From positions 1 through 41,564 of the forward strand of contig JABXIM010000055.1 of the NCBI GenBank assembly GCA_013373085.1: a stretch of DNA of 41,564 nt, given 5' to 3'. Every line of letters starts with the position of its first letter. The first letter of the stretch is position 1. The notes under the pieces are model-generated. The model ran no database searches. It was not told the origin of the DNA and was given only the letters and a program-made list of their open reading frames with translations. A program made the translations under genes and the position numbers. Source of the stretch: Oceanospirillaceae bacterium. GTDB lineage: Bacteria > Pseudomonadota > Gammaproteobacteria > Pseudomonadales > Balneatricaceae. This document shows positions 1 to 41,564 of the stretch, in pieces.

Positions 1-1
1 C

Positions 2-478
2 TACGAGGGCACCAACGGCATTCAGGCGCTCGACCTGCTGGGCCGCAAGGTGATCGGCTCCAGGGGCGACCTGCTGGAGCACTTTGTTGGCCAGGCCAAC
101 GCCTTTATCGATGAGCAGATCAACGATCCGGCCATGGCCGAGTTTATCGTGCCGTTGCAGGTCAACCTGCAACGTTGGGTGGAACTGACCCATGGCATCG
201 TTGCGCGCAACCAGCGTAATGCCGACGAGCTGGGCGCCGCGAGCTTCGATTACCTGATGTACGCCGGCTATACCGTTCTTGCCTATATCTGGGCGCGTAG
301 CGCGGCCGTCGCGCGGCAAAAGCTGGCGGCCGATAACGGCGACGCCGCTTTCTACCGGACCAAGCTGACCACCGCGCGGTTTTACTTCCAGCGCCTCCTG
401 CCGCGCAACGAAGGATTGGCGCAGAGCATCTCGGCGGGCGCCGAGACGCTGATGGCGCTGGAAGACGAGGCGTTTTAA
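2..478 (+). CDS. Acyl-CoA dehydrogenase, C-terminal part (5' end outside window)
   Basis: The reading frame is open from base 2 and ends at the TAA before 479, giving 159 residues. It opens with YEGTNGIQALDLLGRK, the conserved stretch near the end of the dehydrogenase core of acyl-CoA dehydrogenases. It continues with the extra helical C-terminal domain of the long (about 590-600 aa) subfamily that includes DmdC-like enzymes. The family oxidises acyl-CoA to trans-2-enoyl-CoA using FAD and electron-transfer flavoprotein. The active-site base and most of the FAD site lie upstream of the window, so substrate cannot be judged. The crotonase gene follows 89 bases later on the same strand, consistent with a beta-oxidation operon. 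The family call is firm; the substrate is unknown. Confidence 0.9.
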   Translation, partial: YEGTNGIQALDLLGRKVIGSRGDLLEHFVGQANAFIDEQINDPAMAEFIVPLQVNLQRWVELTHGIVARNQRNADELGAASFDYLMYAGYTVLAYIWARSAAVARQKLAADNGDAAFYRTKLTTARFYFQRLLPRNEGLAQSISAGAETLMALEDEAF

Positions 479-567
479 CACTGCCCGTTCAGGCTTCCGA
501 GGCGCTCGCCAGGAGGCCTGACCATTGCGTTGAGCACCAAAGCACCTGCAAAAAAAGGAGACGTGCA

Positions 568-1320
568 ATGACGTCGCTGATTTCCAGCGAACGCCGGGGG
601 AAGATCCTGTCGATCAGCCTCCAGCGCCCGGACAAAAAGAATGCCCTGACCACCGCGATGTACGAGACATTGACCGGCCTGTTTGCCCGGGCTGATCAGG
701 ACGACGCGGTAGCAGTGATCCATTTCACGGGCAGCGGCGACAGTTTCTGTGCCGGCAACGATCTCAATGACTTTATGGCCGCAGCCCGGCACGGAGAGGC
801 GGATAGTCCCGGGCGTGCTTTTTTGCAGCAGCTGCACCGTCAGCGCAAGCCGGTGGTGGCGGCGGTGAACGGAGTGGCGGTGGGCATCGGGGTAACCATG
901 CTGCTCCATTTCGACTTCGTCTATGCCGCCGCCGGTGCACGCTTACGCCTGCCGTTCGTCGACCTCGGACTGTTACCGGAAGGGGGTAGCAGCGCGCTGC
1001 TACCGCAGATGCTGGGACACCGGCGTGCAGCGGAGCTGTTACTGGCGGGGCAGGGGTTTGATGCCGACGACGCCTTGAAGATGGGCATCGTCAACGCGGT
1101 TTACCCGGCGGACGCGTTGCAGATGCACAGCTGGTCAATGGCCGAGCGGCTGGCTGGAAAACCGCCGCTGGCGTTGCAGCAGGCCAAGAGGATGATGAAG
1201 CAGAATCCCGTTCGACCGCTGGCTGAGGTGATCGATAGCGAGGTGGATGACTTCATGGCTGCTCTTGCCGGAGACGAGGCGCAGCAGGTACTGCATGCGT
1301 TGATGAAACCGGTTCAGTAA
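568..1320 (+). CDS. Enoyl-CoA hydratase/isomerase family protein, likely delta3,delta2-enoyl-CoA isomerase type
   Basis: A 250-residue crotonase-fold protein. The oxyanion-hole segments are visible at FCAGNDL (about residues 60-66) and GVAVGIGVT (about 102-110). The segment LGLLPEGGSS (about 133-142) places a glutamate (E138) where ECI/PECI-type enoyl-CoA isomerases keep their single catalytic Glu, so isomerisation of 3-enoyl-CoA to 2-enoyl-CoA is more likely than plain hydration; this is inferred from the motif only. A strong ribosome site (AAAAAAAGGAG) lies 8 bases before the ATG. It follows the acyl-CoA dehydrogenase, and a FadH-like dienoyl-CoA reductase lies at 2078, a set that fits breakdown of unsaturated or branched acyl chains. 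Its stop is 13 bases from the convergent TetR gene's stop. Confidence 0.88.
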   Translation: MTSLISSERRGKILSISLQRPDKKNALTTAMYETLTGLFARADQDDAVAVIHFTGSGDSFCAGNDLNDFMAAARHGEADSPGRAFLQQLHRQRKPVVAAVNGVAVGIGVTMLLHFDFVYAAAGARLRLPFVDLGLLPEGGSSALLPQMLGHRRAAELLLAGQGFDADDALKMGIVNAVYPADALQMHSWSMAERLAGKPPLALQQAKRMMKQNPVRPLAEVIDSEVDDFMAALAGDEAQQVLHALMKPVQ

Positions 1321-1333
1321 CGCCCGGTCGGGC

Positions 1334-1942
1334 TCAGTCTCCGTTCGAGCGGGTAATCAGGTTCACGACAGTGTCGGCGATCTCCTCCAGGTCCTGCCGT
1401 TGTGCGTAGATCCCGTCGATCAACAGACGCGCAAGCCCGTGCATGGCCGCCCAGCTTGCCTGCGCGGTTCTCAGCGCAGAATGCTCGCCTGGCAATACCT
1501 GCCGGGCCTGCATGCGCTCCACGAGGTCGACCCACAGGCGGAAACTGGCCTTGGACTTCTGCTGTAGTGACGGGGTTGGATCGCCGCGCTTCCAGATCTC
1601 CTTGCCGTACATCAGGTCATAGGTTTCGGGGTTGTCCTGGGCAAAGCGGATGTAGGTGCGCACCCACCCGGTAAACAGCGCTTTGCCATCCTCGCCGTCC
1701 GATCTTTCGAGAACGTCCCTGATCATCCTGTCCTGCGCCTCGAAACCGATTTCGGCAATGGCGCAGAGCAGGGCGTTCTTGTCCTTGAAATGGTGATAGG
1801 GCGCCATGCGCGACACTCCGACGCTGTCGGCCAGCCGACGCATGGATAAACCGTCGATGCCGGAGTCGCGAATGATGGCGCTGGCCGCTTCGATCAAAGC
1901 AGGGCGCAGCTCGCCGTGGTGATAAGGCTTGGTAGCAGACAT
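1334..1942 (-). CDS. TetR/AcrR family transcriptional regulator
   Basis: A 202-residue protein with an N-terminal TetR helix-turn-helix at about residues 12-58 (EAASAIIRDSGIDGLSMRRL, then VGVSRMAPYHHFKDKNALL) and a helical C-terminal ligand-binding half (TetR_C type, with the WVRTYIRFAQDNPETYDLMY region). The family are one-component repressors released by a small ligand, often an acyl-CoA or hydrophobic compound in this context. The gene is divergent from the FadH-like gene, and two palindromes between them (1964-1978 and 1991-2005) look like its operator, so it probably represses both itself and the reductase. An AAGG ribosome site lies 7 bases before the ATG. The ligand is unknown. Confidence 0.92.
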   Translation of the reverse strand: MSATKPYHHGELRPALIEAASAIIRDSGIDGLSMRRLADSVGVSRMAPYHHFKDKNALLCAIAEIGFEAQDRMIRDVLERSDGEDGKALFTGWVRTYIRFAQDNPETYDLMYGKEIWKRGDPTPSLQQKSKASFRLWVDLVERMQARQVLPGEHSALRTAQASWAAMHGLARLLIDGIYAQRQDLEEIADTVVNLITRSNGD

Positions 1943-1963
1943 GGGCCTACCTTAGATCCACGA

Positions 1964-4108
<2,145 letters not shown>

Positions 4109-4288
4109 CGGTCTGATAAGCCAAACCCCTTGCAGGCGCCTGTACGATGCAGCCGTCCGGCTATATCTCGCGGGCGCCGCCTTTTTTTTTTCAGCACGCA
4201 TCGCTGCTAACCACCTTTCGCTTGAATACCCGCTTAGCTTTGGTTCATCGCAGTATAGAGGGAGTGCTGCTCCAACGGTCAGATAGTC

Positions 4289-4450
4289 ATCCCGCGTAGG
4301 CACTCTTCGGTGCGACTGACCACCGTGCCGAGTCGGTTCGCCGCGGGGCGCGGCTCCTACGGGCAGAGGGGCATCCCACGTAGGAGCGCCGCCCTCGGTG
4401 CGAATTACCACTGCGCCGAATCGGTTCACCGGGGGCGAACGCCCTACACG
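4289..4450. repeat. Two tandem copies of a REP-like element, period about 84 bases
   Basis: The copy beginning ATCCCGCGTAGG at 4289 is repeated from 4373 (ATCCCACGTAGG). Both share CTTCGGTGCGA or CCTCGGTGCGA, then ACCAC, GTGCCGAGTCGGTTCGCCG or GCGCCGAATCGGTTCACCG, with a few indels. Inverted GTAGGAGC and GCTCCTAC cores lie inside the pair. GTAGGAGC-type palindromic repeats are common between genes in pseudomonads and relatives. The exact family is not known to me. Confidence 0.65.
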
Positions 4451-4507
4451 AGGTTTGCAAACACGCGAACCTTGGGTGGGCACACCTCCGTTTGATACCA
4501 AAACGTG

Positions 4508-4527
4508 GCGGTGCGGTGCGGTGCGGT
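4508..4527. repeat. (GCGGT)4 short tandem repeat
   Basis: Four perfect copies of the five-base unit GCGGT lie in non-coding DNA, with no gene reading frame or promoter nearby. A possible slippage site of no evident function. Confidence 0.85.
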
Positions 4528-4969
4528 TCGCGTCGCTTACCAGCACCCTACAAGTATTCCCTTCTAAAATGGGAAAAATCTTCGCTTTTAGCTTGAAACG
4601 CTCCCTTTCCCCGTTGTCGAAGCCTTCACAAGGCGAGGTGGGTATAAAGCCCTGGCTCTGCACTGGCGGGGATTCGGAAATGTCGAGTGCACGGGTACTC
4701 GCTGTGCGCTTTTAATCCACACGATTGCCGGCACGCTGTCGCTGCCACATTGAGGTGGCCACGACTCCTCCCGGAGCCATCACCCCTGTTGGTCCCGGTG
4801 CCCGTCCCGCACAGAACCGGTCCGCGTTGGCTGGATCGGAAACCTGTTATCGAGGAATCAGTGGTGACGCCGAAGCAGGCGAAAAGCGGAGGTGAGGGAG
4901 CCTGTCGTCGGAGGGCGCGACGATTTCCGAACGCTCGTATTTGCAACCGTCGCAGTTCGGCAAGGCAGG

Positions 4970-4997
4970 GCCCGGCGCCTTGAAATCGACGCCGGGC
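4970..4997 (-). terminator. Hairpin after the 5031-11578 operon
   Basis: GCCCGGCG at 4970-4977 pairs with CGCCGGGC at 4990-4997 across a 12-base loop, 33 bases beyond the stop of the last operon gene. There is no T-tract, so this is a candidate terminator or an RNA 3'-end stabiliser. Confidence 0.4.
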
Positions 4998-5030
4998 AAC
5001 GGTGGTTAGGTGGAGGTGCGTTGTCCGGGA

Positions 5031-5384
5031 TCAGATCCGGTTCAACGGCAGGCCGCGATCGAGAAAGGCCGCGATATTGGCTTTCAGGCTCAGTGCCATA
5101 CTGGCGGCCGCTGCCGGGGTATGGCTGACCTTGATTCCCCTGGCCCTGGCGGCTTCGAGATCGACCCGACCGGTATCGGCGCCGGCAATGGCAATCAGTT
5201 CAACCGAGGGGGGCAACCGGTCGATCAGCCGCGCATCCACGGCTGTTTCGGCCATACAGGCATAGATGCGGGTGCCGGGTGCAATGCGTCGTTCGGCGAC
5301 CGCGACACGTCCCAGTGACTGCAACTGACCGACCAGCTCAGGAGGCATGCCGGGGTTCAGAGCAATATCCGCTTGTGTGATCAT
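5031..5384 (-). CDS. NAD-domain-less remnant or mini-protein of the D-2-hydroxyacid dehydrogenase family
   Basis: A 117-residue protein homologous to the 310-residue dehydrogenase at 6599-7531. Its residues 1-90 match the N-terminal substrate-binding half (DARLIDRLPPSVELIAIAGA against DAGLIDRLPASIGLIANIGV). Its residues 96-117 match the extreme C-terminus (NIAAFLDRGLPL against NIAQFVQQGAPL, M96 aligning with M288). About 190 residues between P91 and M288 of the full enzyme are missing in frame: the whole Rossmann domain, including the GxGxxG motif and the catalytic Arg, Glu and His. What remains is just the two segments that normally fold into the substrate domain. The gene has its own GGAG ribosome site 9 bases before the ATG and starts 17 bases after the previous stop, so it looks translated. 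It cannot be a dehydrogenase; it may be a decayed duplicate, a binding protein or a subunit. Function unknown. Confidence 0.7.
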   Translation of the reverse strand: MITQADIALNPGMPPELVGQLQSLGRVAVAERRIAPGTRIYACMAETAVDARLIDRLPPSVELIAIAGADTGRVDLEAARARGIKVSHTPAAAASMALSLKANIAAFLDRGLPLNRI

Positions 5385-5401
5385 GGCTGTTGTCTCCGAG
5401 G

Positions 5402-6577
5402 TTAAACGCGAACCGGATCCAGTGTCCGTTCGAGAAGGTCGGGTGTGATGTCTTCGATGCGGGTGACACCGGCGAGGGCCATGGCGGTCGCGATCTCGTT
5501 GCGCATCGTCGACAGCAGGTTGGCCACGCCTGATTCGCCGGCGCCGGCCATGGCATAGATCCAGGGCCGGCCGATCAGCACGCCGCGGGCTCCCAGCGCA
5601 AGCGCCTTGACCACATCGATGCCGCTGCGTACGCCGCTATCCAGATAGACTTCTGCCTGCGCACCCACCGCTTGGGCGATGGCGGGCAGCTTGGCGATGC
5701 TCGATGCGACCGAGTCGAGCTGGCGGCCGCCATGGTTCGAGACCACGACGCCGTCCGCGCCCACATCCACCGCAGCCCTGGCGTCGTCGACTTCCATTAC
5801 GCCCTTGATCAGGATCTTGCCTGGCCAGATCGATCGCAGCCAGGCGATGTCGTTCCAGGTCACGCTGGGATCGAACTGGCTGTCGATGAAGGCCTTGTAT
5901 ACGTTGAGGTCGTCCGGATCGGGCACGACGTCGCTGAGGTTGCCAATCGTGTGCGGCTTGCCCTTGAGCGCCACATCCATGACCCAGCGCGGGCTGCTGA
6001 CCAATTGCGCCAGCTTGGATACTTTGCTGGCGATATTCGTCCCCAGCATGCCGTTTCGATAATCGCGCAGGCGCATACCCGCGACGGCCAGGTCGACCGT
6101 GAACACCAGCGTGGTGCAGCCGGCGGCCTGGGCACGGGCGAGCAGCGTCTGCACCACGTCGCGATCCCGTAGCATGTAAAGCTGAAACCAGATGGGTTCG
6201 CCGGTGGCCCGGACGATTTCTTCGACAGGGCAGATGCCTAAGGTCGAGGTGGTAAAGGGTATGCCGATCGACTGGGCGGCGCGGGCGCCCTGGGTTTCGC
6301 CGCGGCGGGCATACATCCCGGCCATCCCGACCGGCGCCAGCGCGACCGGCATCGCCGCGTCGAACCCGGCAAGGGTGGTCGAGGTGTCGACGCCGTCGAC
6401 ATTGCGCATGACCCGTTGCAGCAGCCGGTACTGGTCGAAGTCGCTGGTATTCGAGGCGAGCGTGGTTTCGGCGTTGGCGCCGCCGTCGAGGTAGTCGAAC
6501 AGAAACCGCGGCAGGCGTTTGTGAGCCAGGCGGCGGTAGTCGTCGACGGTTACCGGGTTGACGTTGAAGATACTCAT
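5402..6577 (-). CDS. FMN-dependent alpha-hydroxy-acid oxidase/dehydrogenase (LldD/mandelate dehydrogenase family)
   Basis: A 391-residue TIM-barrel flavoprotein of the usual family length. The signature SNHGGRQLDS (280-289) supplies the catalytic His282 and Arg285. Other family residues are K258 (ILIKGV), the QLY and TVD segments near 132-134 and 161-162, and the phosphate-binding DSGVRSGIDVVKALALGARG segment near the end. The family oxidises L-2-hydroxyacids (lactate, glycolate, mandelate) to 2-oxoacids, passing electrons to quinone or oxygen. Substrate specificity cannot be read. The gene lies 21 bases downstream of the NAD-dependent 2-hydroxyacid dehydrogenase gene in the same operon, so the two may act on opposite enantiomers or directions. 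Ribosome site GGGGGAA precedes the ATG. Confidence 0.93.
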   Translation of the reverse strand: MSIFNVNPVTVDDYRRLAHKRLPRFLFDYLDGGANAETTLASNTSDFDQYRLLQRVMRNVDGVDTSTTLAGFDAAMPVALAPVGMAGMYARRGETQGARAAQSIGIPFTTSTLGICPVEEIVRATGEPIWFQLYMLRDRDVVQTLLARAQAAGCTTLVFTVDLAVAGMRLRDYRNGMLGTNIASKVSKLAQLVSSPRWVMDVALKGKPHTIGNLSDVVPDPDDLNVYKAFIDSQFDPSVTWNDIAWLRSIWPGKILIKGVMEVDDARAAVDVGADGVVVSNHGGRQLDSVASSIAKLPAIAQAVGAQAEVYLDSGVRSGIDVVKALALGARGVLIGRPWIYAMAGAGESGVANLLSTMRNEIATAMALAGVTRIEDITPDLLERTLDPVRV

Positions 6578-6598
6578 CGCGAGTTCCCCCGTTTCAGA

Positions 6599-7531
6599 TC
6601 AGTTGCAGCCATCCAGCGGGGCTCCCTGCTGGACGAACTGGGCGATGTTAAGACATACGCGCCGGGCCATGTCGCCCCGGCATTCCTGGGTCGCACTGCC
6701 GATGTGAGGCGACAGGGTTACCCGGTCGAACTGCATCAGCTCTGGCGACACCCGGGGTTCGAATTCGTACACGTCCAGACCCACCGCGCCCAGCTGACCG
6801 TTCTGCAGCGCTTCGACCAGTGCCGCCTCGTCGATCAACGGTCCGCGGCCGGTGTTGATCAGCACGGCATTCGGCTTCATCTTCGCCAGGGTGTCAGCGT
6901 TGATCAGGTGGCGGGTGCCGGCATTGAGGTCGCAGTTGAGCGAGACGATGTCCGCCTCCGCCAGTAACTGCTCCAGGCTGGCGCAGTAATGCGCACCCAG
7001 CTGCGCCTCGGTGTCGGGTTTGCGGTTGGGACCGTGGTAGAGAATCGTCATGTCGAAGCCGCGCGCACGGCGGGCAACGGCCTGTCCGATGGCGCCGAAG
7101 CCGATAATGCCGAGGGTTTTGCCATGCACGCGCTGGCCCAGCTGGCTGACGCCGCTTGCCCAGTCGTCATTGCGCAGGTGGCGTTCGCTAACGCCGAGCC
7201 GGCGACAGCTTGCCAGTAGCAGGGTCATGGCCATGTCGGCGGTGTCCTCGGTCACGACCGGGGTGTTGCTGACGGCGATACCGCGCTGACGGGCGGCGGC
7301 CAGATCGATATGGTCGATACCCACGCCGATATTGGCGATCAGACCGATACTCGCCGGCAAGCGGTCGATAAGTCCTGCGTCGACCGGATCCAGCGGGGTC
7401 GTGACCAGGATGTCGCCCTTGTCGGTCAGGGTCGTGCTCGGGTCAACGACGCTGACAGCGCCGAACTGACTGAGGGCATCGATCATGGCCTGTGGCAGAG
7501 GGCGGGCTACGAGAATGATGGGTTGTTGCAT
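6599..7531 (-). CDS. NAD(P)-dependent D-2-hydroxyacid dehydrogenase (glyoxylate/hydroxypyruvate reductase-like)
   Basis: A 310-residue enzyme of normal family length. The Rossmann motif GFGAIG lies at 144-149. The catalytic set is R229 (NTGRGPLID), a Glu in DVYEFEP (256 or 258) and H276 (LSPHIGSAT). The family interconverts 2-oxoacids and D-2-hydroxyacids. Within the operon it follows the GntP permease gene and precedes the FMN oxidase, suggesting handling of an imported or internally produced hydroxyacid. AGGATC lies 9 bases before the ATG. A shortened paralogue lacking the Rossmann domain ends the same operon (5031-5384). Confidence 0.93.
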   Translation of the reverse strand: MQQPIILVARPLPQAMIDALSQFGAVSVVDPSTTLTDKGDILVTTPLDPVDAGLIDRLPASIGLIANIGVGIDHIDLAAARQRGIAVSNTPVVTEDTADMAMTLLLASCRRLGVSERHLRNDDWASGVSQLGQRVHGKTLGIIGFGAIGQAVARRARGFDMTILYHGPNRKPDTEAQLGAHYCASLEQLLAEADIVSLNCDLNAGTRHLINADTLAKMKPNAVLINTGRGPLIDEAALVEALQNGQLGAVGLDVYEFEPRVSPELMQFDRVTLSPHIGSATQECRGDMARRVCLNIAQFVQQGAPLDGCN

Positions 7532-7585
7532 GACATTGATCCTGTTGCAAAGCGTTTGGGCGCGAGGGGCACGCTGGTGGCGTCT

Positions 7586-8959
7586 TCAGCCCAGCAGCGC
7601 GATAGCGGCGATCATCGCCAGGGTGACCAAGACCGGAATCACGACGGTAATGACACCGACGTCGCGATAGGCCTCCTTGTGGGTCAGGCCGGTAATGGTC
7701 AGCATGGCGATGATCGCGCCGCAGTGTGGCAGCGAATCGAAGCCGCCGCTGGCCATGGTGGCGACGCGGTGCAGTACCTCGGGCTCGATGCCCATCTCGA
7801 GATAGGACGGCGCCAGGGTCTGCATGAAGATCTGCAAGCCGCCGGTGGCGGAGCCTGTGATCGCGGCGACCAGGCTGATCGATGCGAACATCGACAGCAT
7901 CGGTGGCAGCGGGGAGTTCAGCATGAAACTCGTAAAGTCCACGAAGCCTGCGGTATGGGTCACGACACCGCCAAATCCGATCACCGCGGCGGTGTTGATC
8001 AGCGGCATGATCGAGTCCTGGGCACCATGCCCCATGATCTGGATCGACTGGCGCTGAATCGACGGAAACAGTAGCGCTGCGAGCACGGATCCGGCCAGCA
8101 GAGCGAGGCTGGGCCAGACGATTGGCTGGCTATTGGCGAACTCCAGTAGCTGGCGCAACTGCGAACCTTCCGCCAGCGAAGCGACATCGAGGGACATGGC
8201 GATCACGCGGGGCAGAATGATGAACAGCAGCACCAGTGCCAGCGGCAGGCTGGCCCAGAGCCAGTGCGGATAATCGCCCTCGTCGGCCGAGGAAATACGG
8301 TCGTGCGGGGCCGGCGTGAAACCTTCGCCGCTGGCGACCGCCAGCACACGCTGACGTTCCAGGTACCAGATGCCGAAAACGAACATCAGTCCGCCGCCGA
8401 TCATCGCGATCCAGAAGCCTGCGAACAGGTCCGTCCCAAGTGATACCGAAGAAATGACATTGTGGATCGACGGCGTGCCCGGCAGGGTGGTGAGTGTAAA
8501 GGTACCGGCGCCCAGCGCCAGGGCGGCGCAGAACAGCCGTTTGGGAATATTCGCTTCCTGCAGCAGCTTGAGTCCGAGCGGATACATGGCGAAGATCACC
8601 ACGAAGGCGACAACGCCGCCATAGGTCAGCAGGGCGCAGGCCAGGGTTGTGATCCAGAGTGCGCGGTGCGGCCCGAGTTTCCTGACCAGTGCCAGGGCGA
8701 TACTCGAGGCGGCATGGCTGTCGCCCATGACGCGTCCGAAGATGGCGCCGGCGGCGAACAGCAGGAAGAACTTGCCGGCGAAGGTGAAGGCGCCCAGGGG
8801 ACCGAAGGCATAGTATTCCGTCAGGCTGTCGGCCAACGGCAGACCGTTGGTCACCACGACCAGCAAGGAACAGATCAGTGATGCCAGGATGATATTGATG
8901 CCCCGCAGGGCAAACCAAATCAGCAGCACTACGCTGCCCAGTAATCCGGCGTATTCCAT
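7586..8959 (-). CDS. GntP-family permease (organic acid:H+ symporter-like)
   Basis: A 457-residue, very hydrophobic protein with about 12 predicted membrane segments, beginning MEYAGLLGSVVLLIWFALRG. The segments GGVVAFVVIFAMYPLGLKLL and LTTLPGTPSIHNVI resemble GntP/gluconate-lactate permease family proteins (about 440-460 aa). Family members import gluconate, hydroxybutyrate or similar hydroxyacids with protons. Its position directly before two 2-hydroxyacid-oxidising enzymes supports transport of a hydroxyacid or related carboxylate. A GGAG ribosome site lies 10 bases before the ATG. A hairpin lies between it and the acyl-CoA ligase upstream (8995-9028). Confidence 0.85.
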   Translation of the reverse strand: MEYAGLLGSVVLLIWFALRGINIILASLICSLLVVVTNGLPLADSLTEYYAFGPLGAFTFAGKFFLLFAAGAIFGRVMGDSHAASSIALALVRKLGPHRALWITTLACALLTYGGVVAFVVIFAMYPLGLKLLQEANIPKRLFCAALALGAGTFTLTTLPGTPSIHNVISSVSLGTDLFAGFWIAMIGGGLMFVFGIWYLERQRVLAVASGEGFTPAPHDRISSADEGDYPHWLWASLPLALVLLFIILPRVIAMSLDVASLAEGSQLRQLLEFANSQPIVWPSLALLAGSVLAALLFPSIQRQSIQIMGHGAQDSIMPLINTAAVIGFGGVVTHTAGFVDFTSFMLNSPLPPMLSMFASISLVAAITGSATGGLQIFMQTLAPSYLEMGIEPEVLHRVATMASGGFDSLPHCGAIIAMLTITGLTHKEAYRDVGVITVVIPVLVTLAMIAAIALLG

Positions 8960-8994
8960 TGTTATTATTCTCCAGCAAGCGCTTGGGGGGCTTG

Positions 8995-9028
8995 CCCCGT
9001 CCTGCGCTCCAGCAGCGGGACGGGGCGT
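8995..9028. other. Intercistronic hairpin between acyl-CoA ligase and permease genes
   Basis: GCCCCGTCC pairs with GGGACGGGGC across a loop of about 14 bases, in the 113-base gap between the ligase stop and the permease start. It lacks a T-tract, so it may be an RNA-stability element that sets different expression of the two halves of the operon rather than a full terminator. Confidence 0.5.
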
Positions 9029-9072
9029 CAGGGCCCTGTTTGCAGGTTCCCTGGGACTGATGCGGGGATTTG

Positions 9073-10710
9073 TTAGCCGATCTGCGCGCGAATCAGTTTC
9101 TTGTCGATCTTGCCAACACTGGTTTTGGGGATATCAGCGACCAGTTTGACGTCTCTCGGAATCGCCCACTTGTTGATGACGCCGGCGTCGACAAACTGCT
9201 GCAGGTGTTCGGCGACGGACTCGACCGAAAGTGCCTCGGATTTTGCGACCACAAGCGCGAACGGCCGCTCGCCCCAGCGCTCGTCGGGTACCCCGACCAC
9301 GGCGACGGCCCCGACCTGCGGGTGCTGGCTGATTAGACGTTCCAGATCCAGCGACGAGATCCACTCGCCACCGGTCTTGATCACGTCCTTGATGCGGTCG
9401 CGGATTTCGATGACGCCGTTGGGGTGGATACAGGCGATATCACCGGTGTGCAGCCAGCCGCCTTGCCACAGCTCGTCGCCTTTTTCCGGCTCGTGGAGAT
9501 AGCTCTCGGTCAGCCAGGGCGCGCGTACCACCACCTCACCGGTGCTTTTGCCGTCATGGGGCAACACTTTGCCATCGGCGTCCCAGAGGGCGATGTCGAC
9601 CAGGTCGCTCGGCAGACCCGCGCGGGTGCGCCAGCCGACCTGACCGTCTTTGGACAGGTCACGATGGGTCCGGTCGATCCGGCTCATGGCCAGCAGCGGA
9701 CAGGTTTCCGACATACCGTAGGCGCTGAAGGGTTCGATTCCCATCTCCATCGCGTGGCTGGCCAGACCCGGTGTCAGCGCGCTGCCGCCGATGATGATTT
9801 TCCAGCCGGTGAAATCGGTGTTGGCGGCTTCCTCGGACTGGATCACCATCTGCAGGATGGTCGGCACGCAGTGGGAAAAGGTCACGCCCTCTTCGCGGAT
9901 GAGGCGGGCCAGTGTATTGGGTTCGTAACGACCGGGGTACACCTGCTTCACACCCATCATGGTGGCGGCATACGGAATGCCCCAGGCATGGACGTGGAAC
10001 ATCGGTGTAATCGGCATGTAAACGCCTTCATGCGGCAGCAGCGGCGCATTGCTGTCGCGCGTCGACAGGGTGTTGACCATGTTCAGCGTATGCAGAACCA
10101 GTTGGCGGTGGGAGAAGTAGACCCCCTTCGGATTGCCGGTAGTGCCGGTGGTGTAGAAAGCGGTCGCGACCGAGTTTTCGTCGAATTCGGGAAAATCGTA
10201 ATGCGTATCGGCCTTGGCGAGCAGGGATTCGTACTCGCCAAGGCTGTCGAAGTCGGTGTCGTTACTGTCAGTGTCGTCGGTCAGACGGATATAGCCCTTG
10301 ACCGTTTTCAACTCGTCGCGGATGCCGTCGATAATCGGCACGAAATCGTCGTGCACCAGTACCAGGTCATCTTCGGCGTGGTTCATGGTGTAGAGAATCT
10401 GGCCCGGCGACAGGCGGATATTGACGGTGTGCAGCACGGCGCCGATCATCGGTACGGCGAAGAAACACTCCAGGTAACGATGGCTGTCCCAGTCCATGAC
10501 GGCCACGGTGTCGCCGGGTCCGATGCCGGCGGCTTTGAGGGTGTTCGCCAGTCGATGGATACGCTGGTTCAATTCTGCGTAGCTGAACCGGTACTCACCG
10601 GAGACGATGACGTTTTCGTTTTCGAAACGTTGCACGGACGTGAGCAGCTGTTTGATCAGCAGCGGGTAATGGTAGGCTGAGTCGCTGGACTTCAGGATTT
10701 TGGTAGCCAT
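9073..10710 (-). CDS. AMP-forming acyl-CoA synthetase (medium/long-chain fatty-acid-CoA ligase type)
   Basis: A 545-residue adenylate-forming ligase. The P-loop TTGTTGNPKG lies at about 187-196. Further motifs are MFHVHAWG, YGMSETCPL, the hinge-region GWLHTGD, IKTGGEWIS and the C-terminal KTSVGKIDKK, whose last lysines include the catalytic Lys. It would activate a carboxylic acid to acyl-CoA at the cost of ATP to AMP. An upstream in-frame ATG at 10749 exists, but AAGAGG sits just before the ATG at 10710, so that start is preferred. The gene follows the acetoacetate decarboxylase-like gene by 73 bases and is read with it. Chain-length preference is not readable. Confidence 0.92.
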   Translation of the reverse strand: MATKILKSSDSAYHYPLLIKQLLTSVQRFENENVIVSGEYRFSYAELNQRIHRLANTLKAAGIGPGDTVAVMDWDSHRYLECFFAVPMIGAVLHTVNIRLSPGQILYTMNHAEDDLVLVHDDFVPIIDGIRDELKTVKGYIRLTDDTDSNDTDFDSLGEYESLLAKADTHYDFPEFDENSVATAFYTTGTTGNPKGVYFSHRQLVLHTLNMVNTLSTRDSNAPLLPHEGVYMPITPMFHVHAWGIPYAATMMGVKQVYPGRYEPNTLARLIREEGVTFSHCVPTILQMVIQSEEAANTDFTGWKIIIGGSALTPGLASHAMEMGIEPFSAYGMSETCPLLAMSRIDRTHRDLSKDGQVGWRTRAGLPSDLVDIALWDADGKVLPHDGKSTGEVVVRAPWLTESYLHEPEKGDELWQGGWLHTGDIACIHPNGVIEIRDRIKDVIKTGGEWISSLDLERLISQHPQVGAVAVVGVPDERWGERPFALVVAKSEALSVESVAEHLQQFVDAGVINKWAIPRDVKLVADIPKTSVGKIDKKLIRAQIG

Positions 10711-10746
10711 TTGGGGCCTCTTATTCGTAACAGGTATTATTCTTGT

Positions 10747-10786
10747 CAATTAAACTGGCCGTTATTCCAATTTAATGGCCGGGTTA
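10747..10786. repeat. Imperfect 21-base tandem duplication between decarboxylase and ligase genes
   Basis: CAATTAAACTGGCCG at 10747 is followed exactly 21 bases later, at 10768, by CAATTTAATGGCCG. The second copy runs into the stop codon of the decarboxylase gene. The period equals that of the regulon repeats, but the core is different (no TTGACA pair). Significance unclear. Confidence 0.5.
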
Positions 10787-11578
10787 TGCGATCCGTTCCG
10801 CCGGAAGTGTTTTGGCGCCGGTCACCGTCATGGCGACGCTGACAAAATAACCCTTACCGACTTTGGTGATACCGATATCGGACAGCTCTTCATGTTCGGA
10901 ATCGAAAAACTCCAGCTCAGCCGGACCCGACAACGCAGTCCCCGCGGCGACGTCCGTCAGCACGTTGATCGAATGCTGGTGCAGCGGGGCGCTCTCGGGA
11001 TCCAGGCTCGGCAGGTAGCGGGTGTGGATCTGCGGTGCGAGCAGCATTGGCGGCAATTCCGATATCGGCGTTTCCTCGCTGAGATCGACGCGCCCGCGCA
11101 TCAGCTGTCGTCCCATCGCGGACAGCGTGCCAACGAAGGTATTGCCGACTTCACGCCTGGGCCCGCCGCGGCCGACCGCAACCGGGCGGCTCATAAAGAC
11201 TTCACCGAGCTTCTTCGGGAAGCCCTGAACGTGTCCCCGGGCGTGCGCGACTTCATTGTCGACCCAGATATAGGGTACGCGGCCGTAAGTATCGCCCCGG
11301 TAGCGGGCCGGGACGACAATGAAGGCTTCCTTGTACATGCCGCGGCGCGGATCCTCGATCAGGCGCGGGTCGCTATCGGCGGCGGAACTCCAGTCGGCGA
11401 AGATTGCGATGCACTGGGTGCTTTCGGTCGCTTCCAGGTCGCATGGCAGCATGGAGGCGATGGTATCCGCAGTGGTTTCGAATTCGATGGCGAGCAGGTC
11501 GCCGGAATAGTGCCAGGGCGGCGGTGTCAGGGTCGAGGCAACGCCCTTGGGCGAAAACGGCAGGCTCCAGCCTTTCAT
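10784..11578 (-). CDS. Acetoacetate decarboxylase-family protein
   Basis: A 264-residue protein, close to the family's usual 245-265. The motif HVQGFPKKLGEV puts K122 and K123 in the position of the Schiff-base lysine pair of clostridial acetoacetate decarboxylase. The segments PYIWVDNEVAHARG and the C-terminal ELEFFDS also fit the family. Classic members decarboxylate acetoacetate to acetone; divergent members carry out aldolase- or dehydratase-like chemistry through the same lysine, so the reaction here is open. It is the first gene of the operon running to 5031, driven by the promoter at 11642-11696, with a 5' leader of about 60 bases. GGAG lies 11 bases before the ATG. Confidence 0.87.
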   Translation of the reverse strand: MKGWSLPFSPKGVASTLTPPPWHYSGDLLAIEFETTADTIASMLPCDLEATESTQCIAIFADWSSAADSDPRLIEDPRRGMYKEAFIVVPARYRGDTYGRVPYIWVDNEVAHARGHVQGFPKKLGEVFMSRPVAVGRGGPRREVGNTFVGTLSAMGRQLMRGRVDLSEETPISELPPMLLAPQIHTRYLPSLDPESAPLHQHSINVLTDVAAGTALSGPAELEFFDSEHEELSDIGITKVGKGYFVSVAMTVTGAKTLPAERIA

Positions 11579-11641
11579 AATTATCGTGACTCCGGAATGT
11601 TATTGTTGAAGTTGAATCATTCGTAACGTTCTCGTTTTGGA

Positions 11642-11696
11642 ATAATGCTGAAGTCGGCCTGTTGTTCGCTTGACAATATGCGTGCTCGCTTTGACA
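11642..11696 (-). promoter_or_regulatory. Regulon promoter a: paired TGTCAA boxes and -10 for the 5031-11578 operon
   Basis: On the plus strand TTGACA occurs at 11670-11675 and again at 11691-11696, exactly 21 bases apart. Read toward the gene this is TGTCAA-N15-TGTCAA-N22-CATTAT, with the -10-like hexamer at 11642-11647, about 64 bases before the start codon. No good -35 is present at the standard spacing, which is normal for activator-dependent promoters. Confidence 0.75.
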
Positions 11697-11808
11697 TTAT
11701 CCGCCATTTACGATCGACGTTATTGTCCCGCGTTTGCCACTTTGGACCTGCCCAGCCGATCAGCCAGAGGCGCAGTATTCCTGCCTGAAACAGCAGGGTG
11801 GCACCTTA

Positions 11809-11862
11809 TGTCAAATTCAGAACGCCTTTTGTCAAGCCTCGCGCGGTGGCCTCTCTTAGGCT
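11809..11862 (+). promoter_or_regulatory. Regulon promoter g: paired TGTCAA boxes and -10 for the aldehyde dehydrogenase operon
   Basis: TGTCAA lies at 11809-11814 and 11830-11835 (21-base period), followed after 21 bases by TAGGCT at 11857-11862. This is the only copy on the plus strand, and it precedes the only plus-strand operon in the central region, so orientation tracks gene direction. The predicted leader to the ATG at 12034 is about 165 bases. Confidence 0.75.
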
Positions 11863-12033
11863 GTTTTCTGACGGGAATAGCCAATCGGTCAGGCCGGATT
11901 AAAAGGTTTGCTGGCTGGTGTTTCGAACGCTGTATCAGGGCAGTCCCAGCTGGTAGTTGAAATACAGCTTTTGCCATAGCGCCTGTTAAGGAATCTCCTT
12001 AATACCCTCAGATAAAATAAAACCGAGGTCTAA

Positions 12034-13464
12034 ATGACAAACGCCGCACTACAAGTCGCACAAGAGTCGAGCCGGATCGACAAGGTCTTCAATAATCAGC
12101 GAATCGCTTCTCGCAAGAATCCATATCCGAGCCTGGGTGAGCGTCTGGAAGCGCTCGACAAGATCGACCGGATTCTGATGGATAACCAGGATGCCATTTG
12201 TGCGGCGGTCAACGCGGACTACGGCAACCGTTCCGCGCAGGAAACCAAGCTGCTCGAGATTTCCCAGATGGTCAGCGCCGTCGCCTACCACAAGAAGCAT
12301 CTGAAGAAATGGATGGCGGCGGAAAAACGCCATGTCGGTATCACCTTCTTCGGCGCCAAGAACAAAGTCATCCCGCAGCCCAAAGGCGTCGTCGGCGTGG
12401 TAAGCCCCTGGAACTACCCGCTGGGGCTGGCCATCGGTCCTGCCATCGCTGCGCTGGCGGCTGGCAACCGAGTCATCGTCAAGATGGCGGCCAATTCGCA
12501 GAACCTCTGCAAGCTGCTGGACAAGCTGGTATCGGCCGAGTTCAGCGAAGATCAGTTCGCGGTCATTCCCGGCGTGTCTGCCGGCGAATTCACCGATCGC
12601 CCGTGGGACCACTTCGTTTTCACCGGCTCCCCCGCCACGGGCAAGGTGGTCATGGAAACCGCATCGAAGTATCTGACCCCGGTTACCCTGGAACTGGGCG
12701 GCAAGTCACCGACCATCGTCGCCAAGGACTTCAATATGCGTACGGCTGCCGAGCGCTTGCTGTTCGGCAAGTTCATCAATTGTGGCCAGACCTGTACCGC
12801 GCCGGATTACCTGTTCCTGCCCCGCGAGTCGGTCGATGAGTTCGTCAAGCATGCCAAGGACGTTCTGAACGAGCGCTACGGCAGTGCCGACTCCAAGGAT
12901 TTCACCTCGCTGATCGACGAAAAGGCGTTCGAGCGAATCTGCGATACGGCCACAGACGCTACCCGGAAGGGAGCCAGGGTGGTGCAGCTGGTCAAGAGCG
13001 GCAGCCCGAACAGGTCTGAGCGCAAGTACCCGCCGTCGGTGGTCCTGAACGTCAAGGACGACATGATCATCATGCAGGACGAGATTTTCGGTCCGTTACT
13101 GCCGATCAAAACCTACGACAGCCTCGACGAGGTGATCGAGTACATCAATGCCGGTGAACGTCCGCTGGCGCTGTACCTCTTTTCCAACGACAAGCAGGTT
13201 CAGGATAAGGTCGTTTACAACACCCTGTCCGGCGGGGTTTCGATCAACGATACGCTGCTGCACGTGGCGCAGCATGACATGCCGTTTGGGGGTGTCGGCA
13301 ACAGCGGCATGGGGCACTACCACGGCAAGGAGGGCTTTATCGAGTTCTCCAAGATCCGCCCGGTGTTCAAACAGGCGAAACAGTCAGGGATCCTGATGCT
13401 GGCGCCTCCGTACGGCGACCGCTTCAACAAGCTGATGAACCTGATGCTCAAGTTCCGTCTCTGA
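12034..13464 (+). CDS. NAD(P)-dependent aldehyde dehydrogenase (coniferyl-aldehyde / ALDH3-like)
   Basis: A 476-residue enzyme, the shorter length typical of ALDH3 and coniferyl-aldehyde dehydrogenases. N127 in SPWNYP, the general-base E220 in LELGGKSP and the catalytic C254 in NCGQTC are all present. These enzymes oxidise medium- to long-chain or aromatic aldehydes to acids. It starts an operon with the GldA-like dehydrogenase (21 bases apart), so it probably oxidises the aldehyde made by that enzyme or by the GMC alcohol oxidoreductase at 17824. Ribosome site CCGAGG precedes the ATG. Driven by promoter g. Confidence 0.93.
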   Translation: MTNAALQVAQESSRIDKVFNNQRIASRKNPYPSLGERLEALDKIDRILMDNQDAICAAVNADYGNRSAQETKLLEISQMVSAVAYHKKHLKKWMAAEKRHVGITFFGAKNKVIPQPKGVVGVVSPWNYPLGLAIGPAIAALAAGNRVIVKMAANSQNLCKLLDKLVSAEFSEDQFAVIPGVSAGEFTDRPWDHFVFTGSPATGKVVMETASKYLTPVTLELGGKSPTIVAKDFNMRTAAERLLFGKFINCGQTCTAPDYLFLPRESVDEFVKHAKDVLNERYGSADSKDFTSLIDEKAFERICDTATDATRKGARVVQLVKSGSPNRSERKYPPSVVLNVKDDMIIMQDEIFGPLLPIKTYDSLDEVIEYINAGERPLALYLFSNDKQVQDKVVYNTLSGGVSINDTLLHVAQHDMPFGGVGNSGMGHYHGKEGFIEFSKIRPVFKQAKQSGILMLAPPYGDRFNKLMNLMLKFRL

Positions 13465-13485
13465 ATTAGCTGGAGAGCGTTTTTC

Positions 13486-14664
13486 ATGTCTGACAATCAA
13501 GTGGCGAATGCCGTGGCTCAGGGCACCCGCCTTTACCGATCCACACCCCGTTATATTCAGGCCGCCGGGCTGATCGATACCGCAGCCGAGCCGATTGCCG
13601 CGATGAACGTAAAGCGTTGCGCGGTGCTCTGCACTGTGCGCAGTCAGCGCGGCGAAGCGAAACGTCTGCTGGCCAGCCTCGCGCAGGCTAGCATCGAGGC
13701 CGTCGTTTCCACCTTCGGTGGCGAATGCTCGCTGCAGGAGATCGAAAAGAAGGCGGCTGAGCTGCGTGAGCAGGGCGCCTTCGATGCGCTGATCGCGCTG
13801 GGCGGCGGCAAGACGCTGGATGCCGGCAAGAGCATCGCGCACCGCCTGGGCGTTCCCGTTGTGATCATGCCGACGCTGGCATCGAACGATGCGCCCTGTA
13901 CTGCCGTTTCGGTGCTTTACACGCCTGAAGGGGTCAGTGACTCCTACGAAATTTTTCAGGACAACCCGGCACTGGTGCTGGTCGATACCGCTATCGTTGC
14001 CGAGGCCCCGGCCCGTTTCCTGGTCGCCGGCATGGGTGATGCGATGGCGACCTGGTATGAAGCCCGGATCTGTCATCGCAACCCCAACGGCGTTACGCCG
14101 TATGGTGTTCGCCCGACGCTGGCGGGGGTAGCCCTGTCCGAAACCTGCGCCAGCATCCTTTACGCCGATGGCGTTGCCGCTGTCGAGGCCGTCGAGAGCA
14201 AGCTGGTGACGCCGGCGCTCGAGAACGTCGTCGAAGCCAATACGCTGCTGAGCGGCCTCGGCTTCGAGTGTACCGGTCTGGCGGCTGCGCACGCTGTGGC
14301 TCAGGCACTCACCACGCTGGAGCACGTGGATCGTAACTACCTTCACGGCGAGATGGTCGCGATCGGTATCCTGGTTCAGCTAGCGCTCGAAGGCGATTTC
14401 GAGGAGGCGGAACGCGTTGCGCGTCTGTTTGCGCAGATCGGTCTGCCTGTCACCCTCGAGCAGCTTGGCCTGTCACGAGAGGACGAGCGGTCCATCGCGA
14501 CCGTGATCGAGGCGACCATGGTGTTCCCGCTGATCGGCAACATGATCGAACCGGTCACTGCGGCAAGCGGTTTCAGGGCGTTCCTCGATGCCGACACCCT
14601 CGGTCGCAAGGTCGTCGACGAAATGGGTGATGCGCCTTACCGGAGCCTGCACAACGCGGCTTAA
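13486..14664 (+). CDS. GldA-like glycerol/1,2-diol dehydrogenase (metal-dependent alcohol dehydrogenase)
   Basis: A 392-residue protein resembling E. coli glycerol dehydrogenase (367 aa). The nucleotide-binding stretch GGGKTLDAGKS and the GldA hallmark LASNDAPCTAVSVLYT are clear. The metal ligands D185 (GMGDAMATW), H269 (AAAHAV) and H287 (LHGEM) keep nearly the spacing of the GldA zinc ligands. GldA oxidises glycerol to dihydroxyacetone and accepts 1,2-propanediol and other vicinal diols. Its pairing with an aldehyde dehydrogenase and its place among several 2-hydroxyacid oxidising enzymes favour a vicinal diol or hydroxyketone in the pathway; the true substrate is unknown. A strong terminator follows at 14715. 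Confidence 0.9.
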   Translation: MSDNQVANAVAQGTRLYRSTPRYIQAAGLIDTAAEPIAAMNVKRCAVLCTVRSQRGEAKRLLASLAQASIEAVVSTFGGECSLQEIEKKAAELREQGAFDALIALGGGKTLDAGKSIAHRLGVPVVIMPTLASNDAPCTAVSVLYTPEGVSDSYEIFQDNPALVLVDTAIVAEAPARFLVAGMGDAMATWYEARICHRNPNGVTPYGVRPTLAGVALSETCASILYADGVAAVEAVESKLVTPALENVVEANTLLSGLGFECTGLAAAHAVAQALTTLEHVDRNYLHGEMVAIGILVQLALEGDFEEAERVARLFAQIGLPVTLEQLGLSREDERSIATVIEATMVFPLIGNMIEPVTAASGFRAFLDADTLGRKVVDEMGDAPYRSLHNAA

Positions 14665-14714
14665 GACAACAGCTTCATGGCCCCTGGCGGTGCCCCGGCA
14701 CCGGCACTTTGCTT

Positions 14715-14743
14715 GCCCTGACCCGACCGGTCAGGGCTTTTTT
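14715..14743 (+). terminator. Rho-independent terminator after the aldehyde dehydrogenase operon
   Basis: GCCCTGACC at 14715-14723 and GGTCAGGGC at 14729-14737 form a perfect 9-bp stem with a 5-base loop, followed by six T. It lies 51 bases after the stop of the GldA-like gene. Confidence 0.9.
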
Positions 14744-15038
14744 GTGTTCTGCGCGTTATACCGCCTGAAAAAAGCTCCCAAAACGGTTCATCGCGCTTTA
14801 GCGGGGAAAACGTCATTCGGAGGATGGGCGGAGTTATGCCCCGGCACGGCGTATCCGTCACTGATGCGGCCAGGGCGTCGTGCAACCCATCTTGGGTGTC
14901 GGTTCGGCACTGTGCATGCAGCCGACTCACTGATGGGTTGCGCCGCGTCAACCTCGCTGAAAGCGTTGAACAGGGTGCCAGTGCGGCTCCACCCATCCTA
15001 CTTTTGGCCCCCGGTTTCACGCTAACCTGCGAAGAACC
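14744..15038. other. Non-coding gap with terminal inverted repeats
   Basis: This is convergent intergenic DNA between two terminators. GGATGGGCGGAG at 14822-14833 and CTCCACCCATCC at 14987-14998 are inverted copies differing at one base. They bracket about 150 bases that also contain the inner pair AACCCATC and GATGGGTT. This resembles a small palindromic or MITE-like repeat of the GTAGGATGGG type also seen at 28860-28976. No gene is seen. Confidence 0.5.
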
Positions 15039-15073
15039 CAAAAAAAGCCGGCAGACCAAAAGGCCTGCCGGCT
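15039..15073 (-). terminator. Rho-independent terminator after ilvD
   Basis: On the minus strand AGCCGGCAG and CTGCCGGCT (plus positions 15065-15073 and 15046-15054) form a 9-bp stem, followed by a run of T. It lies about 30 bases beyond the ilvD stop and ends the 15102-19939 operon. Confidence 0.9.
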
Positions 15074-15101
15074 AAAAGGGACGAGCGGGGAGGGGGTTAG
15101 T

Positions 15102-16952
15102 TCAGTCCAGCAGTTCCGGGTCGCGCACACCGCCCTTGTCGGCGCTGGTGGCCAGGGAGGCGTAGGCCTTCAGCGCGAGGCTGACGCGACGCTGGCGCGG
15201 TTCCGCCGGTTTCCAGGCCAGTTTGCCGCGGGCTTCCATCCGCTCGCGGCGTGCAGCCAGCGCTTCGTCGCTGATGTCTACCCTGATGCTGCGGGCCGGA
15301 ATGTCGATCTGGATACTGTCGCCATCTTCGACCAGCGCGAGGTTGCCGCCGTTGGCCGCTTCCGGTGAGGTGTGGCCGATCGAGAGTCCGGAGGTGGCGC
15401 CGGAGAAGCGACCGTCCGTCAGTAGCGCACAGCTGCTGGCAAGTCCCTTGGCCTTGAGCAGGCTGGTGGGCAACAGCATTTCCTGCATGCCCGGTCCGCC
15501 CTTGGGGCCTTCGTAGCGGATGATGAGGCAGGTGCCGTGGTCGATTTCGTCGGCGGTCAGCGCCGCGATAGCCTTGTCCTGATCGTCGAACACGCGCGCA
15601 GTGCCTTCGAACTTCAGGATGCTCGGGTCGACCCCGGCAGTTTTGACGATACAGCCGTCTTCGGCCAGGTTGCCGAACAGTACCGCCAGTCCGCCCTCGC
15701 TGCTGTAGGCATTGTCGATACTGCGGATACAGCCGTTCTCGCGATCCTTGTCGAGCCTGTCCCAGCGGCAATCCTGGCTGAACGCCTCGGTGGTGCGAAT
15801 GCCGGCAGGACCTGCACGGTAGAACTGCTCGACTTCGGCATCGTCGGTGCGGCACACATCCCACTTCTCCAGCGCTTCGGCAAGCGTCTTGCTGTGCACG
15901 GTGCTGACTTCGGTCTTCAGCAGCCTGGCGCGGTCGAGCTCGCCTAGAATGCCGAATACGCCGCCGGCGCGGTGCACGTCTTCCATGTAGTAGTTGGCAG
16001 TGGCCGGGGATACCTTGCAGAGGTGCGGAATTTCCCGTGACAGGCGATCAATATCGGCCATGGTGAAATCGATCTCGCCCTCCTGGGCCGCGGCGAGCAG
16101 GTGCAGGATGGTGTTGGTCGAGCCGCCCATGGCGATATCCATGGTCATGGCGTTGTGGAAGGCGTGGACGTTGGCCACTGAACGCGGCAGCACGCTGTCG
16201 TCGTCCTGCTCGTAGTGGCGCCGGGTGATTTCGACGATTCGACGGCTGGCTTCGAGGAACAGCTCACGGCGATCGGCGTGGGTCGCCAGCATGCTGCCGT
16301 TGCCCGGCAAGGCCAGGCCCAGCGCCTCGGTCAGGCAGTTCATCGAGTTGGCGGTGAACATGCCGGAGCAGGAGCCGCAGGTGGGGCAGGCGTTCTGTTC
16401 CATCTCCAGCACCTTGGCGTCGGAGTTTTCCTTGCGCATGCCGGCAACATAGGCGTCTACCGGATCGATACGCAGCACCTGCTCGGCCAGCTGAACACGG
16501 CCGGCTTCCATCGGACCGCCGGAAACGAAGATGGTCGGAATGTTCAGGCGCATCGCCGCCATCAGCATTCCCGGGGTGATTTTGTCACAGTTGGAGATGC
16601 AGATCAGGGCGTCGGCACAGTGGGCATTGGCCATGTATTCGACGGAGTCGGCGATGATTTCGCGCGAGGGCAGGCTGTACAGCATGCCATCGTGTCCCTG
16701 GGCGATGCCGTCGTCCACCGCGATGGTGTTGAATTCCTTGGCGATGCCGCCCGCGTCTTCGATTGCCTTGACGACCAGCTGACCGATGTCCTTCAGGTGG
16801 ACATGCCCAGGCACGAACTGGGTGAATGAGTTGGCGACCGCGACGATCGGCTTGCCGAAATCATTGTCGCATACGCCGGTCGCGCGCCAGAGTGCGCGGG
16901 CACCGGCTGCTTCACGGCCATGGGTGACCTGCTTCGAGCGATAATTGGCCAT
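15102..16952 (-). CDS. ilvD: Dihydroxy-acid dehydratase
   Basis: A 616-residue protein, the same length as E. coli IlvD and alike throughout the N-terminal region. The Fe-S cysteines C122 ([10 protein letters not shown]) and C195 (CPTCGSCSG), the Mg-binding aspartates D81 and D123, and K124 are all present. It dehydrates 2,3-dihydroxyacids to 2-oxoacids, normally in valine and isoleucine synthesis. Here it is the last gene of an operon with a GMC oxidoreductase and a 2-keto-4-pentenoate hydratase-like protein, behind promoter b, so a catabolic dihydroxyacid role is plausible; it may alternatively be the only biosynthetic copy. Ribosome site AAGGGG precedes the ATG. Spacing to the upstream gene is 12 bases. 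Confidence 0.95.
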
Positions 16953-16964
16953 TAAGAGTACCCC

Positions 16965-17756
16965 TTATTTGAAGCTCAGGTTGACGTCGCCGAGGCCGCT
17001 GTCGAAGCGGGCGGTGACCACATCGCCGGCCTGGACCGGCAGGGCGCGAACGCAGGAACCGGAGAAAATCACGTCGCCGGGCTCGAAGGCGACGCCGAAT
17101 TCGGCGAGCTTGTTGGCCAGCCAGGCGACCGCGGTGACCGGGTTACCGAGGACGGCGGCGGACAGGCCCCGCTCGAGCGCTTCGCCATTGATCAGCAGTT
17201 CGCCTTCGATCCTGCGCACGTCGATGTCGGTGAGTTTGACCGGGTTGCCGCCGAGCACCACCTTGCCGACGGCAGCCATGTCGGCGATGGTGTCGCGCAC
17301 GTCCATTCCCGGTGCGCGAGCGATGCGAAAGTCGACCACCTCGATGGACGGCAGAATGAAGTCGGTCGCGCGGATAACGTCAGCGGCGTTGATGCCCGGC
17401 CCCTGCAGATGGTCTTTCATGACGAAGGCGATTTCGATCTCGACCAGCGGATCGCTGAAGCTGTCGCGCTCGAGATGGGCGTCCTCATCGACGAACATGT
17501 TGTCGAGCAACACGGAATAATCCGGCTCGTTGGTGCCGGCCATCTCCTGCATCGCCTTCGAGGTCAGGCCGATCTTGTAGCCCTTGATCTTGTGTCCTTC
17601 GTCGACGAAGCGGCCGACCACCTGTTCCTGGATGCGGTAGGCATCCTCGGTTTCGATTTCGGGATAGGATTGGGTGAGCAGGGAGATCTGTCGGGTGCTC
17701 TTGTAGCAGTCGAAGATCTCCTGGGCGATCGCCTGACGGGTTTCGTTGTTGAGCAT
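16965..17756 (-). CDS. 2-keto-4-pentenoate hydratase-like protein (FAH family)
   Basis: A 263-residue protein of the MhpD/DmpE branch of the fumarylacetoacetate-hydrolase fold. VEIEIAFVMKDHLQGPG carries the paired glutamates used as metal ligands, and YKIGLTSKAMQ is the family's substrate-loop stretch. Family enzymes add water to 2-hydroxypenta-2,4-dienoate or decarboxylate 4-oxalocrotonate. No aldolase or acylating aldehyde dehydrogenase of the meta-cleavage pathway is nearby, so the classical role is not supported by context. An in-frame ATG at 17801 exists, but CAGGAT lies before the ATG at 17756, which gives the usual N-terminus. Part of the operon driven by promoter b. Confidence 0.88.
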   Translation of the reverse strand: MLNNETRQAIAQEIFDCYKSTRQISLLTQSYPEIETEDAYRIQEQVVGRFVDEGHKIKGYKIGLTSKAMQEMAGTNEPDYSVLLDNMFVDEDAHLERDSFSDPLVEIEIAFVMKDHLQGPGINAADVIRATDFILPSIEVVDFRIARAPGMDVRDTIADMAAVGKVVLGGNPVKLTDIDVRRIEGELLINGEALERGLSAAVLGNPVTAVAWLANKLAEFGVAFEPGDVIFSGSCVRALPVQAGDVVTARFDSGLGDVNLSFK

Positions 17757-17823
17757 TGCAATATCCTGGATTGTGTATGGGGTAGCGGCGCCAATTGGCA
17801 AGCCACTACACGGGATCTGAGGT

Positions 17824-19365
17824 TTAGCCTTCGTTCGCCAGCTTGTGCATAATGCGGTCGGACATGACCATGATCGGTATCATGGTGTGGGTCGAGGCGG
17901 TTGTCGGCATGACGGAGCCATCGACGATGTAGATGTTGTCGAGGTTGTGCAGCTTGAGGTTCTGGTCGACGACGCCGACGTCTGCGTTCAGGCCGACGCG
18001 GCAGCTGCCCTGCGGGTGCGCCGAAACCAGATTCATAAGGCCTGGTTCAATCGGCAGGTCATCGATCTTGGACAGCTGATCTGGGTTGGTGAACGACGGC
18101 AGCACCGCCGTGTTGAAGTCGACTCGCCTGGCGCCGGCTTCGAACATGAACTTGGCGGATTGCTTCATTCCGTTTATCAGGCGTTGTTTCCATTCCGCGG
18201 TTGGGGTGTAATCGATGCGAGGCTTCACTCTGCCGTTGTCGTCCCAGTCCCAGCTCATGGTGCCGGTAGGATGGTCCGGGACCAGAATCGCCGTATAGGC
18301 GGTATTCGGATACTCCTGCATGATGCGCTTGTGCTCGTGTCCGATGGCCTTGCTCGACTGGGCTAACAAGCCCACCAGTCCGCCGGCACCCTCCATGCGA
18401 AAGCCGCCCAGGCCCCATTCCGGCCGGTTGTCGTCCCATTCGTTGACATAGGCAGACTGTGGCGCGCCGCGCCACGACGTCATCGCCTCCGACTTGTCGA
18501 AGCTGGCGGACATGACCATCTGCGGCTGCAGAGAAAGGTTCCGGCCCAGCTGAGGCAGTCCCCTGTCCAGACCGGAACGCTTGAGGATGGCCGGAGTATG
18601 AACCGTTCCGGCTGCCATGATGATGCGCTCGGCCTCGACCGTCATTGGCAGCCGTACCGCACGGTTGAAGCGCTCCAGTACGCTGGCGTGAACACGGTAG
18701 CGGCCGCCGGAAAGCGGTTCGATACGGTCGACGCGAACATCGGTATAGATCCGGGCGCCCAATGCGGAAGCCTTCGGCAGATACGTCAGATTGGTGCCCT
18801 GCTTGGCGTCGTAGGCACAGCCGGTGAAGCAGTAACCGCTGCCGATGCAACCTTTGCGGTTGGAGTTGAAAACGCCAGCCTTGTATCCGAGGCGTTTGGC
18901 GGTTTCAACCAGAATCAGGTTGTTGCGGTTGAGAATCCGGTCCTCGAGCCGATGCACATTGGTCATGGTGTAGACGCGCTCGTAGGATGCCGCCAACGCC
19001 TCTTCGGTGAGCTGGTCGAGCCCGTACTGACGTTGCCAGTGGTGCAGTACTTCGGGTTCGATCGGGGTCGCGTCGGCGGTATTGACCAGGGTCGATCCAC
19101 CAAAGGCGGAACCCTGAAAGACCGTGATCAAGCCGTCGGCAGTGGTCTGGTTGCCGCCGGAGCGATAGAGAACCGACATCATGTCCTCTTCGCGCTGGTT
19201 GAAATCCCTGGCCTGGAAATAGCCGCCCTCTTCGAGTACCACGGTATCGAGACCGGCGGACGCCATGTGGTAAGCCGCCACGCCACCGCCGGAGCCAGAC
19301 CCGATAACCAGGGTGTGGGTTTTGAGTTTAACCGGAGAAAAAATTTCTTGACCTTGAATAATCAT
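17824..19365 (-). CDS. GMC-family FAD oxidoreductase (alcohol oxidase/dehydrogenase)
   Basis: A 513-residue flavoprotein. The FAD-binding motif GSGSGGG lies at 22-28 with the downstream VVLEEGG. The substrate-binding C-terminus has HPQGSCRVG with H450, and H493 in STHTMIP, the usual His/His or His/Asn active-site pair. The cysteine-containing stretch KGCIGSGYCFTGCAYDAKQG is typical of the long-chain alcohol oxidase/cholesterol oxidase-like branch. It would oxidise a primary or secondary alcohol. It has no signal peptide, while the preceding gene encodes a Tat-exported gluconate-dehydrogenase subunit 3, so the two may be exported together. The ATG begins 2 bases after that gene's stop; a GTG 9 bases upstream is an alternative. 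Confidence 0.92.
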   Translation of the reverse strand: MIIQGQEIFSPVKLKTHTLVIGSGSGGGVAAYHMASAGLDTVVLEEGGYFQARDFNQREEDMMSVLYRSGGNQTTADGLITVFQGSAFGGSTLVNTADATPIEPEVLHHWQRQYGLDQLTEEALAASYERVYTMTNVHRLEDRILNRNNLILVETAKRLGYKAGVFNSNRKGCIGSGYCFTGCAYDAKQGTNLTYLPKASALGARIYTDVRVDRIEPLSGGRYRVHASVLERFNRAVRLPMTVEAERIIMAAGTVHTPAILKRSGLDRGLPQLGRNLSLQPQMVMSASFDKSEAMTSWRGAPQSAYVNEWDDNRPEWGLGGFRMEGAGGLVGLLAQSSKAIGHEHKRIMQEYPNTAYTAILVPDHPTGTMSWDWDDNGRVKPRIDYTPTAEWKQRLINGMKQSAKFMFEAGARRVDFNTAVLPSFTNPDQLSKIDDLPIEPGLMNLVSAHPQGSCRVGLNADVGVVDQNLKLHNLDNIYIVDGSVMPTTASTHTMIPIMVMSDRIMHKLANEG

Positions 19366-19366
19366 A

Positions 19367-19939
19367 TCAAACACCCATCTGTTGAACTGGATTCGGACGC
19401 TTCACCAGCGGACCGTCATAGCCGATGTGCGGCCAGGCGTCTTCGTGGGTGTAAAAGTAGAAAATGCTCAGTCCACGCATCGCGGAGAAAATAATGGTCG
19501 GTACACCGCCGGCATCGCGCATTGCAAGCAGAATGGATTCGCGTTCGCTCGTTTCGAGGTCGGAAAACCTGGCAGTTTTACCGGCGAAGGCTTCCGGTGC
19601 CTTATTTTCGATAAACATCAGTGCACCGCTAACACCCGCTACTACGTCGGTCAGCTCAGCTTTGAGATGATGGTCGATGCGAGCTGCAAGATCGATATCC
19701 AGAGCGCCGATGGGGAAGGCGCCACTCTGCGGAATGATTGCATCGGTGACGGCGGCGAGGGTGCGATACTCCTCGCTGGACAGTATTTTCAGCGTTGGCG
19801 TTTGGCCCGATGTGACGGCGGTGGACGTCAGTGCCTGTGAGCCGAGCACCGGTGTGGCGGCGACGGCTGCCATTGCAATCAGCGACCGTTGCAGAAACAG
19901 TCTGCGCGTGGTGGACGGGAGCGGGTTGTTATTATCCAT
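19367..19939 (-). CDS. Gluconate 2-dehydrogenase subunit 3-family protein with Tat signal
   Basis: A 190-residue protein whose N-terminus carries a twin-arginine signal (TRRLFLQ with R12 and R13, followed by a hydrophobic alanine-rich stretch), predicting folded export to the periplasm. The rest matches the gluconate_2-dh3 family: FKILSSEEYRTL-like opening, ALDIDLAARIDHHL and a C-terminal FFYFYTHEDAWPHIGYDGP-like aromatic region. Family members are the small subunits of membrane-linked GMC dehydrogenases. No cytochrome c subunit is found in the window, so electrons must go to an unlinked carrier. Ribosome site AAGG lies 9 bases before the ATG. First gene of the operon. Confidence 0.87.
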   Translation of the reverse strand: MDNNNPLPSTTRRLFLQRSLIAMAAVAATPVLGSQALTSTAVTSGQTPTLKILSSEEYRTLAAVTDAIIPQSGAFPIGALDIDLAARIDHHLKAELTDVVAGVSGALMFIENKAPEAFAGKTARFSDLETSERESILLAMRDAGGVPTIIFSAMRGLSIFYFYTHEDAWPHIGYDGPLVKRPNPVQQMGV

Positions 19940-20278
19940 ATTGTTCAGCCTTGTTCTAGTTATGGCCTGATGGAGATATCACCTGTTTATATGCGGTGCG
20001 GGTTGTTTCGCCTTGAGGACTTTACCGAGTACAGTTTCTGGCAAATCCGTTAGCGGACAGATGCATTAAACGGGTGGCTGTCGTTAAAGCTTTTCATGCT
20101 CACCATGCTAGGAAGGTGCCGGGCGTTCATCTTGACAATAGATGTCGTGGTGTTGACTTCAGACGACAAGTACAGCGATGTCGGGGTTTATATAGACGCA
20201 AGTGCGCCATGGTCAATTAACCGAAAATTCAGACGGCTTTATTTGTTGAATTAAACCTTCGGGCACCTTCGTGTCGGT
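19940..20278. other. Upstream region of the GMC operon
   Basis: No gene is visible. The interval holds promoter b (20105-20158) and about 120 bases of A/T-richer sequence after the stop of the FAD oxidoreductase gene, with no clear terminator hairpin. Confidence 0.6.
20105..20158 (-). promoter_or_regulatory. Regulon promoter b for the GMC-hydratase-ilvD operon
   Basis: The plus strand has TTGACA at 20132-20137 and TTGACT at 20153-20158 (21-base period, one mismatch in the distal box). Read toward the gene: AGTCAA-N15-TGTCAA-N21-TAGCAT, with the -10 at 20105-20110. The predicted leader is about 160 bases. Confidence 0.72.
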
Positions 20279-21652
20279 TCAGCTCAGCACCTTGCCCGGG
20301 TTGAGCAGGTTTTTCGGGTCCAGCGCCTGCTTGATTACCTGCATTAGCGCGATTTCCGCCGTTGAACGGCTGTATTTCAGATAGGGCTTCTTGTCGAGGC
20401 CGATGCCGTGTTCCGCCGATATCGAACCGCCAATGCCGTTCAGGCCGCCGTATACCAATTCCTCGACTGCCGCCTTGTCGCTTTGGGGCACCTGTCCGAT
20501 GATGATATGAAGATTGCCGTCGCCCAGGTGGCCGAACACGATGCACCGATTATCGGTCCAGTGCCGGTCGAGTTCGGACTGAAGCGTATCGATATAAGGT
20601 TCCATGGCCGAGATCGGCAGGCTGACGTCGAAGGCGTGGATCGGGGAGAGCTCGAACAAGGCTTCTACATCGTCGCGGATCGCCCAGATCTTCTCGCGCT
20701 CACTGTCCGACTGGGTCAGCACGGCGTCGCTGATCAGTTCACATTCCAGCGCCTGGCCGAGCAGGTTTTCGAGGCGCTCCTGTTCCTGCTCGTTGCTGTT
20801 ACCCTGGGTTTCGATAATGACGTAATAGGCTGACTGAGCCGGAAGCGGCGCACGGTGCCGGTCGGTGCCGGTGACCAGGTCATAAAAGCTGTGCCACATG
20901 ACTTCAAAAGAACTCAGCCCGCCTCCCAGACCGGACTCGGCCAGGTTCAGCAGTCGGCTAAGGTTGGCGAAGTCATCGACCGCGACCAGAGCGGTCGCTC
21001 CGCCCAGCGGCTTGGAGCGCAGACGCAGTACCGCCCGGGTGACGATGCCCAGCGTGCCTTCGGTGCCGATAAAGAGGTGGGGCAGACTGTAGCCGGTGTT
21101 GTTCTTCAGCACCTTGGACATCGACGAGATGATGGTGCCGTCGGGCAGTACGGCCTCCAGGCCGAGGATGGAATCGCGGGTCATGCCGTAGCGAAGCACC
21201 CGGTTACCGCCGGCGTTAGTGGCGATGGTACCGCCGATGGTGGCGGTGCCGCGGGCGCCGAGGTCGACAGGATAGTAGAGACCCTCTTCCTCGGCCACCT
21301 CCTGCACGGTCTGCAGGTTCACGCCTGACTCGACGGTCATGGTTCGGTTCTGGATGTCGATCTCGACGATATTGCGCATCCGTTCCAGCGAGATGACGAT
21401 ATCGTGGGTGGTTGTCCGGGCGCCGCCGACCAGGCCGGTGAGGCCACCCTGAACGACGACCGACTGATTGTGCTCATGGCAGAGTTTCATCACCGCCGAC
21501 AGCTCACCGGTATCGGCCGGACGTACGATCGCCTGCGCCTTGCATGCAGGCGCACTGTGCCAGCCATCCTGGCGCTGGGTGACGTCGTCGCCGGTCAGGA
21601 TACCCTTTTCACCGACGATCGCGGTGAGTTCTTCAGTCAAATTCATCGTCAT
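20279..21652 (-). CDS. GlcD-like FAD-linked 2-hydroxyacid dehydrogenase (D-lactate / D-2-hydroxyglutarate type)
   Basis: A 457-residue flavoprotein of the usual length for GlcD and D-2-hydroxyglutarate dehydrogenases. The FAD-binding VAO-fold half has VVVQGGLTGLVGGA near 65-78, GGTIATNAGG and FIGTEGTLGIVT. The C-terminal half has the HLGDGNLH and EHGIG motifs with metal or substrate-binding histidines, ending in DPKNLLNPGKVL. These enzymes oxidise D-2-hydroxyacids to 2-oxoacids and feed the respiratory chain. It is a single-gene unit behind promoter c, so its expression is predicted to match the FMN enzyme at 5402 and the NAD enzyme at 6599. ACAGG lies 6 bases before the ATG. Confidence 0.92.
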   Translation of the reverse strand: MTMNLTEELTAIVGEKGILTGDDVTQRQDGWHSAPACKAQAIVRPADTGELSAVMKLCHEHNQSVVVQGGLTGLVGGARTTTHDIVISLERMRNIVEIDIQNRTMTVESGVNLQTVQEVAEEEGLYYPVDLGARGTATIGGTIATNAGGNRVLRYGMTRDSILGLEAVLPDGTIISSMSKVLKNNTGYSLPHLFIGTEGTLGIVTRAVLRLRSKPLGGATALVAVDDFANLSRLLNLAESGLGGGLSSFEVMWHSFYDLVTGTDRHRAPLPAQSAYYVIIETQGNSNEQEQERLENLLGQALECELISDAVLTQSDSEREKIWAIRDDVEALFELSPIHAFDVSLPISAMEPYIDTLQSELDRHWTDNRCIVFGHLGDGNLHIIIGQVPQSDKAAVEELVYGGLNGIGGSISAEHGIGLDKKPYLKYSRSTAEIALMQVIKQALDPKNLLNPGKVLS

Positions 21653-21747
21653 GCTAAACCTGTTTCTTATAGTTCGGATGCGTCAAGCCCCACCGGGGGG
21701 CTTCCGCCAGCGGAAGTTGAAGTGGGTTACTTCCTAAAACGTTAGTA

Positions 21748-21801
21748 AATATGGTGGGAATGACGATCGGCGGCTTGACAGCAGATGTCTTGCGATTGAC
21801 A
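21748..21801 (-). promoter_or_regulatory. Regulon promoter c for the GlcD-like gene
   Basis: TTGACA lies at 21775-21780 and 21796-21801 on the plus strand. Read toward the gene: TGTCAA-N15-TGTCAA-N21-CATATT, with the -10-like hexamer at 21748-21753. Both boxes are exact. It also lies directly after the araC-type gene's 3' end. Confidence 0.75.
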
Positions 21802-21916
21802 TTTTACGCCAGCGCCAGGGTGCTCAGTCGCGGGTGGCGCTTGTCGCGCCAGGCCTGCGGACCGGGGCCGGCCGATATCCCGGAGCCCGCAGGTTTCCGG
21901 GTCCGATGACGGTCGC

Positions 21917-22948
21917 CTAACCTGATACGGTGGCGTGGGTTTCGGGGGCCTGGCGCCATTGTTGGGGCGATATGCCGGACCAGCGCTTGAACGCGCGCGA
22001 GAAGGCGCTCAGCTCCGAATAGCCAAGATTCAGGGCGATTTCGGTGAGGGTGTAGTGTCTTTCCAATGCGTCGCGGGCGAGCTGATAACGCACCTCGTCG
22101 ACGAGGGTTCGGAACTCGGTACCTGCCAGCTGCAGCTCCCGCTGCAACGTCCGCACATTCATTCCCAGCATGGGCGCAATCGTCGGCAGCGTCGCTTCGC
22201 CGGTGGATATGAGCTCGAAAATCAGTTTCGATACCTTGTACTGCAGCGGTCGTTCGTGACCTTTCGATTCCCGTTCCAGAAACGACTCGAGATAGTTCTT
22301 GATTTCGTCCGTGACAGGGGTCGGCTTTTGCCTGAGAAGCTGGGTCGGGAAAATGATGGCATTCTTCTCCTGCTTGAAGAAAATCCTGGCATCGGTATAG
22401 CGCTGGTATTCTTCCTCGCTGGCAAGGGGGCTGTGCGTGAAATGGATCTTGGCCCGTGGCATCCAGTCGGGCGCCATCTCTTTCAATACGTTGTAACCGA
22501 GGCCGAGGCTGAGTTCGAACGTCTGCTCCGGGCTGATGGACGGATCGAGATCGAAGGTGAGCTCCAGTTCGGTCTCCCTTTCATTCACCGTCAAATCGAT
22601 GATCGCGCCCCGGGCGTGAAAATGGAAATATTTCTGGATCACGCTCAGGGCGTCCGCCACGGTAGCGCTTTCGGCCGCCAGCAGCCCCAGTGGGCCGAAT
22701 ATCTTCAGACCCTGATAGCATGACAGGGCGAGTCCGAACAGCGGCAAGTCGGCGGTATCGGCGCCCCGGTTGAGCACATGACATAAGCTCTCATAGGGGA
22801 TCATCAGCTCAGACGACCTGAGCACGGTGCTGGAAAGCCCCTCTTCTGCGAGCAGCTTGATGGGGTTGATCTGTAACCGCCGGCACAGGGGATACAGTCC
22901 CATCAGCGCGCTGCTTTTGACCTGGGCAGTGGTCTTCGGCTGTGACAT
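21917..22948 (-). CDS. AraC-family transcriptional regulator (candidate regulon activator)
   Basis: A 343-residue protein with the OruR/ArgR-type layout. An N-terminal ligand-sensing domain (about 1-190, Arabinose_bd type, FGLALSCYQGLKIFGPLGLL) precedes a C-terminal double helix-turn-helix (about 245-335). The latter has MLGMNVRTLQRELQLAGTEF as the first recognition unit, and LTEIALNLGYSELSAFSRAF then WSGISPQQWR as the second. Such proteins bind direct repeats about 21 bases apart next to the -35 region. Six promoters of exactly that form surround the gene, and it is the only AraC gene in the window, so it is the best candidate activator. AAGG sits 7 bases before the ATG at 22948; the ATG two codons upstream (22954) is worse placed. 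Inducer unknown. Confidence 0.92.
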   Translation of the reverse strand: MSQPKTTAQVKSSALMGLYPLCRRLQINPIKLLAEEGLSSTVLRSSELMIPYESLCHVLNRGADTADLPLFGLALSCYQGLKIFGPLGLLAAESATVADALSVIQKYFHFHARGAIIDLTVNERETELELTFDLDPSISPEQTFELSLGLGYNVLKEMAPDWMPRAKIHFTHSPLASEEEYQRYTDARIFFKQEKNAIIFPTQLLRQKPTPVTDEIKNYLESFLERESKGHERPLQYKVSKLIFELISTGEATLPTIAPMLGMNVRTLQRELQLAGTEFRTLVDEVRYQLARDALERHYTLTEIALNLGYSELSAFSRAFKRWSGISPQQWRQAPETHATVSG

Positions 22949-22980
22949 GGCCATACCTTTATTATTTGTATTTGGCTCTG

Positions 22981-23009
22981 ATAATTGATCGCTTGACGTA
23001 AACTGTCAA
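22981..23009 (-). promoter_or_regulatory. Sigma70-type promoter of the AraC gene with an internal half-site
   Basis: On the minus strand TTGACA (plus 23004-23009) is followed after 17 bases by AATTAT (plus 22981-22986), a reasonable sigma70 promoter. A lone TTGACG (plus 22993-22998), close to the regulon box, lies inside the spacer. A regulator bound there would block RNA polymerase, so negative autoregulation is plausible. The start codon follows after about 30 bases. Confidence 0.6.
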
Positions 23010-23040
23010 ATGTCGACCGGGTTGACTGGACTCAGGCCTT

Positions 23041-24012
23041 CTAGAAACCAGCTACCCGTTGCAGCGTCCAGAACGCCGCAAGGGATCCTGTGCCGTACAT
23101 GAGCAGCTGCCGGGTGAAAGCCTGGGGCAGGGCGGACCACCTACCCAGCAGATTGAGCAGCGCCAGGGTCGTCGCCACGAATGCCACCTGGCCAATTTCC
23201 ACGCCGAGGTTGAAGAACAGCAAGGCGGTGGCCAGTTCTGTCTGCGGCAAGCCGATTTCCTGCAGTACCGCGGCGAAACCGAAGCCGTGCACCAGTCCGA
23301 ACAGCGTGGAGACCGCGACCGGAAAGCGCCAAGCCACGCTATCGCGGCGTCCCCGCGCGATTTCGGCGGCGAGAAACAGAATGCTGAGCGCGATCACCGC
23401 CTCCACCGGGGCAATCGGCAATCGCACCATACCGAGGGTGGTCAGCACCAGGGTCAGCGAGTGCGCAACGGTAAAGCCGGACACCGTGATCAGGGTGCGC
23501 TTGAACGTACCCGAAATCATCAACAGGCAAAGCAGGAACAGCAGATGGTCCCAGCCGGCCAGGATATGCTCGATGCCCAGTATGGTGTACTCGCTGACGA
23601 CCTCGGTGGCGCTTTCCCGTGTCGGCAGCTGCCATTGCGTTTCTTCGGGCGACAATAGCTTCTGGTGGCTCTCACCGGAGTTGAAGGTAATCCTGACCAG
23701 GGTCGTGATCGACGGATTGTACTGCGGATAGTCGATGGCAATTGTCTGACCGGCCAGCGGAGTCGAACAGCTCAGCTGCACCATCAGGCCCAGCGCCTGG
23801 CGCTGGCAGCTGTCCGGCAGCGTTACAAATGGACGGTTATCCGCTTCAATCGACGGTGGTGCGTTGAGTTTCAGGTTATAGCGATAGTGCCCCGACGGCT
23901 GGCTGTCGAGCTCGTCGATCTGTAGGTACAGCGGGCGCGCATCGTGCGCGAACAGGGAACCCGGCGCCAGCAGTACCAGGATAAATAGCAGTTTAGAGAC
24001 GATTTTCAACAT
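23041..24012 (-). CDS. HupE/UreJ-like membrane protein
   Basis: A 323-residue protein. A cleavable signal peptide (MLKIVSKLLFILVLLAPGSLFA) is followed directly by HDARPLYLQ, a periplasmic beta-rich domain to about residue 140, and then six or seven membrane segments. The membrane part has the HupE/UreJ_2 hallmarks GIEHILAGWDHLLFLLCLL, FTVAHSLTLVL and VEAVIALSILFLAAEI. HupE/UreJ proteins are linked with nickel or cobalt import, but this two-domain subfamily has no established function. A longer frame upstream lies inside the parvulin gene; the ATG at 24012 has a good GGAG 7 bases ahead and overlaps the end of that gene by 20 bases, so the two are probably translationally coupled. Confidence 0.85.
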   Translation of the reverse strand: MLKIVSKLLFILVLLAPGSLFAHDARPLYLQIDELDSQPSGHYRYNLKLNAPPSIEADNRPFVTLPDSCQRQALGLMVQLSCSTPLAGQTIAIDYPQYNPSITTLVRITFNSGESHQKLLSPEETQWQLPTRESATEVVSEYTILGIEHILAGWDHLLFLLCLLMISGTFKRTLITVSGFTVAHSLTLVLTTLGMVRLPIAPVEAVIALSILFLAAEIARGRRDSVAWRFPVAVSTLFGLVHGFGFAAVLQEIGLPQTELATALLFFNLGVEIGQVAFVATTLALLNLLGRWSALPQAFTRQLLMYGTGSLAAFWTLQRVAGF

Positions 24013-24853
24013 GGTACTGCTCCACGATCTGCTGGATGGCCAGTTCCTGCGTCTGCTGCTGTTCCCATCGCAGGTAGTCCTGCTCGACGCGTTCATGGAT
24101 CTCGGCCAGGGCCGGTGCGCGTCCCGGACGGTATTCGCTCAGCATCACCAGATGCTGTCCGTGCGAAGAGGTGAGGGGACCCTGCCAGCGACCGGTATCG
24201 GGCGTCAGCCGGGCGAGCTGATCCCTGAAGGCTTCACCGAAATGACTGGCGATGAAGTCCGGTGTCCGCTCGACGTAGTTGCGGTGGTACAGGAAGCGGT
24301 CCCCGAACTCGGACGCAGCCGAGAAGCCGATCTGCTGATCATTCAGTTTTTGCAGCATCTCGGTGCTTTCCTGCCCGGCAGCATCCCCCTTGATGAATAC
24401 ATGCGTGAAGGTATAGGAGGGCTCCTCGTAGTAGTCCTGACGGTGCGACTCAAAGTACTCCTCCAGCTTTTCGGCGTCTGTGGTCACCACCTGCTCGGCC
24501 ATTCCCAGCGCGATAAATTCCAGCTTTTGCACCGAGCGGCGCCGGATGATGTAGTCGTTTTCACTCATGCCCAGCGCTTGTGCTTCCCGGTACAGCGCTT
24601 CTTCACGCACGTAGTCGCGAATTAGCTGCTCGCGTTCGGCCGCCGTCATGCCGTCCAGGCGCTGCGCCGCCAGTTCGGGCTCGAAGGCCTTGGAGCGGTA
24701 CTGGATGAAGGTCAGCAGGGTGTCGCGATCGACAACGATGGTGCTGTTATTCGCTCCTTCATCGGGTCTGCCAATCAGCTCGTAGGTGCCGAACAGGCAG
24801 GCGCCGACGAAAACGAAGTGCAGCAGAGGGTCTCTAATCAGTTTGCCAATCAT
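23993..24853 (-). CDS. Membrane-anchored PpiC-type peptidyl-prolyl cis-trans isomerase
   Basis: A 286-residue protein with one N-terminal membrane segment (LLHFVFVGACLFGTYEL) and a periplasmic part. It has a helical SurA/PrsA-like section with LDGMTAAEREQLIRDYVREE, then a parvulin-like domain (about 145-245) opening SYTFTHVFIKGD and ending GPLTSSHGQHLVMLSEY. It is shorter and more divergent than classical PrsA, so enzymatic activity is not certain. It probably helps fold or export the DUF3604 proteins encoded just upstream. The start is 3 bases after the stop of the DUF3604 gene, with GGAG 9 bases ahead. Confidence 0.85.
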   Translation of the reverse strand: MIGKLIRDPLLHFVFVGACLFGTYELIGRPDEGANNSTIVVDRDTLLTFIQYRSKAFEPELAAQRLDGMTAAEREQLIRDYVREEALYREAQALGMSENDYIIRRRSVQKLEFIALGMAEQVVTTDAEKLEEYFESHRQDYYEEPSYTFTHVFIKGDAAGQESTEMLQKLNDQQIGFSAASEFGDRFLYHRNYVERTPDFIASHFGEAFRDQLARLTPDTGRWQGPLTSSHGQHLVMLSEYRPGRAPALAEIHERVEQDYLRWEQQQTQELAIQQIVEQYHVENRL

Positions 24854-24856
24854 GAC

Positions 24857-26731
24857 TCAGTGCTCCTTGGCCGGGGTGTACCAGATGGGGGAGGTGTAGG
24901 CACGCTCCTGGATGTAATCAGGCATCGTGCTGTTCAGTTTCTGTCCGAAGTGCTTTTCGTCATAACGGTTCCAGCGTGGCGTCGGAATCTGCAGTACGCG
25001 CACATAGTAGAAGGCGCGCTCGGACGGGTCGAAATCCGGGTCGGTCCAGACGCTGGCCAGCTCCGCCGCACCGATCGTGTTGGTCCAGATCACCGATTCG
25101 ATGTCCGTGGTGTTGCCGGCAGGCGAAAGTCTGCCGTTGTCCTCCGGCTGGCGGTCACCACTCCAGGCCACGTCATAGACCTTCTCATGCAGGCTGCCAT
25201 CCTGGTCGTGCCAGCCCTTGACGATCTGAACCCGGTCCAGGTTGGCGCCGTCCGGGTCGCGGGTCGCCGTCACCATGAAGCGTGGCGGTTTGCCAGCCGG
25301 AGCCTGGGTCAGGTCTCCACCCATCGGGACGCCTTTGCGGTAACCGCGGTCGACGTAATCGGGATAGCGGACTTCATCCTCGGAAAAATCCCAGCCACCG
25401 AAGAAGCGCACGGTCATGCGCGGGCCGGTGGAGGCGTAGGTTTCACGCCGCTTGATAGCGTCGAAAAGCGAATCACGGGTGTTTTCCCTGGCCCAGACGG
25501 CGGCGTAACCGGAGGCAGCGGATTCATCGACAGTCAGGGTGTACACCTTGCCCTGCTTGCCTTCGGTGTAGGCTGCCATCTCGCCGCGCCTGGCGCTGGG
25601 CTCGAAGATGGAAAACTTGCCCCAGAAGTTGTTTTCTTCCACCGCGGCCAGACTGGTATGGGCGTCGGTACTGCCGATCATGCCGAACTTGAACGGGTTG
25701 ACACCCAGTTCGGCTTCCTGCTGCAGGCCCAGCTTGAGGGCGGATCGGGCATATTCATAGGGCAGCATTTCAGGTTGCTTGACGGCCAGAGCGGTCAAGT
25801 TGCCCTTGTCCCAGGTTTCGAAGTCGGCGAATTCGTCATCGGGTGACAGCAGGGGGTGGGTTTCGCCATCCCCCTTGATCTGCGTGACTTCGACCACCGG
25901 CTCCCAGCGGCTGCGGGTCTCGGCATATTTGCGGCTGAGCGGATTGCCGTCCCGGTCGACCAGGGCGAACATCTGACCGTTGCTGACATTGCCATTGTGT
26001 GGAATCGCCAGCACGCGTCCGCCGGTGTTGTCTTCATATTGCTGCAGGAAGTTCCAGAGGTCTTCGGGATCTTCACTGTCGAATGCCGAGAAGGGCAGAA
26101 GCTGGTTGGCCTTGCTGGCGTCGTCGGCAAACAGCACCACGCGATGCAGGTTGTCGCCACCGGGCATGGTGGTCCACTCGTAGCCGATAAAGGCGGTGAA
26201 CTTGCCGGGGTCATTGTACTTGTCCGCGGCGGCAGTGATATCGGCCCAAGCCGAGCGCTCGACTTCGGCGTTGGCCAGGCTTTTGTGGTTGGCGCCGATA
26301 TCGACGTTCATCTCCAGCAGGGCCTTGAGCTGTTCAGATGGGCCGCCATTCAGCATTTGCGCCCAACGTTCTCCGATCGGGTCACTGAGCAGTTCCTCGT
26401 TCTTGGCCGCTATCATGGGAATCAACCCAAGGTATTCGGCGTGGTCGGACACCATCAGAAAATCCAGAGGACGGTTCAGTCTGGCGGTCATCCCGTTGTG
26501 CGCCTGGACTTCCTCGCCGCGGGCAAAGCGATAGGCTTCTTCGGGGGAGAGTCCCTTGTTGCCCATCATCGCCGCATCGAACGAATAAGATGTGTGCAGA
26601 TGGGTATCACCCCAGAAAACCTGTTGTGGGTAGTCCAGGCCGGCTTTAGGTGAATAAGAAACGGCCTCGGAACGGGCAATGCTCGAAAGCAGAGTCGCGG
26701 AGATAGCGATCGCGAGCGTTGTTCTTTTCAT
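24857..26731 (-). CDS. DUF3604 protein, PHP-like periplasmic metal-dependent hydrolase candidate (copy 1)
   Basis: A 624-residue exported protein with signal peptide MKRTTLAIAISATLLSSIARSEA. The conserved motifs look like a PHP-superfamily metal centre: GDTHLHT (H44, H46), VSDHAEY (D96, H97, E99), IGYEW, GDNLHR, IPHNGN and STDAHT. These are candidate ligands for two or three metals, as in PHP phosphoesterases; no DUF3604 enzyme activity is known to me. A second, clearly homologous copy lies upstream (26888-28693), with shared stretches such as GYRKGVPMGGDL and DPDGANLDRVQIVKGWHD. The 156-base gap between the copies contains a hairpin (26806-26828). Both belong to the operon behind promoter e. 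Confidence 0.9.
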   Translation of the reverse strand: MKRTTLAIAISATLLSSIARSEAVSYSPKAGLDYPQQVFWGDTHLHTSYSFDAAMMGNKGLSPEEAYRFARGEEVQAHNGMTARLNRPLDFLMVSDHAEYLGLIPMIAAKNEELLSDPIGERWAQMLNGGPSEQLKALLEMNVDIGANHKSLANAEVERSAWADITAAADKYNDPGKFTAFIGYEWTTMPGGDNLHRVVLFADDASKANQLLPFSAFDSEDPEDLWNFLQQYEDNTGGRVLAIPHNGNVSNGQMFALVDRDGNPLSRKYAETRSRWEPVVEVTQIKGDGETHPLLSPDDEFADFETWDKGNLTALAVKQPEMLPYEYARSALKLGLQQEAELGVNPFKFGMIGSTDAHTSLAAVEENNFWGKFSIFEPSARRGEMAAYTEGKQGKVYTLTVDESAASGYAAVWARENTRDSLFDAIKRRETYASTGPRMTVRFFGGWDFSEDEVRYPDYVDRGYRKGVPMGGDLTQAPAGKPPRFMVTATRDPDGANLDRVQIVKGWHDQDGSLHEKVYDVAWSGDRQPEDNGRLSPAGNTTDIESVIWTNTIGAAELASVWTDPDFDPSERAFYYVRVLQIPTPRWNRYDEKHFGQKLNSTMPDYIQERAYTSPIWYTPAKEH

Positions 26732-26805
26732 TGAGCACTCGGATTTGTTAACCGGGCGTGTAGCGGGTTCATCCAGAACCGATCGGCACGCTGCTGAAGG
26801 AGTAG

Positions 26806-26828
26806 GGGGGACTCATCCATGAGCCCCC
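26806..26828. other. Intercistronic hairpin between the two DUF3604 genes
   Basis: GGGGG-A-CTCAT, loop CC, ATGAG-CCCCC forms a 10-bp stem with one bulged base. It lacks a T-tract, so it is more likely an RNA stability or attenuation element than a full terminator. Confidence 0.55.
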
Positions 26829-26887
26829 TCAAGCCGGTACTTGGAGACTTTCGGGCTGTTACGTATTAAGTCCGACAGGCACCTAAA

Positions 26888-28693
26888 TCAGGGCGTGTAC
26901 CAGATCGGCGAAGAGTATCCTCGCTCTTGAATCACCGCCGGGTATTTGACCTCCTGGTGGGGCTTGCCCAGCGCCACAGCATCCAGCATGGTGTGACGGG
27001 CCGTCGGAATCTGCAGTACCCGCACGTAGTAGAAGGCGCGCTGGCTGGCATCAAAGTCCGGGTCCCGCCACACGGTGACCAGTTCTTCGTCACCGATGCT
27101 ATTGGTAAAGTGGCCGGTTTCCAGGTCGACGGTATTGCCCACCGGCCGGGTGCCCTTGCCCTGGTCCTGACGGCCATCGGAGAGGGCCACGTTGAACACC
27201 TGCTCATGGCTGTTGCCCTCGCTATCCAGCCAGCCTTTGACCACCTGCACCCGGTCCAGGTTGGCGCCTTCGGGATCCTTCACGGCCTGGATCAGGAAGG
27301 TTGGCGCCTTGCCCGCCGGGGCCTGCTTGAGATCGCCGCCCATCGGCACGCCCTTGCGATAGCCGATTTCGGCCAGGTCGTTGCTGTTTGCATCCGTAGC
27401 GTCGAAGTCGAAACCGCCGAACAGGCGCACCTGCATCCGTGGGCCGGAGGTGGCATAGACTTCCTTGCGCTTGAAGGCGGCGAACAGGGACGCGCGGGTG
27501 TTCTCCTCAGCCCAGGCCGCGACCATGCCGGCGGCGGACATGCTCCAGCCTTCGGCGTGGGGTGTGGTTTCCTTGTCCTTGTTTTCGGGTATGGAGTCGA
27601 GTCCGAACTTGCCCCAGAAGTTGGGCTCGCTGGCGGTGGAGAGGCCAGTGTGGGAGTCGGTGGAGCCGATCATGCCGAATTTGAACGGGTTGTCCCCGGT
27701 CTTTTGTTCGATTTCCAGACCCCGCTTCAGGCCGCTGCGGGCATAGTTGCTAACCTGATCCACCTCTCCCTCTTCGTCGGAACCGAACGTCATGACATGC
27801 TCGAAGGTTTCGAAATCGGCGAAGTTGTCGTCCGGAGACAGGCTTGGATGAGTTTCGGAATCCCCCTTGATCTGGGTGATCTCGGCCACCGGTTCCCAGC
27901 GCATGCGGGTGCGGGCATAGCTGGCGCTGATCGGATGGCCATCGCTGTCGACCTTGTTGAACATCAGACCGTTGCTGATGTTGGAATTGTGGGGGATGGC
28001 GACAAAATCCGCGCCCGTGGATTCGGAGGTGGTTTGCAGCCAGTTCCAGAAATCCTCAGGGCGATTGCTCTGCATCGAGGAGTAGGGCAGGAAGGTATTG
28101 GCCACGTCTGCGCCCTTGTCTGTGAAAACGATGCGATGCAGGTTGGCGCCTCCGGGCATCGAGGACCATTCCCAGCCGATGAAGGTGGTGAACTTACCGG
28201 GTTCATTGTTGGATTCGGCGGCGTCTATGATCCGGTTCCAGATCGGCTGCCGAATTGCTTCGCTCATAAGGTCCATGTAGGGCTGGCCCTTCACGATGCT
28301 GCCCGCCGCATCGTAATAGACCGCCTTGGAGCCTTTGTCGTCCCAGACGGCGATGAGGTTTTTGCCATTCTCGGTGTTCTTGATCAGCGGACTTTTCTCG
28401 CTGACCTGCTGCAAAAGCCCCATGTACTCGGCGTGATCGGCGACGACCAGGAAGTCGAGCGGGCGGTTGAGCTGCACCCGTACCCGGTTGAAGGGGTGGA
28501 CGACCGGCTGCCCCTTGGCGAAGCGGTAGGCGGTATCGGGGTCTGCGGTTTCATTGCCCATGGCAAAGGCATCGCCGGAATAGGAGGTGTGGAGGTGGGT
28601 ATCGCCCCAGAAAAGCTGGGTCGGGGCGGCAATGACGGCCGGGGCTGAGAAACCGGCAAGCGCCATCAGGCTAACGAGGGTCTTCTTCTTCAT
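26888..28693 (-). CDS. DUF3604 protein, PHP-like periplasmic metal-dependent hydrolase candidate (copy 2)
   Basis: A 601-residue protein with signal peptide MKKKTLVSLMALAGFSAPAVIA. It keeps every motif of copy 1: GDTHLHT (H33, H35), VADHAEY (D86, H87, E89), IGWEW, ANLHRI, IPHNSN and STDSHT. The copy adds an insertion near DSIPENKDKETTPHAE and a different C-terminal third. A frame extending to 28786 exists, but GGAG stands 7 bases before the ATG at 28693, directly at the signal peptide. It is the first gene of the operon. Retention of all putative metal ligands in both copies argues that both are active, possibly on different substrates. Confidence 0.9.
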   Translation of the reverse strand: MKKKTLVSLMALAGFSAPAVIAAPTQLFWGDTHLHTSYSGDAFAMGNETADPDTAYRFAKGQPVVHPFNRVRVQLNRPLDFLVVADHAEYMGLLQQVSEKSPLIKNTENGKNLIAVWDDKGSKAVYYDAAGSIVKGQPYMDLMSEAIRQPIWNRIIDAAESNNEPGKFTTFIGWEWSSMPGGANLHRIVFTDKGADVANTFLPYSSMQSNRPEDFWNWLQTTSESTGADFVAIPHNSNISNGLMFNKVDSDGHPISASYARTRMRWEPVAEITQIKGDSETHPSLSPDDNFADFETFEHVMTFGSDEEGEVDQVSNYARSGLKRGLEIEQKTGDNPFKFGMIGSTDSHTGLSTASEPNFWGKFGLDSIPENKDKETTPHAEGWSMSAAGMVAAWAEENTRASLFAAFKRKEVYATSGPRMQVRLFGGFDFDATDANSNDLAEIGYRKGVPMGGDLKQAPAGKAPTFLIQAVKDPEGANLDRVQVVKGWLDSEGNSHEQVFNVALSDGRQDQGKGTRPVGNTVDLETGHFTNSIGDEELVTVWRDPDFDASQRAFYYVRVLQIPTARHTMLDAVALGKPHQEVKYPAVIQERGYSSPIWYTP

Positions 28694-28743
28694 TGTTATC
28701 TCCGTCGGATACCCTGTTGGTACCCACTTATTATTTTGCAAAC

Positions 28744-28797
28744 AGGATAGGGAAACCGGTCGCGTAAGGTTTGACATATTACGCAACTGGATTGACC
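28744..28797 (-). promoter_or_regulatory. Regulon promoter e for the DUF3604-parvulin-HupE operon
   Basis: TTGACA lies at 28771-28776 and TTGACC at 28792-28797 on the plus strand. Read toward the gene: GGTCAA-N15-TGTCAA-N21-TATCCT, with the -10 at 28744-28749. The ATG is about 50 bases further on. The 20 bases beginning at 28771 differ at only two positions from those beginning at 40579 in promoter d. Confidence 0.72.
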
Positions 28798-28833
28798 GAA
28801 TACGTCAGGATGAAATGGAGCTGGCAACCATAA

Positions 28834-28855
28834 AAAGCCCTCTGCAGAGGGCTTT
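28834..28855. terminator. Symmetric hairpin flanked by A and T runs
   Basis: AAAGCCCTCTGCAGAGGGCTTT is a perfect 22-base palindrome with short A and T tails. It could terminate transcription arriving from the IorAB-type operon at its left end, and shield promoter e. Confidence 0.65.
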
Positions 28856-28859
28856 GATT

Positions 28860-28976
28860 CGTAGGATGGTTGTAACGATGCGTTGGTACGGAATTCAATG
28901 AATGACGCAGGTCGTAGGATGGGTGTAGCGATGCCTTTGCACTGGATTCAATGGCTTACGCATGACCATCCTACGA
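28860..28976. repeat. GTAGGATGG-type dispersed repeat: two direct copies and one inverted end
   Basis: CGTAGGATGGTTGTAACGAT at 28860 is repeated 53 bases later at 28913 as CGTAGGATGGGTGTAGCGAT. Both copies continue with a similar ATTCAATG...ACGCA tail. CCATCCTACGA at 28966-28976 closes the unit in inverted orientation. The same core occurs at 14822-14998. Elements of this look are scattered between genes in many gammaproteobacteria; mobility is inferred, no transposase is present. Confidence 0.75.
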
Positions 28977-29005
28977 TTTGTTCACAGCTTCCCGAGCAGC
29001 TCAGG

Positions 29006-32000
29006 TCAACTAGCTTTGTAGAATAGCTGGTCCTTGTCGGACGCGATTTTGTTCTTGCAATTAACGAATGCTTCCAGCAGCTGTTGTTTCTGCACTTCGG
29101 CCTTCTTCATCGCCGCTTCCTTGACGTGACCGTAACCACGGATGTCGTTCGGCAGCTCGGCAAGCTTGACGGCGATTTCGTGGTTGCCCTCAGTGAGTTG
29201 GGCCAACAGAGAGTCGAGGGTGTTGCGGTAGTCGACAATCAGCTGGCGCTCCTGTTTGCGTTCGGCGGTATAGCCGAAGATATCGAAGGCGGTACCGCGC
29301 AGGCCCTTTAGCCTGGCCAGCATGCCGAATGCCTTGAATACCCAGGGCCCGAACTCTTTCTTGCGCAGGTGGCCGGTAACGGGGTCTCGCTTGCTGAGCA
29401 GCGGCGGCGCCAGGTTGAATTTAAGCTTGAAGTCACCGTCGAACTGCTGCTGCAGGCTCTCCATGAACGTGCCGTCGGTGTATAGACGCGCCACCTCGTA
29501 CTCGTCCTTGTAGGCCATTAGCTTGAAGTAGTTACGCATCACCGCTTCGGTTAGCTCGGTGTGCCCCGGGGCTTTCTGCTGCTCGATTTCCCGGGTCCGG
29601 TTAACCAGTTCGAGGTAACGGTCGGCGTAGGCCTTGTTCTGGTAAGCAGCCAGCTGCTCGACACGGCGTGCAAGCGCGGCTTCCGGGGTCTCGGCTATGT
29701 CCGGCTTGCCGGCGTTGAGCTGATCCTCGATAACCGTGGTGATACGGTTGATGTCGTGTGCCGCAACGCGGCCCAGCTGGAAGGCGCCCTGGTTGAACGG
29801 AATCGATACGCCGTTGATTTCGATGGCCTTGAGGATGGCCTCCTCGCTGAGCGGCAGCCAGCCCTTCTGGAAGGCGAAACCGACCAGAAACATGTTCGAG
29901 GCGATGCTGTTGCCGGTGAGGGCATTGGCGATCTTGGTTGCGTCGATGGTCGCAAGATCGTTGCCCAGCACCTTGGCGAGTCCGTTGACCAGCGCCGAGG
30001 ACGGCAGTTCGAAATCGCGCACCAGCTGCAGCGCCGCGGTCGCCACCGGGTCGGTGTTGACGACCGCCTTGGTGTGGCCGTGGCGGATCGAACGCATCGA
30101 GCTTTCGCTGGCGGTGACCACCAGGTCGCAGCCGATGATCAGGTCGGCGTCGGCAGGCCCGATCGGCAGGCTGGTGATGTCCTTCTGACGATGGCCGATG
30201 CGCAGGTGGCTCTGCACCGCGCCGCCTTTCTGGGCGAAACCGGTCTGGTCGTAGATGGAAATTGCCTTGTCTTCGAGGTGTGCCGCCATACCCAGAACTG
30301 CACCGATGGTGACGACGCCGGTGCCGCCGATGCCGTTGATCATGATGGCGTAGACGTTGTCGAAATCCGGGCGCGCGGGCGTCGGCAGGCCTTCGAACAG
30401 GCTGTTGCCCATATTGGCGGTTTCGGCCTTGCGCAGCTTGCCGCCGAGTACGGTGACGAAGGACGGGCAGAAGCCGTCGACGCAGCGATAGTCCTTGTTA
30501 CAGGTCGACTGATCGATCTTGCGCTTGTTGCCGAACTCGGTCTTGCGGGTCTGCAGGCTGACGCAGTTGGCCTTTACCGAGCAGTCGCCGCAGGCTTCGC
30601 AGACCTGATCGTTGATGAACAGGCGCTTGTCCGGATCCGGGAACTTGCCGCGCTTGCGACGGCGACGCTTCTCGGCGGCGCAGGTCTGATCGTGGATCAG
30701 TACGGTGACGCCCCTGGTGTCGCGCAGCTCGAGCTGCAGGCGCTCGAGTTCACGGCGATGGAAAATCTCGACGCCGCGGGCGAAGGCCGGCTGATCCTCG
30801 TAGCGCTCCGGATCGTCGGTAGTGACCACCACGCGCTTGGCGCCCAGGGCGGTGACCTGCTCGCTGATCTGCTGCGGCGTCAGGTGGCCCTCGGCTTCCT
30901 GACCGCCGGTCATGGCGACCGCGTCGTTGTAGAGAATCTTGTAGGTGATGTTGGCCTTCTGCGAAACTGCCGCATGAATCGCCAGCAGACCCGAGTGATG
31001 GTAGGTACCGTCGCCCAGGTTCTGGAAGCGGTGCTTGTCGCCGACGAAGTGCGACAGACCCACCCAGTTGTGGCCCTCGCCGCCCATCTGGGTCGGGAAG
31101 CTGGTGTTGCGGTTCATGAAACCGGCCATGGCGTGACAGCCGATACCGGCCATCGCCTTTGAGCCCTCGGGCACCTTGGTGGAGCTGTTGTGCGGGCAGC
31201 CGGAGCAGAAGTACGGAATCCGCACCAGGCTCGGGATGATGGCGCCGCAGCCGCCGCTGATGCTGGCGATGTAGTTGTCCGCGGATGCGCGGGTCTTGTC
31301 GTCGAGCAGGCCCAGCGCGGCCAGGCGGTCACGCAACAGCACGACCACTTCGTCGGGGTAGATGGCGCCGTAGGTTTTCTGAATCGGCAGGCCGTGCTCG
31401 TCGCGCTTGCCGATCAGGCGCGGGCGCTTTTCGGCCGGCCAGTTGAACAGCTGGTCGGCGATCTGGTTTTCCAGCAGCGGCAGCTTTTCCTCGAGTACCA
31501 GCAGCTCGTCGTGGCCTTCGGCGAACTCGGCCAGACCCCGGTCTTCCAGCGGCCAGGTCATGGCGACCTTGTAGATGCTGATACCCAGGGCGCGGGCCTG
31601 TGCTTCGTCGATGCCCATCAACTGCATCGCGCGCAGCAGGTCCTGGTAGACCTTGCCGCTGGTGACGATGCCCAGCTTGCGCTGAGGCGCTTCCAGGGTG
31701 ATGCGGTCCAGCTTGTTCAGGCGTGCGAAGGCCTTGATCAGCGGAATACGGCCGCTGTAGGCCATGCGCTCGGCGGTAGCGGCCGGGCCGAGGCCTCCGG
31801 TCGGGGGCACGAAGTGGGCTTGCGGCGGGATTTTCAGGCCCTCGGGCTCGCGGGTGACGGACAGCGCCGGGTCCAGGTCGACGGTGGCGGTACCCTCGAC
31901 GGTCTCGTTGACCACCTTCAGGGTGACCCAGGCGCCGGAGTAGCGCGACAGTGCAATACCGATCAGGCCGTAGTCGATGACTTCCTGGATGTTCGACGGA

Positions 32001-32515
32001 TACAGGATCGGCGAACCGTGGGCCATCATCTCCGGGTCGGAGTAATGCGCGATGGTCGACGACTTGGCCACATGGTCATCGCCGGCGAGCATCAGTACGC
32101 CACCCTGACGGGAGGCGCCGAAGAAGCTGCCGTGCTTGATGGCATCACCGGCCCGGAAGACGCCGGGGCCCTTGCCGTACCAGATCGAGAAAACGCCATC
32201 GAACTTCCTGGTTTCCTCGGACTCGATCTGCTGGGTACCCCAGACGGAGGTGATCGCGAGGTCCTCGTTGACACCCGGCTGGAATACGATGTCATGTTCC
32301 TCGAGCAGCTTCCTGGTGCGCGAGAGTTCCATGTCGTAGGTGCCGATCGGCGAGCCGCGGTAGCCGGTGATGTAACCGGCGGTATTAAGGCCCGCGGCGA
32401 CGTCGCGTTGCTTCTGCAGCAACGGCAGGCGCACCAGGGCCTGGTTGCCGGTCATGTAGACGGTACCGCTTTCCTTGGTGTACTTATCGTTCAGTGAAAC
32501 TTCTTTTAAAGCCAT
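29006..32515 (-). CDS. Fused indolepyruvate:ferredoxin oxidoreductase-family protein (2-oxoacid to acyl-CoA)
   Basis: A 1169-residue single-chain protein. The N-terminal two-thirds is the IorA-like alpha part. Its thiamine-diphosphate site begins GDGTYHHSG and continues to LYNDAVAMTGGQ, preceded by the cysteine cluster CSGCPHN...GCHAMAG. Next is an Fe-S region, CEACGDCSVKANC and CNKDYRCVDGFC. An IorB/gamma-like domain follows with NGIGGTGVVTIGAVLGMAA and QTGFAQKGGAVQSHLRIG. The last 250 residues form the C-terminal domain particular to these proteobacterial fusions. It would convert an aryl- or branched-chain 2-oxoacid with CoA to acyl-CoA and CO2, reducing ferredoxin. A longer open frame reaches 32716, overlapping the upstream gene; MALKEVSLND at 32515, behind GGAGTACAGG, is the natural start. 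Confidence 0.92.
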   Translation of the reverse strand: MALKEVSLNDKYTKESGTVYMTGNQALVRLPLLQKQRDVAAGLNTAGYITGYRGSPIGTYDMELSRTRKLLEEHDIVFQPGVNEDLAITSVWGTQQIESEETRKFDGVFSIWYGKGPGVFRAGDAIKHGSFFGASRQGGVLMLAGDDHVAKSSTIAHYSDPEMMAHGSPILYPSNIQEVIDYGLIGIALSRYSGAWVTLKVVNETVEGTATVDLDPALSVTREPEGLKIPPQAHFVPPTGGLGPAATAERMAYSGRIPLIKAFARLNKLDRITLEAPQRKLGIVTSGKVYQDLLRAMQLMGIDEAQARALGISIYKVAMTWPLEDRGLAEFAEGHDELLVLEEKLPLLENQIADQLFNWPAEKRPRLIGKRDEHGLPIQKTYGAIYPDEVVVLLRDRLAALGLLDDKTRASADNYIASISGGCGAIIPSLVRIPYFCSGCPHNSSTKVPEGSKAMAGIGCHAMAGFMNRNTSFPTQMGGEGHNWVGLSHFVGDKHRFQNLGDGTYHHSGLLAIHAAVSQKANITYKILYNDAVAMTGGQEAEGHLTPQQISEQVTALGAKRVVVTTDDPERYEDQPAFARGVEIFHRRELERLQLELRDTRGVTVLIHDQTCAAEKRRRRKRGKFPDPDKRLFINDQVCEACGDCSVKANCVSLQTRKTEFGNKRKIDQSTCNKDYRCVDGFCPSFVTVLGGKLRKAETANMGNSLFEGLPTPARPDFDNVYAIMINGIGGTGVVTIGAVLGMAAHLEDKAISIYDQTGFAQKGGAVQSHLRIGHRQKDITSLPIGPADADLIIGCDLVVTASESSMRSIRHGHTKAVVNTDPVATAALQLVRDFELPSSALVNGLAKVLGNDLATIDATKIANALTGNSIASNMFLVGFAFQKGWLPLSEEAILKAIEINGVSIPFNQGAFQLGRVAAHDINRITTVIEDQLNAGKPDIAETPEAALARRVEQLAAYQNKAYADRYLELVNRTREIEQQKAPGHTELTEAVMRNYFKLMAYKDEYEVARLYTDGTFMESLQQQFDGDFKLKFNLAPPLLSKRDPVTGHLRKKEFGPWVFKAFGMLARLKGLRGTAFDIFGYTAERKQERQLIVDYRNTLDSLLAQLTEGNHEIAVKLAELPNDIRGYGHVKEAAMKKAEVQKQQLLEAFVNCKNKIASDKDQLFYKAS

Positions 32516-32567
32516 GTTCCTGTACTCCATCGGTCGCGGCGCGGGGTCGACGCACCGCGAAAACCCC

Positions 32568-33401
32568 TTACTGGTCCTTCGCAGACGGTATGACCAGAAT
32601 GTCCGTAGCGACCTTTTCCAGCACCTGTTCGGCGGTATTGCCCAGTAATACGCCGCGAAGACCGGCACGTGCCACGGTACCCAGTACCAGCAGCCGGGCG
32701 CCCAGCCGGGTGGCAAATTCGGGAATCAGCAGTTCCGCGGGACCTGCAGCTACATGCACCCGTTGCTCGGGGATGCCGTAATGGCCGGCCAGCTCAAGAC
32801 AGGCATCGCGATAGTCCCGGGCCTGCTGTTCCGGATCCTGCTCCGGATGCATGGGGTCCTGCATCGGCGCCGGGTGGGCGCTGAAAAGGTGCAGGGGGGA
32901 CTGCTGGCGCTTTGCCAGCCACTGAGCCTGCTCCAGGATGTGCTTGCTCAGCTCCCGGTGCTCCGTGTCCGCCGACCGGGCCTCGACGGCCACTAAAACC
33001 GGGGCCTGCGCATCGTGCACCTCCGATCGAACCTGCAGCACCGGTGCGCTGTGGCTGCGCAGCAGTTTCCAGTCGAGCGAGGTGAACAGCGAATCGGAGA
33101 GGCTGTGCGGTTGCGGCGTCTTGACCGTGAGGTCGCAGCCGTGCCGGTGCTGGCATAGCAGCACTGCGCGCAGCAGATCCTTCTCGGTGCTGACATGCAG
33201 CCTGACGTCCACACCCTGGTCACGCAGCTGCTGCAGCTGCGCGTCGATTGACGCGCGGAACCCGACACCGGTTTCGTCAGCCGTGAGCAGGGCTGTGATC
33301 TTGCCGCTGTTCTGTCGCGCCAGGCCCGCTGCCCGACGCAGCGCGACCTGGTCGGTGCTGGCGGGGTTCAGCACCGCCAGCAGATGTTTGAAATCATGCA
33401 T
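32568..33401 (-). CDS. Tandem-domain universal stress protein (UspE-like)
   Basis: A 277-residue protein with two UspA-fold domains, about 1-140 and 145-277. The second domain keeps the nucleotide-binding loop: VLGTVARAGLRGVLLGNTAE (G-x2-G-x9-GNT pattern) and TDILVI at the end. The first domain lacks it, as in UspE. It would bind ATP in the cytoplasm and act in stress response; no catalytic role is known. It overlaps the end of the RND transporter gene by 8 bases and lies 52 bases before the IorAB-type gene, an unusual place that suggests dedicated protection or regulation of the oxygen-sensitive enzyme or the transporter. AAGG lies 6 bases before the ATG. Confidence 0.88.
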   Translation of the reverse strand: MHDFKHLLAVLNPASTDQVALRRAAGLARQNSGKITALLTADETGVGFRASIDAQLQQLRDQGVDVRLHVSTEKDLLRAVLLCQHRHGCDLTVKTPQPHSLSDSLFTSLDWKLLRSHSAPVLQVRSEVHDAQAPVLVAVEARSADTEHRELSKHILEQAQWLAKRQQSPLHLFSAHPAPMQDPMHPEQDPEQQARDYRDACLELAGHYGIPEQRVHVAAGPAELLIPEFATRLGARLLVLGTVARAGLRGVLLGNTAEQVLEKVATDILVIPSAKDQ

Positions 33402-35838
33402 GGGACACCTTCGCCTGCACCTGGTCCTGCTCCGGTTCCGGGAAAGACTGCTGATCGACGCGGGCGCTTTCCGGCTTTTCAGTCGGCTTGCGCTTTACCA
33501 GGAAGCTGGCCAGTGCCGGCAGGAACACCAGAGCGCCCACCATGTTCCAGACGAACATGAAGGTCAGCAGAATCCCCATATCGGCCTGGAACTTGATCGG
33601 CGACCAGTACCAGGTGCCGACGCCAATACCGAGGGTCAGGCCGGTGAAGGCCACGGCCTTGCCGGTGGTTTTCAGAGTGTTGAAGTAGGCCTCTCTCAGG
33701 CTCAGTCCGGACTTCAGGTAGGTCTCCAGTTTGCTGTAGATGTAGATCCCGTAATCGACACCGATACCAACGCCGAGCGCGATGACCGGCAGGGTGGCGA
33801 CCTTGACGCCGATACCGAGGCGGGCCATCAGTGCCTGGCACAACAACGAGGTCAGGGCCAGCGGCAGCAGGATGCAGAGCACGGTGCGTACGGAGCGGAA
33901 GGTGATCAGGCAGAGAATACCCACCACGGAGTAGACCCAGATCAGCATGTCGTACTGAGCTTTTTCGATGACGATATTGGTCGCCGCCTCGATACCGGCG
34001 TTGCCGGCGGCCAGCTTGATGGTCAGGCTGTCGGTGTTGTACTGCGCGGCGAAGGCCTCGACTTCCGCAACCACGCTGGCCAGGGTCTCGGCCTTGTGGT
34101 CGTTGAGGTAAAGGAATACCGGCATCAGGCTGCAGTCGGCATTGAAGCTGCCGCGGGGGGCGCCGATCGAAGCCTGGTTCAGCAGATTCTGGTTGCGGTT
34201 CAGCGCCAGCCACTTGATGTTGCCCTCGTTGTAGCCGCTCATGGTCTGTTTGGTGGTGTTGACCAGCGAGCTGGCGGACTGCACGCCCGGCAGCTGCTGC
34301 AGGCGCCACTGCAACTGGTCGACCGTATCCAGGGTCTGGTAGCTGGAGCATTTGTCCTTGGCGGTCTGCACCATCACCACGAAGATATCGGTGCTGGTGG
34401 AGTAGTTTTCGTTGATGAAGGCGTTGTCCAGGTTGTAGCGCGAGTCGGGACGCAGTTCCGGCGCGCCGGCATCCAGGTCGCCGACCTTGAGGTCCTGGCT
34501 TTGCTGCAGACCCATGGCGGTCAGGCCCAGCGCCACCAGTATCAGCACCATCGCCTGCGGACGCTGGGTGAAGCTGGACAGCAGGTTCCAGATCGGGTGC
34601 TTGCCGTGTTCTTCGATATGCTGCTGTTTCTTCACCGACTTTTGACTGACGCCGGTATAGGACATCAGGATCGGCAGCAGCACCAGGTTGGTCAGGATGA
34701 TGACGGCAACGCCCAGGCTGGCGGCGACGGCCAGATCCTGGATGACCTCGATATCGATGACCATCAGGGTGGCGAAGCCGACGCCGTCACTGATCAACGC
34801 GATGATGCCGGGGATATAGAGCGCGCGGAAGGCCAGGCGGGCCGCCAGTTCCTTGCCCGCGCCATTGGCGCTTTCATGACCGATGGCGTTGATGATCTGT
34901 ACGCCGTGGCTGACGCCGATGGCGAACACCAGGAACGGCACCAGCATGGAGTAGGGGTCCAGACCGTAGCCGAGGGTTTTCAGCAGGCCCAGCTGCCAGA
35001 TAACCGCGATCACGGAGCACAGCAGCGGTACCACCGAGCTGCGCAGGCAGCGCGAGTAGGCGTACAGTAGAACCAGGGTGATGGCGAGCGCCATGGCGAA
35101 GAACACGGCTACCTGGCTGGCGCCGTCGATCAGATCGCCGACGACCTTGGCAAAGCCGGTGATATGGATCTTGACGCTGTCGGACTCGTACTTGTCACGG
35201 ATCAGCTCCTCGAGCTGCTGCGAGAACGCCTGGTAGTCGATCGGCAGACCGGTGTCCGGGTTATTTTCCAGCAGGGGCGCATAGACAACGGCCGACTTGA
35301 AGTCGTTGGCGACCAGCGAGCCGATGCGACCCGATTTCAGGATATTGGTCTTGAGCTTCTCCAGCTCTTCCGGCGAGCCGTCGTAGGTGTCGGCGATGAC
35401 CGGACCACCGGTGAGACCCTCTTCGGTGACCTCGTTCCAGCGGATGCCTGCCGCCCAGATCGAGATCAGGTTGGCACGATCCACGCCCGGGATGTAGAAG
35501 ACTTCGTCGTGTATCTTCTGCAGAACTTCCTGGAAGTCCTTGTCGAAAATGTCACCCTGGGTGTGCTCGACGGAGATACGGATGGCGTTGCCGAGTCCCG
35601 CCAGGTCATCCTTGTGCTGGATATAGTTGGCGATATAGGGATGCGACGCCGGGATCATCTTATCGAAGCTGGCCCCAGGCTTGATACTGCTGGCCTGATA
35701 ACCGAAAAACAGGGTCAGCCCCAGCATCAGCAGGATCACCAGCGGGCGGTGGTGGAAAAAAATGCGCTCGATAATCGACTCTGCGCCGGAGAGCCCCGAG
35801 TCCATCGGCAGAGAACGTTTGTTATTTGGAGTTTTCAT
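33394..35838 (-). CDS. RND/MMPL-family transporter
   Basis: An 814-residue inner-membrane protein with the duplicated RND design. A membrane segment near 35-50 (LVILLMLGLTLFFGYQA) precedes a periplasmic domain, then five segments starting at VAVFFAMALAITLVLLYAYS. After a second periplasmic domain (about 450-600), the second bundle has VIALGVGIGVDYGIYIYSK, where the acidic residues of the proton path are expected. It resembles the MMPL/HAE3-like transporters that move lipids, hopanoids or hydrophobic compounds rather than AcrB drug pumps. It sits in an operon with DUF1302 and DUF1329 envelope proteins and a beta-propeller, a frequently seen combination. Export or import direction is not known. 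Confidence 0.9.
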   Translation of the reverse strand: MKTPNNKRSLPMDSGLSGAESIIERIFFHHRPLVILLMLGLTLFFGYQASSIKPGASFDKMIPASHPYIANYIQHKDDLAGLGNAIRISVEHTQGDIFDKDFQEVLQKIHDEVFYIPGVDRANLISIWAAGIRWNEVTEEGLTGGPVIADTYDGSPEELEKLKTNILKSGRIGSLVANDFKSAVVYAPLLENNPDTGLPIDYQAFSQQLEELIRDKYESDSVKIHITGFAKVVGDLIDGASQVAVFFAMALAITLVLLYAYSRCLRSSVVPLLCSVIAVIWQLGLLKTLGYGLDPYSMLVPFLVFAIGVSHGVQIINAIGHESANGAGKELAARLAFRALYIPGIIALISDGVGFATLMVIDIEVIQDLAVAASLGVAVIILTNLVLLPILMSYTGVSQKSVKKQQHIEEHGKHPIWNLLSSFTQRPQAMVLILVALGLTAMGLQQSQDLKVGDLDAGAPELRPDSRYNLDNAFINENYSTSTDIFVVMVQTAKDKCSSYQTLDTVDQLQWRLQQLPGVQSASSLVNTTKQTMSGYNEGNIKWLALNRNQNLLNQASIGAPRGSFNADCSLMPVFLYLNDHKAETLASVVAEVEAFAAQYNTDSLTIKLAAGNAGIEAATNIVIEKAQYDMLIWVYSVVGILCLITFRSVRTVLCILLPLALTSLLCQALMARLGIGVKVATLPVIALGVGIGVDYGIYIYSKLETYLKSGLSLREAYFNTLKTTGKAVAFTGLTLGIGVGTWYWSPIKFQADMGILLTFMFVWNMVGALVFLPALASFLVKRKPTEKPESARVDQQSFPEPEQDQVQAKVSHA

Positions 35839-35840
35839 TA

Positions 35841-36986
35841 TTAGTTACCTACGGTGACAGCATCGGCATGAACGCCGGCCGGTCCGGCCATCAGCAGGCC
35901 CTTGGTTTCGCTTTCGAGCACTTTGCTCAGCGGCAGACGGGACGCATCGCGACGGGTGTCAGTGACCTGGCCGCTGGCATCGATATGCAGCGACACACCG
36001 CCGGCGCCGACCAGAACGACGGAACCGTCGTTCAACATGGTGCCGCTGAAAAGGCTCGAGTCCACGCCGGTATCGATGATCTCCCAGGTATCCCCCCAGT
36101 CCCCGGACTGGAAAGCGTTGCCCCGCAGGCCATATGCGATGAGCCGGCCCCGGGCATTGCCGGTTATCCCAAAGAAAGAGCCTTCATAGGGACTTTCGAG
36201 CATTTCCCAGCTCTGTCCCCAGTCACCGGAGCGGTAGAGTGTGCCGGCTTCCGCGGCGATATAGAGGTGATCGCCGATCCGGGAAATGGCGTTGAGGTGA
36301 AAGTTGGACGCGTTGTCCATGTGGTCATACCACGCCGACCAGGTTTCGCCTCCGTCGGTGGTACGCAGCATCAGGCCGAACGCGCCGACCACGATGCCTT
36401 CGTTACGGTCCTTGAACCAGACATCGAGGAACGGACGGCTGGGGCCTTCGTCGGTGAACGCTTCGGCGTCGTCGGCCATGTAGGTGCGTGCTTCAAGCTC
36501 GGCTTCCAGCTCTTCGCGCTGGTCTTGCGGGGCGGTTTCGATCCTGTCCTCGAACGCCGCCAGGCGAGCCTGGGCATGCGCCAGCATCACTTCGTTGGCA
36601 CGATTGCCATCCAGTACCTTGCGCCAGGTCTTGCCGCCGTCCTCGGTCTTGAGCACGACGCCGTCGTGTCCGACCGTCCAGCCGAAGCTGTCGTCGACGA
36701 AGAAGCTGTTGGTCAGGGTTACGCGTACCGGCGTCGCGACCTGCTGCCAGTTGCGACCCTCGTCAGCGGAAAGCAGGATGTGGCCCCGTTCGCCGACAGC
36801 GACAATATGGTTGCCGGCGCGTTCGATGTCCATCAGCAGGCTGTGAGCCGCCAGTGGGGACATGATGGCGCCTTCATCGAGTGCGTCGGCAGCCAGGGTG
36901 CTTCCTGAAAGCGCCAGCCCCGCCAGGAGGCAAAGACTGGTTCGCGCTCGAGCCGGTTTAAAAACGGTTTGAGTGTGCTTTTTCAT
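35841..36986 (-). CDS. YCF48-like/BNR-repeat beta-propeller, exported
   Basis: A 381-residue protein with signal peptide ending SGSTLAADA. It has at least five Asp-box or BNR-type repeats: SADEGRNW, TEDGGKTW, TTDGGETW, SGDWGQSW and SGDWGDTW, each followed by a beta strand. This indicates a beta-propeller of the YCF48/HCF136 family, named for photosystem II assembly but common in non-photosynthetic bacteria next to RND and DUF1302/DUF1329 genes. A periplasmic scaffold or adaptor for the transporter is the likeliest role (inference). The stop is 2 bases before the RND gene's ATG. A GTG six codons upstream (37004) is possible; the ATG at 36986 is chosen because it leads straight into the signal peptide. 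Confidence 0.85.
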   Translation of the reverse strand: MKKHTQTVFKPARARTSLCLLAGLALSGSTLAADALDEGAIMSPLAAHSLLMDIERAGNHIVAVGERGHILLSADEGRNWQQVATPVRVTLTNSFFVDDSFGWTVGHDGVVLKTEDGGKTWRKVLDGNRANEVMLAHAQARLAAFEDRIETAPQDQREELEAELEARTYMADDAEAFTDEGPSRPFLDVWFKDRNEGIVVGAFGLMLRTTDGGETWSAWYDHMDNASNFHLNAISRIGDHLYIAAEAGTLYRSGDWGQSWEMLESPYEGSFFGITGNARGRLIAYGLRGNAFQSGDWGDTWEIIDTGVDSSLFSGTMLNDGSVVLVGAGGVSLHIDASGQVTDTRRDASRLPLSKVLESETKGLLMAGPAGVHADAVTVGN

Positions 36987-37164
36987 AAGTTTGTTCTTGT
37001 TCACAGTCGTACCGGGGCGGTCCCGGCAGGTTGGTCAATGGCCACTGGACGCTATTGCGGCAGAACGCTCGGAGCGAACATGCTTCCGGAATAGCGGTAA
37101 GGAACTTGTTCATAGGTTCCTTAAATGAGACCGGCGCTTTCGCGCCGGTCCCGGTTTCCGCTGG

Positions 37165-38529
37165 TTAGCGGCGAGCCATCTGGCGCACGTTCTGCGGGGA
37201 GTAGTAGTTATCGTCCTTGGTCGCCTGCGGGACGTATGGAACGGTGTCGTACTCCTGCACCGCGTAGTCACCGGACTGCAGGTCGTAGTTGGTGACGCCT
37301 CGGGCGATGATATTGCCGTCGTTGTACAGGGCGACCGGGTGCGAATGGCCAAAACGCCACAGTTCACCGCGACCGTCGTACATGTCGGCCATCAGTACGA
37401 ACCAGGAGTCCTCGTCGATGTAGAAGCGACGCTTGCCGTAGATATGACGGCTGTCCTCGCGCAGGGTAGCCTCGACAACCCAGACACGATGCTTTTCCCA
37501 GCGTTCGAAATCGGGGTTGGTATGGTTGGCCGGCCAGAGGTCCTCGAACGAGGTGCCGTTCTCGTGGGCATTGAGGAACTTGTACGAGTTGTACGGCACC
37601 AGCATTTCATGCTTGCCGATCAGCTCCCAGTCGAAGCGTTCCGGCGAACCGTTGAACATGAAGGCCTGGTCGTAGGTGGTCAGACCGTTGGAGCCCGGAT
37701 CCGGGGTATCGAAGGCGATGGTCGGCGCGCGGCGGACACGACGCTGGCCGGGGATGTACTGCCATGCCTGCCTGGGTGCCTCGCTGGCGTTGACCGGGTC
37801 GCGTACCAGCGTGACTTCGCCCTTGCGGCGGGTCGGCAATGAATACTCGAGCAACAGCTGGATGATGTTGCCGTTGAAGCTGCTGAGGCTGCCGTCCTTG
37901 TAGTAGTAGGGGTAGGTCTCGGTCAGATGACCGGCCGTGACGGCGCGGGAGCCGTTGGCGTAGATCGTGGCGCTCTCGTAGGTAGCATCCTTGCCTTCGC
38001 CGTACCAGCGCAGGGTGTGGTTCCAGATCGCCTCGTTGCCGTTCTGCGGAATCGGGAACGGAATACCGCCGTAGGCATTGGTTACACCGTTGCCGTCCGG
38101 GGTCAGTTCGGCGTTGAGGGCGTTGTTAAAGGTGTTTTCGGCGACCCAGTCCGGAATCGGAGCGGTACGGTGGGTCGGGTAGACGTTCATCCTGAAGCTC
38201 GGGTACTTGGCGAACAGCGCCTTCTGACCGTCGGAGAGCAGGGCGTCGTATTCCTTGTAGTTCTGTGCGGTGACGGTGTACAGCGGCTTTTCGTCGGCGA
38301 ACGGATCGACCGGGTTCTTGCCCTCGACGTGGCCGGCCGGGGCGCTGGTCAGACCGCCGGTCCACTCGGGAATATCGCCGGCGGCGTTTCCGGCACGCTC
38401 TGCGCCGAACGGTGTCAGTTCGTTTTTCAGCTTGGCGGCTTCTTCCGGCGAAACCTTGGCAATGGCGAGGCCGGCGTTCAGGGCGAGTGCGGTAACGGTC
38501 GCTGCGAGAATGGATCTCTTGAAGCTCAT
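37165..38529 (-). CDS. DUF1329 periplasmic/outer-membrane-associated protein
   Basis: A 454-residue protein with signal peptide MSFKRSILAATVTALALNAGLAIA. It has DUF1329 hallmarks: an early AAKLKNELTPFGAERAGN, GGL in the next strand, YPTHR, PGQRRVRRAPTIAFDTP, and RRFYIDEDSWFVLMADMYD near the end. The fold is related to the LolA/LolB lipoprotein-carrier family (general knowledge), and these proteins usually accompany DUF1302 proteins and RND transporters. A role in carrying a hydrophobic compound across the periplasm is inferred. GAGGAG stands 9 bases before the ATG at 38529; an ATG-less extension to 38550 is unlikely. The next gene begins about 180 bases further on. Confidence 0.88.
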   Translation of the reverse strand: MSFKRSILAATVTALALNAGLAIAKVSPEEAAKLKNELTPFGAERAGNAAGDIPEWTGGLTSAPAGHVEGKNPVDPFADEKPLYTVTAQNYKEYDALLSDGQKALFAKYPSFRMNVYPTHRTAPIPDWVAENTFNNALNAELTPDGNGVTNAYGGIPFPIPQNGNEAIWNHTLRWYGEGKDATYESATIYANGSRAVTAGHLTETYPYYYKDGSLSSFNGNIIQLLLEYSLPTRRKGEVTLVRDPVNASEAPRQAWQYIPGQRRVRRAPTIAFDTPDPGSNGLTTYDQAFMFNGSPERFDWELIGKHEMLVPYNSYKFLNAHENGTSFEDLWPANHTNPDFERWEKHRVWVVEATLREDSRHIYGKRRFYIDEDSWFVLMADMYDGRGELWRFGHSHPVALYNDGNIIARGVTNYDLQSGDYAVQEYDTVPYVPQATKDDNYYSPQNVRQMARR

Positions 38530-38577
38530 GGTATTACTCCTCAGGCACAAACCTGATTGTTTTTATGGATGTATGCG

Positions 38578-40188
38578 TTAGAAGCTGTACTTGTAGTACG
38601 CGGCGAGATAATCGCGGTCGGCGTTGAGGTTGCCGAACGCCAGGCCACCGTCTTCCTTGATGATGTCTTTAGGGTTAGCCAGGAACCAGACGTAGCTGGC
38701 GCCGAACTTGTGCTTACCGAGGTAGGTGAAGTCGGTTTTCAGCGCGAACTGTTCGTTGCTCTCGGTGAAGGTGTAGGACAGCGACGAACGACCGCTGAAG
38801 TCGTTGCGATAGGTACCGGTAACGGACATGTCCAGACCGCCGACGAGGTTGAAGTAGTCGGCTTTCAGGCTGACCACGCCAGCGGCGGCGCCGATGTCGT
38901 TCTTGCGGGCAATCTGGTTCTTGAGCTTGCCGCTGCGACCGTCGACATCCAGTACGCGGTTGTAGCCCAGTTCGCCAATCAGCGTCATGTTATCGGCCAG
39001 CGGGTTCTGCGGCAGGATGTAGATCGCCGAGACCTGGGCCTGCATGGTTTCGGCCGATTCGAACTTGAAGCCCGGCTCGTTGACCTGCACCGGCTGTCCG
39101 TCGCGGTAGGACACTTCACCGCTGACGTTGACGTCGCCGAGTACGGTGCCGAAGCTCAGACCGTAGAGGTCGATATCCTCGAAGTACTCGTGGTGCATGG
39201 GTATTGAACCTGCGGGCGACAGAACCTGCAGCGACGGGGTGAAGTCGTTGTAGTTCAGGTAGTAGAAGCCGAACTCGGTGCTGTTGAGGTTTTCCGCCAG
39301 ATAGCGCAGCGCGATACCGTACTGGCCTTCATCGGGCGTGTCTTCGGTAACCGGTAAACCAACGCCCAGCACCGACTCACCAAAGAGGTCGCCAACCGAC
39401 TTCTGACCGAAGCCGTCGAGGATGTTGAAGTAGGTGCCCGGAGCGTCGATGCGGGTTTCTTCCCAGTCATACTGGTAGTAGGCGCCCAGCGACAGGTTGT
39501 CGGTCAGGGTCATTTCGCCGTAGACCTGGCCGATCGGCATGAAGATATCCTTCAGCTCGGTGCCCGGTGCGTTCGCCTTGGTCGCGTCGAGCGGGCCCTG
39601 GGCGGTGGAAATGCCGCCCTGCAGGTACAGGCTCTCGCCCCAGTTGACCACCTGCTCGCCGACGCGCAGGCTGAGGAACTGGTCGCCAATGTTGAAACCG
39701 TGATACCAGAACGTATCCAGCAATTCGACCTTGGACTTGTGCTCGTCGATACCGTCCTGCTGGAAGGATTCGCGGGCCAGGTCGCCGTCGTCGTAGACTT
39801 CGTCGTACCAGCCACGGGCACGCACGAAGACACCGCCGTCGCCGTAGTTGGCGTCCAGGTCGGTGCCGAAGCTGACGCGGTTCTGCGTCATATCGCCTTC
39901 GTCGAAGTTGCGGTTGCCGTCATCGGTCAGATCGCCGAGGCGTACGCCGCTTGGATCGATGAAGTCGAGAATCTCCTTGGACTGGTCCTGCATACGCCAC
40001 TGAGCGTCGTAGGTCAGGGTGGTGTCCAGGTCGATGGTCACGCCATTATCGAGTTCGAAGTTGAGAGCGTAAGCCTGCGGTGCAGCGATCGTTACCAGCG
40101 CTGCGGCCAGCATTGCCTGCCGTACACCAAGGCTCAGCGGCTTGCGTTTGGTACAGAGTTTTCCTGAATGGGCGAAGGCTTGGTTCAT
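38578..40188 (-). CDS. DUF1302 outer-membrane beta-barrel protein
   Basis: A 536-residue protein with a long basic N-terminus and signal peptide (RQAMLAAALVTIAAPQAYA), then LNFELDNGVTIDLDTTLTYD, the standard DUF1302 opening. The rest is strand-rich, with alternating aromatic residues, and ends YLAAYYKYSF, whose final Phe fits the beta-signal used for outer-membrane insertion. It is probably a channel or receptor for the compound handled by the RND/DUF1329/YCF48 set. The ATG at 40188 is chosen; a GTG at 40221 extends the same frame, and both lie near GAGG. First gene of the largest operon (to 29006), with a leader of about 340 bases after promoter d. Confidence 0.88.
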   Translation of the reverse strand: MNQAFAHSGKLCTKRKPLSLGVRQAMLAAALVTIAAPQAYALNFELDNGVTIDLDTTLTYDAQWRMQDQSKEILDFIDPSGVRLGDLTDDGNRNFDEGDMTQNRVSFGTDLDANYGDGGVFVRARGWYDEVYDDGDLARESFQQDGIDEHKSKVELLDTFWYHGFNIGDQFLSLRVGEQVVNWGESLYLQGGISTAQGPLDATKANAPGTELKDIFMPIGQVYGEMTLTDNLSLGAYYQYDWEETRIDAPGTYFNILDGFGQKSVGDLFGESVLGVGLPVTEDTPDEGQYGIALRYLAENLNSTEFGFYYLNYNDFTPSLQVLSPAGSIPMHHEYFEDIDLYGLSFGTVLGDVNVSGEVSYRDGQPVQVNEPGFKFESAETMQAQVSAIYILPQNPLADNMTLIGELGYNRVLDVDGRSGKLKNQIARKNDIGAAAGVVSLKADYFNLVGGLDMSVTGTYRNDFSGRSSLSYTFTESNEQFALKTDFTYLGKHKFGASYVWFLANPKDIIKEDGGLAFGNLNADRDYLAAYYKYSF

Positions 40189-40529
40189 TGCCTTGATTTC
40201 CTCATTTGTTTTTTTTATCACTGCTTGGAACAGACTTCCGACCGGTCAGGACGAGCACCAGCGGATCTCTGGGCCAAAGAGGCCAGATAAACTGAATAGG
40301 GGAGTCTTTCCCGTGCGGAAAAATGTCTGAGTGAAGGTTGTGTCAGGGATGTAAAAAAAGCGGTTCTTCATCGTAATTGCCACTCGTTTTATTATTGTTG
40401 GCGCTCTCAGTAACGGGCTTCAAATAAACAGCGACTCGCACGGAATTTGAGGTCTCTGCCTGTTTGAAATCTCGCCTGGCCGGGCCTGTTCAGCTGACCG
40501 GCAATAGGTCTTGCTCACGTTATGACGAG

Positions 40530-40584
40530 ACTTTAATCTTTCGGCTGTCTGCCGGGCTTGACATAAGGTGAAATGCAATTGACA
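40530..40584 (-). promoter_or_regulatory. Regulon promoter d for the DUF1302-to-IorAB operon
   Basis: TTGACA lies at 40558-40563 and 40579-40584 on the plus strand. Read toward the gene: TGTCAA-N15-TGTCAA-N22-TAAAGT, with the -10 at 40530-40535. Both boxes are exact. The distance to the start codon is the longest of the set (about 340 bases). Confidence 0.75.
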
Positions 40585-40966
40585 TATTGCGCAGCTGGCC
40601 GGCCCTTAGCGCCGCGACGAAATCTGGCTAACATGGCTGGCGGGGGTGGCTGGTAAGGGGGATCTAGGAAGCAAATGGGGCCAGTTCACAGGTTCTTAAG
40701 AGCGCTCGCCTGGTTTTTCGTACCCATAGCCGCTACCGGGTTGGTCGGAACTGTAGGAAATGCGGATGGAATCAATACCATCCAAATGCCTGGCTCGGGT
40801 TGTAATGACTGAATGGGGGGTATGAAAAAATTGGCTGTTTCTGATCACTGTTAACCGGTCGCCCGGAGCGATTTTTGAGTAAGACCGTATAAGTTTACAG
40901 CCTGTTTCCGGTAATAGCGGCGAGCGCATTCGAACCTGCGAATACGTAACTGAAAACCTCTTTGAA

Positions 40967-40988
40967 TTTTTCTACGGTTTTTCTACGG
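40967..40988. repeat. Exact tandem duplication of TTTTTCTACGG
   Basis: Two head-to-tail copies of an 11-base unit lie in non-coding DNA. Function unknown. Confidence 0.85.
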
Positions 40989-41006
40989 TAACTGGAATTC
41001 GATATT

Positions 41007-41044
41007 GCAGCTTCTGGGCATGCCCAGCATGCCTTTGAAGCTGC
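41007..41044 (-). terminator. Hairpin below the small ORF, possible terminator
   Basis: GCAGCTTC at 41007-41014 pairs with GAAGCTGC at 41037-41044, and the loop contains the palindrome TGGGCATGCCCA. It lies 62 bases after the stop of the 56-codon ORF. No T-tract, so only a candidate. Confidence 0.35.
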
Positions 41045-41106
41045 GCCTTGGTTCCGGCCAGGCGGTATTATGCCCGGCATGCATTGGGTAATGACTTACC
41101 CGTTTC

Positions 41107-41277
41107 CTAGTTTTGGGTTTCTGGATCATTTAGGGAAGGTTGCTGTTCGTCACTATCGCGTTCGCTGTGTAGCAGCTGGTCGGCGACGATGTGTCGGCGA
41201 CGGTGTTGGGCCGATATTTGTCGGCGCGACTGCTGACGACGACGGGAAGGGGCTTTTGATGCGCTAAAACGTGCCAT
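41107..41277 (-). CDS. Small hypothetical protein, basic N-terminal half and acidic tail
   Basis: A 56-codon frame beginning MARFSASKAPSRRRQQ, with GGAG 6 bases before the ATG at 41277 (further in-frame ATGs upstream have no such site). The first 34 residues are very rich in Arg, Gln and His, and the last 20 are Asp/Glu/Ser-rich. I do not recognise a family. The good ribosome site and sharply biased composition favour a real gene, perhaps nucleic-acid binding, but a chance frame is not excluded. Confidence 0.4.
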   Translation of the reverse strand: MARFSASKAPSRRRQQSRRQISAQHRRRHIVADQLLHSERDSDEQQPSLNDPETQN

Positions 41278-41527
41278 AGAGCTCTCCATTGCGGCTAAGA
41301 CATTTTTCAGCATATCACGTAAATTGAAACCTGTGACATCCCCTTTCGGCGGGGCGCTCGAGCCGGAGGGCGTGGCAGAGACGGCCTGGCGGTCGGATAT
41401 TGCAATCCTGTAACGAATTCAGCTAGTATTTTGCAGCTGGTTGATTGCGTGCCTGTTTTCAGGAGCGGCAGCGTCCGACGGAGTCTCATGCTTCGCGGGC
41501 AACACAGGGTCAACCAGGCCCTTTCAA

Positions 41528-41564
<37 letters not shown>

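Follow-up and report, generated by a model that had tools for sequence, protein, structure and literature searches.

A tandem half-site shared by six operons of a catabolic-looking gene cluster and its probable AraC-type regulator

Six operons of one gene cluster are preceded by the same direct repeat, TGTCAA-N15-TGTCAA, in the window (the whole stretch of DNA that was analysed, 41,564 nt), and the question arises which protein reads this repeat and with what effect on the genes behind it. Judged from sequence comparisons, the six elements are very probably operators of the AraC-family protein encoded at 21917-22954, which would activate the six operons (22 genes) from a class II position and probably repress its own gene. 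The sites and the regulator gene are the following (contact C: see below).

11642-11703, minus strand: site a; contact C 11703; boxes 11696-11691 and 11675-11670; -10 CATTAT 11647-11642, N22
11802-11862, plus strand: site g; contact C 11802; boxes 11809-11814 and 11830-11835; -10 TAGGCT 11857-11862, N21
20105-20165, minus strand: site b; boxes 20158-20153 (AGTCAA) and 20137-20132; -10 TAGCAT 20110-20105, N21
21748-21808, minus strand: site c; boxes 21801-21796 and 21780-21775; -10 CATATT 21753-21748, N21
28744-28804, minus strand: site e; boxes 28797-28792 (GGTCAA) and 28776-28771; -10 TATCCT 28749-28744, N21
40530-40591, minus strand: site d; boxes 40584-40579 and 40563-40558; -10 TAAAGT 40535-40530, N22
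21917-22954, minus strand: AraC-family regulator, Arabinose_bd (PF12625) and HTH_18; probable binder of the six sites

A pattern scan of the window returned all six sites with the coordinates and strands given by the first-pass annotation, and the -10-like hexamers that it had named at N21 or N22 were found behind every site. The period is 21 bp at all six. Four sites are exact 12-base matches and two, b and e, have one mismatch, as had been claimed; no other place in the window matches with 0-1 mismatch. When two mismatches were allowed, 10 matches were obtained, against 1.8 ± 1.45 in 100 shuffles (largest 6). With a matrix derived exclusively from other genomes, the held-out scores were 37.6 (a), 44.3 (g), 35.7 (b), 39.0 (c), 36.3 (e) and 42.3 bits (d), the next-best place in the window reaching 13.5 bits and the reversed window 12.4. 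The six-site pattern is far above chance and conserved.

The two TGTCAA hexamers first described are present, but they make up only half of the true motif. In full, the half-site reads tGtCRynwwaTGTCAA, with an almost invariant C (the contact C) seven bases upstream of each TGTCAA, and the contacts are spaced 10-11-10 across the paired half-sites. This C, which was not a search criterion, is present at 42/42 and 41/42 cluster sites, and the last base of TGTCAA is A at 42/42. In two of the four contact elements, one C and a purine are nearly all that is conserved. The 42-site set holds one site per promoter; the TCA core was demanded in both boxes, with at most three mismatches, so that those columns are invariant by construction. 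Array copies (G005 8972, 8993 and 46422; G006 20496; G058 18611), sites in reverse orientation before araC and matches judged to be chance were omitted, and the script that collected the relatives' sites hid matches inside genes with more than one mismatch. The first observation that the mismatch always falls in the distal box is correct for the window but not for the relatives, in which proximal TATCAA and GGTCAA were seen.

The genes behind the sites are listed below. Co-orientation gives 22 genes in six operons, plus araC with its own likely promoter, rather than the about 19 genes estimated at first, and the gene content of the cluster looks catabolic.

10784-11578, minus strand: operon a, acetoacetate-decarboxylase-like gene, first gene after site a
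9073-10749, minus strand: operon a, CoA ligase gene
7586-8959, minus strand: operon a, GntP gene
6599-7531, minus strand: operon a, 2-hydroxyacid dehydrogenase gene
5402-6577, minus strand: operon a, FMN dehydrogenase gene
12034-13464, plus strand: operon g, aldehyde dehydrogenase
13486-14664, plus strand: operon g, Fe-ADH
14715-14737, plus strand: terminator-like hairpin, operon g
19367-19939 down to 15102, minus strand: operon b, gluconate-2-dh3-like, GMC oxidoreductase, FAA-hydrolase-fold and IlvD genes
15073-15046, minus strand: terminator-like hairpin, operon b
20279-21652, minus strand: operon c, GlcD-like FAD oxidase
Start codon about 28693, down to 23041, minus strand: operon e, two DUF3604, PpiC-like and HupE/UreJ genes
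Down to 29006, minus strand: operon d, DUF1302, DUF1329, YCF48-like, MMPL, Usp and indolepyruvate ferredoxin oxidoreductase genes
28855-28834, minus strand: terminator-like hairpin, operon d

The distance to the -10 is fixed. For a -10 at N20-22, z was 9.2 among 37 cluster sites, 5.8 among 16 AraC-adjacent sites in other genomes and 0.1 among the 87 other matches in those genomes; G060, nearly equal to G059, was left out of the -10 and matrix counts. If a 17-bp spacer is assumed, arithmetic places the -35 over the final 1-2 bases of the proximal box at all six sites. These have the layout of AraC class II promoters, in which two direct half-sites stand in tandem at a distance of about two helical turns and the proximal one reaches the -35. 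Such a layout is classic for AraC-type regulators, but the regulon and the DNA code appear new. The -10 sequences at the six sites are weak. A search for antisense promoters arising from the operon sites gave no signal.

In the pBAD promoter of Escherichia coli, I1 and I2 repeat each other directly at a period of 21 bp, and in each a GC-type element precedes the second element by one turn. AraC lies there next to RNA polymerase, and the proximal I2 (-35 to -51) overlaps the -35 (PMC11434276). The arrangement predicted here is like that described in this source in having the activator beside RNA polymerase and the proximal site overlapping the -35, but differs in that the cluster sites have other letters and serve six operons, and that a reversed half-site overlies the -35 of the regulator promoter. 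SphR of Pseudomonas aeruginosa shows inducer-dependent binding to direct-repeat half-sites TGNCCSNNRNNSNCC, 6-8 bp apart (period 21-23) (PMC3900636); compared by the site description in that paper, its half-site likewise has two Cs at a distance of 10 bp but ends in CC rather than TGTCAA, and SphR has three target promoters.

The 21917-22954 protein belongs to the AraC/XylS regulators of PF12625 type, with 95.1 bits for PF12625 (cut-off 27.6) and 71.5 for HTH_18 (cut-off 33.6). Its best NCBIfam match was NF049968, QhpR (quinohemoprotein amine dehydrogenase regulator), with 221.6 bits, below the equivalog cut-off of 250; the setting also differs, no qhp-type gene being recognised among the matched families, and no QhpR binding site or mechanism was found in the literature searched. 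Membership in GliR (PA3027) of P. aeruginosa was likewise not indicated (NF050186, 103.7 bits against a cut-off of 570). One GliR motif overlaps the -35 and the reported motif is YYGGCGHTDTYSGMC (PMC8151288); a 21-bp tandem repeat is not described in the accessible text of that paper.

The orthologous gene cluster was found in six relatives, in a reduced form in G086, and as AraC and CoA ligase in G062. The site is present upstream of the DUF1302 operon in 7/7 genomes with that gene in the fetched region, and upstream of the DUF3604, G2dh3, ALDH and ADC/CoA ligase operons in 8/8 genomes each; as the aligned genomes are related, these counts are not independent. Site c (GlcD) was recovered in only 2/7 genomes, the GlcD promoters of the other five having, by eye, degenerate versions or none. 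In the rearranged G086 the sites moved together with the genes. Across the nine genomes with the regulator, 27/29 exact matches are inside the cluster, including two that stand reversed in front of araC; the exact match of G062 is the first among the matches listed. One exact site outside the cluster (G058, C1:216703) has no second contact C, and its score is below 6. Searches for AraC orthologs at a threshold of E 1e-60 in 293 genomes of the order and 369 of the class gave, among the top candidates scored, one further ortholog, that of G086.

Across the order, 78/293 genomes have at least one match to the extended motif, with 108 matches against 18 for the reversed control, most of them of the TATCAA type. 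Motif presence alone was thus ruled out as proof of specificity, and the case rests on position and neighbours rather than on presence. The 291 other genomes hold 103 matches, 16 of which abut an AraC-type ORF or are at most 104 bp from one (15/16 upstream and divergent), and the proteins of these ORFs have PF12625 plus HTH_18 in 16/16 cases, like the regulator of the cluster; 87/103 are away from AraC ORFs. None of the 103 was dropped and ORFs are mechanical calls; the L158 and L159 proteins are identical, the L091 ORF is short (161 aa), and for several of these foreign ORFs the match to the query was confined to the DNA-binding part. Six ortholog-less genomes (G001-G004, G036, G055) have zero exact and zero extended-pattern matches, a contrast that seemed decisive until the whole order was scanned. 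The first-pass proposal of a single AraC-controlled regulon has passed the computational tests applied, namely conservation before orthologous operons, retention in G086, fixed -10 distance, the held-out matrix and the motif beside AraC genes of the same type.

It is unlikely, although more plausible than any other alternative, that the sites are operators of this AraC subfamily whose control is shared or crossed among paralogues, so that the 21917 protein would not be the sole regulator of the six operons. In four relatives the cluster contains a second AraC (43-47% identical), and paralogues on contigs C82 and C196 of the own genome (30-31% identical, the C196 copy with one internal stop) adjoin similar divergent sites about 43-60 bp upstream, with scores of 26.6 and 13.2; the pairing of paralogues and sites is thus not fixed. 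On the other hand, the cluster in the window has a single AraC, as do the fetched cluster regions of G005 and G006, in which the same sites are kept, and the cluster matrix gives lower scores to the sites beside the paralogues.

That the boxes are Pho boxes, or other TGTCA-core direct repeats read by PhoB or a similar response regulator, is very improbable. Some of the relatives' sites read TGTCATAAAATGTCAA, close to the PhoB repeat, described as GTCA(C/T) spaced by a 6-bp A/T-rich sequence (PMC8041468). However, in a by-eye comparison the unit is TGTCAA and not TGTCAY, the spacing is 10-11-10 rather than uniformly 11, and half of the elements are reduced as noted above; further, the distance to the -10 is 21-22 bp, the gene content looks catabolic and, in other genomes, AraC genes are neighbours of the motif.

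In the own genome (5.78 Mb), 4/4 exact matches fall in the window, and with one mismatch allowed there are 25 matches against 21 for the reversed pattern, so that the count outside the cluster is about at chance level. Among the 19 one-mismatch matches outside, one scores like a cluster site (33.9, between ORFs) and the next 16.6; many equally good sites inside genes, which would have spoken against a regulon, were thus not found. Extended-pattern matches on C9 and C76 are inside genes and score 12.0 and below 6. The own genome likely holds two satellite sites, one of which perhaps belongs to an AraC paralogue. Chance or compositional repeats that only resemble promoters, to which this near-equality with the reversed control would lend itself, are a negligible explanation in view of the matrix gap of more than 20 bits, the conservation over eight other genomes and the fixed -10 distance.

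Under control by the 21917-22954 protein, two AraC monomers would bind head to tail on the half-sites, 21 bp apart, the two helix-turn-helix motifs of each reading the C-centred element and then TGTCAA; since these elements are one helical turn apart, the four contacts would lie on one face of the DNA. With the end of the proximal half-site 21-22 bp upstream of the -10, the bound protein would reach over the margin of a poor -35 and would there recruit sigma70 RNA polymerase. The trigger is presumably a pathway compound bound by the N-terminal domain, and the six operons, whose genes would serve to take up, export and oxidise an organic substrate, would be induced together.

The regulator gene has a probable promoter of its own.

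22981-23009, minus strand: probable araC promoter, TTGACA 23009-23004, 17 nt, AATTAT 22986-22981

It has 10/12 consensus bases and was the best promoter match in both scans, which found no more promoter-like sites than their shuffles. Its TTGACA is at the same time a half-site (contact C plus TGTCAA) read on the plus strand, so that the bound protein would cover the araC -35 and probably limit its own synthesis. The reversed half-site occurs upstream of araC in 9/9 genomes, the G061 copy being read by eye (8/9 in the script output, as a nearer TTGACA without contact C was taken there). In these genomes the mean -10 score behind it peaks at spacings 17 (2.56) and 14 (2.36), and some single -10 hexamers are poor, e.g., AATCTG and GAAGAT. 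As a general rule for foreign divergent sites, the reversed distal box as -35 of the neighbouring araC was rejected (-10 score at 16-18 bp ranking 36/38, p 0.997, n=14); this weakens the autorepression step and confines the araC promoter claim to the nine genomes of the cluster. Autorepression through the reversed half-site is probable there.

The chances are about even that one code, C-N6-T(G/A)TCAA-N8-C-N6-T(G/A)TCAA with a -10 20-22 bp later, is common to many PF12625-type AraC regulators across the whole gammaproteobacterial order, with targets readable from DNA alone, and that in this cluster the half-site, reversed over the araC -35, makes the motif both activator site and autorepression brake. 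The targets of this regulator group would then be predictable from sequence, since the half-site code stands beside other such AraC genes. For the window, a regulator and an operator can be assigned to a catabolic cluster of about 30 kb that is rich in little-known families (DUF3604, DUF1302, DUF1329, HupE/UreJ-like), whose genes, by their common predicted operator, would act together. A literature search on DUF3604 gave nothing on mechanism. Genes 1-4 of operon d (DUF1302, DUF1329, YCF48/COG4447-like, HAE3-type RND) agree, by family only, in order and kind with AmeABCD of Castellaniella defragrans (PMC6394551), in whose main text the words AraC and regulator are absent. Operon d thus has the gene order of an AmeABCD-like export cassette, but differs in running on into the Usp and indolepyruvate oxidoreductase genes; its transporter scores 139.7 bits for HAE3 (TIGR00921), below the cut-off of 351.9, and is above the cut-off of MMPL.

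Direct re-reading of the window reproduced the six TGTCAA-N15-TGTCAA pairs of the first-pass annotation, together with their spacing, orientation and -10 hexamers. Each pair heads one operon (sites a, g, b, c, d and e). Up to one mismatch, the window contained only these six, and up to two mismatches, 10 places were found in 41.6 kb against 1.8 expected (maximum of 6 in 100 shuffles). In the whole genome of this bacterium the exact pattern occurred four times, every one inside the window, which is the entire contig C8 of a 5.78-Mb genome. With one mismatch there were 25 matches against 21 for the same pattern read backwards (reversed control), so that the one-mismatch count outside the cluster is about that expected by chance. 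The six-site observation is confirmed with a corrected motif; added to it are a probable site of autoregulation, likely satellite targets and a connection of the motif to one regulator subfamily. Genes were assigned by Pfam and NCBIfam, as follows.

Operon a (minus strand): acetoacetate-decarboxylase-like protein, CoA ligase, GntP permease, 2-hydroxyacid dehydrogenase, FMN dehydrogenase
Operon g (plus strand): aldehyde dehydrogenase, iron ADH
Operon b (minus strand): gluconate-2-dehydrogenase-3-like protein, GMC oxidoreductase, FAA-hydrolase fold, IlvD
Operon c (minus strand): GlcD-like oxidase
Operon d (minus strand): DUF1302, DUF1329, YCF48-like, MMPL/HAE3-like, Usp, indolepyruvate ferredoxin oxidoreductase
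Operon e (minus strand): two DUF3604, PpiC-like, HupE/UreJ
AraC-type regulator gene (21917-22954, minus strand): PF12625 and HTH_18, probable binder of the six sites

By co-orientation the six operons comprise 22 genes, slightly more than the approximately 19 previously proposed. Strong hairpins are located directly behind operons b, g and d (15073-15046, 14715-14737 and 28855-28834, respectively); the terminator scan of two stretches was overall no richer than shuffles (13 vs 14.7 and 11 vs 16.5). The enzyme set suggests a hydrophobic alcohol or hydroxy acid as substrate of the cluster. The start of operon d resembles AmeABCD, described as a cassette for apolar monoterpene efflux (PMC6394551). 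A possible gene remnant is the short ORF at 5031-5384, which encodes part of the 2-hydroxyacid dehydrogenase catalytic domain and lies close to the complete gene (6599-7531).

The alignment of 42 sites from nine genomes extended the motif. A C seven bases upstream of each box (contact C) was present at -7 in 42/42 sites and at +14 in 41/42, followed by a purine in 42/42 and 41/42, all of them positions outside the search pattern. The half-site is tGtCRynwwaTGTCAA, with two elements 10 bp apart and a distance of 21 bp between half-sites; the first element is better kept in the distal half-site than in the proximal one. The extended pattern (both contact Cs and a T before each box) gave 28 matches in eight regulator-bearing genomes, 27 of them in the cluster, and none in six genomes without a regulator ortholog; its reversed control gave none in the 14 genomes searched. 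A held-out matrix, trained on 31 sites all from other genomes, scored the six sites of the window at 35.7 to 44.3 bits, the next place at 13.5 and the reversed window at no more than 12.4.

Of the named records that contain the regulator, the nearest is Marinobacterium nitratireducens, with an AraC 80% identical to that of the window. The cluster was found in six genomes (G005, G006, G058, G059, G060 and G061) with gene order mostly kept and some genes missing or inserted; G086 has it shortened and rearranged, and G062 has only AraC and CoA ligase. Counting the genomes that hold each gene within the fetched region, sites precede the orthologous operons of DUF1302 (7/7), DUF3604, gluconate-2-dehydrogenase-3, aldehyde dehydrogenase and ADC/CoA ligase (8/8 each), and GlcD in 2/7 at the set threshold. 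In G086, the DUF3604 and gluconate-2-dehydrogenase-3 operons retain their sites, as does aldehyde dehydrogenase, now the divergent neighbour of araC. The ADC/MppR-like decarboxylase gene (10784-11578), placed between site a and CoA ligase, had no match in the cluster regions fetched from relatives, where the corresponding site precedes CoA ligase. Among the nine regulator-bearing genomes, 27 of 29 exact matches are within the cluster (own genome 4/4, G005 5/5, G006 2/2, G058 3/4, G059 4/4, G060 4/4, G061 3/3, G062 1/1 and G086 1/2), including one reversed site upstream of araC in each of G059 and G060. Three to four boxes with a 21-bp period, not two, are present upstream of the DUF1302 operon in G005 (C3:8972-9040), G006 (C8) and G058 (C41).

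The -10 elements were scored at N20-22 behind the proximal box with a consensus -10 matrix. Enrichment was obtained for 37 cluster sites (z 9.2) and for the six sites of the window alone (z 4.1). With a 17-bp spacer, the -35 would overlap the final one or two bases of the proximal box. Hexamers at that position, such as AAGCCC, bear no resemblance to TTGACA, as would be anticipated for an activator-dependent promoter.

The motif was also scanned in 293 genomes of the order; with the own genome and G086 set aside, 103 matches remained, all fetched with flanks. Nineteen had an AraC-type ORF at a distance of up to 1.5 kb, and 16 touched the ORF or were at most 104 bp away, against about 3 expected if all 21 AraC ORFs were placed at random in the fetched 908 kb, a cautious estimate because these ORFs include the adjacent ones. 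Fifteen of the 16 are upstream of the AraC gene and point away from it; the other (L102) is behind it on the same strand. All 16 adjacent proteins (two identical, one from a short ORF) carry PF12625 and HTH_18, as the window AraC does, and their sites showed -10 enrichment (z 5.8). In G176 the site, 104 bp from the AraC gene, points to an operon with DUF1302 and DUF1329 genes. Adjacency and this case tie the motif to PF12625-type regulators independently of the cluster. Order-wide, the extended pattern gave 108 matches and its reversed control 18, an approximately sixfold excess. Most of the matches are of the TATCAA type, lie away from any AraC gene and show no -10 signal: 87/103 had no AraC neighbour within 110 bp, and these showed no -10 enrichment (z 0.1, p 0.46). 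Other AraC genes of the order are accompanied by tandem TATCAA-type sites with this geometry (loci L097 (7787, 11310), L158, L159 and L160 (4001)), in one case by two sites 3.5 kb apart.

The operators have the same arrangement as those of known AraC activators. AraC site I2 of pBAD overlaps the -35 (PMC11434276), SphR binds direct repeats whose period is 21-23 bp (PMC3900636), and MtlR has 15-bp blocks at -72 to -58 and -50 to -36, offset by 22 bp. The window AraC is closest to QhpR, yet below the QhpR cut-off, and its closest solved chain is VirS. The regulon is a further case of the known activator type; neither this operator nor a common PF12625-group code was recognised among the openly licensed papers searched.

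Upstream of araC, a reversed half-site with TTGACA is kept in 9/9 genomes. The hexamer 17 bp past it (AATTAT in the window) resembles a -10 in most genomes and is poor in some. The probable araC promoter of the window was the best sigma70 match of two scanned stretches, in which such matches were overall no commoner than in shuffles. The regulator bound at this half-site would mask the araC -35, and from this position alone we infer autorepression. Dual use of the reversed box at foreign divergent sites was tested and not found.

Two intergenic sites of the own genome outside the cluster score like cluster members.

C82 site: score 33.9, -10 TAGCAT at N21, before aldehyde dehydrogenase
C99 site: score 31.4, -10 TAATCT at N21, before a small ORF (L080, 6387-6674) and short-chain dehydrogenase

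A code common to several regulators means that a match alone does not prove control by one given paralogue. An AraC paralogue is encoded on contig C82 and has a divergent site of its own (26.6); the C82 site may therefore be one of the targets of this paralogue. In M. lutimaris, one outside site (29.1, -10 TAAACT at N21) heads an NMT1/ABC transporter operon, behind which lies a PQQ dehydrogenase gene. G058, G059, G060 and G061 have a second AraC gene near the first (loci L057-L060 and L048-L056), 43-47% identical to the window AraC. Just upstream of the C82 site (L079, 7000-7180), a short-chain-dehydrogenase-like frame, interrupted by a stop shortly behind its start, was seen by eye.
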